Assembly (NCBI RefSeq): GCF_000956525.1
Contig: NZ_JYIW01000014.1
Location: forward strand, 1-57,340
Length of the DNA stretch: 57,340 bases
Origin: Microbacterium oxydans
GTDB lineage: Bacteria; Actinomycetota; Actinomycetes; Actinomycetales; Microbacteriaceae
Direction: 5' to 3'
This document shows, piece by piece, positions 1 through 57,340 of this stretch. A model generated the notes under the pieces. That model saw nothing but the letters and a program-made list of their open reading frames with translations, ran no database searches and had not been told where the DNA came from. The first letter of the stretch is position 1, and each line of letters starts with the position of its first letter. A program made the position numbers and the translations under genes.

Positions 1-35
1 GGGGCCGCTCGGCACAGGGAGGAGCGGCAGGGAGG

Positions 36-764
36 TCAGAGCACCTTCGAGAGGAAGTCCTTCAGGCGCTCGTTCTTCGGGGCGCCGAACAGGTCTGCCG
101 GCGCAGCCTCCTCGACGACCACGCCGCCGTCCATGAAGACCGTGCGATCGGACACCTCGCGGGCGAAGCCCATCTCGTGCGTCACGAGCACCATCGTCAT
201 GCCGGCGGAGGCCAGGTCGCGGATGACCTGCAGCACCTCGCCGACCATCTCGGGGTCGAGCGCGCTGGTGGCCTCGTCGAACAGCATGATCTCGGGGTCC
301 ATCGCGAGCGCACGGGCGATCGCCACGCGCTGCTTCTGTCCGCCGGAGAGGGATGCCGGCTTGGCATCCGCCTTCTCCTGCAGCCCGACACGCTCGAGCA
401 GCGACATCGCACGCTCACGCGCCTCCGTCTTCGAGAGCCGGCCGAGCTCGATCGGAGCGAGCGTGATGTTCTCGAGCACGGTCATGTGCGGGAACAGGTT
501 GAAGTGCTGGAAGACCATACCGATGCGCTGGCGCACCTCGTCGAGCTTGACGCTCTTGTCGGTCAGGTCGACACCGTCGATGACGACCTTGCCCGAGGTG
601 GGCTCCTCGAGCTTGTTCAGGCAGCGCAGCAGCGTCGACTTGCCGGAGCCGGAGGGTCCGATGACCGCGACGACCTCGCCGTCGTCCACCGTGAGGTCGA
701 TGCCCTTGAGTACCTGGTTGCTTCCGAACGACTTGTGCAGATCCTGCACGGCGATCTTGCTCAT
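36..764 (-). CDS. Polar amino-acid ABC transporter ATP-binding protein (GlnQ-like)
   Basis: This is the ATPase of an amino-acid importer of the glutamine/histidine type, acting on the inner face of the membrane. The 242-residue protein has Walker A GPSGSGKS at residues 36-43, the signature LSGGQ, Walker B ending [11 protein letters not shown] and the switch histidine in LVTHEMGFA, so it should be active. The length is normal for the family. Its ATG lies inside the stop of the upstream fused binding-protein/permease gene (ATGA overlap), so the two are translationally coupled and make a complete two-gene importer. The family (PAAT) is certain. The substrate cannot be read from the sequence. Confidence 0.95.
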
Positions 765-2233
765 GCGTTGAACGTCCTCTCCAGGCGGTTCGCGAGCAGC
801 GTCAGCAGCGTGATCACGACGAAGTAGATGATGGCGACGATCGTCAGCACCTGCGCCGACAGGTACGTCGACGCGATGATCTGACGCGAGGCGAACGTGA
901 GCTCCGCGAGACCGATGACGCTGATCAGCGATGTGTCCTTCAGGGTGATGATGCCCTGGTTCACGAACGACGGGATCATGATCCGGAATGCCTGCGGCAG
1001 CACGACCTTCTGCATGGTCTTCCAGTGGCCGAGTCCGAGCGAGCGGGATGCCTCGGCCTGGCCGGGATCGACCGCCTGGATGCCACCACGGATGATCTCG
1101 GTCATGTACGCGCCCGTGTTGAGCGAGAGCGTGATCGCACCGGCCACGAACGGGTTGAACTGCAGGCCGGGGAACAGCTGCGGGATGGCGAAGAACACGA
1201 AGAACGCCTGCACCAGGATCGGGGTGCCGCGGAAGACGTAGACGTAGGCGGTGGCGAGCCAGCGGAACGGCAGGAACTTCGAGATGCGTCCGAAGCCGAA
1301 CACGATGCCCAGGATGAAGGATGCGACGAGCGCGACGAGCGTCGCGAGGATCGTGAGCCAGAGACCGCTCATCAGCGCCGGCCAGTACTTCACCGCGACC
1401 GAGACGATGTCGGTCGGCTGCGCGCTGGTCTCGTCGGCGCTGAGGTAGGTGTCGACGATCGTGTCGTACTCGCCGGAGTCCTGGAGGTTCGCGAGCCCCT
1501 CGTTGAACATCGAGAGCAGTTCGGGGTTCATCCCCTTGTTGACCGCGAAGCCGTACTCGCCGCCGAGCTCGGGCTCACCGACGAGGCGGAAGCCCGACCC
1601 CTGCTGGATGCCGTAGGCCAGCACCGGGAAGTCCTCGAAGTAGCCGACCGCCTGGCCTGCCTTGACGGCATCCACCATGTCGGTCGTGTCGCTGTAGGGG
1701 GTGACGCGGAAGCCGTACTCGTCTTCGTGCTCCTCGGCGAACGTCTGCCCCTGCGTGCCGGTCTTGACCGCGACGGTCTTGCCGTCGAGGTCGTCGAGCG
1801 ACTGGATGTCGCTCGACTCGAGCACACCGAGCTGGATGCCGCTGGTGAAGTACGGGTCGCTGAAGTCGAAGGCCTGCTTGCGCTCGTCGGTGATCGACAT
1901 GCCCGCCATGACGGCGTCGACCTGGTTCGACTGCAGTGCCTGCAGGGCCGCGTCGAATCCGAGCTGACGGATCTCGACCTCGAAACCCTGATCCTTCGCG
2001 ATCGCGCGGAGCAGGTCCATGTCGATGCCGACGAGCTCGCCATCGGCGTTCGTGAACTCGAACGGCGCGAAGGTCGTGTCGGTGCCGATCACGTAGGTCT
2101 CGGTCTCGGCGTTCGCCGCGGTGGCGCCGCCGAGCAGCGCGCCGATGGCGACGAAGACCGTCAACACCGTGGCCGTCGCGGTGCGACCGAGTCGGCGCAG
2201 CCTTCCGGCCGCGGAAGAGGGATTTCGGATCAC
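761..2233 (-). CDS. Fused amino-acid ABC substrate-binding protein and permease
   Basis: A single 490-residue chain carries both the extracytoplasmic ligand-binding domain and the membrane permease of a polar amino-acid importer. A signal sequence ends near ANA at about residue 42. Residues ~45-270 are a SBP_bac_3 domain with the typical start [14 protein letters not shown] and the segment [18 protein letters not shown]. Residues ~285-490 are a HisM/GlnP-type permease with the conserved [19 protein letters not shown] loop that docks the ATPase. The start is a GTG preceded by GAGGAG. The fusion tethers the receptor to the pore, an arrangement known in this family in some Gram-positive bacteria. 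The stop overlaps the ATPase start. Confidence 0.95.
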
Positions 2234-2355
2234 GACGGATGCTCCTCGATCGGCGGTGACGACCGGACGGGCGCCGAGAAACCACCCTAGTCAACACTTG
2301 GACCCGGTCCGGAATGCCGGATGCCACCGCCGCCGGCGCCGCGCGCACCGTTCGG

Positions 2356-2889
2356 CTAGAGCGTGATCCAGTAGCGCCGCACCATCGGGTGGCCCATCTC
2401 GGACCTTTCGCGGACGTCCTGCAGCACGCCACCGGCGCCCTCGATCGTGCGCGCCGACCCGACGTTGTCGTCGTCGCACGTCACGAGCACGCGGTCGAGA
2501 CCGATCTCACGTGCGCGGTCGAGGGCGAGAGCGAGCCCTGCGGATGCGTACCCCTGACGGCGTCGCGATACCCGGACCGCGTAGCCGATGTGCCCGCCCA
2601 CCTCGCGCAGATAGTCGTTCAGCGCGTGCCGGAACGAGAGGAAGCCGACGACCTCGCCCTCGTCGACGATCCAGTACAGGTCGTTGTGGACTCGTCCCTC
2701 CGGCGGTGCGACGGTCGTGTCCGCGATCGTGATGGACTCGGCGACGAGCGCCTCGAGCGTCGCCCGGTCCGGGGTCACCGGTGCCGTGAGCCCTGATCCG
2801 TCGATGTGTCCGTCACCGAACTCGGCGACGGCGGATGCCCAGCTGTCGAAGAGGGCGGGGGTCGGGCGCACGAGTTCCGTCGTCATCAC
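2356..2889 (-). CDS. GNAT family N-acetyltransferase
   Basis: This 177-residue protein has the GNAT fold. An N-terminal segment leads into beta strands with VVGFLSFRHALND, then the acetyl-CoA-binding motif A as VRVSRRRQGYASAGLALALDRAREIG, and a C-terminal half with CDDDNVGSARTIEGAGGVL. The R/Q-x-x-G-x-G/A loop is present as RRQGYA. Such proteins transfer acetyl from acetyl-CoA to amines on small molecules or proteins. The acceptor is unknown. A GTG at 2889 and an ATG at 2886 are both possible starts. It stands alone on the minus strand upstream of the amino-acid importer. Confidence 0.85.
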   Translation of the reverse strand: MMTTELVRPTPALFDSWASAVAEFGDGHIDGSGLTAPVTPDRATLEALVAESITIADTTVAPPEGRVHNDLYWIVDEGEVVGFLSFRHALNDYLREVGGHIGYAVRVSRRRQGYASAGLALALDRAREIGLDRVLVTCDDDNVGSARTIEGAGGVLQDVRERSEMGHPMVRRYWITL

Positions 2890-2928
2890 CCGATGACATC
2901 ATGCGGACGCCGGACACGCAAAACGCGA

Positions 2929-3165
2929 TCATCGGCCCCGCAGCAGCGCGGATATCGAGATGTCCTCGTCGATGCGGTGCCAGCGGATGCCTTCGCCCTC
3001 CCCGATCAAGCGCCAGTCCAGGCGCTCCGCCGCGCTCGCGTTCGCGAGCCGAGGGAACCACCCGAGAGGAACGCTGATCGTGCGACCGTCCTTGATCCGA
3101 ACGTGCAGTTCCTGATCGTCGATCTCGATCCCGACGGCGAGCGCAGCATCAATGGAAGTGCTCAT
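2929..3165 (-). CDS. DUF2442 domain protein
   Basis: This 78-residue protein matches the DUF2442 pattern, with a short beta-rich start and then the hallmark DGRTISVPLGWFPRLANA and a closing GEGIRWHRIDEDISISALL. DUF2442 genes are commonly found directly downstream of DUF4160 genes, in a layout like small toxin-antitoxin pairs. The function is not established. Here the gene begins inside the end of a decayed DUF4160 remnant (17-bp overlap), so the pair arrangement is kept although the partner is broken. Assignment to the family is good. Any toxin-antitoxin role is inference. Confidence 0.8.
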   Translation of the reverse strand: MSTSIDAALAVGIEIDDQELHVRIKDGRTISVPLGWFPRLANASAAERLDWRLIGEGEGIRWHRIDEDISISALLRGR

Positions 3166-3262
3166 TCCACGCCTCCTCGATCAGTTCGCGTCGCTGCTCG
3201 ACGATACGCTGCAGCAGCCGCAGCTCACGGTCTCCGAACCGCGAGCTCGCGGCAGATTCTAC
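3149..3262 (-). pseudogene. Truncated DUF4160 remnant (C-terminal end only)
   Basis: About 37 codons on the minus strand encode a tail resembling the DUF4160 C-terminus. The key residues are RELRLLQRIVEQRRELIEEA followed by WNEHF and a stop at 3149-3151. Full DUF4160 proteins are roughly 80-95 residues and begin with a glycine/phenylalanine-rich region. That part is absent, because only about 95 bp separate this tail from the next gene and much of that is a terminator hairpin. No start codon with a ribosome site is seen. I read this as a gene that lost its front half while its DUF2442 partner survived. Confidence 0.65.
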
Positions 3263-3270
3263 CGAGGCTA

Positions 3271-3306
3271 CGCATCTCGCCCGGCGGTGGCGCCGGGCGA
3301 GATGCG
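3271..3306 (-). terminator. Strong hairpin terminator behind the MFS exporter
   Basis: A perfect 16-bp inverted repeat (3271-3286 with 3291-3306) with a four-base loop GTGG lies 52 bases past the stop of the exporter gene. The arms are GC-rich. There is no long T tract, as is common in actinomycetes. It separates the padR-exporter operon from the DUF4160 remnant. Confidence 0.75.
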
Positions 3307-3357
3307 ATGTGCCGCGTTGCTGTGGATATCCCGGATCCACCGACGGTCTGTGCAGGA

Positions 3358-4902
3358 CTACGCAGCCGGGGCGGCGGACGCCTCGGCCGCGGGCGCCGCC
3401 TGCTTCGGAGCTCCGCGCAGGAACAGCGAGGCGATGAGGCCGATCACGATCACACTGGCCGGCAGCAGGATGGCCTGCGACATCGCCGCCGAGAAGCCGT
3501 CGGCGACGGCCGCCGGCAGCGAGCCTCCGGAGCCGATCGAGCCTGCGGCATCGTCCATGCCAGGCAGGTTGGCTTCGAGGCGCGCCTGCATGAACGTCGC
3601 GATCGACGCGGACCCGACCACTGACCCGATGGTCCGCGTGGTGTTGTAGATGCCGGCGCCGGCACCGGCCTGGCGCATCGGGAGCATCCGGGTCGCGGTG
3701 GTCGCGAGCGGTCCCCACATGCCGGCGCTGCCGATGCCGAGGAGTGCGGACGGGAAGAGGAACATCCAGATCTCGCTGTCCATGTTCACCAGCGACGAGT
3801 ACCAGAGCAGCGCGGCCGAGAAGAGGACCAGGCCCGGGATGAGGATGAGCCGCGGATCGGTGCGATCGAGGATCTTCCCCGCGAGCGGTGCGAGCACTCC
3901 CGAGAACACGGCCATCGGGATCATCAACAGTGCGGCCTGCGTCGGCGTGAGCCCGCGCGCGATCTGCAGGAAGAACATCAACGGCAGCGACATGCTCGTC
4001 ACGGCGAAGCCGACCGTGGCGATCGCGATGTTCGCGCCGGAGAAGTTGCGGTCGCGGAACAGCTCGAGCGGCACGAGTGCCTCGCTCTTCGTCTTCCACT
4101 GCTGCAGGATGAAGACCGCGAGCAGGACGATGCCGGCGATGATCAGGCCCCAGACCGAGATCGGACCCCAGATGACGCCCCAGTCGTACTTCTCGCCCTC
4201 CTGCAGCCCGAAGACCACGAGGAAGATCGCGGCAGCGCTGAGCACGACGCCGAGGATGTCGAAGCGGTGCGGATGCGTCTGGAGCTTCGGAACGAGGATC
4301 CACGCCGCGACGAAGGCGATCACGCCGACGGGAAGGTTGACGAAGAAGATCCACTCCCAGCCGAGGCCGTCGACCAGCACGCCACCGAGCAGCGGGCCGA
4401 CCAGGGTGGCGACGCCGGCCGTGGCACCCCAGAGGCCCATGGCGGCTCCTCGTCGGTTCGGCGGGAACGTCCGCGTGATGACGGCCATGGTCTGCGGCGT
4501 CATGAACGCCGCGCCGAGGCCCTGCACTGCACGTGCAGCGATCAGGCCCTCGAGCGAGCTCGACAGCCCGCACCAGAGCGATGCGAGCGTGAAGATCGCG
4601 AGGCCGATGAGGTAGATGTTCTTCGGTCCGAAGCGGTCACCGAGTCGTCCCGTGATCAGCAGCGGCACGGCGTAGGTGAGCAGGTACGCGCTCGTGACCC
4701 ACACGACGTTGTCGAGGTTGTTCGTGTTCGGGTCGAGTGCGGCCTTGATCGCCGGATTCGCGACCGAGACGATCGTGGTGTCGACGAGGATCATGAAGAA
4801 GCCGATGACGAGCGCCCACAGGGCGGGCCATGGGCTGGCGGGGCGGTGCCCCGGTGCGAAGGTTCCCGTATCGGGTCCCGTCGCCTGGCGTGATTCGGTC
4901 AT
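3358..4902 (-). CDS. MFS drug exporter, DHA2 (EmrB/QacA) type
   Basis: This 514-residue membrane protein has about 14 predicted transmembrane segments, the DHA2 size class. Recognisable motifs are the motif C-like stretch GLGAAFMTPQTMAVITRTFPPNRRGAAMGLWG and the antiporter region ATAGVATLVGPLLGGVLVDG, followed by WEWIFFVNLPVGV, which is typical of EmrB/QacA exporters. Such proteins use the proton gradient to expel lipophilic drugs or other small molecules. It is translationally coupled (ATGA) to the upstream PadR regulator, so export is probably induced when the regulator binds its ligand. The substrate is unknown. Confidence 0.92.
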   Translation of the reverse strand: MTESRQATGPDTGTFAPGHRPASPWPALWALVIGFFMILVDTTIVSVANPAIKAALDPNTNNLDNVVWVTSAYLLTYAVPLLITGRLGDRFGPKNIYLIGLAIFTLASLWCGLSSSLEGLIAARAVQGLGAAFMTPQTMAVITRTFPPNRRGAAMGLWGATAGVATLVGPLLGGVLVDGLGWEWIFFVNLPVGVIAFVAAWILVPKLQTHPHRFDILGVVLSAAAIFLVVFGLQEGEKYDWGVIWGPISVWGLIIAGIVLLAVFILQQWKTKSEALVPLELFRDRNFSGANIAIATVGFAVTSMSLPLMFFLQIARGLTPTQAALLMIPMAVFSGVLAPLAGKILDRTDPRLILIPGLVLFSAALLWYSSLVNMDSEIWMFLFPSALLGIGSAGMWGPLATTATRMLPMRQAGAGAGIYNTTRTIGSVVGSASIATFMQARLEANLPGMDDAAGSIGSGGSLPAAVADGFSAAMSQAILLPASVIVIGLIASLFLRGAPKQAAPAAEASAAPAA

Positions 4903-5522
4903 AGCTGTGCAGCCTTTCGCTGAGCGAGATAGCGGTCTGAATCGGGGAACGCCGACGGCCCCCAGGGGAGGTCGTCGCCGTCGAGTCTGGTGAGGAACGC
5001 GTCGAGCCAGCGCAGCTCGGCTTCGAGCAGCACCTCCTGGCGCTCGACCTCGACGAGCACCTGGGCCGGAACGCCCTTGGCGTACGCCTCGGCGAGTCCG
5101 TCGCGGTGCGCCGTGTGCTCCTCGACGAGCGCGGTCCGGCGGTCGCCGAGCAGCTCCACCACATCGTCGCGTTCGAGGTTGTGCGCCTCGGCGAGCGCGA
5201 TGCGGAAATCGGTCGGGCGATCGACGCGGGGCAGTTCGCGCTGCACCCAGGCGATGACAGCGCTGCGTCCGGCATCCGTCAGCGTGTACGTGGTGCGCTC
5301 CGGGCGATTGCCGTCGCGGTCGATGCCCACCTCATCGATGAGTCCTGTCTTCTGGAGCCGCGACACCGTGTGATAGAGCGTGCCGTTCGTGATCGTGAGC
5401 AGTCGATCGTCGTCTCGCACGCGCAGCAGCCGCACCATCTCGTACGGGTGCATGTCGCCCTCGCGCAGCAGTGCGAGCACCATCACGCCCATCGGCGTCA
5501 GCGAATCGATCGGGTCTTTCAT
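4899..5522 (-). CDS. PadR family transcriptional regulator
   Basis: This 207-residue regulator has the PadR winged-helix domain at residues ~10-85 (MVLALLREGDMHPYEMVRLL and NGTLYHTVSRLQKTGLI) and a long alpha-helical C-terminal dimerisation domain (PadR C, subfamily with Vir-like tail). An ATG at 5522 is preferred to the GTG at 5525 because GGAG lies six bases before it. It forms a two-gene operon with the MFS exporter it probably represses. A perfect 16-bp palindrome overlaps the predicted -10 box upstream and is the likely operator for autoregulation. Confidence 0.9.
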   Translation of the reverse strand: MKDPIDSLTPMGVMVLALLREGDMHPYEMVRLLRVRDDDRLLTITNGTLYHTVSRLQKTGLIDEVGIDRDGNRPERTTYTLTDAGRSAVIAWVQRELPRVDRPTDFRIALAEAHNLERDDVVELLGDRRTALVEEHTAHRDGLAEAYAKGVPAQVLVEVERQEVLLEAELRWLDAFLTRLDGDDLPWGPSAFPDSDRYLAQRKAAQL

Positions 5523-5540
5523 CACCTACTCCATCCCAAC

Positions 5541-5581
5541 TAGTCCACGTGGACTATACGCCTGTTCCGGCATCCGATCAA
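5541..5581 (-). promoter_or_regulatory. padR promoter with perfect palindromic operator
   Basis: On the minus strand there is a -35 TTGATC (5581-5576), a 17-bp spacer and a -10 TATAGT (5558-5553). The 16-bp perfect palindrome TAGTCCACGTGGACTA (5541-5556) overlaps the -10 box and the start point. A repressor bound there would block RNA polymerase directly. PadR as the binder is inferred from position. Confidence 0.7.
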
Positions 5582-5644
5582 GCGATCCGGCTGACGGATT
5601 CGGCCGGCCATGACGCACAGCCACGGCCGCAGCCGGATCACCGG

Positions 5645-5650
5645 GATAAT
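5645..5650 (+). promoter_or_regulatory. -10 box for leaderless purC
   Basis: GATAAT ends six bases before the GTG start of purC, so transcription should begin at or next to the start codon. No ribosome-binding site precedes the GTG. This supports the GTG at 5657 as the true start. Confidence 0.55.
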
Positions 5651-5656
5651 GGGCGG

Positions 5657-6535
5657 GTGAGCACACCTTCAGAAGGATCAGCACAGAGCGTCCCTGGCTG
5701 GCGGCACATCTACTCGGGCAAGGTCCGCGACCTGTACGCCTCGGAGGATCCCGGCGACACCCGCATCCTCGTCGTCGCGAGCGACCGGGTCAGCGCGTTC
5801 GACTTCGTGCTCTCCCCCGGCATCCCGGAGAAGGGCGCCCTGCTCACCGCTCTCAGCCGGTGGTGGTTCGCACAGCTCGACGACGTGCCCAACCACCTCG
5901 CCGATGGCGACATCCCGGCGTTCGTCGAAGACCGCGCCATGCTCGCGCAGTCGCTCGAGATGCTGCCGATCGAGTGCGTGGTCCGTGGATACATCACGGG
6001 ATCCGGCTGGGCCGAGTACCAGGAGCACGGCACCGTCTGCGGCATCCCGCTCCCCGCCGGCCTGCAGGATGGCGACCGCCTGCCCGAGCCGCTGTTCACC
6101 CCCGCCTACAAGGCGCCGATGGGCGAGCACGACGAGAACATCACCTTCGAGCAGACGGTCGAGCTCGTCGGGGCCGAGCGGGCGGCGGAGCTGCGTGCAG
6201 CCTCCCTCTCGATCTACGCCCGCGCCGCAGCGATCGCCGAGGAGCACGGCCTGATCCTCGCCGACACGAAGTTCGAGTTCGGAACCGATTCGGACGGCAC
6301 GTTGCGCCTCGCCGACGAGGTGCTCACCAGTGACTCGTCACGGTACTGGGATGCCGAGGCGTGGCGCACCGGCACGACGCCGCGGGAGCGGATGGCGAGC
6401 TTCGACAAGCAGATCGTGCGCGACTGGCTCGCCGCGAACTGGGACAAGCAGGGCGAGCCGCCGCTGCTCCCCGACGACATCGTCGGGCGCACCGCCGACC
6501 GCTACCGCGAGCTGCTCGGACGCCTCGGGGTCTGA
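5657..6535 (+). CDS. purC: Phosphoribosylaminoimidazole-succinocarboxamide synthase
   Basis: SAICAR synthetase joins aspartate to CAIR with ATP in de novo purine synthesis. The 292-residue protein starts with GWRHIYSGKVRDLY, the nucleotide-binding KVRDLY motif. It carries VASDRVSAFDFVL, the substrate region IECVVRGYITGSGWAEYQ and the C-terminal DEVLTSDSSRYW with FDKQIVRDWL. The length suits the actinobacterial and yeast-like longer form. The GTG start is chosen because residues upstream of it are not conserved and a -10 box lies just before it. It is monocistronic here. purS and purQ are 17 kb away. Confidence 0.96.
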   Translation: MSTPSEGSAQSVPGWRHIYSGKVRDLYASEDPGDTRILVVASDRVSAFDFVLSPGIPEKGALLTALSRWWFAQLDDVPNHLADGDIPAFVEDRAMLAQSLEMLPIECVVRGYITGSGWAEYQEHGTVCGIPLPAGLQDGDRLPEPLFTPAYKAPMGEHDENITFEQTVELVGAERAAELRAASLSIYARAAAIAEEHGLILADTKFEFGTDSDGTLRLADEVLTSDSSRYWDAEAWRTGTTPRERMASFDKQIVRDWLAANWDKQGEPPLLPDDIVGRTADRYRELLGRLGV

Positions 6536-6593
6536 GTCCGCGGCATCCGCCCTCCTTCGGCGCGCGCCCGCCCCTGCGGCGCCCGCCCGCCCC

Positions 6594-6677
6594 TGCGACG
6601 TGCAGGAGGATCGGCGGGATGCAGGAGGAATCGCCACCGAACCGTCCTGCAGTCCGCCAGTTCTCCTGCACGTCGCA
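6594..6677. repeat. Long imperfect inverted repeat downstream of purC
   Basis: Perfect 15-bp arms (6594-6608 and 6663-6677, TGCGACGTGCAGGAG and its complement) enclose two further matching pairs (6613-6617 with 6654-6658, 6621-6626 with 6645-6650). Together they can form an 84-base hairpin with an 18-base loop. It lies between purC and the uracil permease, so it may end purC transcription or be a REP-like element. The rest of the 246-base gap holds no gene that I can see. Confidence 0.6.
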
Positions 6678-6781
6678 CCGCATGGTGCGCGAGACCCCCG
6701 AGGGGCACCCAGGGAACACTCAGGAATCGGTAGGGTTGCTCCAGCACTCCCCTCTCCCTCCCCCGAACCTGAGGAGCCCGC

Positions 6782-8110
6782 ATGCCCCCGTGGAAGCTGC
6801 ATGGAAACGGCCGCACCGTCGAACCCGGCGCCGTCGTCCGCCCCGATGAGCGCCTGAACTGGCCCGCGACGATCGCGATCGGGCTCCAGCACGTCGTCGC
6901 CATGTTCGGCGCGACATTCCTCGTGCCGATCATCACCGGATTCCCCGTCGCCACCACGCTGCTCTTCAGCGGCGTCGGGACGATCCTGTTCCTGCTCGTG
7001 ACCCGCAACAAGCTCCCGAGCTACCTCGGCTCATCGTTCGCGTTCATCGCCCCGGTCACCGCGGCGACCGCATCCGCGAACATGGGCACCGCCCTCGCCG
7101 GCATCGTCGCGGTCGGCGTGCTGCTGGCGATCATCGGCGTCGTCGTGCACACGGTCGGTGTCAAGTGGGTCGACCGCTTCCTGCCACCGGTCCTCGCCGG
7201 CACGATCGTCGCCCTGATCGGGTTCAACCTGGCGGGCGCTGCACACAACAACTACGCCGCGGCCCCCGTGACCGCGACCTTCACGCTCGCGATCACGATC
7301 CTCTTCGCCGTCGTGTTCCGCGGCTTCCTCGGGCGCATCTCGATCTTCCTCGGCGTCATCGCCGGATACATCTTCGCGGCGTTCCGCGGGGAGTTGAACT
7401 TCGAGGCCGTCGAGAAGGCCGATTGGGTCGGCCTCCCCACGTTCACGTTCCCGAACTTCACCGAGCCGGGGACCCTGACTGCGCTCGCGATGTTCCTCCC
7501 GGTGGTCCTGGTGCTGATCGCCGAGAACGTGGGGCATGTGCGCGGCGTCGCGACCATGACCGGCGACGGAACCGTGAATGAGCAGACGGGCAAGGCGCTG
7601 ATCGCGGACGGCGTCTCGACGACGCTGGCCGGCTTCTTCGGTGGCTCCGGCACCACGACCTACGGCGAGAACATCGGCGTGATGGCCTCGACGCGCGTGT
7701 ACTCCACCGCCGCGTACTGGGTGGCCGGTGCGGCGGCGATCCTGCTCAGCCTCTCCCCGAAGTTCGGTGAGGTCATCAACTCCGTGCCGGCCGGCGTGCT
7801 GGGCGGCGTGACCACTGCGCTGTACGGTCTGATCGGCGTCATCGGCATCAAGATCTGGGTCGACAACCGTGTCGACTTCTCGCGCCCGGTCAACCAGTAC
7901 ACGGCAGCCGTCGCGCTGATCATGTCGGTCGGCGGGTTCATGATCAAGGACGAGGCGTCCGGGTTCGAGCTCGGCGGCATCGTCATCGCGACCGTGGCAG
8001 CGATCCTGATCTACCACGTGGGCAACCTGATCGCCCGTGCCCGCAAGACCGGCGCAGACGACCCGAAGCCACTCGAGGCGGTTGGCCCGCTCGGCGGCGA
8101 CCCCGCCTGA
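6782..8110 (+). CDS. uraA: Uracil permease, NCS2 family
   Basis: This 442-residue membrane protein has about 14 transmembrane segments and imports uracil with protons. The N-terminal segment ends in IAIGLQHVVAMFGATFLVPIITG, the usual opening of UraA/PyrP proteins. The signature stretch GSGTTTYGENIGVMASTRVYS contains the uracil-type ENIGV motif, and the substrate-binding glutamate in VLIAENVGHVR is present. GAGGAG stands eight bases before the ATG at 6782. It ends facing the biotin carboxylase gene, with a two-way hairpin between them. Confidence 0.93.
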   Translation: MPPWKLHGNGRTVEPGAVVRPDERLNWPATIAIGLQHVVAMFGATFLVPIITGFPVATTLLFSGVGTILFLLVTRNKLPSYLGSSFAFIAPVTAATASANMGTALAGIVAVGVLLAIIGVVVHTVGVKWVDRFLPPVLAGTIVALIGFNLAGAAHNNYAAAPVTATFTLAITILFAVVFRGFLGRISIFLGVIAGYIFAAFRGELNFEAVEKADWVGLPTFTFPNFTEPGTLTALAMFLPVVLVLIAENVGHVRGVATMTGDGTVNEQTGKALIADGVSTTLAGFFGGSGTTTYGENIGVMASTRVYSTAAYWVAGAAAILLSLSPKFGEVINSVPAGVLGGVTTALYGLIGVIGIKIWVDNRVDFSRPVNQYTAAVALIMSVGGFMIKDEASGFELGGIVIATVAAILIYHVGNLIARARKTGADDPKPLEAVGPLGGDPA

Positions 8111-8113
8111 TCC

Positions 8114-8167
8114 GAAGCGGCCGTTCGCGGCACCTCCTCCGCGGGAGGGGTCGCGAATGGCCGCTTC
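8114..8167. terminator. Bidirectional hairpin between convergent genes
   Basis: A 16-bp stem (8114-8129 with 8152-8167, one G-T pair) flanks a loop that itself contains a small GC stem. It sits between the ends of the uracil permease (plus) and the biotin carboxylase (minus) and can serve both. Confidence 0.7.
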
Positions 8168-8198
8168 AGCCACGCAGCACACGGCGTGTCGTGACACC

Positions 8199-9911
8199 TC
8201 AGTCGATGACGGCGAGCACCCCGTCCGCTGCGACGGATGCAGTCAGCTCCGCCCTGCGCGACAGTGTGCCGGAGCGATGGGCGACGACAGACGTCTCCAT
8301 CTTCATCGCGTCGAGCACCGCGACCGCATCGCCCTCGGCCACCTGGGCACCGTCGTCGACGAGCCAGCGGACGAGCGTGCCAGGCGCGGGTGAGCGCAAC
8401 TCGGTCGGGTCGGCCGTCGGCGTGGCGACAGCACCTCCGCCGACCTGACCGAGGCCAGCGAGCAGCGCCGCAGGCAGACCGAGCACGACCCGACGACCGT
8501 CGATCTCCACGGGGAAGCGCTGCAGCGCGGCGTCCGATACCGCGGCCGGACGCAGCTGCGACTCCAGCTTCAGCAGCAGTGCGCTCTCGATCCACTGTGT
8601 GTGCACCGCGAAGGTGTCGGTGGCGAACGCCGGGTCGTCGATCGCGAGCCGGTCGAACGGGATCACGGTGGCCGGACCCTCGACCGAGAGCTCGCGCAGG
8701 GCCCGCCGGGCACGAACGAGCGCCGCGTCACGCGATTCGGCGTGCACGATGAGCTTGGCGATCATGGAATCGAAGGCCGGCTGCACGATGTCGCCCGCTT
8801 CGATGCCGCTGTCCCAGCGCACGCCGGGGCCGCCCGGGATGCGCAGCGTCTCGACTCGACCGGGGCTGGGGAGGAATCCGCGCCCGGGGTCTTCCGCGTT
8901 GATCCGGAACTCGAACGCGTGCCCGGCAGGCGTCGGCGTCTCGGTGAGCGACATGCCCTCGCCGAACGCGATGCGGAACTGCTCGCGCACCAGGTCGACC
9001 CCGGCGACCTCTTCGGTGACCGGATGCTCCACCTGGAGCCGCGTGTTGACCTCGAGGAACGAGATCGTGCCGTCGGCGGCGAGCAGGAACTCGACGGTGC
9101 CGGCGCCGCGATACCGCACCTCGGCGCAGATCGACCTGGCGGCCTCGTGGATCAGCGACCGCTGCTCCGACGAGAGCCCGGGCGCCGGGGCCTCTTCGAT
9201 GAGCTTCTGGTTCCGACGCTGCATGGAGCAGTCGCGGTCTCCGACGACGACGATGCCGCCGTGTCCATCTCCGAGCACCTGCACCTCGATGTGCCGCGGG
9301 CTCTCGAGGAACCGCTCGACGAAGCACTCACCGCGACCGAAGGCGGCGATCGCCTCGCGTGTGGCCGCGTCGAACGCGTCTGCGACCTCGGACAGCTCGC
9401 GCACGACTTTGAGTCCTCGTCCGCCGCCACCGAACGCGGCCTTGATCGCGATCGGCAGGCCGTGCTGCTCCGCGAACGCCACGGCTTCCTCGGGCCCTGC
9501 GAGCGGTTCGTCGGTGCCGGCTGCGAGGGGTGCGCCGACGCGCTGCGCGATGCGCCGCGCGGTCATCTTGTCGCCGAGCGCGTCGATGCTCTCGGGCGAC
9601 GGACCGATCCAGATGAGCCCAGCGCCCTCCACCGCTCGCGCGAACGCCGCGCTCTCCGAGAGGAATCCGTAGCCGGGATGCACGGCATCCGCCCCGGTCC
9701 GCTCGGCAGCGGCGAGCAGCGCATCGATCGACAGGTACGTCGTCGCCGCCGTGTCGCCGCCCAGTGCGACCGCCTCGTCCGCGAGCCGCACGTGCAGCGC
9801 GTCGGCATCCTGATCAGCGAAGACCGCGATCGACGCATACCCTGCTTCCGTGCAGGCGCGGATGATGCGCACTGCGATCTCGCCGCGATTCGCGATCAGC
9901 ACCGTGGTCAT
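8199..9911 (-). CDS. Biotin carboxylase with C-terminal biotinyl carrier domain
   Basis: This 570-residue protein joins a biotin carboxylase (residues ~1-445) to a biotinyl domain at the C-terminus. The start MTTVLIANRGEIAVRI, the ATP-grasp loop KAAFGGGGRGLK (K157 onward) and EVNTRLQVEHPVTEE are canonical. The biotin acceptor is Lys537 in DAMKMET. It would carboxylate biotin with ATP and bicarbonate. It is the last gene of the pxp-like operon, coupled (ATGA) to the fused PxpB-PxpC gene. That gene product is homologous to the carboxyltransferase region of urea carboxylase. No acyl-CoA carboxyltransferase (AccD type) is nearby, so acetyl-CoA carboxylase function is less likely. Confidence 0.9.
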   Translation of the reverse strand: MTTVLIANRGEIAVRIIRACTEAGYASIAVFADQDADALHVRLADEAVALGGDTAATTYLSIDALLAAAERTGADAVHPGYGFLSESAAFARAVEGAGLIWIGPSPESIDALGDKMTARRIAQRVGAPLAAGTDEPLAGPEEAVAFAEQHGLPIAIKAAFGGGGRGLKVVRELSEVADAFDAATREAIAAFGRGECFVERFLESPRHIEVQVLGDGHGGIVVVGDRDCSMQRRNQKLIEEAPAPGLSSEQRSLIHEAARSICAEVRYRGAGTVEFLLAADGTISFLEVNTRLQVEHPVTEEVAGVDLVREQFRIAFGEGMSLTETPTPAGHAFEFRINAEDPGRGFLPSPGRVETLRIPGGPGVRWDSGIEAGDIVQPAFDSMIAKLIVHAESRDAALVRARRALRELSVEGPATVIPFDRLAIDDPAFATDTFAVHTQWIESALLLKLESQLRPAAVSDAALQRFPVEIDGRRVVLGLPAALLAGLGQVGGGAVATPTADPTELRSPAPGTLVRWLVDDGAQVAEGDAVAVLDAMKMETSVVAHRSGTLSRRAELTASVAADGVLAVID

Positions 9912-11485
9912 GAGTTCTCCTTGACGATGAGACGAAGACGGACGCCGGGGGCCAGCTGACCGGCGAGGTCGAGGCTGCGATCCGTGAGCGCACCGATGAT
10001 GGGGTACCCGCCGGTGAGGGGATGGTCGGGGAGGAACAGCACCGGCTGGCCGTCGGGCGGCACCTGGATCGCTCCGGTGACCGCGCCTTCGCTCGGCAGC
10101 TCCCCGCCGACCGAGCGCTCGAGCGGCACCTCGCCCTGCAGGCGGATACCGACGCGATCCGACCGGGGCGTCACGGTCCATTCCTGGCCGGTGAGCGCAT
10201 CGAGCGCGGCAGCGGTGAACCAGTCGTCGCGCGGCCCGAGCGTGATCTCGAGCTCGACGACGTCACCGGGTCCTGGAAGGTCGCGAACCACGGCACCGGG
10301 CTCGACCGGCTGGGTCGCGGCGACTCCGACGGGGATGACGGCGCCGGCCGCGAGTGCGTCCGGTCCGAGCCCGGCGAGGGTGTCGCCCGCTCGGCTGCCC
10401 AGCGCCGGCTCGGCGTCGAATCCACCACGCACGGCGATCACGTATCGCAGCCCGCGCTCGGGATGACCGAGGGCGAGCTCATCGCCCTCGACCGTGGCGA
10501 ACGGTTCGCCGTGCGCGACGGAGCGAACCGTGCCGTCTGCCTCGGTCAGACTGAGCGAACCGAGTGCGCCGGCGACCGCCGCGACCCCCGCGCCACGGAA
10601 CCGCAGCACGGCTCCGCCGACGCTCTCGAGCACGGCGGCGGACGGCGCGTTGCCGACGGCACGGTTCGCATCGCGCATCGCCTGCCGGTCGGCGGCGCCG
10701 GATGCCGAGACGCCGAGCGCCGCGTAGCCGGGGCGCCCCGCGTCCTGCACGAGCAGCTGCAGCGAGGTGCGGACGACCTCGACAGCAGCATCCGCGTCAC
10801 CCGACCCCGTGGAGGTGCGTGCAGCGTCGGCACGACCGGACCGCGGTCGCTCGGCTCCGCTCCCGCCCAGCCGTGCCCTCGCACGCACCTGCTCGAATCG
10901 CACGGTCGCACCGGGCGCGAGCAGGGCGGGTGGGTCGCGGTCGATGTCCCACATCACGGCATCCGTGTGGCCGATGAGCTGCCATCCGCCGGGGCTCTCG
11001 CGGGGATAGACCCCGGTGAACGGTCCGGCCAGCGCGACCGATCCGGCCGGCACACGGGTTCGCGGCGAGGAACGACGCGGCACGTCGAACAGCGGGTCAC
11101 CGCTCACGACGTAGCCGAACCCAGGCGCGAAGCCGGAGAACGCGACCCGCCAATCGGCTGCGAGATGCCGGTGCACGAGCTCATCCGCCGAGACGCCGAG
11201 CAGCGCTGCGGCCTCGTCGAGGTCTTCGCCGTCGTAGTGCACCGGCACCACGGCGGCACCGGCGCGCGGCAGCTCGCCGCCGCCCACCTCGGTTGCGGCG
11301 AGCACGCCGGCGAGATCAGCCGCCGAGACTCGGAGCGGATCGAAGCGCACGAGCACGGTCCGAGCGCCGGGGATGCGCTCGACGACGCCGGGAAGGCCGT
11401 CCCACGCGAGGTTCAACCGCATGGCTTCATCGAGATCGGCTGCTTCGACGAGCAGGGCACGATCGGATGCCGTGAGGATTCGCAT
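9908..11485 (-). CDS. Fused PxpB-PxpC (KipI-KipA) 5-oxoprolinase / carboxyltransferase-like protein
   Basis: The 525-residue protein fuses two genes that are separate in B. subtilis and E. coli. Residues ~1-205 match PxpB/KipI (FSGFAPGFGYV and YPRESPGGWQLIG). Residues ~235-525 match PxpC/KipA (LLVQDAGRPGYAALGVSASG and AVLESVGGAVLRF). PxpABC hydrolyses 5-oxoproline to glutamate with ATP. The same folds form the carboxyltransferase part of urea carboxylase. The start ATG at 11485 overlaps the upstream stop by one base. The adjacent biotin carboxylase suggests a biotin-dependent complex, which is inference. Confidence 0.92.
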   Translation of the reverse strand: MRILTASDRALLVEAADLDEAMRLNLAWDGLPGVVERIPGARTVLVRFDPLRVSAADLAGVLAATEVGGGELPRAGAAVVPVHYDGEDLDEAAALLGVSADELVHRHLAADWRVAFSGFAPGFGYVVSGDPLFDVPRRSSPRTRVPAGSVALAGPFTGVYPRESPGGWQLIGHTDAVMWDIDRDPPALLAPGATVRFEQVRARARLGGSGAERPRSGRADAARTSTGSGDADAAVEVVRTSLQLLVQDAGRPGYAALGVSASGAADRQAMRDANRAVGNAPSAAVLESVGGAVLRFRGAGVAAVAGALGSLSLTEADGTVRSVAHGEPFATVEGDELALGHPERGLRYVIAVRGGFDAEPALGSRAGDTLAGLGPDALAAGAVIPVGVAATQPVEPGAVVRDLPGPGDVVELEITLGPRDDWFTAAALDALTGQEWTVTPRSDRVGIRLQGEVPLERSVGGELPSEGAVTGAIQVPPDGQPVLFLPDHPLTGGYPIIGALTDRSLDLAGQLAPGVRLRLIVKENS

Positions 11486-12285
11486 CAGATCAGGTACTCC
11501 GCATCCGGCACATCGGTGATGAACATGTAGCCGGGCGCATGCGTCACGGCGAACGGCGGCTTCGACGCCATGATCGCAGCCTGCGGGGTGACACCGCACG
11601 CCCAGAACACCGGTACCTCGCCGTCGCGGACCTCGGGGGCGTCGCCGAAGTCGGGCGTCGCCAGGTCGAGGATGCCGAGCGACGCCGGGTCGCCGATGTG
11701 GACCGGCGCGCCGTGCACGGCTGGCGTGCGGCCTGAGATCTGCACGGCGTCGGCCACGCGTGCGGCGGGGATCGGACGCATCGACACCACCATCTCGCCG
11801 CTGAGCCGTCCCGCCGGCACGCACTGCACCGAGGTGCGATACATCGGCACGTTGCGGCCGAGCTCCTGGTGCCGGATCGGGACGCCTGCCTGCACGAGAC
11901 CGGTCTCGAAGGTGAAGCTGCAGCCGATGAGGAACGACACGAGGTCGGGATGCTCTGCCCATGCCGCGCTGGCATCGTCGACCTCGTCGGTCAGTTCACC
12001 GTCGCGCCAGATGCGGTAGCGACCGATGTCGGTGCGGATATCGCTGCCCGGCGCGAGGCGCGACTCCACCTGCCCGGATTCGATCACCTCGAGCACCGGG
12101 CAGGGCTTCGGGTTCCGCTGCGTGAACAGCAGCGTCTCGAACGCCCAGTCTGCGGGCACGGCGATGAGGTTCGCCTGGGTCAGACCGGCCGCGATCCCGC
12201 TGGTCGGCTCCGCATGCCCTGCGCGATGCGCTGCGCGGGCCGCACGCGCTGCGGCGAGCTGATCGATCGTGGCGAGCACCGTCAT
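11485..12285 (-). CDS. YcsI / DUF1445 protein, D-glutamate cyclase family
   Basis: This 266-residue protein of the putative hydro-lyase family matches B. subtilis YcsI, with the conserved stretch [17 protein letters not shown] near the N-terminus, [11 protein letters not shown] in the middle and [13 protein letters not shown] near the end. Family members related to mitochondrial D-glutamate cyclase interconvert D-glutamate and 5-oxo-D-proline, which fits the 5-oxoprolinase genes on either side. Start and stop are packed against the neighbours (one base after PxpA, one-base overlap with PxpB-PxpC), so it is part of the same mRNA. The exact substrate is not proven. Confidence 0.88.
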
Positions 12286-12286
12286 G

Positions 12287-13051
12287 TCACACCCGCACGA
12301 ACGGAGCGATCGTGATGCCCTCAGCCTGCAGCATCCGTCGGGTCTCCGCGGCCATCGCGACGGATCCGGGGCTGTCGCCGTGCACGCAGATCGACTGCGC
12401 GTCCACCGGCACGTCCGTGCCGTCGATCGCACGGATCACGCCGTCGGCGGCGAGCCGCACCATGCGCTCGGCGACTGCGGCCGGATCGTGCAGCACCGAC
12501 CCGGGTTCGGCCCGCGACACGAGCTGCCCATCCGGCTGGTAGGCGCGATCCGCGAAGGCCTCGGCCGCGACCGTCAGGCCCGCCCGCTCGGCCACGTCGA
12601 GCACGACACCGCCGGCGAGCCCGAGCAGCACGAGGCTCGGATCGATCGCCCTGATCGCCGCCACGACGTCCTTCGACTGCCGCTCGTCGCGGGCGATCGT
12701 GTTGTACAGGGCTCCGTGCGGCTTCACGTACGCGACCCGCCCGCCGACCGCGGCGGCGAGTCCGATGAGCGCACCGAGCTGGTACTCGACGTGCGCCTGC
12801 AGCGTGGCGGAGTCGATGTCGACCGCGGTGCGTCCGAAGTTCTCGTAGTCGCGGTACCCGGGGTGCGCACCGATCACGACGCCGCCCTGCACCGCTGCGG
12901 CGAGCGTGTCACGGATACCCTCCGGGCTGCCCGCATGGAAGCCGCACGACACGTTCGCGCTCGTGACGAGACGCAGCATGCTCTCGTCGTCGCTCACGAT
13001 CCGGTCGGCGACGTTCTCGCCGAGGTCCGAGTTCAGGTCGATCGACGCCAT
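12287..13051 (-). CDS. pxpA: 5-oxoprolinase subunit A (LamB/YcsF family)
   Basis: This 254-residue LamB/YcsF protein has the expected length. It begins [10 protein letters not shown], followed by [22 protein letters not shown] and VKPHGALYN, whose histidines and acidic residues are the conserved site of the family. With PxpB and PxpC it forms ATP-dependent 5-oxoprolinase, which recycles pyroglutamate to glutamate. The start at 13051 lies four bases after the stop of the transporter gene. Confidence 0.93.
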
Positions 13052-13055
13052 GCGA

Positions 13056-14348
13056 TCACGCTCCGATTCCGAGGAAGGCGAAGATGGGTCCGATCGAGAC
13101 CGCACCCATGTACCAGGTCAGCGCGGTCACGAGCGTGCCGGCGATGAGCAGCCACATCGGGTACTTCTTCGAGCCAAGGAGGTCGCGGCGGAACCATCCG
13201 ATGTACATGAACACCGTGAGTCCGATCGGCAGGATCAGCCCGTTGAACCCGCCGACGAAGACGAGGATCGCAGCGGGCGCCGTGCCGATCGACAGGTACA
13301 CGATGAGCGAGACGACGATGAAGGCGACGGTCGCGAGCTGCAGCGGCCAGCCACCGGCGAGCTTCTTCGTGTAGGTGGAGAGGAAGGTCGCCGAGGTGTA
13401 CGCCGCACCGATGACCGAGCTGATCGCGGCGGCCCAGAAGATGGCGCCGAAGATGCGGAGACCTGCATCGCCGAGGACGGCGCCGAAGGCCTGGCCCGCG
13501 GGGTTCGCGCCCTGACCGGAGAGGTCGAGCGTGACACCGGAGGCGACGACGCCGAGGATGGCGAGGAACAGCACGTAGCGCATGACACCGGTGACGAGGA
13601 TGCCGTTCGCCGCAGCGCGCATCACTGGGCCCGCCTGCTCTGGGCCGGTGTGTCCCGAGTCGAGGTAGCGGTGCGCACCGGAGTACGTGATGTATCCGCC
13701 GACGGTTCCGCCGACGATCGTCGTGATCGTGGCGAAGTTCAGCTCGTCGGGCACGAAGGTCTGACGCAGCGCCTCGCCGATCGGAGGCTGGGCGATGACC
13801 GCCACCACCACGGTCATCACGATCATGCCCACACCGAGCACGACCAGGACGACGTCCATGACCGGACCAGCCTTCTTCACCAGGAAGATGATGATCGCGA
13901 GCGCTGCGGTGAGGATGCCGCCGATCTTGGGGTCGATGCCGAGGAGCGCGTTGAGCCCGAGGCCACCACCGGCGATGTTGCCGATGTTGAAGGCCAGGCC
14001 GCCGATCACCACGAGCAGCGCGATCAGGTGACCGGAGAATGGGATGGCGCTGTTGGCGAGTTCGCCGGCACGCTTGCCGGATGAGGTGATCATGCGCCAC
14101 ACGTTCAGCTGCACCGCGATGTCGACGAGGATCGAGATGAGGATCGCGAACGCGAACGCCGCTCCCATCGTCGCCGTGAACGTGGCGGTCTGCGTGATGA
14201 AGCCTGGGCCGATGGCGCTGGTGGCCATGAGGAAGATCGCACCGATGACGGCGCTGCGCCCTGCGCGCTTCTTGACGGCAGCGAGGCGGACTTCGTCCTC
14301 CGGGGAGAGGGAGGTGGGTGACTGCTCGGTCATGCGGGGGGTTCCCAT
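13056..14348 (-). CDS. Nramp-fold transporter of the YcsG type
   Basis: This 430-residue membrane protein has about 11 transmembrane segments and belongs to the Nramp superfamily branch that sits in ycsFGI-kipIA operons. [18 protein letters not shown] occupies the position of the Nramp helix-1 DPGN metal site. The DPGN motif itself is not seen, which argues against simple Mn/Fe transport and for an organic substrate such as 5-oxoproline or a related lactam. It is the first gene of the operon. An ATG at 14333 (MTEQSP), preceded at a distance by GGGA, is an alternative start. Confidence 0.82.
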
Positions 14349-14376
14349 CGTCGTTGGTGGGTGTCGGTTGGCACCC

Positions 14377-14410
14377 AGTGTAGAACGGATAGTCCCTGAT
14401 TGTTCAACAA
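14377..14410 (-). promoter_or_regulatory. pxp-operon promoter with GntR-type operator
   Basis: TTGTTCAACAA (14400-14410) is an 11-bp palindrome that fits the TNGTNNNACNA pattern of FadR-subfamily GntR proteins. It overlaps a possible -35 TTGAAC (14407-14402) whose -10 TACACT (14382-14377) follows after 19 bases. It lies between the operon and the divergent GntR/FCD gene, which makes that regulator the likely binder. Confidence 0.55.
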
Positions 14411-14493
14411 GTTTGTTTCCGCTGTGCTACAACGAGGTTGCTTTCGTGTGATTCCTGCGGCGCATCCGTCGACGATCCGCCCGCTCCGGCACC

Positions 14494-14499
14494 TACGAT
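14494..14499 (+). promoter_or_regulatory. -10 box for leaderless GntR regulator
   Basis: TACGAT is followed by six bases and then the ATG at 14506. There is no ribosome-binding site, so the mRNA is probably leaderless. Confidence 0.5.
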
Positions 14500-14505
14500 G
14501 AAGGC

Positions 14506-15144
14506 ATGAATCAGCAGGGCATGCTCGCCGACGTGCTCCGTCAGCGCATCATCGACGGGGACTTCGCGCCGGGGTCACGACTGTCGGAGTCGGCGCTCGC
14601 CGAGCAGTTCGACGTCTCGCGCAACACCCTCCGCGAGGCCTTCCGGGTACTCGCCGAACAGGGCCTCGTCGAGCACATCCCGCACCGCGGCGTCTCCGTC
14701 GCGTCGCCGACCATCGCCGACGTGATCGACATCTACCGCGCCCGCCGGGTGATCGAGTGCGCGGCGCTGCGCCAGTCCGAGCCCGAGCATCCTGCCGTTC
14801 AGCTCATGCACGAGGCACTCGCCGAAGCCGAGGAGCAGCTGCCGCACGAGGACTGGCGGCGCATCGGCAGCGCGAACATGGCCTTCCACGATGCGATCGT
14901 CGCGCTCGCGGACAGCGCGCGCCTGGCCCGCACCTATCGTGACGTCGCCGCCGAGCTGCGACTCGTCTTCCTCGAGATCGACCAGCCGAAGTCGCTGCAC
15001 GAGCCCTTCGTCCGCCGCAACAGGGCGGTGCTCACTGCGCTGCTCGAGCGGGGTCCCGAGGCTGCTGCCGATGAGCTCGAGCGCTACCTCACTGCATCCG
15101 AACGCAGCGTGCTCGGGGCCTTCGCCCGCATGGGCCACGCCTGA
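14506..15144 (+). CDS. GntR family regulator with FCD domain
   Basis: This 212-residue regulator has an N-terminal winged helix (residues ~5-70, LRQRIIDGDFAPGSRLSESALAEQF and SRNTLREAFRVLAEQGLVE). The all-helical FCD effector domain (~80-205) carries the conserved metal-ligand region with MAFHDAIV and a terminal RHRNR-like equivalent, RRNRAVLTALLE. It is divergent from the 5-oxoproline operon and probably represses it, releasing on a small carboxylate such as 5-oxoproline or glutamate. The effector is inferred from context only. Confidence 0.9.
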   Translation: MNQQGMLADVLRQRIIDGDFAPGSRLSESALAEQFDVSRNTLREAFRVLAEQGLVEHIPHRGVSVASPTIADVIDIYRARRVIECAALRQSEPEHPAVQLMHEALAEAEEQLPHEDWRRIGSANMAFHDAIVALADSARLARTYRDVAAELRLVFLEIDQPKSLHEPFVRRNRAVLTALLERGPEAAADELERYLTASERSVLGAFARMGHA

Positions 15145-15173
15145 CGCCGCCGACCACCGGCGAACGATGACAC

Positions 15174-15986
15174 TCAGCCGTGGACGAGACTGTTCAGCGC
15201 GGCCCAGCCGAGGATCGGCGGCGACGAGACGACGGCATCCGGGGTTTCGAACATCGCTGAGGCCCACTGCTGGGCGACACTGTATGCCGCTTCGGCGATC
15301 GAGGACCCGGCACTGATGCGGCTCGCGCCGGCCAGCGCGAGTTCGGAGATGGACAGTGTGCCTGGACCGAACGCGACGTTGAGCGGAAGCGGCGTTGCGC
15401 GCGCGAGAGTGGCGATGGTGTCAGCCCGCAACGCTCCGAGCACGAAGAACCCGCTCGCACCGGCACGGGCATACGCCTCGGCGCGCTCCACCGTCTCCTC
15501 TGTCCAGCGCGTGCTCCCCACGTCGGCGAGAAGATGCGTGTCGATGCGGGCGTTGATGAACAGTGGTATTCCAGCGTTCTCCGCCGCAGTCCGGGCCGCG
15601 ATGATCCGCTGCTCCTGATCCTCGACAGGTCTGAGCGAGTCCTCGATATTGACTCCGGCGACGCCCGCGTCGAGACACGAGGCGATGGTGGTGGCGACGT
15701 CGTGTGGGGTCTCGCCGTATCCACGCTCGATATCGGCAGTGACTGGTACCGTCACCGACGAAACCACTCTCCGCACGACATCGACCGCGCGATCTCGGGT
15801 GAGCTCGTTCCCATCACGAGAGCCGAGCGACCAGGCGACTCCGGCGCTCGTCGTCGCGATCGCGCGAGCACCCGCGGCCAGAACAACGCGAGCAGAGGCC
15901 AGATCCCACACATTCGGCAGAATCAAGGGATCGCCCGAGACATGCAGTTCGTGGAGAGCGCGGGCGGACTCGACGAGCGTGGTCAT
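15174..15986 (-). CDS. Isocitrate lyase / PEP mutase family protein
   Basis: This 270-residue protein has the PEP-mutase/isocitrate-lyase TIM-barrel fold. It shows LPNVWDLASARVV, the metal-binding DIERGYGETPHDV and AGVNIEDSLRP in the expected order, and FINARIDTHLL. Characterised relatives cleave carbon-carbon or carbon-phosphorus bonds of 2-oxo-acids (methylisocitrate lyase, oxaloacetate decarboxylase, phosphonopyruvate hydrolase). The KKCGH-type loop of isocitrate lyase is absent, so a small-substrate lyase is more likely. It is a single gene converging on the GntR regulator. A short CGCCG/CGGCG hairpin lies in the 29-base gap. Confidence 0.85.
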   Translation of the reverse strand: MTTLVESARALHELHVSGDPLILPNVWDLASARVVLAAGARAIATTSAGVAWSLGSRDGNELTRDRAVDVVRRVVSSVTVPVTADIERGYGETPHDVATTIASCLDAGVAGVNIEDSLRPVEDQEQRIIAARTAAENAGIPLFINARIDTHLLADVGSTRWTEETVERAEAYARAGASGFFVLGALRADTIATLARATPLPLNVAFGPGTLSISELALAGASRISAGSSIAEAAYSVAQQWASAMFETPDAVVSSPPILGWAALNSLVHG

Positions 15987-16103
15987 CCTGCAATTCCAGC
16001 ACAGTGCGTGTCCGTCACCGTGCACGGAAGCGAGCGATGCGGCCACGACGGCCGACAGCCGCACCCTGGGTGGCGATGTACGGGGCTGTGATCCTGCGCG
16101 CGG

Positions 16104-16772
16104 TCAGTCGACCTGCCCGCGCACGGCGCCGGAGGCTCGCAGCCGCACCGGGACCTCGCGCGCCGGTGCTTCCAGCGGCAGCGCCGCATCCGGTTCGGGC
16201 AGATCGTAGAGCCGGTACATCCACCGACGCGCGTCTTCCAGGGGGAACGTGTCGCCGTAGACCGAGAACTTCAACAGGATCCCCTCGAGCGTGCTGCGCA
16301 GCATGATCTCCTCGAGCTCGGGATCGACGGCACCACGTTCGCGGAAGACGTCGCGCACCGACTCCTCCGACTGGATCGCCCGCTCGTGGAAGCGGTCCTC
16401 GGACTGCGCGTACAGACGGTGCGTCGCAGGTTGCTGCTGGAGCGCCAGCACGACCTTCTGCAGCGGCAGCGCGTAGCCCGTCGACAGGATCGCACCGTCG
16501 ATGATGCCGGCCAGTCGGGTATCCGCCGACCCCTGCACCTCCGGCAGCCCGAACAGCGCGGCGAACCACTGGTCGATGACCGCCACGATCAGTTGCTCCT
16601 TGCCACCGAAGTGGTAGCTCACGAGCCCTTGGGCGACGCCGGCGCGACGGGTGATGTCGGCGACACTCGCACCGGCGACGCCGCGTTCGCTGAACGTCTC
16701 GATGGCTGCGTGCAGGATGTTCTCTCTGGCGCGCTCGCGCGCCAGGCGGTTCTGCTCGTCTGAGCGCGCCAT
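16104..16772 (-). CDS. TetR/AcrR family transcriptional regulator
   Basis: This 222-residue regulator has the TetR helix-turn-helix at residues ~15-60 (ILHAAIETFSERGVAGASVADITRRAGVAQGLVSYHFGGKEQL) and a variable helical ligand domain after that. AGGAGG stands nine bases before the ATG at 16772. No obvious target gene is directly attached. The flanking lyase and the cellobiose operon each have their own signals. It may act on itself or on a distant gene. Confidence 0.92.
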   Translation of the reverse strand: MARSDEQNRLARERARENILHAAIETFSERGVAGASVADITRRAGVAQGLVSYHFGGKEQLIVAVIDQWFAALFGLPEVQGSADTRLAGIIDGAILSTGYALPLQKVVLALQQQPATHRLYAQSEDRFHERAIQSEESVRDVFRERGAVDPELEEIMLRSTLEGILLKFSVYGDTFPLEDARRWMYRLYDLPEPDAALPLEAPAREVPVRLRASGAVRGQVD

Positions 16773-16820
16773 GGGGGTCCACCTCCTGGTACACCGGACT
16801 TCCGGTTGTTCCCCCCGACG

Positions 16821-16849
16821 TATAGATTACTCACTGAACGTGTATTCAA
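16821..16849 (-). promoter_or_regulatory. Predicted promoter of the TetR gene
   Basis: On the minus strand TTGAAT (16849-16844) and TCTATA (16826-16821) are separated by 17 bases. The area is the most AT-rich in the neighbourhood. The -10 match is only moderate. Confidence 0.4.
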
Positions 16850-16873
16850 TCTAAGAATCGTTCACCCACATGC

Positions 16874-16909
16874 GGGCGGGCTTGTCCTGGAGGGGCGTCA
16901 AGCCCGCCC
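16874..16909 (-). terminator. Hairpin terminator of the cellobiose operon
   Basis: A perfect 11-bp stem (16874-16884 with 16899-16909) with a 14-base loop lies 29 bases beyond the stop of the LacI-type regulator, the last gene of the operon. Confidence 0.65.
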
Positions 16910-16937
16910 ACATGTCGCTCGCCCGTCAGTGCACAGC

Positions 16938-17933
16938 TCAGGCTGAGGCGCGAACCACGAGCTCGGTCGGCAGGATCGTCGTGTGCGGCGGATCGCCGCC
17001 GCCGAGACGTGCGAGCAGGACCCGCGCCATCGACTCCCCCTGCGCATACATCGGCTGCCGCATGGTCGTGAGTTGCGGATCCGTCGACGTCGCGACCGCG
17101 GAGTCGTCGAAACCGACCAGCGCGATGTCCTCCGGCACGCGCACCCCGGCGCTGCGCAGCACCGTGAGGGCGCCGCGGGCCATCAGGTCGCTCGCGACGA
17201 AGATCGCATCAGGACGCCCGGCTGCGAGGATGCGGCGCGCGGCATCCGCTCCGCTGGACTCGCTGTAGTCGCCGGCCTCCTCGGCGAACGGCCGCAGGCC
17301 CGCCTCGGCGAGCGCACTGCGGAAGCCCTGCACCCGGTCGACCGAGGAGACCATCGTCGGCGTGCCCGAGATCGTGGCGATCCGGGTGCGGCCGATGTCG
17401 ATCAGGCGACGAGTGGCCTGGTGGGCGCTCCAGACGTTGTCGACGTCGACCACGTAGTCGTCCTCGCGCTGGCGCACCGGGCGGCCGCCGTAGACCACCG
17501 GAACCGCGTCGGCGATCCGGTCGATGAACGCGTCGCTCATGTGGTGCGACACGATCAGCGCGCCGTCGACCCCGCCGTTGAGCACGAAGCTCGACATCTT
17601 GTCGCCCGGGTCGTCGCTCGCGATCAGCAGGTTCAGCAGGTAGTCCGAGGTGCGCAACGCGCCGGTGATGCCGGCGACGATCGCCGCGAAGAAGGGGTCG
17701 CCGAAGAAGCGGGTGGTGTCCTCCGGAACGATCAGGGCGATCGCCTGGGTCTGATTCGACGCCAGGGAGCGCGCCGCGCGGTTGGGCACGTAGTTGAGCT
17801 GCGCGATCGCCGCACGCACCGCGACGAGCGCCTCGGGGCTGACCGCGGTCGACCCGTTCACCACGCGAGACACGGTCGAACGGGACACCCCGGCGGTGGA
17901 CGCCACCTCTTCGATGGTCGCTCGTGACGGCAC
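16938..17933 (-). CDS. cebR: LacI family repressor of the cellobiose operon (CebR/CelR-like)
   Basis: This 331-residue repressor has the LacI headpiece at residues 1-55 (TIEEVASTAGVSRSTVSRVVNGS with the hinge YVPNRAARSLAS) and a periplasmic-binding-like sensor domain. GTG start with AAGGAG upstream. It is the last gene of a cebEFG-bglC-cebR order and lies 53 bases after the beta-glucosidase. The operon promoter carries two perfect copies of the palindrome TGGGAGCGCTCCCA, known as the target of CelR in Thermobifida and CebR in Streptomyces. Cellobiose as inducer follows from that precedent. Confidence 0.88.
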   Translation of the reverse strand: MPSRATIEEVASTAGVSRSTVSRVVNGSTAVSPEALVAVRAAIAQLNYVPNRAARSLASNQTQAIALIVPEDTTRFFGDPFFAAIVAGITGALRTSDYLLNLLIASDDPGDKMSSFVLNGGVDGALIVSHHMSDAFIDRIADAVPVVYGGRPVRQREDDYVVDVDNVWSAHQATRRLIDIGRTRIATISGTPTMVSSVDRVQGFRSALAEAGLRPFAEEAGDYSESSGADAARRILAAGRPDAIFVASDLMARGALTVLRSAGVRVPEDIALVGFDDSAVATSTDPQLTTMRQPMYAQGESMARVLLARLGGGDPPHTTILPTELVVRASA

Positions 17934-17986
17934 GGCTCTCCTTCAAGTCCGACGACGGCTCGGATGCTCCGCCAGCCTCGCCGCGC

Positions 17987-19417
17987 TCAGATACTGCGTG
18001 CGGCGATGATGCGAGCGTACTCCCGGCCGGAGTCCTTCACGCTCCGCTCCTGGGTGTCGTAGTCGACGCGCACGATGCCGAAGCGCTTGTCGTAGCCCCA
18101 GGCCCACTCGTAGTTGTCGAACATCGACCAGTAGAAGTAGCCGCGCACATCGACACCCGCCTCGACGGCATCCAGCACCGCCTCGAGGTGCAGGCGCAGG
18201 AACTCGGTGCGCTCGGTGTCGTGCACCCGCGTCTCGCCGTCCTCGACCACCGCGAGGTCGTCGTACGCCGCACCGTTCTCGGTCATCGAGAGCACCGTGC
18301 CAGCCGGCTGCGCGTACTCGGTCCAGATGCGCTCGAGCAGCCGGGTGAGCCCCTCCGGCTGCACCTCCCAGTTCTGGGCAGTGCGAGGCAGCCCGCGCTC
18401 GACGGCGTGGATGCGTTCGAACGACGGGTACGGGCTGCGCACCTTCCGCTCGGTGTCCGGCACGCTCTCGACAGCGGACTCCGCCGGGGCCGTGCCCGAG
18501 ACGAGGTCGCCGTGGTAGTAGTTCACGCCCTGCGTGTCGATGTGCTGCGCGATGGTCGCGAGGTCGCCGTCGTGGACCGCCGCTTCGAAGGCGGCGACGG
18601 CCGCGGCATCCACCGCCCTGATGTCCTCGACGATGTCGGCCGGATACGCACCGCGGTAGATCGGATCGAGGAACCAGCGGTTGAACTGCCCGTCGATCCG
18701 GCGGGCGGCGTCGACATCGGCCGGGTCGTCCGGGTCAGCGGCGTCGGCGACCGTGTGGTTGAGGGTGATGCCGAGGTTCAGGCCGGCGTCGCGCCCGCGC
18801 AGCTCGCGGACGGTCTCGCCGTGCGCCAGCAGCAGATGATGCGAGGCGAGCAGCCCCTCCTCGATGCTCGTGTGTCCTGGCGCGTGCTCACCGCCGGTGT
18901 ACGAGAGGAACGACGAGCACCACGGCTCGTTCAGCGTGGTCCACACGTTCACCCGGTCACCCAGTGCGTCGTGCATGGTGCCGGCGTACTCGAGGAATCG
19001 GCCGACCGTGTCGCGGTTCGTCCAGCCGCCCTGCTCCTGCAGCGCCTGCGGCATGTCCCAGTGGTACAGCGTCAGCCACGGCAGGATGTCGGCATCCAGC
19101 AGTTCGTCGACCAGGCGCTCGTAGAAGTCGACGCCCTTCGCGTTCACAGCGCCGCCATCCGGCCGGACGCGCGACCACGAGGTCGAGAAGCGGTAGGTCT
19201 GCAGGCCGAGCCGCGTCATCAGCGCCACGTCGTCGGCGTACCGGTGATAGTGGTCGCAGGCGACGTCGCCGGTGTCGCCGCCGATGACCGCGCCGGGCAC
19301 CCGGGAGAACGCGTCCCAGATCGATGCCGTGCGTCCGTCCTCGAACGCCGCCCCCTCGATCTGATAGGCCGCTGTCGCGGCGCCGAACAGGAAGTTCTCG
19401 GGGAAAGCGCGGGTCAT
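17987..19417 (-). CDS. bglC: GH1 beta-glucosidase
   Basis: This 476-residue family 1 glycosidase probably hydrolyses cellobiose and short cello-oligosaccharides inside the cell (no signal peptide). The N-terminus ENFLFGAATAAYQIEGA is canonical. The acid/base glutamate is in TLNEPW (about residue 162) and the nucleophile in MTENGAAYDD (about residue 378). The start at 19417 is preferred to the ATG at 19426 because AAAGGA is then eight bases upstream. It follows the permease genes in the same operon, so imported sugar is split at once. Confidence 0.94.
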   Translation of the reverse strand: MTRAFPENFLFGAATAAYQIEGAAFEDGRTASIWDAFSRVPGAVIGGDTGDVACDHYHRYADDVALMTRLGLQTYRFSTSWSRVRPDGGAVNAKGVDFYERLVDELLDADILPWLTLYHWDMPQALQEQGGWTNRDTVGRFLEYAGTMHDALGDRVNVWTTLNEPWCSSFLSYTGGEHAPGHTSIEEGLLASHHLLLAHGETVRELRGRDAGLNLGITLNHTVADAADPDDPADVDAARRIDGQFNRWFLDPIYRGAYPADIVEDIRAVDAAAVAAFEAAVHDGDLATIAQHIDTQGVNYYHGDLVSGTAPAESAVESVPDTERKVRSPYPSFERIHAVERGLPRTAQNWEVQPEGLTRLLERIWTEYAQPAGTVLSMTENGAAYDDLAVVEDGETRVHDTERTEFLRLHLEAVLDAVEAGVDVRGYFYWSMFDNYEWAWGYDKRFGIVRVDYDTQERSVKDSGREYARIIAARSI

Positions 19418-19422
19418 AGGGG

Positions 19423-20313
19423 TCATCCTTTCACCGCGCCAGCCATGATGCCACTGACCAGCTGCCGTCCAGCGACCACGAAGAGCACGAGGAGCGGGAG
19501 GGTAGCGAGCACGGCACCGGCGAGCACGATGGAGTAGTCGATGTAGTAGCCGGACTGCAGCTGGCTGAGCGCCGTCTGCAGGGTCGGATTCTGCGGGGAG
19601 AGCACGATCAGCGGCCAGAGGTAGTCGGTCCACGCGGTCATGAAGGTGAACAGTCCGAGGATCGCCATGGCCGGACGAGCGGCGGGGATGCCGACCGTGA
19701 GGAAGGTACGGAACTGGTTCGCACCGTCCATGCGCGCGGCCTCGATCAGTTCGTCCGGGATCACGTCGACCAGATACTGCCGCATGAAGAAGACGCCGAA
19801 TGCGGTGACCAGGGTCGGCACGATCACCGCACCGATCGATCCGGTCCAGCCGAGTTCGCGCATCAGCATGAACAGCGGGATGATGCCGAGCTGGGTCGGG
19901 ATCGCCATGGTCGCGATCACGAAGATCATCAGCCCGTCTCGGCCCTTGAACCGCAGCTTCGCGAACGCGTAGCCGGCGAGGGTCGAGAACGTCACGACCG
20001 AGATCGTGATGATGCCGGAGATCAGGAACGAGTTGCCGAGCGCGAGCCAGAACGGGATCGCGTCGAGCACCTTCGCGGCGTTCACGAAGAAGTTCCCGCC
20101 GGGGATCAACGGCAGCGTCTCACCACGGGTGGCATTGGTGCCGCTGGCGACGACGACCGACCACCAGAGCGGATACACGCTGCCGATGATGAAGGCGGCG
20201 AGCAGGCCGTAGGTGAGGAACCCCGGACGACTGCCGATGCCGGCGGTTCCTCCGGTCGTGCCACGTCGGCGGCGGATCTTCTCTGGCACGCTGAGCGCCT
20301 GGGTCGCGGTCAT
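19423..20313 (-). CDS. cebG: Cellobiose ABC transporter permease (MalG type)
   Basis: This 296-residue CUT1 permease has six transmembrane segments. The cytoplasmic coupling motif is IPDELIEAARMDGANQFRTFLTVGIPAARPAM, the EAA loop that contacts the ATPase. It pairs with the MalF-type subunit encoded immediately upstream (ATGA overlap). Sugar specificity is inferred from the adjacent beta-glucosidase and the CebR-type operators. Confidence 0.92.
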   Translation of the reverse strand: MTATQALSVPEKIRRRRGTTGGTAGIGSRPGFLTYGLLAAFIIGSVYPLWWSVVVASGTNATRGETLPLIPGGNFFVNAAKVLDAIPFWLALGNSFLISGIITISVVTFSTLAGYAFAKLRFKGRDGLMIFVIATMAIPTQLGIIPLFMLMRELGWTGSIGAVIVPTLVTAFGVFFMRQYLVDVIPDELIEAARMDGANQFRTFLTVGIPAARPAMAILGLFTFMTAWTDYLWPLIVLSPQNPTLQTALSQLQSGYYIDYSIVLAGAVLATLPLLVLFVVAGRQLVSGIMAGAVKG

Positions 20314-21362
20314 CGTGCGCGCTCCTCGGTCGTGGAGGTGGACGTCGTGGTCGTACGAGCGCGGCGGCGCGCTGCACGGTTCTTCGGGGCGTTGCCGGTG
20401 GAGATCCGCCGGGAGATGAGGAAGTTGATCACGCCGATACCGACGATCAGCAGGAACAGCAGGATCGCGACGGCGGATGCTTCACCCAGGTTCCGCCGGA
20501 AGAAGGCGAGCTCCCACAGGAACAGCACCGTGGTCTGGAACTGCCGGTCACTCCCGCCGATACCACCGGCGGTCGAGACGTCGAACAGGCGTGGTTCGGC
20601 GAAGATCTGCAGTCCGCCGATCGTCGCGGTGATGATCACGAAGATCAGGGTGGGTCGGATCGTGGGGATCGTGATCGAGAAGAACCGGCGGGCGGAGCCA
20701 GCGCCGTCGAGCGCGGCCGATTCGTACAGGTCACGCGGCACCGCCTGCATCGCGGCGAGCAGGATCAGGGCGTTGTACCCGGTCCAGCGGAAGTTCACCA
20801 TGATCGCGATCGCGAGGTGCGACAGCGCGGTGTTGTGCTTCCACTCCTGGTCGGCGATGCCGATCAGGTTCAACAGGTTGTTGGCGAGACCGTCGGCCTC
20901 GTTGAAGATGCTCGAGAAGATGATGGCGACCGCCACCGGGGTCACCACGAACGGGATGAGCACGCTCATGCGCCAGAAGGTGGGTGCGCGCAGGCCTCGG
21001 TCGAGCAGGTAGGCGACGACCAGGGCCACCGCGAGCTGCGGGATCGCGGACAGCAGGAAGATGCTGAGCGTGTTGCCGATCGAGTTCCAGAACATCGCGT
21101 CGTTCAGGATCTCGACGAAGTTGTCGAGACCGACGAAGCCCTGCTCGCCCTTCAGGAGATCCCACTCGTGCACGGCCACGTAGACCGTGTACAGCAGCGG
21201 GAAGAGCCCGACGAGGCCGAACAGCAGGAAGAACGGCGAGATGTAGAAGTACGGGGAGGCGCGCTGGTCGAACCGCGACAGCCGGTGCCGCCATGGCCGC
21301 TTGGACGCAGCATCCGGTGTCTGTTCGGATGCCGTCTCGCGGCGTTCCGCTGTGATGGTCAT
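20310..21362 (-). CDS. cebF: Cellobiose ABC transporter permease (MalF type)
   Basis: This 350-residue CUT1 permease has a cytoplasmic N-terminal tail and six to seven membrane segments. The EAA loop reads VPRDLYESAALDGAGSARRFFSITIPTIRP. The C-terminus is long, basic and threonine-rich. It is separated from the binding-protein gene upstream by 250 bases filled with palindromic and tandem repeats, which could reduce permease expression relative to the binding protein. Confidence 0.92.
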   Translation of the reverse strand: MTITAERRETASEQTPDAASKRPWRHRLSRFDQRASPYFYISPFFLLFGLVGLFPLLYTVYVAVHEWDLLKGEQGFVGLDNFVEILNDAMFWNSIGNTLSIFLLSAIPQLAVALVVAYLLDRGLRAPTFWRMSVLIPFVVTPVAVAIIFSSIFNEADGLANNLLNLIGIADQEWKHNTALSHLAIAIMVNFRWTGYNALILLAAMQAVPRDLYESAALDGAGSARRFFSITIPTIRPTLIFVIITATIGGLQIFAEPRLFDVSTAGGIGGSDRQFQTTVLFLWELAFFRRNLGEASAVAILLFLLIVGIGVINFLISRRISTGNAPKNRAARRRARTTTTSTSTTEERAR

Positions 21363-21410
21363 GAGTCGTCCTTGCTTGACGCGAGTGGGGGCGCTGAGCC
21401 GTCTGGGTCC

Positions 21411-21609
21411 CTGAGCCTGTCGAAGGGTCCTGAGCCCCTCTGGGTCCCTGAGCCTGTCGAAGGGTCCGGTGGTGCTTCGACAGGCTCAGCAACCCAAGAG
21501 GGCAGGCTCACCAACCCAAGAGGGCAGGCTCACCAACCCAAGAGGGCAGGCTCACCAACCCAAGAGGGGCAGGCTCAGCAACCCCGTTGGGTCACTGAGC
21601 CTGTCGAAG
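21411..21609. repeat. CTTCGACAGGCTCAG palindrome cluster inside the ceb operon
   Basis: Four exact copies of a 15-bp core lie here. Three read CTGAGCCTGTCGAAG (21411-21425, 21448-21462, 21595-21609) and one is inverted (21475-21489). The inverted neighbours at 21448-21462 and 21475-21489 can form a hairpin. The 250-base gap between binding protein and permease genes holds no gene. Confidence 0.85.
21491..21579. repeat. 22-bp tandem repeat, four units
   Basis: Four head-to-tail units start at 21491, 21513, 21535 and 21557. The first three are identical and the last has one extra G and ends CAGC instead of CACC. The unit contains CAGGCTCA, so the array seems to have grown from the palindrome core next to it by slippage. 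Confidence 0.9.
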
Positions 21610-21612
21610 TGA

Positions 21613-22923
21613 TCAGCCGACGAGGTCGTTCAGCAGCTGGATCGCCTGGTCCCAGGCACCCTTGGTGTCGGTCTCGCCGCGGTCGAGGCTGCTCAGCGCC
21701 GGACCGAAGACGTTCTCCTGGATGACCGAGTCATCCGCACCCTTGAACTGCGCGACGACGCCCTTGGCGCGTTCGGCGAGGATCGCGCCGGTCGGTGCGT
21801 CGTTGAAGAACGGGTTCGGCGTGGCATCCGATGCCAGCGTCTCCTGTGCCTTCACGGTCGACGGGAAGTTGCCGGCCGCTGCGGACTGCTTCACCTGCTG
21901 CTCGGGCTGCGTCAGCCAGTCGGCGAGCTCTGCGGCCGCTTCCTTGTGCTGCGAGCTCTCGGGGATCGACAGGAACGCGCCGCCCCAGTTCGCCGCGCCG
22001 CCGGGGAAGACGTCGGCGAAGTCCCAGCCGGTGTCTGCGTCGCCGCCGCCGGCCTCGACCTGGCCCTGCACGATGCCGAGCATCCATCCGGGGCAGACGA
22101 AGGTCGCGAAGGTGCCGTCGACGAACGACTTGCCGCCGTTCCAGTCCCAGGCCGTCTGCGCTGCGGACTGGCCGCCCTCGGTCGCGGCTCCCAGCAGCTC
22201 GAAGCGTTCCTTGAGCTCGGCATTGCCCTCGACGTTCAGCTCGCCGTCTGCGGTGTAGTAGCCCTCGTCGAGCTGGTTGACCATCGCGTTCCACACGAAG
22301 CCGGAGTGGTCATACCAGGCCTTGCCGGTCTTGGCCGTGTAGTCGGCGCCGACCTGGAAGAAGTTCGCCCAGTCGCCGTCGAGCAGCGTCTTCACGGACT
22401 CGCGGTCGCTCGGCAGACCTGCAGCCTCGAGCGCGGGGCCGTTGTAGCAGATGCCGCTCGGGCCGATGTCGGTGCCGTAGCCGATCACGCGACCGTCGGC
22501 ATCGGTTCCCTGTGCGTACTTCCAGTCGACCCAGTCATCCTTGCGGTCTTCGATGCCGTAGTCGCGAAGGTCGACGAACGTGTCGGAGACGTCCATCACG
22601 GCGCCGAGCCAGCCCTCTTCGATCGCGACGATGTCGCTGAGGCCGGAGCCGGCGGCGATCTTGGTGAAGGCGTCGGTGCGGGCGTTGCCACCGGTGTCGA
22701 TGTTGGTCGCCTCGATCTTCACGTTCGGGTGGAGCTTCTCGTACTCCTTGTAGAGGTCTTCGTAGCCGAAGGTGCCGAAGGTCGTGACGGTCAGCGTCAC
22801 GTCTCCGTCGGCGTCTCCGCCGGTCGCGTCGCCGGTACCGGGCGTGCAGCCGGCGAGGGCGAGGGCTGCGACGGATGCCACGGCTGCTGTGGTGAGGATG
22901 CGATTGCGGGCGCGGGTGTTCAC
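21613..22923 (-). CDS. cebE: Cellobiose ABC transporter substrate-binding lipoprotein
   Basis: This 436-residue extracellular binding protein has a lipoprotein signal. A basic N-region and hydrophobic core lead to LALAGC with the lipidated cysteine at 26. The mature part is a SBP_bac_1 fold typical of oligosaccharide receptors. The start is a GTG with AAAGGAG six bases before it. It is the first gene of the operon behind a promoter that carries two CebR-type operators. No ATPase gene is present, as expected for CUT1 importers that share the MsiK ATPase encoded elsewhere. Confidence 0.92.
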   Translation of the reverse strand: MNTRARNRILTTAAVASVAALALAGCTPGTGDATGGDADGDVTLTVTTFGTFGYEDLYKEYEKLHPNVKIEATNIDTGGNARTDAFTKIAAGSGLSDIVAIEEGWLGAVMDVSDTFVDLRDYGIEDRKDDWVDWKYAQGTDADGRVIGYGTDIGPSGICYNGPALEAAGLPSDRESVKTLLDGDWANFFQVGADYTAKTGKAWYDHSGFVWNAMVNQLDEGYYTADGELNVEGNAELKERFELLGAATEGGQSAAQTAWDWNGGKSFVDGTFATFVCPGWMLGIVQGQVEAGGGDADTGWDFADVFPGGAANWGGAFLSIPESSQHKEAAAELADWLTQPEQQVKQSAAAGNFPSTVKAQETLASDATPNPFFNDAPTGAILAERAKGVVAQFKGADDSVIQENVFGPALSSLDRGETDTKGAWDQAIQLLNDLVG

Positions 22924-22971
22924 GGTTCACTCCTTTGTGGGGGTCGTGCGATGGGTGGTGCTCAAGGGAGC

Positions 22972-22989
22972 CGTGGGAGCGCTCCCACG
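22972..22989 (-). promoter_or_regulatory. Second CebR operator, downstream of the start point
   Basis: An 18-bp perfect palindrome centred on TGGGAGCGCTCCCA (22974-22987) lies about 30 bases below the -10 box of the cebE promoter. It could act as a roadblock or allow cooperative binding with the upstream copy. Confidence 0.8.
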
Positions 22990-23000
22990 ACTGGTTCGCC

Positions 23001-23030
23001 ACTCTATGGGAGCGCTCCCATGCATGTCAA
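23001..23030 (-). promoter_or_regulatory. cebE promoter with CebR operator in the spacer
   Basis: On the minus strand TTGACA (23030-23025) and TAGAGT (23006-23001) are 18 bases apart. The operator TGGGAGCGCTCCCA (23007-23020) fills the spacer right up to the -10 box, so repressor and RNA polymerase cannot bind together. Confidence 0.85.
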
Positions 23031-23052
23031 GCAGATCGTCATCGGTGCACGA

Positions 23053-23122
23053 TTCAGCAAAACCGAGCCCGAATGTCGCCTCTCAGCCCAGATCCGCCCC
23101 TCGCCCCCGCGTTTTTGCTGAG
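23053..23122. repeat. Inverted repeat between cebE and apt
   Basis: Arms 23053-23062 and 23113-23122 (TTCAGCAAAA and its near complement) can pair across a 50-base loop. The TTCAGCAA arm recurs in the sulP-sodA terminator near 32.4 kb. Here the flanking genes are divergent, so a terminator role is not obvious. Confidence 0.4.
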
Positions 23123-23135
23123 TTCTGAACGCGGG

Positions 23136-23141
23136 TAGCCT
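23136..23141 (+). promoter_or_regulatory. -10 box for leaderless apt
   Basis: TAGCCT is followed by six bases and the GTG start of apt. No ribosome-binding site is present. Confidence 0.5.
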
Positions 23142-23147
23142 TGCTCG

Positions 23148-23681
23148 GTGCCCGAAGCCGAACTCTCCCCCGCCCTCCTCCGCGCCGCATCGCTGATCCG
23201 CAACGTTCCGGACTACCCGCAGCCCGGCATCGTCTTCCGCGACATCACGCCGCTGCTCGCGGATGCCGAGGCGCTGAAGGCCACCACCGACGCGATCCTC
23301 GAGCCCTTCGCCGGACAGTTCGACGTGGTCGCGGGCATCGAGGCACGCGGCTTCATCCTCGCCGGGGCCGCGGCCATCGCCGCAGGCGCCGGGCTCATCC
23401 CGATCCGCAAGGCCGGGAAGCTGCCCCGACCTGCGGCATCCGTCGACTACGCGCTCGAGTACGGCACCGCCACGATCGAGATGCACGACGACCTGCCGGC
23501 AGGGTCGCGCGTGCTGCTGATCGACGACGTGCTCGCCACCGGCGGCACCCTCGCCGCCGGACGCCGGATCGTCGAGCAGCTCGGCAGCCACGTGATCGGC
23601 ATCTCGGTGCTGTTCGAGATCGACGGGCTCGGCGGTCGCGACCTGATCGGCGATCTGCACACGGTCTTTCACGCCGAATGA
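23148..23681 (+). CDS. apt: Adenine phosphoribosyltransferase
   Basis: This enzyme salvages adenine to AMP with PRPP. The 177-residue protein has NVPDYPQPGIVFRDITPLL near the start, the base-site segment AGIEARGFILAGA and the PRPP-binding loop VLLIDDVLATGGTL. The length is standard. The GTG start is supported by a -10 box directly upstream. It precedes purS-purQ by about 150 bases, so purine salvage and synthesis genes are side by side. Confidence 0.96.
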   Translation: MPEAELSPALLRAASLIRNVPDYPQPGIVFRDITPLLADAEALKATTDAILEPFAGQFDVVAGIEARGFILAGAAAIAAGAGLIPIRKAGKLPRPAASVDYALEYGTATIEMHDDLPAGSRVLLIDDVLATGGTLAAGRRIVEQLGSHVIGISVLFEIDGLGGRDLIGDLHTVFHAE

Positions 23682-23828
23682 CGACCGCGTCGCACCGGCG
23701 TGGTGGGCAGCCACGGCCCGGTAGACTGGGGCCGCCAGCCTTCCCGCGACTTCCGGCGTTTCGACTCCTCGCTGCGCTCGTCGCTCACTGACCGAGAGGT
23801 GCGGCCTGCGGCCGCCAAGAGGATCAAG

Positions 23829-24073
23829 ATGCCCACCATCGTCGTCGACGTCATGCCCAAGCCCGAACTGCTCGACCCGCAGGGGAAGGCCGTCTCCGGC
23901 GCATTCGCCCGTCTCGGCGTCGAGGGCTTCACCGATGTCCGCATCGGCAAGCGCTTCGAGCTCACCGTCGAGGGCGAGGTCACCGACGAGCTGCTCGCCG
24001 AGGCCGCGCGCATCGCCGACGAGGTGCTCTCCAACTCCGTGATCGAGGACGTCGTCGGCATCGAGGTCGTCGA

Positions 24074-24077
<4 letters not shown>
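23829..24077 (+). CDS. purS: Phosphoribosylformylglycinamidine synthase subunit PurS
   Basis: This 82-residue small subunit of FGAM synthase bridges PurQ and PurL so that ammonia can pass between them. It reads [20 protein letters not shown] at the start and [15 protein letters not shown] in the middle, both typical. It overlaps purQ by four bases. A possible -10 TAGACT lies about 100 bases upstream (23722-23727). The leader between them contains no recognised riboswitch. Confidence 0.95.
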
Positions 24078-24781
<704 letters not shown>

Positions 24782-24848
24782 CCCCGAGCCGCGCGGCGTC
24801 GCCCCGGCGGGGCCGCCGCGGCCGGCGGAACGGCAGTGGCCGGCGAGG

Positions 24849-26108
24849 TCACTCCACGGGCAGCGTGAACGGGTTGTCGCCGAGCGCCGCGAGCAGGTAC
24901 CAGGCCGTCGCGCCGGTGTGCAGGCTCGCGTAGTACAGGTCGCCGAAGCCGGAGTCGAGCCCGTCGGTCGACGTCGCAACGATGCCCTTGCCGTCGCCGT
25001 TCGCGGCGTCGCGCTGCGCGAGGCGGATGCTGCTCAGCAGCGTCTCCGCCTCGGCGGCATCCCCCTGTCCGTCGCGCAGCTTCAGCGCGAGCGCGAGGTG
25101 GCCGCTGCCCTCGAACCAGACCTTCGACACGTCGGTGTCGCTGATCGACGCGCCCTCGTACTGGCCGTCGGTGGCGATGAGGTTGGCGAGCGTCCAGTCG
25201 AGCGCTGCACCGTAGCGCGCGTCTCCGGTGGCCAGAGCCGTCCAGGTCTGCGAGTCGAGCGGCACCGGGTGCGTGTTCGTGGTGGCGCCGTCGTTCAGGG
25301 TGCCGGTGTCGACGTGGCCGTCAGCCGACTGCATCGCCGCGACGAAGGCGGCGGCGGTCGCGGCGCGGTCGGTCCAGGTCGCGTCGCCGGTGAGCTGTCC
25401 GAGCTGCCCGAAGAATCCGGCGATGTCGGCGTTGTGCTCGGTCGACTTCCAGGTGAGCGATGTGCCGTTGTCGGTCTGCCCGCCCGTGTATCCGAACGGA
25501 GCGCGCACCGTGTCGGCGGTGTTGGTCTGGATCCACTGCGCGATGCGCAGCGCACCGTCGAGGTACTTCTGTTCCCCCGTCGCGTGGAAGAGACGGGTCA
25601 GCGCCATGCCGACCCATGCCTGGTTGCCGGTGAACGTTCCGGGGCCCGTGATCTCCATCCGCCCCTGCCGGATGCCGTGGGGCTCATACGAGGTGCGCAC
25701 CCGCCCGTCGCCGATCGGATCGGAGTCCTGCAGGAACAGCAGTGCATCACCGACGGTCTGCGCACGTCGCAGGTCGTCCGGCCGACCGCGCGCGGTGTAC
25801 GCGATCACGACCAGGGCATCGTCGTAGACGAATGACGGCGTGAAGTCCCAGCTCGGGGTGGTGAAGAATCCGCCCTCGTAGCTGCGCGGCAGGCAGTGGC
25901 CTGCACCGTCGCAGAACTCGTCGACTCGACCGTCGAGGAACTCGTATGCCATCGCGACGGAGGTCGACGGGTCCGGTGCGCCGGTGGCCGCTGCCGCATC
26001 GCCGGATGCAGCGGCAGCGTTCAGCACTGCCGGGGCCGCCCCGACGACCAGGGCCGCCGCCACGACGGCAGCGACGACGGCTGGAACGGAACGGCGCGAC
26101 GCTGGCAT
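24849..26108 (-). CDS. Secreted alpha/alpha-toroid protein, possible glycosidase or lyase
   Basis: This 419-residue protein has an N-terminal export signal (a basic MPASRRS, then an alanine/valine core to about residue 35). The mature part shows repeating helical hairpins with aromatic and glycine turns (FTGNQAWVGMALTRLFHATGEQKYL, DIAGFFGQLGQLTGD, VWFEGSGHLALALKL, GFGDLYYASLHTGATAWYLLA). This pattern is typical of six-hairpin (alpha/alpha) barrels found in glycoside hydrolases, lyases and epimerases. Which family it belongs to and its catalytic residues cannot be fixed by eye. It is a single gene facing purQ. Confidence 0.7.
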   Translation of the reverse strand: MPASRRSVPAVVAAVVAAALVVGAAPAVLNAAAASGDAAAATGAPDPSTSVAMAYEFLDGRVDEFCDGAGHCLPRSYEGGFFTTPSWDFTPSFVYDDALVVIAYTARGRPDDLRRAQTVGDALLFLQDSDPIGDGRVRTSYEPHGIRQGRMEITGPGTFTGNQAWVGMALTRLFHATGEQKYLDGALRIAQWIQTNTADTVRAPFGYTGGQTDNGTSLTWKSTEHNADIAGFFGQLGQLTGDATWTDRAATAAAFVAAMQSADGHVDTGTLNDGATTNTHPVPLDSQTWTALATGDARYGAALDWTLANLIATDGQYEGASISDTDVSKVWFEGSGHLALALKLRDGQGDAAEAETLLSSIRLAQRDAANGDGKGIVATSTDGLDSGFGDLYYASLHTGATAWYLLAALGDNPFTLPVE

Positions 26109-26352
26109 GGGGGATACCTCGCTGGACGGATCGGTGGGGACGGACGATTCGCACGTGCGGTCTGGGGAACCGCGTCAGTAGTTTCGCATGCTCGCACAGC
26201 CGGACGGAAGGGGCTGGCGCCGGGTTTTTCGAGCGCGCCCGCGCGTAGCAAGAAGCATCCCGGCACGCAAGGCTTTTGCGCCCCTGCGGGGCCGGACGCA
26301 CGATGGGGCGATGCCTTCCTCTTTGCCAACGGAAACAAGGAAAGGACACCCC
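26109..26352. other. Intergenic region between two divergent genes, no gene seen
   Basis: These 244 bases separate the secreted protein and the SDR gene, which diverge. Both promoters must lie here. I cannot point to convincing -35/-10 pairs. A GGAAAGGA ribosome site stands just before the SDR start. Confidence 0.5.
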
Positions 26353-27249
26353 ATGTCCCGTGACCAGTACACCTTCACCAACCCCGCCGAGCTCTACTCG
26401 GACATCTCGCCCGAGAAGCAGCACATGCCGGAACCCGGGCTCGACGCCGACCTGAGCCCGAAGGCCGACCTCGGTGAGGAGAGCTACCGCGGCACCGGGC
26501 GGCTGAAGGGACGCAAGGCGCTCATCACCGGCGGCGACTCCGGCATCGGCGCGGCGACCGCGATCGCCTTCGCCCGCGAGGGCGCCGACGTCGCGCTCTC
26601 CTACCTCCCGGAGGAAGAGGAGGACGCGAGTCGTATCGCCGGCATCCTCCGCGAGGCCGGCGCGACGGTCGCGACGCTGCCGGGAGATCTGCGGGATCCG
26701 GACTACTGCCGTTCGCTCGTGGCCGACGCCGTGTCGGCGCTCGGAGGCCTCGACATCCTCGTCAACAACGGCGGCAAGCAGATCTACCAGGAGTCGCTCT
26801 CCGACATCACGGACGAGCAGTTCGACGACACCTTCAAGACCAACGTGTACGCGATGTTCTGGACCACGAAGGCTGCGCTGCCGCACCTGCCGGCAGGCTC
26901 GGCCATCATCAACACCACGTCGATCCAGGCGTACTCCCCGTCGGACATCCTGGTGGACTACGCCTCGACGAAGGCCACGATCAACGCCTTCACGAAGGGC
27001 CTCGCCCAGCAGCTGGCCCCGAAGGGCATCCGTGTGAACGCCGTCGCTCCCGGTCCGATCTGGACGCCGCTGCAGCCGAGCGACGGGCAGCCGCAGGAGA
27101 AGATCGACAGCTTCGGCGAGGACACGCCGCTCGGCCGCATGGGTCAGCCCGCCGAGCTCGCCCCCGCATATGTCTTCCTCGCCTCGGCCGAGTCGAGCTA
27201 CGTGATCGGCGAGACGCTCAACGTGAACGGCGGCATGCCGACCCCCTGA
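26353..27249 (+). CDS. SDR family oxidoreductase, general-stress (YghA/YdaD) type
   Basis: This 298-residue short-chain dehydrogenase has the extended N-terminus of the YghA/GSP39 group (about 45 residues with YRGTGRLKGRKALITGGD). The cofactor loop is TGGDSGIGAA, then NNGGKQ, the catalytic Ser in INTTSIQAY and the YxxxK pair in DYASTKATI. The acidic/basic pattern after strand 2 does not settle NAD versus NADP. These enzymes reduce or oxidise carbonyl or sugar substrates under stress. Start chosen for GGAAAGGA upstream. Confidence 0.92.
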   Translation: MSRDQYTFTNPAELYSDISPEKQHMPEPGLDADLSPKADLGEESYRGTGRLKGRKALITGGDSGIGAATAIAFAREGADVALSYLPEEEEDASRIAGILREAGATVATLPGDLRDPDYCRSLVADAVSALGGLDILVNNGGKQIYQESLSDITDEQFDDTFKTNVYAMFWTTKAALPHLPAGSAIINTTSIQAYSPSDILVDYASTKATINAFTKGLAQQLAPKGIRVNAVAPGPIWTPLQPSDGQPQEKIDSFGEDTPLGRMGQPAELAPAYVFLASAESSYVIGETLNVNGGMPTP

Positions 27250-27265
27250 CCCCCGCTGTTCCCGC

Positions 27266-27324
27266 CGAGCGGCCCCTTTGCGTGCGAGCCACCCCTTTCG
27301 GGCCGTACGCAAAGGGGCCGCTCG
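27266..27324. terminator. Bidirectional hairpin after the SDR gene
   Basis: A perfect 18-bp stem (27266-27283 with 27307-27324, CGAGCGGCCCCTTTGCGT and its complement) lies between the convergent SDR and DUF1761 genes. A third partial arm AAAGGGGCCGCTCGCG follows at 27330-27345. The arms match those of the repeat at 27.84 kb. Confidence 0.75.
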
Positions 27325-27363
27325 CGTGGAAAGGGGCCGCTCGCGGCGCAATCCAGGGGGGAT

Positions 27364-27792
27364 TTATGCGAGCGCGGGAGGCCAGACTCCGATGAGTACC
27401 GCCATGACGACGACCGTCACGAGCTCGTGCGCGATGTTCAGGGTGGTCAGCGCGGTCGAGCGGCCCTCGAAGGCATCGTGGGTGATGAAGCGAGCGGCGG
27501 TGAACCCGGCCCATAGGGTGACCGCGGTGACGATCGCGCCCCAGAAGAACGAGCCGCCGTAGAAATGCCAGGAGATGGCGGATGCTCCCGCCAGCACCCA
27601 CGACGTGATGAAGCTGACGATCACGGTCGTGACGATCGCCCACGTGGCGCTGGCGGCGGGCCGGTCCATGTCGACGTTCGCGAGCTTCGACCAGCGGGTG
27701 CCGAAGACCTTCGGCGTGTACCAGATCGAGCCGACCACCATGCTCGACGCAGTGGCCAGCAGCACAGCCCAGTAGTTGATCTCGGGAACCAT
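27364..27792 (-). CDS. DUF1761 family membrane protein
   Basis: This 142-residue integral membrane protein has four predicted helices. It begins NYWAVLLATASSMVVGSIWYTPKVFG, the characteristic DUF1761 opening with WY-P-VFG, and has ITHDAFEGRS before the last segment. The function of the family is unknown. It is a single gene transcribed away from the alpha-glucosidase. Confidence 0.85.
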   Translation of the reverse strand: MVPEINYWAVLLATASSMVVGSIWYTPKVFGTRWSKLANVDMDRPAASATWAIVTTVIVSFITSWVLAGASAISWHFYGGSFFWGAIVTAVTLWAGFTAARFITHDAFEGRSTALTTLNIAHELVTVVVMAVLIGVWPPALA

Positions 27793-27840
27793 CGTCGCCT
27801 CCTCGAATCGGATGCCGTCAGGCTACTCCTCACCCCCGCC

Positions 27841-27917
27841 GAGCGGCCCCTCTGTGTGCGAGCCACCCCTCTTTGCGCCGTGCACAAGGGGGTGGGTCGC
27901 ACACAAGGGGGCCGCTC
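27841..27917. repeat. Long palindrome related to the 27.27-kb hairpin
   Basis: Arms 27841-27869 and 27889-27917 pair at 26 of 29 positions around a 19-base loop. The outer arm GAGCGGCCCCT and the inner GCGAGCCACCCCT are shared with the element at 27266-27324. This copy lies between divergent genes, so it cannot simply be a terminator. Confidence 0.75.
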
Positions 27918-27961
27918 GCGCACACGGAAGGGTTGGAGAAGAGAGGGGGGCGCTGGCGTGG

Positions 27962-27983
27962 CTGCAAGCGCTTGCAGTAGCCT
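27962..27983 (+). promoter_or_regulatory. LacI-type operator and -10 of the alpha-glucosidase gene
   Basis: The 16-bp perfect palindrome CTGCAAGCGCTTGCAG (27962-27977) has the central CG of LacI-family operators and abuts a -10 TAGCCT (27978-27983). The ATG follows six bases later, so the mRNA is probably leaderless. The LacI gene downstream is the likely binder. Confidence 0.75.
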
Positions 27984-27989
27984 GGGCGC

Positions 27990-29651
27990 ATGACCCAGCT
28001 TGAGCAGATCGCAGCGCCCGGTTCCGAATGGTGGCGCAGCGCCGTCATCTACCAGATCTACCCCCGTTCCTTCGCGGACGCATCGGGCGACGGCATCGGC
28101 GACCTGCCGGGTGTCACCAGCCGCCTCGACGCGCTGCAGGAGCTCGGGGTCGACGCGATCTGGCTCAGCCCGTTCATGACGAGCCCGCAGCACGACGCCG
28201 GCTACGACGTCGCCGATTACCGCGACGTCGACCCGCTGTTCGGCACGCTCGCCGACTTCGACGAGATGCTCGCCGAAGCGCATGCCCGCGGCATCCGCGT
28301 CGTCGTCGACCTCGTCCCGAACCACTCCTCCTCGCAGCATGCCTGGTTCCAGGCAGCACTGAAGGCCGCTCCCGGCAGCCCGGAGCGCGCGCGGTACATC
28401 TTCCGCGACGGCAAGGGCGAGAACGGCGAGCTGCCCCCGAACAACTGGGAGTCCGTGTTCGGCGGCGGCATGTGGGAGCGCATCACCGAAGCAGACGGCA
28501 CCCCCGGCCAGTGGTACCTGCACATCTTCGACCCCACGCAGCCCGACTTCGACTGGAACAACGAAGAGGTGCGCGAGGAGTTCCGCTCCATCCTCCGCTT
28601 CTGGCTCGACCGCGGTGTCGACGGTTTCCGGGTCGACGTGGCCCACGGCATGATCAAGGCCGACGGCCTGCCCGACTACACCCCGCCGAGCGACGCCGAC
28701 TCGATGGGCGGCGGCGAGGCGGACGTGCCCTACTGGGGACAGGATGCCGTGCACGACATCTACCGCGACTGGCACCAGGTGCTCGCGGAGTACGACGGCG
28801 ACCGTGCCCTCTGCGGCGAGGCCTGGCTGCCCACCCTGAAGAAGACCGCGCTCTGGGTGCGACCGGACGAGATGCACCAGACGTTCAACTTCCCGTACCT
28901 GCAGACTGCGTGGGACGCGAAAGAGCTCGGCGACGTCATCCGCGAGTCGCTCGACGCCTTCGGCGAGGTCGGCGCACCCAGCACCTGGGTGCTCTCGAAC
29001 CACGACGTCGTGCGGCACGCCACCCGCCTCGCACTGACGGCCGACAACCCCCAGGGTGAGGGCATCGGCCCGAACACCCCCGACAAGCCGGATGCCGCGA
29101 TCGGCCTGGCCCGTGCACGTGCCGCCACGACGCTGATGCTGGCCCTCCCCGGCTCGTCCTACCTGTACCAGGGCGAGGAGCTCGGGCTGCCGGAGGCGAT
29201 GGAGATCCCCGACGCATTCCGCCAGGACCCGACCTGGTTCCGCACGCACGGCGAGCGCTACGGCCGCGACGGATGCCGCGTGCCGCTGCCCTGGACCGCC
29301 GAGGGCGCCGCCTTCGGGTTCAACGACACCGGCCGCTCGTGGCTGCCGCAGCCGGCCGACTGGGCGACCTACGCCCGCGACGTCGAAGCGGGCGACCCGA
29401 ACTCGACGCTGTCGCTCTACACGCAGCTGCTCGCCGAGCGCCGCGCTCACGGGTTCGGCAGCGGCTCGCTGATCTGGGAGGATGCCGGATCGGATGCCGT
29501 GGCATTCCGCCGGGGCGACGTGCACGTGGTCGCGAACCTCGGCACGGCTCCGCTCGACCTGCCGAGCGATGCGACGATCCTGGTGCGAAGCCAGGCGTTC
29601 GACGGCACCGCGCTGCCGATCGACACGGCCGTCTGGTACACGCAGGGCTGA
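27990..29651 (+). CDS. GH13 alpha-glucosidase (oligo-alpha-glucosidase)
   Basis: This 553-residue cytoplasmic GH13 enzyme opens with WWRSAVIYQIYPRSFAD and keeps the four conserved regions: DLVPNHSSS, the nucleophile in GFRVDVAHG (about residue 215), the acid/base in LCGEAWLP (about 275) and SNHDVVRH (about 336). This set is typical of alpha-1,4/1,6-glucosidases acting on maltose, isomaltose or trehalose-like sugars. There is no signal peptide. It is under its own LacI-type operator, with a LacI regulator gene next. No transporter is linked, so sugar entry must use another locus. Confidence 0.93.
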   Translation: MTQLEQIAAPGSEWWRSAVIYQIYPRSFADASGDGIGDLPGVTSRLDALQELGVDAIWLSPFMTSPQHDAGYDVADYRDVDPLFGTLADFDEMLAEAHARGIRVVVDLVPNHSSSQHAWFQAALKAAPGSPERARYIFRDGKGENGELPPNNWESVFGGGMWERITEADGTPGQWYLHIFDPTQPDFDWNNEEVREEFRSILRFWLDRGVDGFRVDVAHGMIKADGLPDYTPPSDADSMGGGEADVPYWGQDAVHDIYRDWHQVLAEYDGDRALCGEAWLPTLKKTALWVRPDEMHQTFNFPYLQTAWDAKELGDVIRESLDAFGEVGAPSTWVLSNHDVVRHATRLALTADNPQGEGIGPNTPDKPDAAIGLARARAATTLMLALPGSSYLYQGEELGLPEAMEIPDAFRQDPTWFRTHGERYGRDGCRVPLPWTAEGAAFGFNDTGRSWLPQPADWATYARDVEAGDPNSTLSLYTQLLAERRAHGFGSGSLIWEDAGSDAVAFRRGDVHVVANLGTAPLDLPSDATILVRSQAFDGTALPIDTAVWYTQG

Positions 29652-29660
29652 TGCATCCCG

Positions 29661-29721
29661 GTTCCGGTCGCGATTCCTGCCGCGTGTCGCCCTGACGGGC
29701 GGCGGGAATCGCGACCGGAAC
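29661..29721 (+). terminator. Hairpin terminator after the alpha-glucosidase
   Basis: A 17-bp perfect stem (29661-29677 with 29705-29721) continues with a further 5-bp pairing (29679-29683 with 29699-29703). It starts ten bases after the stop codon and probably separates the enzyme gene from the regulator gene. Confidence 0.75.
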
Positions 29722-29788
29722 GCGGACGAACGGATGCCGGAACGCAGCCGGACCGACGAACCGGAACGAACGCAGACGGAGCGACGAC

Positions 29789-30799
29789 ATGACGAGCATC
29801 GATGAGGTCGCCCGGCTCGCCGGGGTCTCGACGGCGACCGTCTCGCGCGCGCTGAGCGGGCGGGGGCAGGTCTCGGCATCCGCCCGCGAACGCGTGCTGG
29901 CCGCGGCATCCGACCTCGGCTATGTCGTGTCGTCCCGGGCCTCCAGCCTTGCCTCCGGACGCACCCGCAACATCGGCGTGATCGTGCCGTTCCTGGACCG
30001 CTGGTTCTACAGCGCGGTGCTCTCCGGCGTCTCGGCGGCGGCGATGCGCCAGGGCTACGACATCACCCTGTACAACATCACGAGCGACCGCGACGTTCGC
30101 CGCGAGGTGTTCGACACGTTCCTGCGGCGACAGCGGGTGGATGCCGTGATCGCGGTGTCGATCAAGCTCGACGACGACGAGACGCAGCGGTTGCTCGACC
30201 TCGGGATGCCGGTGGTCGCGATTGGCGGACCGCACCCGCGGCTCGAGACGCTCACGGTCGACGAGGAGGCCGTCGCTCAGCTCGCGACCACGCATCTCAT
30301 CGCGCGCGGGCACCGCGACATCGCCCACATCAGCGCGAGTCCGGCGTTCGACACCGGCTTCCGCGTGCCGAGTCGACGTCGCGCCGGCTTCGAAGGGGCG
30401 CTGGCCGCTGCGGGCATCGCGCAGGACCCGGCTCTGATCGAGCTCGCCGACTTCACGGTCGAGGGCGGGCACAGGGCGGCCGCGCGGATCCTCGATCGGA
30501 TGCCTGGTGCGACGGCGATCTTCGCGGCATCCGATGAGATGGCGATCGGCGCGATCCTCGCCGCCCGCGAGCGGGGCCGTCGCGTGCCGGAGGACGTGTC
30601 GATCATCGGCGTCGACGGCCACGAGCTCGGCGCGTTCTTCGGCCTGACCACGGTCGATCAGTTCCCGCTCCGGCAGGGAGAGCGGGCTGCGGATGCCGTG
30701 ATCCGCCAGCTCAGCGGAGCGGATGCCGCGACGTCCCCGTCGCCGCTGCCGTTCGAGCTGACGGTGCGCGGGTCGACCGGGCCGGTACGCTCGGACTGA
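29789..30799 (+). CDS. LacI family regulator
   Basis: This 336-residue regulator has the headpiece SIDEVARLAGVSTATVSRALSGRG at residues 2-25, a hinge with SSRASSLASGRTRNIGV and a sugar-sensor domain ending VDQFPLRQGERAADAVI. It lies 137 bases after the alpha-glucosidase behind a terminator and probably controls it through the palindrome at 27962. The effector is likely an alpha-glucoside, by analogy with AglR/MalR proteins. Confidence 0.9.
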   Translation: MTSIDEVARLAGVSTATVSRALSGRGQVSASARERVLAAASDLGYVVSSRASSLASGRTRNIGVIVPFLDRWFYSAVLSGVSAAAMRQGYDITLYNITSDRDVRREVFDTFLRRQRVDAVIAVSIKLDDDETQRLLDLGMPVVAIGGPHPRLETLTVDEEAVAQLATTHLIARGHRDIAHISASPAFDTGFRVPSRRRAGFEGALAAAGIAQDPALIELADFTVEGGHRAAARILDRMPGATAIFAASDEMAIGAILAARERGRRVPEDVSIIGVDGHELGAFFGLTTVDQFPLRQGERAADAVIRQLSGADAATSPSPLPFELTVRGSTGPVRSD

Positions 30800-30891
30800 G
30801 AGCACTCGCTCGATCACCCCCCTCTTCTCCGCACCGTCCTCCGTGCCAGCGCGCCAGACGGCCTGCGATCGCACGCCTTCCAGGAGCACCC

Positions 30892-32403
30892 ATGACCGCG
30901 GTCACCCCCGCCCGCGACAGCGCCTCGCGCTACCGCATCGAACCGACCGTGCTGCAGGCCCTGCGGAGTCCTCGACTGCTGACCCGCGAGGTGCTCGCCG
31001 GACTCGTCGTCGCCCTCGCGCTGATCCCCGAGGCGATCGCCTTCTCGCTCATCGCTGGCGTCGATCCGCGGGTCGGGCTCTTCTCGTCGTTCATCATGGC
31101 CGTCGCGATCGCGTTCGTCGGCGGACGCCCCGCCATGATCACCGCCGCCACCGGTGCCGTCGCGCTCGTGATCGCCCCGGTCGTGCGCGAGTACGGCGTG
31201 GACTACCTGATCGCGACCGTGCTGCTCGGCGGCGTGATCCAGATCGTGCTGGCGCTGCTCGGCGTCGCGAAGCTCATGCGCTTCATCCCCCGCTCGGTCA
31301 TGGTCGGCTTCGTGAACGCGCTGGCGATCCTGATCTTCATCGCCCAGCTCCCGCAGCTGTTCGACGTGCCGTGGCTCGTCTACCCGCTGGTCGCGGTCGG
31401 CCTCGCCATCCTGGTCCTGATGCCGCGGATCACGAAGGTCGTGCCGGCGCCGCTCGTCACGATCGTGCTGCTCACCGCGGCGGTCGCGGTGTTCGGCTGG
31501 AGCGTGCCGACGGTCGGCGACCAGGGCGAGCTGCCCCAGAGCCTGCCCTCACTGTTCATCCCCGATGTGCCGCTCACGGTCGAGACGCTCGCGATCATCG
31601 CGCCGTTCGCACTCGCCATGGCCGTGGTCGGGCTGCTCGAGTCGCTGATGACCGCGAAGCTCGTCGACGACATCACCGACACGCACTCCCGCAAGACCCG
31701 CGAAGCCTGGGGCCAGGGTGTCGCGAACATCCTGTCCGGCGCGTTCGGCGGCATGGGCGGCTGCGCGATGATCGGGCAGACGATGATCAACGTGAAGGCC
31801 TCTGGTGCCCGCACCCGCATCTCGACGTTCCTCGCCGGCGTCTTCCTGCTGATCCTGGTGCTCGCGCTCGGCGACGTCGTCGCGGTGATCCCGATGGCGG
31901 CACTGGTCGCGGTGATGTTCCTGGTCTGTTTCGCGACCTTCGACTGGCACAGCATCCGTCCTGCGACGCTGCGGCGGATGCCGAAGAGCGAGACCGCCGT
32001 GATGCTGATCACCGTGATCGCGACGGTCTGGACGCACAACCTCGCGATCGGCGTCGTGCTCGGTGTGATCACCGCGATGGTCATGTTCGCCAGGCGGGTC
32101 GCGCACTTCGCGACCGTGAGGCGCACGGTCGACGCCGAACGCGCGCTGTACACGGTCGACGGCGAGCTGTTCTTCGCGTCGAGCAACGACCTCACGACGC
32201 AGTTCGAGTACGCCGACGACCCGGCGCACGTCGTGATCGACATGAGCGGCTCGCACATCTGGGACGCATCGACGGTCGCCGCGCTCGACGCCGTCGTCAC
32301 GAAGTACGAGCAGCGCGGCACGACGGTCGAGATCCGCGGCCTGAACGACACCGCCGCCGAGCTGCACCGGAGACTCTCCGGGAAGCTCGACGGCGGTCAC
32401 TGA
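30892..32403 (+). CDS. SulP family anion transporter with STAS domain
   Basis: This 503-residue SulP protein has a membrane part (residues ~35-390) with VLAGLVVALALIPEAIAFSLIAGV, the family signature, and GAFGGMGGCAMIGQTMINVKASG. A cytoplasmic STAS domain is at ~395-500 (LYTVDGELFFASSND and VVIDMSGSHIWDASTVAAL). SulP proteins carry sulfate, bicarbonate or dicarboxylates. The substrate is not readable here. CAGGAG precedes the ATG. It converges on sodA with a hairpin in between. A sulfate role would suit the sulfur theme of the island to the right, but that is only suggestive. Confidence 0.93.
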   Translation: MTAVTPARDSASRYRIEPTVLQALRSPRLLTREVLAGLVVALALIPEAIAFSLIAGVDPRVGLFSSFIMAVAIAFVGGRPAMITAATGAVALVIAPVVREYGVDYLIATVLLGGVIQIVLALLGVAKLMRFIPRSVMVGFVNALAILIFIAQLPQLFDVPWLVYPLVAVGLAILVLMPRITKVVPAPLVTIVLLTAAVAVFGWSVPTVGDQGELPQSLPSLFIPDVPLTVETLAIIAPFALAMAVVGLLESLMTAKLVDDITDTHSRKTREAWGQGVANILSGAFGGMGGCAMIGQTMINVKASGARTRISTFLAGVFLLILVLALGDVVAVIPMAALVAVMFLVCFATFDWHSIRPATLRRMPKSETAVMLITVIATVWTHNLAIGVVLGVITAMVMFARRVAHFATVRRTVDAERALYTVDGELFFASSNDLTTQFEYADDPAHVVIDMSGSHIWDASTVAALDAVVTKYEQRGTTVEIRGLNDTAAELHRRLSGKLDGGH

Positions 32404-32411
32404 CTCCGCTC

Positions 32412-32497
32412 GTTCACAATTCAGCAAGAACGCCAGCCGGGAGGGCCGGACTGCGCGTTTCGGCGGCGCCGACGCGAATCCTTGCTGAAACGTGAAC
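32412..32497. terminator. Bidirectional hairpin between sulP and sodA
   Basis: Outer arms GTTCAC (32412-32417 with 32492-32497) and inner arms TTCAGCAAG (32420-32428 with 32481-32489) flank a 52-base GC-rich loop with its own pairing. The flanking genes converge. Confidence 0.65.
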
Positions 32498-32509
32498 AGC
32501 CGACTCGGC

Positions 32510-33139
32510 TCACGGAGCGGTGATGAGCCCCTGCGTCGCGGTGCGGGCCGCCTGGAAGCGGCGCTGCACGTCGGGCCAGTTCACGAGGTTCCAGAACGCC
32601 TTGACGTAGTCGGCGCGCACGTTGAGGTAGTCGAGGTAGTAGGCGTGCTCCCAGACGTCGAGCTGCAGCAGCGGGATGACGCCGAGCGGAGCGTTGCCCT
32701 GCTGGTCGAACAGCTGGAAGATCACGGGGCTGGCGCCGACGCTGTCCCAGGCGAGCACGGCCCAGCCGGAGCCCTGCACGCCGAGTGCGGTGGCGGTGAA
32801 GTGCGCGCGGAAGGCATCGATCGAGCCGAAGGCGTCGACGAGCGCCGCCTCGAGCTCGCCCTCGGGTGCTCCGCCGCCCTCGGGCGACAGGTTCTGCCAG
32901 AACACCGAGTGGTTGATGTGGCCGCCGAGGTTGAAGGCGAGGTCCTTCTCGAGCTTGTTGACGACCGCGAGGTCGCCGGCGCTGCGTGCTGCGGCCAGCT
33001 GCTCGAGCGCGGTGTTCGCGCCCGTCACGTAGGCCTGGTGGTGCTTGGAGTGGTGCAGCTCCATGATCTTGCCGGAGATGTGCGGCTCGAGCGCCGAGTA
33101 GTCGTAGGGCAGTTCGGGGAGCGTGTACAGCGTGGACAT
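32510..33139 (-). CDS. sodA: Superoxide dismutase, Fe/Mn type
   Basis: This 209-residue enzyme converts superoxide to hydrogen peroxide and oxygen. Metal ligands are visible in [21 protein letters not shown], and [12 protein letters not shown] (Asp and His). The length is standard. It lies 26 bases after the flavin reductase gene, so it can be the fourth gene of the fdxA-fprA-reductase operon behind the sox box. The combination suggests that the operon both makes and deals with electrons leaking to oxygen. Confidence 0.96.
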
Positions 33140-33165
33140 GCGTGTTCCTTTCGATGGTGCGGATC

Positions 33166-33675
33166 TCAGATGGTGTAGTCGGATGCCAGGGTGTGGAAGC
33201 GGCGATCCATGTAGATGAGGGGGCGTCCCTGCGGGCCGGAGATGACGTCGAGCACCTCGGCGATCACGACGGTCGATGCCCCGACGGGCACGGTTCGCAA
33301 CGTGTGGCAGCGCAGGGCGGCACGAGCGGAGGCGAGATGCGGTTCGCCGGTGTCGAGCGCGGTCCACCCCTGGCTGGGCGTGAACCGCTCGGCGCCGCTC
33401 GTGGCGAAGCTCTGCGCGAGCTCGGAGTGCTCGTCATCGATCAGGTGCACGACGAAGCTCGAGGCCGAGAGGAGCGCACCGGCCGACCCGGTCGCCCGCG
33501 TCACCGAGAACACGATCGCAGCCGGATCGACCGAGACCGAGGCGACGCTCGACGCGGTGAGGCCGACCGGTCCGTCGGGCGTCGACGCCGTGATGATCGC
33601 GACGCCGGCCGGGTGGGTGCGGAATGCCGCCTTGAGTCCTTCTCCGACCGCGGTCGGCACCGGCTTCTCGTTCAT
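33166..33675 (-). CDS. Flavin reductase domain protein
   Basis: This 169-residue protein of the FMN-binding split-barrel type reduces free flavin with NAD(P)H for two-component monooxygenases. It has [32 protein letters not shown], the flavin-binding core, and ends [12 protein letters not shown]. Its start overlaps the end of fprA (ATGA). It is the only flavin reductase in the window, a few kilobases from a large set of LLM- and ACAD-type enzymes that need reduced flavin, so it is a candidate partner for them. Confidence 0.9.
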
Positions 33676-35030
33676 CGTCCTGCCTCCGTCATGTGCGTCT
33701 GCCCGGCGTGCGAGAGCATCTCGGTCCGGTCGACGATCTTCGTGCGCTCGCGACCGCGTTCCGCACCGGCACCGCGCTCGGCGGCGTCGATCCGCAGCCA
33801 CCCCTCCAGGTCTACCGCATCGGTGAGATGCGCGATCGGGTCGGCGTCGCGTTCCGACACATCGGCGGCGGCGAGATCGTCGACGAGATGCCGCACGGTC
33901 TGCGCGGCATCCGATTTGGTGGAGCCGATCAGACCGACCGGACCGCGCTTGATCCAGCCGGTCGCGTAGAGCCGCGGGAGCGGGGCTCCACCCTCGCCGA
34001 GCACTCGCCCTTCGGCGTGCGGCACGACTCCGTTCTCGGTGTCGAACGGCACGCCAGGGACCGGCGTCGACCGATAGCCGATCGCTCGGTACACGGCGCC
34101 GACGTCGTAGCGCAGCAGCTCGCCGGTGCCGACCATGCGGCCCAGTCCGTCAGACGCGGTGCGCTCCATCTCGATGCCGGTCACTCGGTCATCGCCGAGC
34201 ACGCGCACCGGGCGCTGGCGCAGGTGCAGATGCACCCGCCGCGAAGCCGATCGGATGCTCTGATCGCGCGCCGCCCATTCCGTGAGCGTCCGCACGATGA
34301 TCCGACGCTGGGAGAACTGCGCGATCATGCGTTCGGCGTGCTCGTCCAGCGCGATCTCGGCCGGATCGACGATGACGTCGACGTCGTGCTGCTCGGCGAG
34401 CTCGCGGAGTTCGAGCGCGGAGAACCGCAGATCGGCCGGACCACGGCGCGCGAACAGGTGCACGTCGCGCAGTGGGCTGGCTTCGAGCGCATCGAGGACA
34501 TGATCTGGAGTGTCGGTGTGCGTGAGCGCTGCCGCGTGCTTGGCGAGGATCCGGGTGACGTCGAGCGCCACGTTGCCAGCGCCGAGCACGGCGACCGATT
34601 CCGCCGCGAGCGGCCAGTCCCGCGGCGCATCCGGATGCCCGTCGTACCAGGCGACGAAGTCGGCGGCACCGAACGAACCGGGCAGATCGATGCCGGGGAT
34701 GTCGAGCCGCACGTCGAGGTCCGCCCCGGTGGCGACGACGACCCCGTCGTACGCGGCGCGGAGCTCGTCGATCGTGATGTCGACGCCGATCTCGACGTTG
34801 CAGCGCAGCCGGATGCGCGGATCGCTGAGCACGTCGTGCAGGGCATCCGTGATCTTGCGGATCCGCGGATGGTCGGGCGCGACGCCGTATCTGACCAGCC
34901 CGTACGGAGCCGGCAGCTTCTCGAAGAGGTCGATCTCGACCGTCGGTGCGAGCCCGAGCAGGATGTCGGCCGCATAGATGCCGGCGGGTCCTGCCCCGAC
35001 GATCGCGACACGGGGGGCGAGCGCGCTCAT
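33672..35030 (-). CDS. fprA: Ferredoxin-NADP reductase FprA type
   Basis: This 452-residue FAD/NADP oxidoreductase is of the adrenodoxin-reductase group. The FAD motif is AIVGAGPAGIYAADIL, then FEKLPAPYGLVRYGVAPDHP, the NADP motif VLGAGNVALDVTRIL and the C-terminal YATGWIKRGPVGLIGSTKSDA. It passes electrons between NADPH and the ferredoxin encoded just upstream (ATGA overlap). Position behind a SoxR-type promoter suggests induction by redox-cycling compounds. Confidence 0.95.
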   Translation of the reverse strand: MSALAPRVAIVGAGPAGIYAADILLGLAPTVEIDLFEKLPAPYGLVRYGVAPDHPRIRKITDALHDVLSDPRIRLRCNVEIGVDITIDELRAAYDGVVVATGADLDVRLDIPGIDLPGSFGAADFVAWYDGHPDAPRDWPLAAESVAVLGAGNVALDVTRILAKHAAALTHTDTPDHVLDALEASPLRDVHLFARRGPADLRFSALELRELAEQHDVDVIVDPAEIALDEHAERMIAQFSQRRIIVRTLTEWAARDQSIRSASRRVHLHLRQRPVRVLGDDRVTGIEMERTASDGLGRMVGTGELLRYDVGAVYRAIGYRSTPVPGVPFDTENGVVPHAEGRVLGEGGAPLPRLYATGWIKRGPVGLIGSTKSDAAQTVRHLVDDLAAADVSERDADPIAHLTDAVDLEGWLRIDAAERGAGAERGRERTKIVDRTEMLSHAGQTHMTEAGR

Positions 35031-35353
35031 TCGGCACTCTCCTGCGGCGGCAGGGCCGCGACGAACGGATGGTCGAACGAGTACATGCCGACCTTGGCTG
35101 CGCCACCGGGCGAGCCGAGTTCGGCGAAGAACTCGACGTTGGCCTTGTAGTAGTCCTGCCACTCGTCGGGCAGGTCGTCCTCGTAGTAGATGGCTTCGAC
35201 GGGGCAGACGGGCTCGCACGCTCCACAGTCCACGCATTCGTCAGGGTGGATGTAGAGCGAGCGCTCTCCCTCGTAGATGCAGTCGACGGGACACTCGTCG
35301 ATGCACGCACGATCCTTCACGTCGACACAGGGCAGGGCGATCACATAGGTCAT
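35027..35353 (-). CDS. fdxA: 7Fe ferredoxin
   Basis: This 108-residue ferredoxin has two cluster motifs, CVDVKDRACIDECPVDC for the 3Fe-4S side and CVDCGACEPVCPVEA for the 4Fe-4S side, as in mycobacterial FdxA. It is the electron carrier for the FprA-type reductase that follows. It is the first gene of the operon, 36 bases from the sox box, and its promoter has the long spacer of MerR-family activation. Confidence 0.95.
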   Translation of the reverse strand: MTYVIALPCVDVKDRACIDECPVDCIYEGERSLYIHPDECVDCGACEPVCPVEAIYYEDDLPDEWQDYYKANVEFFAELGSPGGAAKVGMYSFDHPFVAALPPQESAE

Positions 35354-35379
35354 CTGGCGGCTTTCCTCGGGATACCTCT

Positions 35380-35410
35380 ACCGTAAAACCTCAAGTACGC
35401 TTGAGGGCAA
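35380..35410 (-). promoter_or_regulatory. SoxR box in the fdxA promoter
   Basis: CCTCAAGTACGCTTGAGG (35389-35406) has 7-bp arms identical to the E. coli sox box. On the minus strand it lies in a 19-bp spacer between TTGCCC (35410-35405) and TACGGT (35385-35380), the length that MerR-family activators such as SoxR correct by twisting DNA. Confidence 0.88.
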
Positions 35411-35436
35411 ATCCGACAACATCGGGATGGATCACC

Positions 35437-35934
35437 ATGACCGCTGGACCCAACGCCGAACAGGGCGAGGGAACGCACCTGCACACCGCTGACGAGTTCC
35501 TCACGATCGGCGAGATGACCCGCCGCACCGGTGTGGCGGCATCCGCGCTGCACTTCTACGAGAACCTGGGCCTGATCGCCTCGACCCGCACGCCCGGCAA
35601 TCAGCGCCGATACCCGCGGCACATGCTGCGCCGGGTCTCGCTCATCTCGGTCGCCAAACGCCTCGGCATCCCGCTCGCCGACGTGCAGAGCGCCTTCGCC
35701 GACGTGCCGCTCACCGAGACACCGACGCATGCCGACTGGCAGCGCGCCTCGCGCCGGTGGAAGCGCGAGCTCGAGAAGCGCCGCGAGGGCATCGAGCGGC
35801 TCGAGCGCGAACTGACCGGATGCATCGGGTGCGGCTGCCTGTCGATGAAGGCATGCGGACTGCTCAACCCCGACGACGAACTCGCGAACCAGGGCGTCGG
35901 CCCGCAGCGCCTCCGAGGAGAAGACGAGGACTGA
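35437..35934 (+). CDS. soxR: Redox-sensitive activator SoxR
   Basis: This 165-residue MerR-family regulator has the helix-turn-helix LTIGEMTRRTGVAASALHFYE, a dimerisation helix and the 2Fe-2S motif with cysteines at 129, 132, 134 and 140 (CIGCGCLSMKAC), the same spacing as E. coli SoxR. It has about ten residues more at each end. It is divergent from fdxA with the sox box between them. As in other actinomycetes it probably acts directly on its operon and not through SoxS. Confidence 0.95.
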   Translation: MTAGPNAEQGEGTHLHTADEFLTIGEMTRRTGVAASALHFYENLGLIASTRTPGNQRRYPRHMLRRVSLISVAKRLGIPLADVQSAFADVPLTETPTHADWQRASRRWKRELEKRREGIERLERELTGCIGCGCLSMKACGLLNPDDELANQGVGPQRLRGEDED

Positions 35935-35940
35935 GTCGTC

Positions 35941-35979
35941 GCATGACCGCATGTTGCGCTCCGAGATGCGGTCGGATGC
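35941..35979 (+). terminator. Hairpin after soxR
   Basis: An 8-bp perfect stem GACCGCAT (35945-35952 with 35966-35973), extended by GCAT/ATGC across a small bulge, begins seven bases after the soxR stop. Confidence 0.5.
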
Positions 35980-36085
35980 CGGGGGTCATAGCGTCGCGGT
36001 AGACCCCTGCTCTCTTCGTCGTGCCGTCGCGCCAACGCGTCGGCATCCGCGTCGGGAGCATCCGAGACAGATCAGAGAGCAGAGC

Positions 36086-36439
36086 ATGAGCGCATACTTC
36101 GACAGCGAGGCCGACAAGACCTACACGAAGGTCTACAAGCAGCACACCCCCGACATCCTCGCCGCCTTCGCCGCGTTCGACAGCGCGGTGTTCGCCCCTG
36201 ACGAGTCGCGCGCGATCCCGCTGAAGTACCGCGAGCTGATCGCTCTCGCCGTCGGCATCACCACCCAGTGCGTGTACTGCATCGACGCGCACTCGCAGAA
36301 GGCCGTCGCCGCGGGTGCCGACGAGGCCGAGCTCGCCGAGGCCGCCTGGGTCGCGACCGCGATCCGCGCGGGTGGCGGCTTCGCGCACGGACGGCTGGCG
36401 TTCAAGCTCGCCGAGCCCGCGCACGAGCACCAGCACTGA
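36086..36439 (+). CDS. Carboxymuconolactone decarboxylase / AhpD-like protein
   Basis: This 117-residue protein of the CMD/AhpD fold has a redox-type motif CVYCIDAH with Cys62, Cys65 and His69, which in AhpD gives thiol peroxidase or disulfide reductase activity. The preceding segment IPLKYRELIALAVGIT is the usual helix. It is the first gene of a plus-strand operon with nucleoside hydrolase and two flavin-enzyme genes, so it may protect them from peroxide made by uncoupled turnover. That link is inference. Confidence 0.9.
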   Translation: MSAYFDSEADKTYTKVYKQHTPDILAAFAAFDSAVFAPDESRAIPLKYRELIALAVGITTQCVYCIDAHSQKAVAAGADEAELAEAAWVATAIRAGGGFAHGRLAFKLAEPAHEHQH

Positions 36440-36459
36440 TCCGGACGACGGAGACAACC

Positions 36460-37533
36460 ATGCCTTCGCCCGCTTTCGCCCCCGAGAAGCAGTGGATCGT
36501 CGTCGACACCGACACCGGCATCGACGACGCCCACTCGCTGCTGTACCTGCTCGCGCAGCCCGATGTCGAGATCGTCGGCATCACGACGATCTACGGCAAC
36601 TGCTCGGTCGAGGACTCCGCCCGCAACGTGGCCTCCGTGCTCGATGTGGCGGATGCTCCCGGCATCCCGATCTACGGCGGAGCGGATGCGCCGCTCGACG
36701 GCGACGCGTCGATCGCGTGGTTCGTGCACGGCCACGACGGCCTCGGCGACCGCGGTCTGGTGCGCCCTGAGCCGACCCTCGAGGCGGAGTCCGCGGCCGA
36801 CTACCTGGTGCGGATCGCGAACGAGCATCCGGGCCAGATCGACCTGCACCCGCTCGGTCCGCTCACGAACATCGCGCTCGCGCTGGAGCAGGACCCGGAG
36901 CTGTTCCTGAAGTTCCGTTCGGTCGTCATCATGGGCGGCGCAGGGCCGTACCCGGCCGCCGGCACCCCGACAGTGACGGATGCGAACACGCACAACGACC
37001 GCGCTGCGGCAGAGCGGGTGTTCGGCGCCGTCAACCGCGGCAACGTGATCATGGTCGGCGTGAACGTCACCTCCCAGGCGCTGCTCGAAGAGCACGTGAC
37101 AGCGACGCTGCTCGACTCCGAGCTGCCGGCTGCGCAGTTCGCCGGCACGATCCTCGACGCGTACAACGACTTCTACCAGTACAAGTGGGGACGCCGGATC
37201 TCGGCGGCGCACGACGGACTGGCCTCGGTCATCCTGCACCGCCCGGAGATCGTGACCGGCTGGGTCGAGGGACCGGTCGACTTCACGCCGGCCGCCGGCT
37301 CACTCGCGACGCGCGTCGCACTGACCGCCGAGGGGCTGCCGCTGGTGTGGGGCACGCCGGAGGGTCCGTCGACCCGCGCTGTCACGTCGTTCGATCTCAC
37401 GCAGTTCCGTCGGCGGTTCGTGCACGCGCTCGCCTACGGCCGCACCCGGCCGGCACTCGACGCCGCCGGCCGCACGGCGCCGGCGAACTGGCCGAACTCG
37501 GGCGCCGCAGGCGCTGCGGTCGGGCAGGACTGA
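36460..37533 (+). CDS. Inosine/uridine-preferring nucleoside hydrolase
   Basis: This 357-residue N-ribohydrolase splits nucleosides into base and ribose. The calcium-binding motif is VVDTDTGIDDAHS (Asp16, 18, 22, 23). HPLGPLTNIALAL and VIMGGAG follow in family order. The second metal Asp is expected in the C-terminal part (HDGLASVI). It lies 20 bases after the AhpD-like gene and three bases before the ACAD-fold gene. A nucleoside hydrolase in a monooxygenase operon suggests that the substrate carries a nucleoside part. Confidence 0.93.
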   Translation: MPSPAFAPEKQWIVVDTDTGIDDAHSLLYLLAQPDVEIVGITTIYGNCSVEDSARNVASVLDVADAPGIPIYGGADAPLDGDASIAWFVHGHDGLGDRGLVRPEPTLEAESAADYLVRIANEHPGQIDLHPLGPLTNIALALEQDPELFLKFRSVVIMGGAGPYPAAGTPTVTDANTHNDRAAAERVFGAVNRGNVIMVGVNVTSQALLEEHVTATLLDSELPAAQFAGTILDAYNDFYQYKWGRRISAAHDGLASVILHRPEIVTGWVEGPVDFTPAAGSLATRVALTAEGLPLVWGTPEGPSTRAVTSFDLTQFRRRFVHALAYGRTRPALDAAGRTAPANWPNSGAAGAAVGQD

Positions 37534-37536
37534 AGG

Positions 37537-38844
37537 ATGCCGGAGGATCTGCTCGCGTTCACCTCGGTCGCCGATGCGGGCTACGGCCTGTCGAACGCCG
37601 CCGAGATCGATGCGGTCATCGCCAGGATCGCGGCCGCAGCGCCCGCGCGCGACCACGACGGCGACCCCGACCACGGTCTCAGGGCCGATGTGCGCGAGCT
37701 CGCAGCGCTCGGGCTGACCGCTGCTCGGCTGCCGGTCGCTGTCGGCGGGGCCGGGCTGACGTACCCGCAGCTGGTCGACCTGCAGATCCTCCTGGCTCGC
37801 GCCGACTCGAATGTGACGCAGAGCCTCCGCACCCACTTCACGACCAGCGACCGCGCAGCCAGGGCGATCGCGCGCGGCGAGACCGACGACGCGGCCGAGG
37901 AGATCGCCGCCGGGCGCGTCTACGCCGGCGCGACCACCGAGAGCGGCGCGCACGCGATCGGCACGGTCGGCACGACACTGCGGACGGATGCCGACGGCAT
38001 CCTGCGCCTGAACGGACGCAAGGCCTACGCGACCGGCACCGGCTACGCGGACTGGATCTCGGTGCTCGTCTCCGACGACGACGGCCGCCACCTGGTGGCG
38101 CTCGTGCGGGCGGATGCCGACGGCATCGTGCTGCATGACGACTGGGACGGCGTCGGGCAGCGCCTGACCACCTCCGGCACGGTGGAGTTCACCGACGTCG
38201 ATGTCGACCCGGCGCGCCTCCGCGTCGGCGAGGGCTCGCGCACCGATCGCCTCGGCAACCTCGACGCGGTGCTGCAGCTCACGCATCTCGCGACGCTCGC
38301 GGGCATCGCGCTGCGCACCCGCGACGATGCGATCGCCTGGCTGCGCTCGCGCACCCGCACCTTCAGTCACGCGTCGACCGCGACGCCAGCCGAAGACCCG
38401 CAGCTGCAGGAGCGCATCGGCACGCTCGACGCTCTCGCCCAGGGCGTCGTCGCCTCGGTGCGCGCCGCCGCCGCGCTGCTCGGGGCTGACCTCGAGCGCC
38501 CGCTCGACGAGCAGACCGGCGACGGCCATCTCGCGGTGACCCGAGCCCAGGTGCTCGTGCCGTCGCTCGTGCTGCAGGCGGCGCAGAGCGTGTTCGACCT
38601 CGGCGGCGGCTCGCTCGTCGACGGCCGTCTCGCGCTCGACCGGCACTGGCGCAACGCCCGCACGCTCAGCAACCACAACCCGGTGCACCTGAAGGCCAAG
38701 GCACTCGGTGAGCGCGCCCTGCTCGACGCCGACCTCCCGGAGATCTGGTACGTCGGCACCCGTCGACTCGGCACGGACCGCACTGAGACCAGCACCGAGA
38801 CCAGCACCGAGATCGGCACCGACGCGATGGAGGCAGCCAGATGA
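37537..38844 (+). CDS. ACAD-fold flavin monooxygenase (SfnB/DszC-like)
   Basis: This 435-residue protein belongs to the acyl-CoA-dehydrogenase fold group that uses reduced FMN for oxygenation (DszC, SfnB). It has ARADSNVTQSLRTHFTTS, LNGRKAYATGTGYADWISV, VLHDDWDGVGQRLTTSGTVEF and the C-terminal VFDLGGGSLVDGRLALDRHWRNARTLSNHNPVHLK, which is typical of this branch and differs from true acyl-CoA dehydrogenases. The tail is threonine/glutamate-rich with a small in-frame repeat (TETS twice). It overlaps the LLM gene by ATGA, a common pairing in sulfur scavenging loci. Confidence 0.9.
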   Translation: MPEDLLAFTSVADAGYGLSNAAEIDAVIARIAAAAPARDHDGDPDHGLRADVRELAALGLTAARLPVAVGGAGLTYPQLVDLQILLARADSNVTQSLRTHFTTSDRAARAIARGETDDAAEEIAAGRVYAGATTESGAHAIGTVGTTLRTDADGILRLNGRKAYATGTGYADWISVLVSDDDGRHLVALVRADADGIVLHDDWDGVGQRLTTSGTVEFTDVDVDPARLRVGEGSRTDRLGNLDAVLQLTHLATLAGIALRTRDDAIAWLRSRTRTFSHASTATPAEDPQLQERIGTLDALAQGVVASVRAAAALLGADLERPLDEQTGDGHLAVTRAQVLVPSLVLQAAQSVFDLGGGSLVDGRLALDRHWRNARTLSNHNPVHLKAKALGERALLDADLPEIWYVGTRRLGTDRTETSTETSTEIGTDAMEAAR

Positions 38845-40109
38845 CCCGTCCCCTCGTGCTCGGCGCGAACGTCTACGACTACGGCACGGATGCCGGGGCC
38901 TGGCGTGCGCCGGGCGAAGACCCGCTGCGCGTGTTCGGCGCCGACTTCTGGCGTGATGCCGCTCGCACCGCTGAGGATGCCGGCATCCACGCGATCTTCC
39001 TCGCCGACACCCCCGGTCTCGCGTCGAACCCGGCGATCCGGCCGAGCCGCCTGCTCGAGCCGCTGGCCGCACTGGCGACGGTCGCAGCCGAGACCGAGCA
39101 CCTCGGCATCATCTCGACCGTCTCGTCGAGCTCGAACGATCCGGTCGAGCTGGCCCGTCGGCTGCTCTCGGTCAGCGCGTTCAGCGGCTCGCGTTTCGGG
39201 TGGAACGTGGTCACCGGCATCACCGGCAATGCGATCACCGACTTCGGGTACGACGCGGACCCCGGCCGCGAGGAACGCTACGCGCGCGCCGAGGAGTTCG
39301 TCGAGGCGTACAGCGCCTTCATCGCCGCCGTGCGCGACGACACCGACTACCACCACACCGGCGAGCTGTTCGGTGAACGCATCGCGCGCGCCGACCTCGG
39401 CGTCGACCCGGCGATCCGGTCGCTGCTGCCCGACGTCGCACCGCTCATCGTGCAGGCGGGCGGCTCACCGCGCGGCCGCCAGCTGGCCGCCGAGAGCGCC
39501 GAGGCGGTGTTCGCCGCCGAGACGGTGAAGGAGACCGCGGCGGCCAACGCCGCCGACCTCCGCGACCGCGCCGCCGCGCTCGGCCGCCCTGCACCGCTCG
39601 TGCTCCCCGGCATCCATCTCGTCGTCGGCTCGACCGAGGAGGAGGCCGAGCGCCGCTTCTCCGTGGTCCACGAGCGCAGCCCCGACGGCTACGTGCTCAA
39701 ACGGTTCACGGCGATGTTCGGCATCGACGGCTCGCGCCTCGACCTGGACGCGCCGGCCGAAGACGAGATCACCCGCCTGTCGGGCGACCCCTCCGCCGCG
39801 CCGATCGGCTTCCGCAAGGCGATCGCCGCCTACGGCGCTGCCGGCAACCTCACGGTGCGTGAGCTGCTGCGCTACTTCGCCGGGTTCGGGCACCAGCTGT
39901 TCGTCGGCTCGCCAGAGCGCCTGGTCGACATCATGACGGACTGGGTGGATGCCGGGGCAGCCGACGGCTTCAACCTGCTGTTCGACACCAACCCGTGGGG
40001 GCTGCGCGAGTTCGCCGAGCACGTCACGCCCGTGCTGCGCGCCCGCGGCCTGCTCGTGGAGCGCGGCGACGAACCCTTCACGGCCTGGATGAGAGGTGCA
40101 CGTCGATGA
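38841..40109 (+). CDS. LLM-class FMN-dependent monooxygenase (NtaA/DszA/DmoA type)
   Basis: This 422-residue luciferase-like monooxygenase is in the NtaA/SnaA/DszA branch. It starts LVLGANVYDYGTDAGAWR, has HAIFLADTP, STVSSSSNDPVELARRLLSVSAFSGSRFGWNVVT and PLIVQAGGSPRGRQLAAE, all features of this branch. Members cleave C-S or C-N bonds with FMNH2 and O2 (dimethyl sulfide, dibenzothiophene sulfone, nitrilotriacetate). It is coupled at both ends to the ACAD-fold gene and to a shorter LLM-like gene. Confidence 0.92.
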   Translation: MTRPLVLGANVYDYGTDAGAWRAPGEDPLRVFGADFWRDAARTAEDAGIHAIFLADTPGLASNPAIRPSRLLEPLAALATVAAETEHLGIISTVSSSSNDPVELARRLLSVSAFSGSRFGWNVVTGITGNAITDFGYDADPGREERYARAEEFVEAYSAFIAAVRDDTDYHHTGELFGERIARADLGVDPAIRSLLPDVAPLIVQAGGSPRGRQLAAESAEAVFAAETVKETAAANAADLRDRAAALGRPAPLVLPGIHLVVGSTEEEAERRFSVVHERSPDGYVLKRFTAMFGIDGSRLDLDAPAEDEITRLSGDPSAAPIGFRKAIAAYGAAGNLTVRELLRYFAGFGHQLFVGSPERLVDIMTDWVDAGAADGFNLLFDTNPWGLREFAEHVTPVLRARGLLVERGDEPFTAWMRGARR

Positions 40110-40801
40110 CCCGGATCCTGCGCGTCGACGACGCCACGCTCGCTGCCTTCGCGGTGCGCTCCGGCGCGGGGCGCGACTCGCGCGCTGCACTCGGCGCCGA
40201 GCTGGATGCGGCCGCCGACGTGCTGCTGCTCGGCGACATCGACGGGGTCTCCCCCGACCGCACCGCAGCGGCAGGTGCGCTGCTCGCGGTGACCACACGG
40301 GTCGTCGTGGTGCCGATCATCGGCGCGCGGCAGCATCCGATCAACCTGGCTCGGAACGTCGCGACCCTGTCGAACCTGCACGCGCGGCGCATCGGGCTCG
40401 CCGGCGCTGACGCATCGGCGCTCGCCCTGATCGCTCGACTGTTCGAGTCGTGGCCGCTCGACGCGATCGTCGGGGACGCCGATGCCGGCGTGTACGTGGA
40501 CGACGCCCGCATCGTGCGGATCGCCGACCCCGTGCACCCCTCGATCGGCGGACCGATCACGGTGCCCGTCGACCTTGCGGACAAGTCGGTGACGGTGCTG
40601 CTCGCTGCATCCGGTGCCGTGGGGCCGGGCATCGACGTCGTGCTCGATGCGAGCGCGGTGCCGGTGTGGGGCGGTGGTGCCGTCGAGGGCGGCGGCGTCG
40701 CGTCTGCCGGGGCGCGCGCTGCGTTCGGGCTCGGCGCATCCGTGCCCTTCGCGGCGGGCTCCCCCGCGTTCGCCGGCGCTGGCCGCCTCGACCAGGTCTG
40801 A
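40106..40801 (+). CDS. Short LLM-like domain protein
   Basis: This 231-residue protein looks like a partial luciferase-like domain. VVVVPIIGARQHPINLARNVATLSNLHARRIGLA corresponds to the strand-helix-strand region where full enzymes have PVELARRLxxLxxLSGGRxxWN. It lacks the rest of the barrel. Its closest visible relative is the C-terminal part of the fusion protein at 42186-44228 (matching SWPLDAI / SWPLESI and the IRRINADGAYP region). It begins within the stop of the LLM gene. Likely a partner or regulatory subunit rather than an enzyme. The function is unknown. Confidence 0.75.
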   Translation: MTRILRVDDATLAAFAVRSGAGRDSRAALGAELDAAADVLLLGDIDGVSPDRTAAAGALLAVTTRVVVVPIIGARQHPINLARNVATLSNLHARRIGLAGADASALALIARLFESWPLDAIVGDADAGVYVDDARIVRIADPVHPSIGGPITVPVDLADKSVTVLLAASGAVGPGIDVVLDASAVPVWGGGAVEGGGVASAGARAAFGLGASVPFAAGSPAFAGAGRLDQV

Positions 40802-40811
40802 CGCGGCGGCG

Positions 40812-40919
40812 CTTCGACAGGCTCAGCGACCCAGGGGTGCGGTCCCTGAGCCGCACCTGGGTCCCCGCGCCGCCACCTGGGTCCCTGAGCCGCACCCTGG
40901 GTCCCTGAGCCTGTCGAAG
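40812..40919. repeat. Inverted CTTCGACAGGCTCAG pair, probable two-way terminator
   Basis: One core (40812-40826) and its inverted copy (40905-40919) bracket 78 bases of GGGTCCCTGAGCCGCAC-type partial repeats, between two convergent operons. The pair can form a long stem, so it probably stops transcription from both sides. Confidence 0.75.
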
Positions 40920-40935
40920 GGCCCGCCACCCCGGA

Positions 40936-42189
40936 TCAGGGTCGGCGGAAACGCTCCAGGATGCCGCCCTGGCCGTACTCCCGGCGGAAGATGCCGCGGC
41001 GCTGCAGCTCTGGCACGACCTGGTCGACGAAGTCGGTCAGCCCCGAGGGGAACAGGTCGAGCATGATGTTGAAGCCGTCGGCGGAGCCGCTGCGGAACCA
41101 GGCCTCCATGGTGTCGGCGATCTGCTCCGGCGTGCCGGCGAGGAACCGCTGGCCGTAACCGCCGAAGTCGCGCAGCAGGCGTCGCACGGTCGGGCGCTCC
41201 GCGCGGATCCGCTCGACGAGCACGCGCCGGTAGGCGGTCGACCATCCGGCATCCTGCTGTTCCGCGTCGAGCAGGAGCTGCTCGGGCACCTGCTGGTCGA
41301 GGTCGAGGCCCGAGAAGTCCGCACCGAGCGCCTTCGACAGTTCGTTCAGGCTGTAGGTCGCCGGTGCGAGGTGCTCCCAGTGGTCGAAGCGGTCCCAGGC
41401 TTCCTGCTCGGTGCTGCCGATCACGACGGCGAGCCCGGGGAACACCCGGACATCGTCGGCCGAGCGTCCGGCGTCGACCGCATAGCCGCGGATCTTCTGC
41501 CGGTGCTCCGCGGCCGATGCCGGGTCGTGGTCGACCGAGTAGACGCCGTCGGCGACGAGCCCGGCCAGACGCCAGCCCGGCTCCGATCCGCCGGCCTGCA
41601 CGATCGCCGGACGGTCCGCCACGAGACGTTCCATCTCGAGGCCCGCGCGCACCGAGAACGAGCCGTCGTGCTCGACCACGTCGGCGGTGCCTGCGGTCTC
41701 CCACAGGCGCTTGACGACGGTGACGAACTCCTCGGCGCGGGCGTAGCGCACCGCGCGCTCTGGCAGCTCCGAGATGCCGAAGTTGCGGACGGCCTCCGGA
41801 TCCCAGCTGGTCACGGCGTTCCAGGCGAAGCGTCCGCCGGTCGCGGTGTGCAGCGCCCACAGGCGACGGGCCAGCTCCACCGGCTCGTTCAGCGTGGTCG
41901 AGGCCGTCGCGACGAAGCCGAGATGCTCGGTGGCCGCAGCCATCGCCGGCACGAGCACGCCGGGGTCGAGGTACTGCACCGGGCGGCTGCGCGGATCGGT
42001 GATCGCCGGGCGGTCGGCGAGGAAGATCGCGTCGACCAGGCCGCGCTCCGCGATGCGGGCGACCTCCTGCCAGTGCGCGAGGTCGACGATCGCGTCCGGG
42101 CGGATGTCGGGCGCGCGCCATGCGGCAGGACGCTGCCCGACGCCGAGCACGTTGATGTTGACCGTGAGCAGTCGCCGGTCGTCGGTCAT
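40936..42189 (-). CDS. LLM-class FMN-dependent monooxygenase (NtaA/DmoA type)
   Basis: This is the second full-length LLM enzyme, 417 residues. The N-terminus LLTVNINVLGVGQRPAAWRAPDI and the segments DAIFLADRPAI, STTLNEPVELARRLWALHTATGGRFAWNAVTSW and PAIVQAGGSEPGWRLAG place it in the NtaA/SnaA branch, different in detail from the one at 38.8 kb. It is coupled (ATGA) to the ACAD-LLM fusion gene upstream, which mirrors the ACAD plus LLM pairing of the opposite operon. Confidence 0.92.
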   Translation of the reverse strand: MTDDRRLLTVNINVLGVGQRPAAWRAPDIRPDAIVDLAHWQEVARIAERGLVDAIFLADRPAITDPRSRPVQYLDPGVLVPAMAAATEHLGFVATASTTLNEPVELARRLWALHTATGGRFAWNAVTSWDPEAVRNFGISELPERAVRYARAEEFVTVVKRLWETAGTADVVEHDGSFSVRAGLEMERLVADRPAIVQAGGSEPGWRLAGLVADGVYSVDHDPASAAEHRQKIRGYAVDAGRSADDVRVFPGLAVVIGSTEQEAWDRFDHWEHLAPATYSLNELSKALGADFSGLDLDQQVPEQLLLDAEQQDAGWSTAYRRVLVERIRAERPTVRRLLRDFGGYGQRFLAGTPEQIADTMEAWFRSGSADGFNIMLDLFPSGLTDFVDQVVPELQRRGIFRREYGQGGILERFRRP

Positions 42190-44228
42190 GATGCCTCCGT
42201 GTCGCTGCCGCGCTCGAAGCGGGCGGATGCTCCAGGCAGCTCGTACAGTGCCGGCACCGGGAGCTGCAGTCGCGCGCGCAGGGTCTGCGGGGTCGTGGTC
42301 GAGGCGCCAGGGAGGGATGCCGCGATCGCGAGGAGTCCGTCGATGTCGGCGACCACGTGGCCTGCGGCGAGGACGTGACCGGCGGCGTCGGCGTACGGCA
42401 GCACCCAGCCGTCGCCGCGCACGAGCAGGTCGACGTAGCGGTGCACGTCGTCGAAGCGTCGCGACGACACCATGACCGGAAGCTGCTGCGGGCTGCTCGG
42501 CACGTTCAACGGTCCGGCCGTCGGATACGCGCCATCGGCGTTGATGCGGCGGATGCGCTCGGTCTGCGCGAAATGCTCCGCTGACGCGTCGGCGGCGATG
42601 CTCTCGAGCGGCCAGCTGCGCAGCAACTGCTGCACGACCCTGATGCGGTCGCGTTCGGCGTCGCTCTCGACGAAACCGTCTTCGGCGGCGCCGTCGTCGA
42701 GCACCCAGGCCGTGCGCCCGCCCGAGAGCTGCTCGAGCGAGGCGATGCGGCGGGCCAGGTTGTACGGGTGCCCGGTGACCGAGAGGTCTGCCGTGCCGAT
42801 CGCGAACCAGGCGGTGGGCAGCCGATGCAGCAGGGTCGCGATCGCGACGGATGCATCGAAGTGGGCACCTGGGCGCTCGTCGAACTGGAACAGTGCGGGC
42901 TCACGGTCGCGGAACGCTGCGGCGACCCGGTCGAGGGAGCGCGGGTCGGCCGTGAGCCTGGCGGCGAGGGCCGGATCGACACGGACCACGGTCAGCGGAC
43001 GGATGGCGTCGGCGATCGCCCGCTCGACGGCGACGGCCCGTTCTCCTGGCTCGGCGATCCGATCGAGGGCGTACAGCTCGCGGTCGGCGATCGCGCGAAG
43101 CCGGTGCAGCACCGGGTTGTGCGTCGACAGCGTCTGCGCATTGCGCCAGAAGCGGTCGAGCCGCAGGCTGCTCCGCAGGTCGGCGGCCTCGGCGTTGTCA
43201 TCGAGGAACGAGGGCAACGTCATCAGCCGGTCGGCGGCCTCGATGGTCTGCTCCACGATCACGGCCTGTGCCTGGAACACGGCGTTGACCGCGTCGTCGG
43301 CGAGCGCGGCGGCATCCGCATCTCCCGCGATGATCGCCTGGTGCGCGATCTCGTTCAGGCGCCCGATCCGGCCGAGCGAGGCATGCGACGACGCGGCGAG
43401 CGCACTGATGCGGCCGTACCCTTCGAGCACCAGGATCGGCGAGCCGCCGTGGGCCCGGTCGATGCGGGCGACGAGGTCGGCGGCGGCGGCGCGCGTAGCC
43501 TCGCCGATGCCGACGAGCACCGCGAGCAGGATCAGCTGCTGCCAGCCGGGAGTGCCGAGGTGCTGCGTGTCGAAGGGTGCGACATCGGCCGGGTCGACCG
43601 GGGCCCCGTCGAGCACGGTCGTGCCGCTCGCGGTGGCGCGCTGCCCGAAACCGGTCCAGTCGTCGAGCAGGGTCACACCGGGCGCGGTCGTGCGCAGCGC
43701 CGCGATCACGAGCTCGCCCGCATCGTCGACCGCGCTGTACTCGAGCCAGTCGGCGTAGCGGCTGCCCGTGGAGTAGAACTTGCGGCCGGTCAGCGTGGGC
43801 GATCCGCTCTCGGTCGAGAGGCGCGTGGTGAAGACGCTCGGACCCGATCCGTCTGCCTCGGTCCATCCGCCGCCGATGATCTCGCCTGCCGCGACCCGGG
43901 CGATCCAGCGGTCGCGCAGCGGACCGGTCGGGGCCTTCACGTGCCGCTCGGTGGCGAGCACATGGGTGCGCCAGCTCTGCGCGAGGTTGGAGTCGGCCGC
44001 GGCGATCGCGACGATCGCGTCGAGCAGGTCGAGCACATCGCCACCGAGTCCGCCCTCGGCGACCGGCACCCTGATGCGACCGAAACCGGCCGCGGCGAGA
44101 CGGGTGAAGAAGCTCTTCGGGAGCTCGGAGGCATCGGCGATGCTCGCCTGACGGATCTGGTCGAGGAGCTCGGGGATGCCGGAAGTTCTCCGCGCCCAAT
44201 CGAGGGAGCCGAACGGACGGGAGGTCAT
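42186..44228 (-). CDS. Fusion of ACAD-fold monooxygenase and short LLM-like domain
   Basis: This 680-residue protein has two parts. Residues ~1-395 are a SfnB/DszC-like ACAD-fold enzyme (IAAADSNLAQSWRTHVLATERHV, LTGRKFYSTGSRYADWLEYSA, LLDDWTGFGQRATASGT, LDRFWRNAQTLSTHNPVLH). Residues ~420-680 are a partial LLM-like domain (HPYNLARRIASLEQLSGGRTAW, LLRSWPLESIAADA). The two parts correspond to the separate genes at 37537-38844 and 40106-40801. The start at 44228 is supported by a -10 box six bases away. The fusion argues that the two components work in one complex. Confidence 0.88.
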   Translation of the reverse strand: MTSRPFGSLDWARRTSGIPELLDQIRQASIADASELPKSFFTRLAAAGFGRIRVPVAEGGLGGDVLDLLDAIVAIAAADSNLAQSWRTHVLATERHVKAPTGPLRDRWIARVAAGEIIGGGWTEADGSGPSVFTTRLSTESGSPTLTGRKFYSTGSRYADWLEYSAVDDAGELVIAALRTTAPGVTLLDDWTGFGQRATASGTTVLDGAPVDPADVAPFDTQHLGTPGWQQLILLAVLVGIGEATRAAAADLVARIDRAHGGSPILVLEGYGRISALAASSHASLGRIGRLNEIAHQAIIAGDADAAALADDAVNAVFQAQAVIVEQTIEAADRLMTLPSFLDDNAEAADLRSSLRLDRFWRNAQTLSTHNPVLHRLRAIADRELYALDRIAEPGERAVAVERAIADAIRPLTVVRVDPALAARLTADPRSLDRVAAAFRDREPALFQFDERPGAHFDASVAIATLLHRLPTAWFAIGTADLSVTGHPYNLARRIASLEQLSGGRTAWVLDDGAAEDGFVESDAERDRIRVVQQLLRSWPLESIAADASAEHFAQTERIRRINADGAYPTAGPLNVPSSPQQLPVMVSSRRFDDVHRYVDLLVRGDGWVLPYADAAGHVLAAGHVVADIDGLLAIAASLPGASTTTPQTLRARLQLPVPALYELPGASARFERGSDTEAS

Positions 44229-44234
44229 GACTTC

Positions 44235-44240
44235 AGCGTA
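44235..44240 (-). promoter_or_regulatory. -10 box for the leaderless fusion gene
   Basis: On the minus strand TACGCT is followed by six bases and the ATG at 44228. No ribosome-binding site precedes it. Confidence 0.5.
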
Positions 44241-44372
44241 GCCAGCGACACTCGGTGCGGGCGTCCATGTGAACGCGCATGACGGTGCCGGCGGATGCTG
44301 TTCGGTACAGTCGGAGCTTCCGCACCCGATCCGCGCGGACCCGCACTGCGCGCGTCCGCGGCGAGGAGAATC

Positions 44373-44837
44373 ATGCCCGTCGACACCGCTCCCGTCACGC
44401 CACTCCGTTCGCGCGCCGCCGCGCTCGGCGCCCCGTGGAACGACGGTGCGGGGGCGCGGGCGCTCGGGCTGGTGCTGGATCACGCCGAGCTGATCGCCGA
44501 GGTCACCGAGACCGGTGCCACGCAGACCGCGGCTCGCACCCGCCGGCAGCAGCACGGCAACACCGAACGGGCCGCCGACGACCCCCAGTTCCTCCGAGTG
44601 CTCGCGGATGCCGCGGCGCGCTCAGCCGTGGCATCCGCCGCCGCCGACTCGCTGGTGCAGCGGGCTGACGCAGGCGCGGCCTCCGTCGCGGACGCCGAGC
44701 TGATCGCCGCCGGTCTCGCTCCGCTGTCGCGGGAGGCCGTCCGCGCTCTGTTCGAGACCCTCGGCGCTTCGAGCACGCTCACCGAGCACGGCCTGCACCT
44801 GTTCTGGACCCGGCTGCACGAGCTCGAAGCCCGGTGA
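44373..44837 (+). CDS. Orphan ACAD C-terminal helical domain protein
   Basis: This 154-residue, alanine-rich, all-helical protein has GAGGAG before its ATG. The C-terminus LFETLGASSTLTEHGLHLFW corresponds to the ACAD-fold motif VFEATGSSSTAAKHGLDAHW of the gene at 45315-46523. DDPQFLRVLADAAARSAVAS lines up with DDPFVQRLYGELVAQVAAIE of the same protein. It therefore looks like the C-terminal four-helix bundle of a DszC-type enzyme made as a free protein. The flavin-binding front half is missing and no remnant of it lies upstream. It is divergent from the fusion gene. Function unknown. Confidence 0.65.
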   Translation: MPVDTAPVTPLRSRAAALGAPWNDGAGARALGLVLDHAELIAEVTETGATQTAARTRRQQHGNTERAADDPQFLRVLADAAARSAVASAAADSLVQRADAGAASVADAELIAAGLAPLSREAVRALFETLGASSTLTEHGLHLFWTRLHELEAR

Positions 44838-44846
44838 CGCGGGGCT

Positions 44847-45288
44847 CTTCGACAAGCTCAGGGACCCAACCCCTGGGTTGCTGAGCCCGTCGAAGCATCC
44901 GCACGCTCCGGTCGCACTTCGTGCCGCCTCTCACCCGAGCAGGCGGCAGCAACTGCGACCGGAACCGCGTGCCGGGCCCTTCGACGAGCTCAGGGACCCA
45001 GGGGGTTGGGTTGCTGAGCCTGTCGAAGCATCCGCACACTCCGGTCGCACTTCGTGCCGCCTCTCACCCGAGCAGGCGGCAGCAACTGCGACCGGAACCG
45101 CGTGCCGGGCCCTTCGACGAGCTCAGGGACCCAACCCCTGGGTTGCTGAGCCTGTCGAAGCATCCCAACACTGCGGTCGCCGGGCCCTTCGACAAGCTCA
45201 GGGACCCAGCCACTGGGTTGCTGAGCCTGTCGAAGCATCCCAACACACGCTCAGGGTTCCAGCCACTGGGTTGCTGAGCCTGTCGAAG
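44847..45288. repeat. Array of nine palindrome cores, no gene
   Basis: Nine copies of the CTTCGACAGGCTCAG family occur in alternating orientation, starting at 44847, 44881, 44979, 45014, 45112, 45146, 45187, 45221 and 45274. Several have the variants AAGCTCAG or GAGCTCAG. They form four inverted pairs with GGGACCCA / TGGGTTG inner arms. The 477-base gap between the orphan ACAD domain gene and the ACAD gene holds only these repeats. Confidence 0.88.
44874..45133. repeat. Tandem duplication of a 127-bp block containing a hairpin
   Basis: 44874-45000 recurs at 45007-45133 with two substitutions. Each copy includes an internal hairpin with stem CCGGTCGCA and GTGCCGCCT pairing to AGGCGGCA and TGCGACCGG, plus one half of two palindrome pairs. 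The near identity indicates a recent duplication. Confidence 0.88.
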
Positions 45289-45314
45289 CATCCGAACGCT
45301 GCGACCGGAACCGC

Positions 45315-46523
45315 TCAGGTGTAGAGCGAGAGGGGCTGCCGCGTGCCGAGCAGGAAGTCGGCGCCGACCTCGAGCTTCTTGTAGTCGATCGGGTCGTGCA
45401 GTGAATGCGTGCGGACGTTGCGCCAATGCGCGTCGAGCCCGTGCTTGGCCGCCGTCGAGCTCGACCCCGTCGCCTCGAACACCCGGTTCGCGACGTCGAC
45501 GGCCGTGTCGCTCGAGACGACCTTGAGCTGTGCGACCCGGATCGCGATGTCACCCCGCGCCTGCTCGTCGACGTCGCCGCCCCGCGCGACGACCGCGTCG
45601 TACTCCTCGTTCACGCGGTCGGCGAGGGCCTCGATCGCTGCGACCTGCGCCACGAGCTCACCGTAGAGGCGCTGCACGAAGGGGTCATCGCGATACTTCT
45701 CGGCCGCGCTGAGGAACCAGGCGTTCGGCCGAGCATTCGTCAGCGCCCTCGCCTGGTCGAGCGCACCCTGCGCGATGCCGAGGTAGAGGTTGCCGAACAT
45801 GAGCTGCACCGCCGGGGTGAGCAGCGCCTGGAACCATTCGTCGGTGCCGTAGCCGAGCAGGTGCTCGGGGCCGACCGGCACGTCGTCGAAGCGCACCGTG
45901 TTGCTGGCCGACAGACGCTGCCCGAGGAAGTCCCAGTCGTCCTGCACCTCGACGCCGGGGTGTCCGGCGGGCAGCACCAGGAACGCGAAGCGTCCGGCAT
46001 CCGGTCCCGAGTCGACCACCGCATTCACGAGGATCACATCGCCGACCGAGGATCCGGTCGAGAAGCGCTTGGTGCCGACGAGGCGGAAGCCGTCACCGTC
46101 GGGTGTGAGGCTCAACGTCGGGTCGACCGGATTGACCGAGTCTCCCCACAGCCAGGTGTTCCGGATGCTCCGCCGGAACCAGTCCTCGCGATCGGCTGCG
46201 TCGGCGACCAGCGCGATGGTCGCCGAGTTCGCGTAGTGGTAGCCGAGCAGCTGGGCGATGCCGGCATCGACTCTGGCGATCTCGCGCACCGCGAGGAACG
46301 CCGACGACCAGTGTCCGCCGCCGCCCCCGAACTCGGCGGGGTCGAGCAGTGTCGTGAGCGCTGAGCGCTGCAGCAACGCCGACTCGGCCCGCGGCACTGC
46401 GCCGGCCTTCTCGCGCTCGAGCACGTCGACGGCGAGCTCGGCAGCGACGTCCTGCGCGATCCGCCGCCAGTGGGCATGCTCCTCGCGGGTGGCGACGCCG
46501 GTCCACTGGCTGCGGGCGGTCAT
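45315..46523 (-). CDS. ACAD-fold flavin monooxygenase (DszC-like)
   Basis: This 402-residue enzyme is of the DszC branch of the acyl-CoA-dehydrogenase fold. It has LLGYHYANSATIALVA, NTWLWGDSVNP, LVGTKRFSTGSSVGDVILV, VQDDWDFLGQRLSASNTVRFDDVPV and the C-terminal EATGSSSTAAKHGLDAHWRNVRTHSLHDPIDYK. In DszC the enzyme oxidises a thioether to sulfoxide and sulfone with reduced FMN. It is coupled (ATGA) to metY, which suggests that the sulfur released downstream is used for amino-acid synthesis. Confidence 0.92.
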   Translation of the reverse strand: MTARSQWTGVATREEHAHWRRIAQDVAAELAVDVLEREKAGAVPRAESALLQRSALTTLLDPAEFGGGGGHWSSAFLAVREIARVDAGIAQLLGYHYANSATIALVADAADREDWFRRSIRNTWLWGDSVNPVDPTLSLTPDGDGFRLVGTKRFSTGSSVGDVILVNAVVDSGPDAGRFAFLVLPAGHPGVEVQDDWDFLGQRLSASNTVRFDDVPVGPEHLLGYGTDEWFQALLTPAVQLMFGNLYLGIAQGALDQARALTNARPNAWFLSAAEKYRDDPFVQRLYGELVAQVAAIEALADRVNEEYDAVVARGGDVDEQARGDIAIRVAQLKVVSSDTAVDVANRVFEATGSSSTAAKHGLDAHWRNVRTHSLHDPIDYKKLEVGADFLLGTRQPLSLYT

Positions 46524-47899
46524 GACGCCGACTCCGAGCCGGCAGTGCCCTCGAGGTGGGCGGTGACCGCGGCGAGCGCACCGTCGAGGTCGGCGATGAG
46601 GTCGGCGACGGTCTCGATGCCGACCGAGAGTCGGACGAGCCCGTCGTCGATGCCGAGCTGGGCGCGCAGCTCTGGCGTGAAGGAGAGGTGCGTGGTGGTC
46701 GCCGGGTGCAGCGCCATCGAGCGCACGTCGCCGATGTTCGTCATGCGGCTGAAGACGCGCAGGCTGTCGATGAAGATCTCGGCCGCTGCCCTCCCGCCTC
46801 GCACGGTGACCGCGAAGACCGATCCGGAGCGCCCGTCGAGCGTGCGCTGCGCGATCTCGTGCTGCGGATGCCCAGGGAGTCCTGCGTAGTCGACGTATTC
46901 GACGGCCGGATGCTGCGCCAGGAACTCGGCGATCGCTCGGGAGTTCGAGACGTGCCGCTCCATCCGCAGCGACAGTGTCTCGATGCCCTGCTGCAGGAGG
47001 AACGCGTGGAACGGCGAGAGCGCCGGCCCGAGGTCGTTCACGATGCCGCCGCGCACGAACTGCTCGTATGCGCGGGGGCCGTGCGCTTCGAGGGCCGATG
47101 GCACGCCGGGAGCGGGGGATGCCGTGATGACCGAGAAGTCGCGAGGGCTGCCTGCCCAGTCGAAGGTGCCGCCGTCGACGACGATGCCCGAGATCGCGGC
47201 GCCGTGCCCGGTGAGGAACTTCGTTCCCGAGTGCACCACGATGTGCGCGCCCTGTTCGATGGGACGCACGAGGTAGGGGGTGCCGATCGTGTTGTCGACG
47301 ATGAGCGGGATGCCGTGGCGCTCGGCGATGCGGGCGACCGCGGCGATGTCGACCACGTCGTTCTTCGGGTTCGGGATGGTCTCGGTGAAGATCGCCTTGG
47401 TGTCCGGCCCGATCGCTGCCTCCCACTCGGCCTCGTCGGTGGGGTCCCACACGTAGTCGACGCCGACGCCGAAGCGCGCGAACGACCGTCCGAACAGGAT
47501 TCGCGTGCCGCTGTAGATGCTCGCGGTCGACACGAAGCGGTCGCCGTTGCCGACGATCGAGAGGATCGCCGCACTGATCGCCGCCTGCCCTGAACCGACC
47601 ACGATCGCGCCGACGCCACCCTCGAGGGCGGCGATGCGCCGTTCGGCGACGCCGTTCGTCGGGTTGAGGTTGCGGGAGTAGATCTGCCCGTCCTCGCCGC
47701 CGAAGCGGCGGGTGCTCTCGTCGAACGAGTCGAAGCGGAACGCGGCGCTCAGGTAGATCGGCGCGACCCGTGAACCGTATGCGGGCTCGTCGAACTCGCC
47801 GGCGTGCACCTGTCGGGTGTCGAAGCCGAAGTCTGTCCAGTCGTACACCGGGTCGAGCACCTCGTGCGGAACGGATTCGGGAGGGATGCCGTGGCTCAT
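46520..47899 (-). CDS. metY: O-acetylhomoserine sulfhydrylase (MetY type)
   Basis: This 459-residue PLP enzyme makes homocysteine from O-acetylhomoserine and sulfide, or methionine from methanethiol. The N-terminal FDTRQVHAGEF, PIYLSAAFRF, the GSGQAAISAAIL loop and the PLP lysine in VHSGTKFLTGHG are present. The start at 47899 is supported by a -10 box seven bases upstream. It leads a two-gene operon with a DszC-like enzyme and is divergent from the SAH-hydrolase operon. Confidence 0.93.
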   Translation of the reverse strand: MSHGIPPESVPHEVLDPVYDWTDFGFDTRQVHAGEFDEPAYGSRVAPIYLSAAFRFDSFDESTRRFGGEDGQIYSRNLNPTNGVAERRIAALEGGVGAIVVGSGQAAISAAILSIVGNGDRFVSTASIYSGTRILFGRSFARFGVGVDYVWDPTDEAEWEAAIGPDTKAIFTETIPNPKNDVVDIAAVARIAERHGIPLIVDNTIGTPYLVRPIEQGAHIVVHSGTKFLTGHGAAISGIVVDGGTFDWAGSPRDFSVITASPAPGVPSALEAHGPRAYEQFVRGGIVNDLGPALSPFHAFLLQQGIETLSLRMERHVSNSRAIAEFLAQHPAVEYVDYAGLPGHPQHEIAQRTLDGRSGSVFAVTVRGGRAAAEIFIDSLRVFSRMTNIGDVRSMALHPATTTHLSFTPELRAQLGIDDGLVRLSVGIETVADLIADLDGALAAVTAHLEGTAGSESAS

Positions 47900-47906
47900 T
47901 GCCCCG

Positions 47907-47992
47907 ACGCTAGACAACGCGCGCGTCACGCGCGCGCCCAGGCGTCATGAGAGGTCACAGACCGGCGGAGCGCGAGCGCGAGCGCGTAGCGT
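47907..47992. promoter_or_regulatory. Mirror-image divergent leaderless promoters
   Basis: TAGCGT stands seven bases before the start codon on both sides: 47912-47907 for metY (minus) and 47987-47992 for the Rossmann protein (plus). The 74 bases between hold a CGCGCG/CGCGCG hairpin (47918-47938) and no clear -35 boxes, so an activator may be needed. Confidence 0.5.
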
Positions 47993-47999
47993 CACCACC

Positions 48000-48755
48000 G
48001 TGATCGCAGTCCCCTCGCGAGCCGCGGATGCGCCGCCCGCCGGCTTCCCGCTCGCCGCCGCCGCGGCATCCGCGCACCCCTCGTCCGAGCCTCGTGTCGT
48101 CCGCTGGCGCTTCCCCGCGCTGCCCGCTGCCGTGGCGGATGCGGCGAGCGCCGCCTGGGGCGTGACGGTCGTCGCGGACGACACGGCTCCCGATCCCCGC
48201 GACGGACGGGCGTTCTCGGTGCTGCTCGCGCATGCGCGCTCGGAGCAGGTCGTCCGTGCCCTCGCCACGCGCACGAACCTGGTGCTCCCCGCCGCGGCCG
48301 CGCTCGTGGTCGGTGACGGGCCGATCGCCGAGACGATCGCGGCGACGCTCTCCGCCGGCGGCACCCGGATCATCCGCGTGATCGATGCGCCGGCCGCTCG
48401 ACTGCGGGCGCACCTCGCCGGCACCCGCACCGCGACGGCATCCGCTCCCCTGCCAGCCGCCGACCTGTCGATCGTGACCGGCGAGGGACACGCTCCCGTC
48501 GATCCGGCAGCCCGGTCGGGCGTCGCGATCGACGCATCGCTCGACGGCACAGGGCTCATCCGGGCATCCGGCGAGACCGTGCGTCCGTTCGTGCAGCACA
48601 TCGCTCCGCACTCCTGGGTCGTGGCCCCACCGGAACCGTTCACGACAGCCGACGGCGAACCGGGCCGCATCGCCGACCTGTTCGTCGCGCTGTCGATCCT
48701 GCACGCACACGCCGCTGACGCCGACGCCGGCCTCGCCGAGCTGGTGCTCTCATGA
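48000..48755 (+). CDS. Rossmann-domain companion of the SAH-hydrolase homologue
   Basis: This 251-residue protein of unknown function has a GTG start and a -10 box seven bases before it. The middle part contains ALVVGDGPIAETIAATL followed by an acidic/basic turn (IRVIDAPAARLRAHL) and ADLSIVTGEGH. This is a strand-GxGxxA-helix-strand order like the NAD domain of the SAH-hydrolase encoded next (VVVAGFGRVGSGVARHA, ADVLISTTGIAH). It lacks the substrate domain. It overlaps the SAH-hydrolase gene by four bases, so the two proteins are probably made together and may interact. Confidence 0.6.
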   Translation: MIAVPSRAADAPPAGFPLAAAAASAHPSSEPRVVRWRFPALPAAVADAASAAWGVTVVADDTAPDPRDGRAFSVLLAHARSEQVVRALATRTNLVLPAAAALVVGDGPIAETIAATLSAGGTRIIRVIDAPAARLRAHLAGTRTATASAPLPAADLSIVTGEGHAPVDPAARSGVAIDASLDGTGLIRASGETVRPFVQHIAPHSWVVAPPEPFTTADGEPGRIADLFVALSILHAHAADADAGLAELVLS

Positions 48756-50011
48756 CGGGGCGCATCGCCGACCCGCGGCTCTGGCGCGAGGGCGCAGCGC
48801 GCATCGCCTGGGCGCGGGAGTTCATGCCGGCGACGACCGCGCTCGCCGCCGAGCTCGCGGACTCGGGGCGCGTCAGCGGCATCCGCATCGCCGTCTCCGA
48901 TGTGCTGGAGCCGAAGACCGCGACGGTCGCCCTGCTGCTCGCCGAGGCCGGTGCCGATGTCGCCGTGTCGTGCGTCGGGCGCGACACGGATGATGCGGTG
49001 GCCGCTGCCCTGGTGCGCGCCGGCATCCCGACCTACGCGCAACGGAACGCCACGGAGGCCGATGACCGCGACAACGTGCTCGCGCTGCTCGACCACCACC
49101 CAGAAGTCATCGTCGACGACGGCGCGGCGACGATCCGGCTCGCGCACACCGAGCGTCCTGGCATCCTGCCTGCGATGGCCGGCGCCACCGAGCAGACCAC
49201 GAGCGGCGTCCGCCCGCTGCGCACCATGGAGCGGCTGGGCGAGCTGCGCATCCCGATCATCGCCGCGAACGACGCCCGCACGAAGTCGTTGTTCGACAAC
49301 GCGCACGGCACCGGCCAGTCGGTGGTGCTGGCGATCGCCGACCTGCTCGATCAGCCCTGGGCCGGCACCGAGGTCGTGGTCGCCGGGTTCGGCCGCGTCG
49401 GCAGCGGCGTCGCGCGGCATGCCGCTGCGCTCGGCGCGCACGTCACGGTCTCCGAGGTCGACCCGGTCGCAGCGCTCCAGGCCGTGTTCGCCGGATACGC
49501 GGTCGAGACGCTGTCGGATGCCGCAGCGCACGCCGACGTGCTGATCTCGACGACGGGGATCGCCCACACCGTCGCGCTCGAGCACCTCGAACGGCTGCCG
49601 GACGGCGCTGCGGTCGCGGTCGGCGGCGGGGCGTTCCAGGAGATCTCGTTGCTGCACGCCCGCGAGGCCGGCGCGGTGGAGACCTCACGGGTCGGCGCCG
49701 TCTCGGTGCTGCGGCTGCCGAACGGGCGCAGCATCCGCGTGCTCGACGACGGCCACTGCATCAACGTCAGCGCGGCAGAAGGCAACCCGATCCAGGTGAT
49801 GGACCTGTCGTTCGGCGTGCAGCTCGCGGCAGTCGACCACCTGCTCGCATCGCGCGGCGCCCTGACCCCGACCGTGCACATCCTGCCCGCTGCGGCCGAC
49901 GACCGCGTCGCGTCGCTCGCGCTGCGCGCCTTCGGCGGCGGACTGGATGCCGTGTCGGCCGAACAGCGCGACGACCTGACGTCGTGGCGTCCACGCGACA
50001 TCACCCCCTGA
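48752..50011 (+). CDS. S-adenosylhomocysteine hydrolase family protein (short type)
   Basis: This 419-residue protein aligns along the whole AhcY family: ARIAWAREFMPAT near the start, ATEQTTSGVRPLRTM, ANDARTKSLFDNAHGTGQS (the lysine and aspartate that act on the ribose are kept), the NAD loop VAGFGRVGSGVA and the C-terminal INVSAAEGNPIQVMDLSF. The usual cysteine after the FDN motif is a threonine, and the ~40-residue insert of the standard actinobacterial enzyme is missing. Both features recall the short archaeal/Thermotoga type. Substrate may be SAH or its deaminated form. Confidence 0.85.
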   Translation: MTGRIADPRLWREGAARIAWAREFMPATTALAAELADSGRVSGIRIAVSDVLEPKTATVALLLAEAGADVAVSCVGRDTDDAVAAALVRAGIPTYAQRNATEADDRDNVLALLDHHPEVIVDDGAATIRLAHTERPGILPAMAGATEQTTSGVRPLRTMERLGELRIPIIAANDARTKSLFDNAHGTGQSVVLAIADLLDQPWAGTEVVVAGFGRVGSGVARHAAALGAHVTVSEVDPVAALQAVFAGYAVETLSDAAAHADVLISTTGIAHTVALEHLERLPDGAAVAVGGGAFQEISLLHAREAGAVETSRVGAVSVLRLPNGRSIRVLDDGHCINVSAAEGNPIQVMDLSFGVQLAAVDHLLASRGALTPTVHILPAAADDRVASLALRAFGGGLDAVSAEQRDDLTSWRPRDITP

Positions 50012-50078
50012 CCCTCGACCGGTCAGCACCCGACCGGTCAGCACCCGAACCGTCCGACCCCGACCAGACCGGATCCGC

Positions 50079-51446
50079 ATGAGCAGCATCACCCTCCACC
50101 GCGCGCGCACGGTGCTCCCCGTCGCCACCCCGCCGATCGCCGACGGCGCCGTCGCCGTGCGCGACGGCCGCATCGTGGCCGTCGGCACGCACGACGACCT
50201 GACCGCCGAGCTCGGCACGGCCGTCGGCGAGCGCCATGAGTGGGACGGCACCCTCACCCCGGGGCTCGTGAACGCGCACACCCACCTGCAGTACACCGAC
50301 ATGGCAGCGGTCGGCCGTGGCTCGTACCCGAGCTTCGAGACGTGGGCGCTGGCCTTCGAGCAGGGATACCGCGTCGAGCACGACTGGGCGGCGTCGGCAG
50401 CCGAGGGCGCTCGACAGTCGATCGAGGGCGGCACCACCGCCGTCGCCGAGATCGTCACCGACCCTGCAGCCGGCAGCGCGGTGCACGATGCGGGCCTGCA
50501 CGGCATCGTGTTCTGGGAGGTGTTCGGCTTCAAACGCGCCGGCTGGGAGGTCGACGGTCGCGAGCGCGTGCTCGCCCAGCTCGACGCGCTGCCGTCGCCG
50601 CCGGCGACCGGCCTGTCGCCGCACGCGATCTACTCGCTCGACACCGACGTGTTCCGATCGCTGCAGCAGCTCGCCGAGGAACAGGGCGTCCGCCTGCACA
50701 TCCACGCGGCCGAGTCGGCATCCGAAGACGAGTTCGCGCGCTTCGGCACCGGCCCGCTCGCCGACCGGTGGCGCGGGCTCGGGCACTCCGACATGCAGCT
50801 GCTCTCGGCAGGCGGCTCCGGCAGCGGGGTGGTGCACTACCTCGACACGGTCGGCGTGCTCACTCCGCACTCGCACCTCGCGCACGGCATCTACGTCGAC
50901 GCCGACGACCGCGCACTGTTGCGCGAACGCGGCGTCTCGGTGGCGCTGTGCCCGCGGTCGAACGCCGTGATCGGGCTCGACGCACCGCCGATCGCCGCGT
51001 ACCTGCGCGAGGGCAACCCGATCGGCGTCGGCACCGATTCGCTGTCGTCGTCTCCCTCGTTGCATGTGCTCGACGACGTCGCCGAGCTGCACCGCCTCGC
51101 CCAGGTCCAGGGCTACACCGGCGACGACCTGCACGCCCGGCTGCTGCACGCGGCCACGGCCGGCGGCGCTCGCGCGCTCGGACTCGGTCTCGGCAGCGGC
51201 CCCGCGCCGAGCGGATTCCTGGCAGCAGACGCGCGCGCCGACCTCGCGGTGTTCGACGTCGCATCGACCAGCCCCCGCGACGCGTTGGCTGAGCTCGTCG
51301 AGAGCGCCCCTGCGGCGGTCGCGACCATCGTCGACGGACGCACGCTGTGGACCGCCGCCCCTTCGACAGGCTCAGGGAACCAGGGCGCAGGCTCAGGGAC
51401 CCAGGGCGCAGACTCAGGGACCCGACAGAACGGAACGAACCGATGA
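50079..51446 (+). CDS. Adenine-nucleoside deaminase-like amidohydrolase (MtaD/SsnA type)
   Basis: This 455-residue metal-dependent amidohydrolase is of the COG0402 group. Metal ligands are visible in GLVNAHTHLQYTD, LHIHAAES (with the catalytic Glu) and HLAHGIYVD, and the Asp in GVGTDSLSSSPSL. Relatives deaminate SAH, methylthioadenosine, 5'-deoxyadenosine or aminofutalosine. It follows the SAH-hydrolase homologue by 67 bases that contain a 15-bp tandem repeat (50016-50045). The last ~25 residues are encoded by palindromic repeat DNA. The exact substrate is not readable. Confidence 0.85.
   Translation: MSSITLHRARTVLPVATPPIADGAVAVRDGRIVAVGTHDDLTAELGTAVGERHEWDGTLTPGLVNAHTHLQYTDMAAVGRGSYPSFETWALAFEQGYRVEHDWAASAAEGARQSIEGGTTAVAEIVTDPAAGSAVHDAGLHGIVFWEVFGFKRAGWEVDGRERVLAQLDALPSPPATGLSPHAIYSLDTDVFRSLQQLAEEQGVRLHIHAAESASEDEFARFGTGPLADRWRGLGHSDMQLLSAGGSGSGVVHYLDTVGVLTPHSHLAHGIYVDADDRALLRERGVSVALCPRSNAVIGLDAPPIAAYLREGNPIGVGTDSLSSSPSLHVLDDVAELHRLAQVQGYTGDDLHARLLHAATAGGARALGLGLGSGPAPSGFLAADARADLAVFDVASTSPRDALAELVESAPAAVATIVDGRTLWTAAPSTGSGNQGAGSGTQGADSGTRQNGTNR
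51361..51420 (+). repeat. Palindrome repeat forming the C-terminal codons of the deaminase
   Basis: One exact CTTCGACAGGCTCAG core (51361-51375) is followed by two decayed copies (CAGGCTCAGGGACCCAGGG type). All are read in frame as serine-, glycine- and threonine-rich residues at the end of the amidohydrolase. Confidence 0.85.
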
Positions 51447-52810
51447 CCGAACGACGCCCCCTGCTGTACGGGCTCTACGAGCAGGCGTGCGTCGGCAACG
51501 GCTCCGGCGCCGTGAGCCTGTGGACCCACCCGGCCGACGAACGACTCGGTGCGACCTCGCTGAAGTACTGGCTCGACCTCGGACGACGGGCGGAGGATGC
51601 CGGCTTCGACCTGTTCTTCTTCGGCGACGTGCTCGGCCTGTACGACACCTACCGCGGCGGCGCGGCGACCGCCCTGGAGTGGGGCGTCGAACTGCCGGCG
51701 CACGATCCGCTCATGCACATCCCCGCACTGGCCGCCGTCACCGAACGCATCGCCTTCGGCGCGACCGTGTCGACCACGTACGAGCACCCCTTCGCGCACG
51801 CGCGCCGCTTCAGCACGCTCGACCACCTCACCGCCGGCCGCATCGCCTGGAACATCGTCACCTCGTACCTCCCCGGTGCCGCCGCGAACTTCGGCCTCGA
51901 CGTGATGGCGCACGACAGCCGCTACGACCGGGCAGACGAGTTCCTCGACGTGGTCTACGACCTGTGGGAGCGCAGCTGGGATCCAGGGGCCTTCGTCGGC
52001 AGCAAGGAGCGGCGCCTGTTCGCCGACCCGTCGAAGGTGCACCGCATCGACCACGAGGGCGCGCACTTCGCCGTCGCCGGCCCGCACCTCAGCATCCCCT
52101 CGCCGCAGCGCACGCCGTACCTGATCCAGGCCGGCTGGTCGCCGCGCGGCCGCGAGTTCGCCGCCAGGCACGCCGAGCTCATCTTCGTCGGCGACTCCGA
52201 CCCCCAGGCGATCAGGGCCGGGCTCGCCGGCATCCGCGCCCGGGCAGCCGAGCTCGGCCGCGACCCCGAGCAGATCCGCGCCGTGGTCGGCATGAACCCC
52301 GTGATCGCGCGCACCCGCATCGAAGTGCAGGAGAAGCTCGACGGCTACCAGGCGCACTACAACGCCGACGCCCAGCTCGCCGCATACGCGGGGTGGAGCG
52401 GCATCGACTTCAGCACCTACGCCGACGACGAGCCGATCGCCAAGCAGAACACCACCCACACGCAGACCAAGGAGACGAGGACGGATGCTCCGCCGCTCAC
52501 CGCCGGTGACGTGCGGGCACGCTTCGCCTCGGTCACGGCGTTCGCGGACGACCGGTACATCGGCACGCCGGACGAGGTGGCTGCGAACATCGAGGAGTTC
52601 GTCGACGAGTCCGGGGTCGACGGCTTCCTGCTGCACCAGTTCCTCTCCCCTGGCACGCTCGACGACTTCAGCGAGCTGCTCGCCCCGAAGCTGCGCGAGC
52701 GCGGACTCTTCGGCGGGTTCCCGAACTCGGGCACGCTGCGCTCGCGGTTGCGCACCGACGGGTCGGATGTGCTCGGCGGCGACCACCCCGCCGGCGCTCG
52801 ACGGCGCTGA
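51443..52810 (+). CDS. LLM-class FMN-dependent monooxygenase (NtaA-like)
   Basis: This is the third full-length LLM enzyme, 455 residues. It shows DLFFFGDVLGLYDTY, STTYEHPFAHARRFSTLDHLTAGRIAWNIVTSYLPGAAANFG and PYLIQAGWSPRGREFAA, typical of NtaA/SnaA/DszA members. The hydrophilic stretch around residues 360-385 (lysine/threonine-rich) fits the mobile loop of the family. It is coupled (ATGA) to the deaminase gene, so an adenine-nucleoside step and an oxygenase step are encoded on one mRNA. Confidence 0.92.
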   Translation: MTERRPLLYGLYEQACVGNGSGAVSLWTHPADERLGATSLKYWLDLGRRAEDAGFDLFFFGDVLGLYDTYRGGAATALEWGVELPAHDPLMHIPALAAVTERIAFGATVSTTYEHPFAHARRFSTLDHLTAGRIAWNIVTSYLPGAAANFGLDVMAHDSRYDRADEFLDVVYDLWERSWDPGAFVGSKERRLFADPSKVHRIDHEGAHFAVAGPHLSIPSPQRTPYLIQAGWSPRGREFAARHAELIFVGDSDPQAIRAGLAGIRARAAELGRDPEQIRAVVGMNPVIARTRIEVQEKLDGYQAHYNADAQLAAYAGWSGIDFSTYADDEPIAKQNTTHTQTKETRTDAPPLTAGDVRARFASVTAFADDRYIGTPDEVAANIEEFVDESGVDGFLLHQFLSPGTLDDFSELLAPKLRERGLFGGFPNSGTLRSRLRTDGSDVLGGDHPAGARRR

Positions 52811-52818
52811 CGCGGGCC

Positions 52819-53082
52819 CTTCGACAAGCTCAGGGACCCAGGGGGGGTGCGCCCCAGGGATGGGTCGCTGAGCCTGTCGAAGCGCCCCACCTCAAGGGAC
52901 CCAGGGTGGTGACGCCGGCCCTTCGACGAGCTCAGGGACCCAAGGGAGTGCGGCTCAGAGCCCAGGGATGGGTCGCTGAACCTGTCGAAGCGCCCCAGCC
53001 CTCGGGCCCAGGGATGGGTCGCTGAACCTGTCGAAGCGCCCCAGCCGGGGGACCCGAGGATGGGTCGCTGAGCCTGTCGAAG
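52819..53082. repeat. Six palindrome cores behind the LLM operon
   Basis: Cores start at 52819 and 52921 in one direction and at 52868, 52976, 53022 and 53068 in the other, two with CTGAACC in place of CTGAGCC. Inverted pairs 52819/52868 and 52921/52976 can form hairpins just after the LLM stop at 52810 and probably end the operon. Confidence 0.85.
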
Positions 53083-53252
53083 CGCCCCATCCGGTCGACG
53101 TCGTATTGCGACGATGTGCGTCGGATCATTTCGTCATGTTTCCGCGATCGAACACGCCCGGGCGCGCGTCCACGAGACTCATGCCACAGCATCCGCCGCC
53201 CTTCTCCCGACGATCGGTCACAGCCCGATCGAGCTAAGGACCCCCCGCCCTC
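53083..53252 (+). other. Upstream region of the second CUT1 operon
   Basis: These 170 bases hold the promoter of the ABC importer but no clear -35/-10 pair or operator palindrome. A local drop in GC near 53101-53150 with a CGTCG/CGACG inverted repeat (around 53098-53115) is the most likely promoter area. No gene is seen. Confidence 0.4.
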
Positions 53253-54494
53253 ATGAGCATCCTCCGAACGCGCCCGTCTCGCGTCGCTCTCTCCGCCTCC
53301 GCCGGACTCGCGACCGTCATCCTCCTCGCCGGCTGCGCCGGTTCGACCGCACCAGCCGAATCCGACGGCGACGGCTTCGAAGGGGTCGAGCTGACGGTCT
53401 GGAACAACATCGACTTCGACCCGTACCAGTCGCTGCAGAAGGAGTACTTCGAGCAGTGCGCCAGCGACCTCGGCATCAAGGTCGACGTGCAGACGCTGTC
53501 CGGCGACTACACCACCAGCCTGCTGCAGGCCGCGAGCTCGAAGTCGCTGCCCGACGTCGCGCTGATGAACACCGACACGCAGCTGCCGCAGCTCGCTGCG
53601 CAGGGCGTGCTCGCCGACCTCGGCGAGCTGGGCCTGACCACCGACGGCCTCGCCGACTCGGTCGCCGACCTCGGCCAGTACGACGGCACGCTCTTCGCCC
53701 TCCCGGTGCAGGTCGAGGACTACTCGGTCTTCTACAACAAGGAGATCTTCGACGCGGCCGGCATCACCGAGCTCCCGACGACCTTCGACGAGCTCATCGC
53801 CGCCGCGAAGGCCACCACGAACGCCGAGCACTACGGCATCGCGCTGCCGGGCATCGCCGGTGACGGCTCGACCTCGTCGTACTTCCTGCCGTTCCTGCTC
53901 AGCGCCGGCGGCGACCCCGCCGAGGTGACGAGCGACGGCGCTGCCGCAGCGATCGACCTCTACAAGACCCTCGTCGCCGACGGCAGCCTCTCGAAGGAGT
54001 TCGTGAACTGGGGCTGGGACGGCATCGACCAGTGGAAGTCCGGCAAGGCGGCCATCACGGTCTCCGGCCCGTGGAACCTCGTCGACACGAGCCTCGGCTT
54101 CGACTACGGCACCTTCCCGATCCCGGCGGCCACCAGCGCCGACACCAGCAGCGTCGGACTCCTCGGCTACGGCTACGGCGTCGCCGTGCAGGCTGACAAG
54201 AAGCGCGAGCAGGCGGCGGCAGCGCTCGTCGAGTGCCGCGCAGCTGAGGAGAACCAGATCGACACCGCCACGAAGGGCGGCTACGTGCCGGCACTGACCT
54301 CGGCGCAGGATGCGTTCGTCTCCGAGGTGCCGGCGGCCGAGGCCTTCGTCACTCCCGTCGAGAACGCCTTCAACCCGGCATCCCTCGGCACCGAGTGGAA
54401 CGCCCTGCAGCAGAAGTACGTCGATGCGCTGCAGAACGCGACCGTCAACGGCGTGAGCGCCGAGGAAGCGTTGAGCAAGGCCGACCAGGGCTGA
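53253..54494 (+). CDS. CUT1 ABC transporter substrate-binding lipoprotein
   Basis: This 413-residue receptor has a lipoprotein signal, with ILLAGC giving the lipidated Cys28. The mature fold is SBP_bac_1 (VELTVWNNIDFDPYQSLQKEYFEQ, VFYNKEIFDAAGI, WKSGKAAITVSGPWNL). Such receptors usually bind sugars or sugar-like compounds. At the end of the thioether/nucleoside island the ligand could be a ribosyl compound, which is speculative. It overlaps the permease start (TGATG). Confidence 0.92.
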   Translation: MSILRTRPSRVALSASAGLATVILLAGCAGSTAPAESDGDGFEGVELTVWNNIDFDPYQSLQKEYFEQCASDLGIKVDVQTLSGDYTTSLLQAASSKSLPDVALMNTDTQLPQLAAQGVLADLGELGLTTDGLADSVADLGQYDGTLFALPVQVEDYSVFYNKEIFDAAGITELPTTFDELIAAAKATTNAEHYGIALPGIAGDGSTSSYFLPFLLSAGGDPAEVTSDGAAAAIDLYKTLVADGSLSKEFVNWGWDGIDQWKSGKAAITVSGPWNLVDTSLGFDYGTFPIPAATSADTSSVGLLGYGYGVAVQADKKREQAAAALVECRAAEENQIDTATKGGYVPALTSAQDAFVSEVPAAEAFVTPVENAFNPASLGTEWNALQQKYVDALQNATVNGVSAEEALSKADQG

Positions 54495-55441
54495 TGACCG
54501 CAGTCACAGCGGCGCCGAAGCGGCCGGAGACCACCGTCTCCGGCCGCTTCGGCCTGACCCTCGGCAGGCGGCGGACCGTTGAGCTGTGGGCGTTTCTCGT
54601 CCCGGCGATCCTGTTCTTCGCCGTCTTCTTCCTGTTCCCACTCGGGTACGGCGTGTTCATGAGCACGACCGACTTCACGACCGGCACCTTCATCACCGGC
54701 GAGGCTCCCTTCGTCGGGTTCCAGAACTTCCTCGACATCTTCCGCGCTGACGCGACCGGCATCGCGATCGTGAACACGCTCACGATCACCGTGGTCGCCG
54801 TCAGCGCCGAGCTCGTGATCGGACTCGCGCTCGCCCTGCTGTTCACCCGGCGATTCCCCGGCAGCCGTTGGCTCCCGGCGCTCATCCTGATCCCGTGGCT
54901 GCTGCCGGCCGTCGTGGTCGCGACGATCTGGAAGTCGCTCCTCGCCGGAGACGGCGCCATCAACGACATCCTCCGCACCCTCGGGTTGCCGAGCACGGCA
55001 TGGCTGGCCGACCCCACGACAGCGCTCGCCTGCGTGATCGTCGTGGCGGTGTGGGCGAGCCTGCCGTACTGGTCGACGATCCTCGCCGCGGCGCTCAAGC
55101 AGGTGCCGGCCGAGCATCTCGAAGCGGCCGCGCTCGACGGCGCCGGTGCCGCCAAGCGGCTCTGGCACATCATCATCCCGAGCATCTGGCCGGTGATCTC
55201 GGTGCTGGTCGTGATGAGCGTCGTGTTCAACCTGCTCATCGTCGACCTCGTGCTCGCACTCACGCAGGGCGGTCCGGCGAACAGCACCATGACGCTCGGC
55301 GTGCTGTCGTACCGGGCGGCGTTCACGACGTTCGAGTTCGGCCAGGCCGGCGCCTACGGGATGCTGCTGCTGGTCATCAGTCTCGGCTTCGCGATCGTCT
55401 ACACCTGGCTGTCAGCGCGGCGGGAGCGTGCTGAGCGATGA
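54494..55441 (+). CDS. CUT1 ABC transporter permease (MalF type)
   Basis: This 315-residue permease has six transmembrane segments and the coupling loop VPAEHLEAAALDGAGAAKRLWHIIIPSIWP. The start at 54494 is fixed by its one-base overlap with the binding-protein stop. The chain overlaps the MalG-type partner by four bases. Confidence 0.93.
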   Translation: MTAVTAAPKRPETTVSGRFGLTLGRRRTVELWAFLVPAILFFAVFFLFPLGYGVFMSTTDFTTGTFITGEAPFVGFQNFLDIFRADATGIAIVNTLTITVVAVSAELVIGLALALLFTRRFPGSRWLPALILIPWLLPAVVVATIWKSLLAGDGAINDILRTLGLPSTAWLADPTTALACVIVVAVWASLPYWSTILAAALKQVPAEHLEAAALDGAGAAKRLWHIIIPSIWPVISVLVVMSVVFNLLIVDLVLALTQGGPANSTMTLGVLSYRAAFTTFEFGQAGAYGMLLLVISLGFAIVYTWLSARRERAER

Positions 55442-56265
55442 CCGCGCACGCCCGACGCCGCCCGCGCGGCTGGTTCTGGACGATCCTCACCGTCGCGATC
55501 CTGATCGTCTACCTGTTCCCGGTGTACTGGATGGTCTCGGCATCCCTCCAGCCCGGCGCGAACTCGACCGACACCGAATGGTTCCCCTCGAAGGCCGCGA
55601 TCGACGGCTACATCGACGCGTTCGAGAACGGCGGCCTCGACGGGTTGCGGGTCAGCCTCATCACGGCGTTCGGCTCGGTGCTGCTCACGCTGATCGTGGC
55701 CGTGCCGGCCGCGTACGCGCTGAGCCGGCTGCGCTCCAGGGCCGTGAGCCTCGGACTCGTGCTCCTGCTGCTGGCGCAGATGATCCCGAGCATCGTGCTC
55801 GCGAACTCGTTCTACGCGATGTTCAACACCTGGGGTGTGCTCAACAGCTACATCGGGCTCATCCTGGCGAACTCGACCGCCGGCATCCCGTTCGCGATCA
55901 TCCTGCTCCGATCGTTCATGCTGCGCCTCGACACCGAGGTGATCGAGGCGGCGACGCTCGACGGGCTGGGTCCGCTCGGCGCACTGTGGCGCGTCGTCGT
56001 GCCGCTGTCGCGCAACGCGATCATCACGGCAGGCGTCTTCACGTTCCTGTTCTCGTGGGGCGATCTGCTGTTCGGGCTCACGCTGGTCACCAAGACCGAC
56101 ATGTACCCGGTGACGGTGTTCATCTACGCGCTCGCGAACTCGAACCTGAACACCTGGGCCGCGACCATGGCGGCATCCCTGATCGCGAGCCTGCCTGCGC
56201 TCGTGCTGGTGCTCGCCGCGCAGCGGTACGTGAAAGAGGGCGTGATCACCGGCAGCGGGCGGTAG
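55438..56265 (+). CDS. CUT1 ABC transporter permease (MalG type)
   Basis: This 275-residue permease has six transmembrane segments and the coupling loop DTEVIEAATLDGLGPLGALWRVVVPLSRNAI. It completes the importer with the two genes before it. No ATPase follows. As with cebEFG, a shared MsiK-type ATPase encoded elsewhere is expected. It ends 40 bases from the convergent ATP-grasp gene. Confidence 0.93.
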   Translation: MTAHARRRPRGWFWTILTVAILIVYLFPVYWMVSASLQPGANSTDTEWFPSKAAIDGYIDAFENGGLDGLRVSLITAFGSVLLTLIVAVPAAYALSRLRSRAVSLGLVLLLLAQMIPSIVLANSFYAMFNTWGVLNSYIGLILANSTAGIPFAIILLRSFMLRLDTEVIEAATLDGLGPLGALWRVVVPLSRNAIITAGVFTFLFSWGDLLFGLTLVTKTDMYPVTVFIYALANSNLNTWAATMAASLIASLPALVLVLAAQRYVKEGVITGSGR

Positions 56266-56305
56266 GCGGGCTGGGCCGGCGGATGCAGGGCGCCGTGCCG
56301 CAGGC

Positions 56306-57259
56306 TCAGACCGCGACCGACTCCGCCTCGCGCGCCAGCAGGCCGCCGAGGTAGCGGGCGATCGTGCCAGGACCCGAAACCGCGGCCCCCGCCTCGACGT
56401 CGGGGTTGTAGTTCGTGTTCGTGTTGACGTCATAGGTGACCAGTCGGCCGTCGACGGTCTCGATGAACTCGATGCCCGCGACCGTGATTCCCGCATCCTG
56501 CAGGAACGAGCGGTACTGCTGGACGAGCGGATGCTGCGCCGTGATCTCCGCACGGATGCGGAACAGCGGCTCCGGCTCGACGCCGTCAGCGCCCGGCAGC
56601 GCGCACGCCTCGGCCGGGCACAGCTCGAAGCTGCCTGCGCTGGTGTCGACCCGCACCGCGTAGACGAACTCGCCGCCGGCGAACTCGACGCGCGTGACGA
56701 ACGGTGCCGCCGCGAACAGGTTCTCCTGCAGCAGGGTGATGCCGTCTGGCGAGGCCTCGAACTCGGGGCCGTCGACCCAGGCGTCGAACTCCTCGTGGCT
56801 GTCGTGACGGCGGACGCCGAGTCCCTTGCCGCCCTGGTTGTGCTTGCTGATGAAGGGGGCGGTGAATTCGCGGGCCCGCTCCTTGAGTGCCGCGGTGCCG
56901 AACACGGCGACGGTGCGGGGCACGACGATGCCGGCGCGCTGCAGCGCCGCATGCTGGGCGGCCTTGCTCACCTCGAGCTCGAGCACCGGGCTGCCGTTCA
57001 CGACCGTGCGACCGGCTGCTTCGAGCCAACGGAGCACGGCGCGGCCGTACTCCTTCGAGTCGCCGTGGTCGCGCGTGTGCGCCGAGGCGCTGAGCCGCGA
57101 CCAGAACACCCCGGCAGGCGGCTCGGCGTTCAGGTCGATCGACCCGTCGGTGAGCAGCCACTCCTGGGCGGGCACGCCCTCAGCGTCGAAGGCTGCGGCG
57201 AACGGCGGGAACCATTCGGCGTTCTCGTGGATCACGTACACGCGGGCATCAGCAGTCAT
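56306..57259 (-). CDS. ATP-grasp ligase, RimK-like
   Basis: This 317-residue ATP-grasp protein shows the ATP-binding FISKHNQGGKGLGVRR region (about residues 153-168) and a metal/ATP C-terminal site VTYDVNTNTNYN. A RimK-like N-terminal domain reads VYVIHENAEWFPPF. Family members link a carboxylate to an amine, for example glutamate or peptide ligases. The start at 57259 is supported by a -10 TAGCGT seven bases upstream. It faces the ABC importer. Its substrate and any link to the importer are unknown. Confidence 0.85.
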   Translation of the reverse strand: MTADARVYVIHENAEWFPPFAAAFDAEGVPAQEWLLTDGSIDLNAEPPAGVFWSRLSASAHTRDHGDSKEYGRAVLRWLEAAGRTVVNGSPVLELEVSKAAQHAALQRAGIVVPRTVAVFGTAALKERAREFTAPFISKHNQGGKGLGVRRHDSHEEFDAWVDGPEFEASPDGITLLQENLFAAAPFVTRVEFAGGEFVYAVRVDTSAGSFELCPAEACALPGADGVEPEPLFRIRAEITAQHPLVQQYRSFLQDAGITVAGIEFIETVDGRLVTYDVNTNTNYNPDVEAGAAVSGPGTIARYLGGLLAREAESVAV

Positions 57260-57266
57260 GCCTCTC

Positions 57267-57272
57267 ACGCTA
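57267..57272 (-). promoter_or_regulatory. -10 box for the leaderless ATP-grasp gene
   Basis: On the minus strand TAGCGT is followed by seven bases and the ATG at 57259, the same hexamer and spacing as at the metY and Rossmann-protein promoters. Confidence 0.5.
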
Positions 57273-57340
57273 AGCGGTTCCAGCGTCGGCGGCGCCGCGC
57301 GCGTCACACAACTTCATCTCCGCCCTCCTCTCCCACCCCC

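What the first reader, a model, noticed from the sequence alone, without database searches (positions are those of the whole stretch)
36086..57259. Possible undescribed sulfur/nucleoside scavenging island built from flavin monooxygenases and SAH-type enzymes
Seen: five mostly ATGA-coupled operons within 21 kb encode three full LLM enzymes, two DszC/SfnB-like enzymes, one ACAD-LLM fusion, nucleoside hydrolase, SAH-hydrolase homologue, adenine-nucleoside deaminase, MetY and a CUT1 importer. Known: DszA/DmoA-type LLM and DszC/SfnB enzymes release sulfur from organosulfur compounds, MetY fixes sulfide or methanethiol, and MtaD/AhcY act on thioether nucleosides. Inference: the locus harvests sulfur, and perhaps base and ribose, from adenine thioether nucleosides and related organosulfur compounds. 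I know of no described pathway with this combination.
Basis: partly seen in the sequence, partly recalled or inferred. Interest (0 to 1): 0.8.

Follow-up and report, generated by a model that had tools for sequence, protein, structure and literature searches.

The report
Nucleoside-breakdown cluster with a histidine-less adenosylhomocysteinase
This stretch of a Microbacterium-type genome joins two gene sets that share one nucleoside hydrolase gene; one set carries a relative of adenosylhomocysteinase in which three conserved active-site histidines are all replaced, so that it likely does new, still untested chemistry on purine nucleosides that the cell is predicted to import.

Summary
The region is not one island but two modules. 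Module A (preA, AhcY-like, deaminase, importer, nucleoside hydrolase) recurs in 15 of 15 other Microbacterium-type genomes fetched with this AhcY-like type; the AhcY-like/deaminase pair recurs in 43 of 44 loci, with three kinds of importer. Module B (SfnB/DszC- and LLM-type flavoenzymes, nucleoside hydrolase, MetY in 3 of 4 genomes) occurs without module A beside it in two genomes and is missing from a close relative, G311. The nucleoside hydrolase here is of module-B ancestry.

The AhcY-like protein is no ordinary SAH hydrolase: in 120 relatives the catalytic His is Val (119) or Thr (1), the gate His Gly (120) and a third His Asn (120), while 3'-oxidation residues and the hypoxanthine-binding Glu/Lys stay; 83 of 84 canonical enzymes keep all three His. 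A degenerate half copy accompanies it.

Likely reading: uptake, deamination and NAD-dependent sugar chemistry of modified purine nucleosides, joined to a separable flavin module that may recover sulfur. Substrate and sulfur use are unproven; no structure model could be run.

The parts
36086..36439 (+). CMD (AhpD/carboxymuconolactone-type) protein, first gene of the NH-SfnB-LLM1 operon; module B
   Evidence: PF02627 E 5e-19; homologue in the same place in G056 and G380
36460..37533 (+). Nucleoside hydrolase (NH) shared by both modules, of module-B ancestry
   Evidence: PF01156 E 9e-64; tree groups it with module B NHs, 98/99
37537..38844 (+). SfnB-like ACAD-fold flavoenzyme; module B
   Evidence: TIGR04022 215 bits, cut-off 431
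38841..40109 (+). LLM1, NtaA/DmoA subfamily; module B
   Evidence: TIGR03860 287 bits, cut-off 279.7
40106..40801 (+). llmS, half-length LLM-like protein; module B
   Evidence: no Pfam hit; matches the C-terminal half of the fusion, 36% over 92 positions, E 1e-11; homologues in G380 and G056
40936..42189 (-). LLM2, NtaA/DmoA subfamily; module B
   Evidence: TIGR03860 378 bits
42186..44231 (-). ACAD (SfnB-like) fused to a degenerate LLM half; module B
   Evidence: TIGR04022 161 bits, TIGR03860 60 bits; full length in 3 of 198 genus genomes and in 2 of 249 family genomes, own included
44373..44837 (+). Half ACAD (C-terminal domain only), divergent from the fusion gene; module B; start approximate
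   Evidence: PF08028 24.9 bits, cut-off 22.7; 48-83% identical stretches in L161, L032, L243, L210
45315..46526 (-). DszC-like ACAD-fold flavoenzyme; module B (not found in the G056 cluster)
   Evidence: NF043015 257 bits, cut-off 850
46520..47899 (-). MetY-like O-acetylhomoserine sulfhydrylase; module B; start approximate
   Evidence: PF01053 E 2e-121; TIGR01326 474 bits, cut-off 495
37571..48040 (.). Stretch without counterpart in G311 between NH and preA (about 10.5 kb)
   Evidence: BLASTN pieces; N-termini compared
48000..48755 (+). preA, degenerate NAD-domain half of an AhcY-type protein, GTG start; module A
   Evidence: no Pfam hit for the longer ORF; hhalign to AhcYL 96.3%, E 1.5e-9; present in 15 of 15 loci
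48752..50011 (+). AhcYL, adenosylhomocysteinase homologue lacking three active-site His; module A
50079..51446 (+). Amidohydrolase, predicted nucleoside deaminase; module A
   Evidence: PF01979 E 1e-32; H67, H69, H209, E212, H269, D320 conserved in at least 97% of 46 rows
51443..52810 (+). LLM3, NtaA/DmoA subfamily; module A, optional
   Evidence: TIGR03860 459 bits; present in 10 of 15 module A loci
53253..54494 (+). Solute-binding protein of a CUT1-type importer; module A
   Evidence: PF13416 E 3e-38
54494..55441 (+). Permease 1 of the importer
   Evidence: PF00528 E 2e-18
55438..56265 (+). Permease 2 of the importer
   Evidence: PF00528 E 9e-14

Best explanation
The region is a merger of two gene modules that also occur apart in related genomes, that share one nucleoside hydrolase gene, and that likely serve to take up and break down modified purine nucleosides. 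Module A is predicted to import an adenine-type nucleoside, deaminate it with the amidohydrolase to a 6-oxopurine (hypoxanthine-type) nucleoside, and pass this to AhcYL with its half partner preA. AhcYL keeps the NAD domain, the Lys/Asp/Asn and Glu linked to 3'-oxidation, the Asp that in the parent enzyme takes the C4' proton, and the Glu/Lys that hold hypoxanthine, but not the histidines that serve the 5' leaving group. I infer that it makes a 3'-keto nucleoside and then expels either the base or a C5' group that needs no acid help (such as a sulfonium or a sulfinate), rather than hydrolysing a plain thioether. The nucleoside hydrolase would split base from sugar. Module B (SfnB/DszC-like and LLM flavoenzymes, with MetY) likely oxidises an organosulfur group of a related riboside and feeds reduced sulfur to MetY. 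Shown: gene content, conservation, separability, NH ancestry, active-site replacement. Inferred: substrates, order of reactions, sulfur release.
For: Subfamily-wide change of the three His with the NAD/ribose residues and the hypoxanthine Glu/Lys kept (residue roles from passages of PMC10978960). Subfamily is one clade, SH-aLRT 100. Deaminase pair in 43 of 44 loci; deaminase metal ligands kept. Among other SAHH loci the hypoxanthine motif HxExK goes with a nearby amidohydrolase (13 of 39, against 2 of 32 for HxTxE; Fisher p 0.0075). NH in the cluster in 15 of 15 module A loci and in 4 of 4 genomes with the fusion. NH of module-B ancestry retained by module A in the window clade, including G311, which lacks the B block. 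preA is a half copy of the NAD domain, fused to AhcYL in many loci of other genera. MetY in the B cluster in 3 of 4 genomes.
Against: No substrate is shown. Importers differ between genera (CUT1, SBP_bac_3, ECF), which may mean different substrates. The fusion is rare (3 of 198; 2 of 249 with own), so the A-B merger rests on one clade. The HxExK-deaminase association is not corrected for kinship or contig ends. NF004005 (adenosylhomocysteinase) is passed by AhcYL (380 against 275 bits). Module A in other genera lacks NH and LLM3 in the lists, so NH is not needed everywhere. No structure model could be made.
Confidence: 0.4

Rival explanations
1. Two unrelated modules lie together by accident: A is purine nucleoside catabolism for nitrogen and carbon, B is an ordinary SfnB/DszC/LLM organosulfur scavenging cluster, and its nucleoside hydrolase is incidental.
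For: A and B occur apart; the merger is seen in one clade only; no recurrent sulfur gene among the annotated neighbours of A in other genera.
Against: NH is in the B cluster in 4 of 4 genomes, two genera; the G364 B cluster has an importer related to that of A (54-61% identity); the A module of this clade uses the B-type NH.
Confidence: 0.25
2. One reading: one sulfur-scavenging pathway in which AhcY hydrolyses adenine thioether nucleosides and the flavin enzymes and MetY recover the sulfur.
For: Gene content; MetY beside the flavoenzymes in 3 of 4 genomes.
Against: Catalytic and gate His replaced in all 120 subfamily proteins; 14 of 15 relatives with module A show no module B in the fetched stretch; G311 lacks it.
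Confidence: 0.12
3. AhcYL is a working SAH or SIH hydrolase of the methyl cycle that manages without the histidines.
For: The genome has no other convincing AhcY (two further NAD-domain partial hits just over the cut-off, at 28.0 and 27.3 bits) and no LuxS; NF004005 is passed.
Against: 154 of 198 genus genomes lack AhcYL at E 1e-60; three PNP_UDP_1 matches, the family of SAH nucleosidase, are present (one has an in-frame TGA); the histidines are lost.
Confidence: 0.06
4. AhcYL is a dead enzyme that serves as a regulator or scaffold for the deaminase or importer.
For: Loss of catalytic His; a half copy as partner.
Against: NAD motif and the Lys/Asp/Asn/Glu set are invariant in 120 of 120, which a dead enzyme would not need.
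Confidence: 0.1

Closest known systems
Deaminase plus HxExK-type SAH/SIH hydrolase route (euryarchaea; passages of PMC10978960)
   Same: deaminase paired with an AhcY-family enzyme that keeps the hypoxanthine-binding Glu/Lys; the same pairing was seen near other HxExK enzymes
   Different: catalytic and gate histidines replaced; half-copy partner; importer and, in Microbacterium-type genomes, NH and often LLM3 in the cassette
AgmF, angustmycin A dehydratase (passages of PMC8599513)
   Same: an SAHH homologue with another reaction: 4'-oxidation of a hexulose nucleoside, then loss of water
   Different: AgmF is proposed to use His56 and His299, the type of residue that AhcYL lacks; AgmF is biosynthetic
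SfnB/SfnG, DszC/DszA and DmoA organosulfur enzymes (family models)
   Same: ACAD-type and LLM-type flavoenzymes side by side, MetY in the cluster
   Different: below the SfnB and DszC equivalog cut-offs; joined to a nucleoside hydrolase; half LLM and half ACAD companions
RcaE riboflavin monooxygenase of Microbacterium maritypicum (passages of PMC12746152)
   Same: an LLM of the same broad family (5w48 matches LLM3 at E 1e-88)
   Different: LLM3 scores higher with LadA (3b9n) and DMS monooxygenase (6ak1)
5'-deoxynucleoside/MTA salvage (DHAP shunt; listing only)
   Same: uses exogenous 5'-deoxynucleosides
   Different: kinase, isomerase and aldolase of that route were not seen here among annotated genes; no AhcY-type step is known to me in it (recalled)

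Membership tests
S-adenosyl/S-inosylhomocysteine hydrolase | AhcY fold family and NAD domain | tested here: met
   PF05221 and PF00670; 3x2e E 2e-82
S-adenosyl/S-inosylhomocysteine hydrolase | catalytic His of the HxTxE/HxExK motif | tested here: not met
   Val in 119 and Thr in 1 of 120; His in 83 of 84 canonical rows
S-adenosyl/S-inosylhomocysteine hydrolase | His-Phe molecular gate | tested here: not met
   His is Gly in 120 of 120; Phe is Val 103, Ala 16, Gly 1
S-adenosyl/S-inosylhomocysteine hydrolase | Asp, Glu, Lys, Asp, Asn set for 3'-oxidation and C4' proton removal | tested here: met
   D123, E147, K178, D182, N183 in 120 of 120
S-inosylhomocysteine-type (hypoxanthine) specificity | Glu and Lys of HxExK | tested here: met
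   E53 and K55 in 120 of 120
TRZ/ATZ-type deaminase (MTA/SAH, 5'-deoxyadenosine, aminofutalosine) | HxH, H, E, H, D metal and catalytic residues (set recalled) | tested here: met
   conserved in at least 97% of 46 rows
TRZ/ATZ-type deaminase (MTA/SAH, 5'-deoxyadenosine, aminofutalosine) | passes an equivalog model for a named substrate | tested here: not met
   best NCBIfam scores about 110 bits against cut-offs of several hundred
Nucleoside hydrolase (IUNH) | Pfam family and DxDxxxDD calcium motif (motif recalled) | tested here: met
   PF01156 216 bits, cut-off 34; motif in 18 of 18
NtaA/DmoA-family LLM monooxygenase | TIGR03860 cut-off | tested here: met
   LLM1 287, LLM2 378, LLM3 459 bits against 279.7; fusion 60 and llmS 21 bits do not pass
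SfnB / DszC | equivalog cut-offs | tested here: not met
   215 and 221 of 431; 257 of 850 bits
Sulfur-starvation organosulfur regulon | induction by sulfate limitation | not testable with these tools
   no expression data

The most novel reading that the evidence does not exclude
AhcYL with its half copy preA is a new NAD-dependent nucleoside enzyme of actinobacteria: it oxidises C3' of a 6-oxopurine nucleoside and then expels the base, or a sulfonium or sulfinate group from C5', without histidine help, so that an enzyme of the methyl cycle has become the core of a widespread nucleoside-scavenging route with interchangeable importers.
Probability: 0.3. Interest if true: 0.8.

Novelty: new variant of a known kind. 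Interest (0 to 1): 0.57.

Why it matters
Members of this subfamily are named adenosylhomocysteinase in public records (those with a name among the best 120 hits, nearly without exception), yet all examined lack the catalytic and gate histidines. If they act on nucleosides in another way, methyl-cycle annotations in these actinobacteria mislead, and a nucleoside route with a degenerate partner subunit and three kinds of importer becomes testable. The shared nucleoside hydrolase suggests that at least one kind of flavin-monooxygenase cluster that looks like organosulfur scavenging handles ribosides.

Tried and rejected
Considered and rejected: canonical SAH hydrolase (active site); AgmF-type dehydratase (its proposed histidines are missing; passages of PMC8599513); riboflavin catabolism (LLM3 scores higher with LadA; the riboflavin-type ECF S component was seen in 3 loci only); methyl-cycle role. 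Led nowhere: ECF S-component literature, aminofutalosine deaminase literature, function of DUF985 cupins, class-wide search (all 32 matches besides the window are 37-42% identical, and the 13 of its loci that entered the tree were canonical), term search in a 5'-deoxyadenosine salvage paper (PMC8102628: none of the terms found). I found no description of this gene combination in searches (no paper; one unrelated paper), nor by term search in an SAHH review (PMC13406329); the library is limited to open licences.

Rows dropped before counts: P0061 (rearranged) from the subfamily set; 10 of 94 other SAHH rows whose translation did not carry the catalytic trio; six rows with stops, and two rows printed there (L154, L157) are out of frame and were not used.
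Full report
WHAT IS THERE. The window is one whole contig of its genome, 69.6% G+C; the best named protein hits of AhcYL are from Microbacterium. The listed genes are real.

MODULE A. I searched AhcYL in 198 genus genomes: 44 matched at E 1e-60, namely the window's own and 15 others at 65-89% identity, and 28 at 45-49%. I fetched 17.5 to 19.9 kb around all 15 close ones and around 5 of the 28. In the 15, preA, AhcYL, amidohydrolase, binding protein and both permeases are present in 15; NH lies within the fetched stretch in 14, and in the fifteenth, G380, about 12 kb from preA, much as in the window; LLM3 is in 10 of 15. In other genera AhcYL and the amidohydrolase are commonly followed by a Cupin_5 gene and an SBP_bac_3/permease/ATPase importer, or, in genomes of g46 and in Rathayibacter tanaceti, combined with an ECF importer. 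NH and LLM3 were not seen at high identity in the loci of other genera.

MODULE B was followed through the ACAD-LLM fusion. In the genus, 37 of 198 genomes matched at E 1e-30, but only 3 over the whole length (G000, G380, G364); the rest match the ACAD part. In a family draw 2 of 249 matched at E 1e-70: the window's own and G056 of another genus. G056 carries CMD-NH-SfnB-LLM1-llmS, facing LLM2 and the fusion, with MetY next to the fusion, no DszC-like gene found, and no AhcYL beside it; its AhcYL lies on another contig. G364 carries NH, LLM2, fusion, SfnB-like, DszC-like and LLM3-like (42%) genes and an importer related to that of module A (54-61%), and no AhcYL at E 1e-60; MetY and llmS were not found in its stretch. 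Microbacterium galbinum (L032, cut at one end) has the merged form.

HOW THEY MEET. In G311 (AhcYL 89% identical) window positions 37571-48040 have no counterpart: NH is followed at once by preA. Shorter stretches before NH, with the reductase, MerR and CMD genes, also lack a counterpart there. The G311 preA begins MPEDLRAF, like the window's SfnB gene (MPEDLLAF), while the window's preA keeps an N-terminus like those of more distant preA proteins. I read this as a deletion in G311 rather than an insertion in the window; this is inference. The NH tree puts the NHs of the window, G380 and G311 with the two module B NHs (98/99), apart from the 13 other module A NHs. So this clade uses a B-derived NH where its relatives use their own. 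The merger is one event in one clade and not evidence of repeated co-occurrence.

AHCYL. In 120 subfamily proteins (the window's and 119 of the best 120 hits, chosen by similarity to the query) the catalytic His of the HxExK motif is Val in 119 and Thr in 1; the gate His is Gly in 120 and its Phe neighbour Val (103), Ala (16) or Gly (1); a third His (human H353, number recalled) is Asn in 120. Asp123, Glu147, Lys178, Asp182, Asn183, Glu53 and Lys55 are invariant. Of 84 usable canonical rows, 83 keep all three His; one, from Rubrobacteraceae (L056), reads PxExK/G/H. The 24 subfamily rows in the tree form one clade, SH-aLRT 100, quick method. By the passages I read of PMC10978960, the first His is catalytic, the second is the molecular gate near O5', and the Lys marks enzymes that prefer hypoxanthine substrates. 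In passages of PMC8599513 the corresponding histidines of AgmF are proposed to help the leaving hydroxyl. AhcYL thus keeps signs of base recognition and 3'-oxidation and loses 5' acid-base help. This is sequence evidence; activity is untested.

preA matches the NAD-domain half of AhcYL (hhalign 96.3%, E 1.5e-9; alignment A3 also holds seven canonical SAHHs) and of canonical SAHH (91.4%, E 9e-7), and the domain fused to the N-terminus of AhcYL in other genera (98.0%, E 2e-13). G069 has two AhcYL copies in tandem instead (L118).

DEAMINASE LINK. Among 75 loci (L036-L110), an amidohydrolase lay within 5 kb in 13 of 39 HxExK and 2 of 32 HxTxE loci; two loci left unclassified by the pattern also had one, the PxExK locus had none, and one locus (L102) is an AhcYL with its amidohydrolase (Fisher p 0.0075). 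Kinship and contig ends were not corrected for.

FUNCTION. I commit to nucleoside breakdown with AhcYL as a changed NAD enzyme acting after deamination, confidence 0.4. Sulfur recovery by module B is plausible from family membership and MetY, but no test here bears on it directly. The genome has no other convincing AhcY (two partial NAD-domain hits at 28.0 and 27.3 bits, cut-off 27), no LuxS, three PNP_UDP_1 matches, and a second NH that is 41% identical.

Noticed in passing
40106-40801, C-terminal part of 42186-44231, 44373-44837, 48000-48755: Each main enzyme type here has a degenerate half copy beside it or fused to it: half LLMs, a half ACAD and a half AhcY (preA). Heteromers in the manner of LuxA/LuxB (recalled) are one reading.
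   Followed up: partly
44841-45249, 40803-40851, 52814-52891: Related short repeats lie between the operons here and in M. galbinum; similar-looking PEPVEG/RFDKLSDP segments sit inside the C-terminal part of several preA proteins.
   Followed up: no
L056:4321-5562: A Rubrobacteraceae SAHH with PxExK/G/H, two of the three His replaced: a possible intermediate between SAHH and AhcYL.
   Followed up: no
L118:8132-10659: Two AhcYL-type genes in tandem (38% and 45% identity to the query) in G069, perhaps a heteromer like AhcYL-preA.
   Followed up: no
L035:12633-13130: A Cupin_5 (DUF985) gene follows the AhcYL-amidohydrolase pair in 12 loci (cluster C9); its function is unknown to me.
   Followed up: partly
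32510-35934: Superoxide dismutase (32510-33367), FprA-like reductase (33672-35030) and a MerR protein with a SoxR-like cysteine cluster (about 35431-35934, motif recalled) stand before module B.
   Followed up: no
30892-32403: A SulP-family transporter with a STAS domain lies near module B; M. galbinum has the homologous DNA beyond the other end of the cluster.
   Followed up: no
56306-57274: A RimK-like ATP-grasp protein (TIGR00768, 47 bits, below cut-off), conserved beside the importer in G380 and M. galbinum.
   Followed up: no
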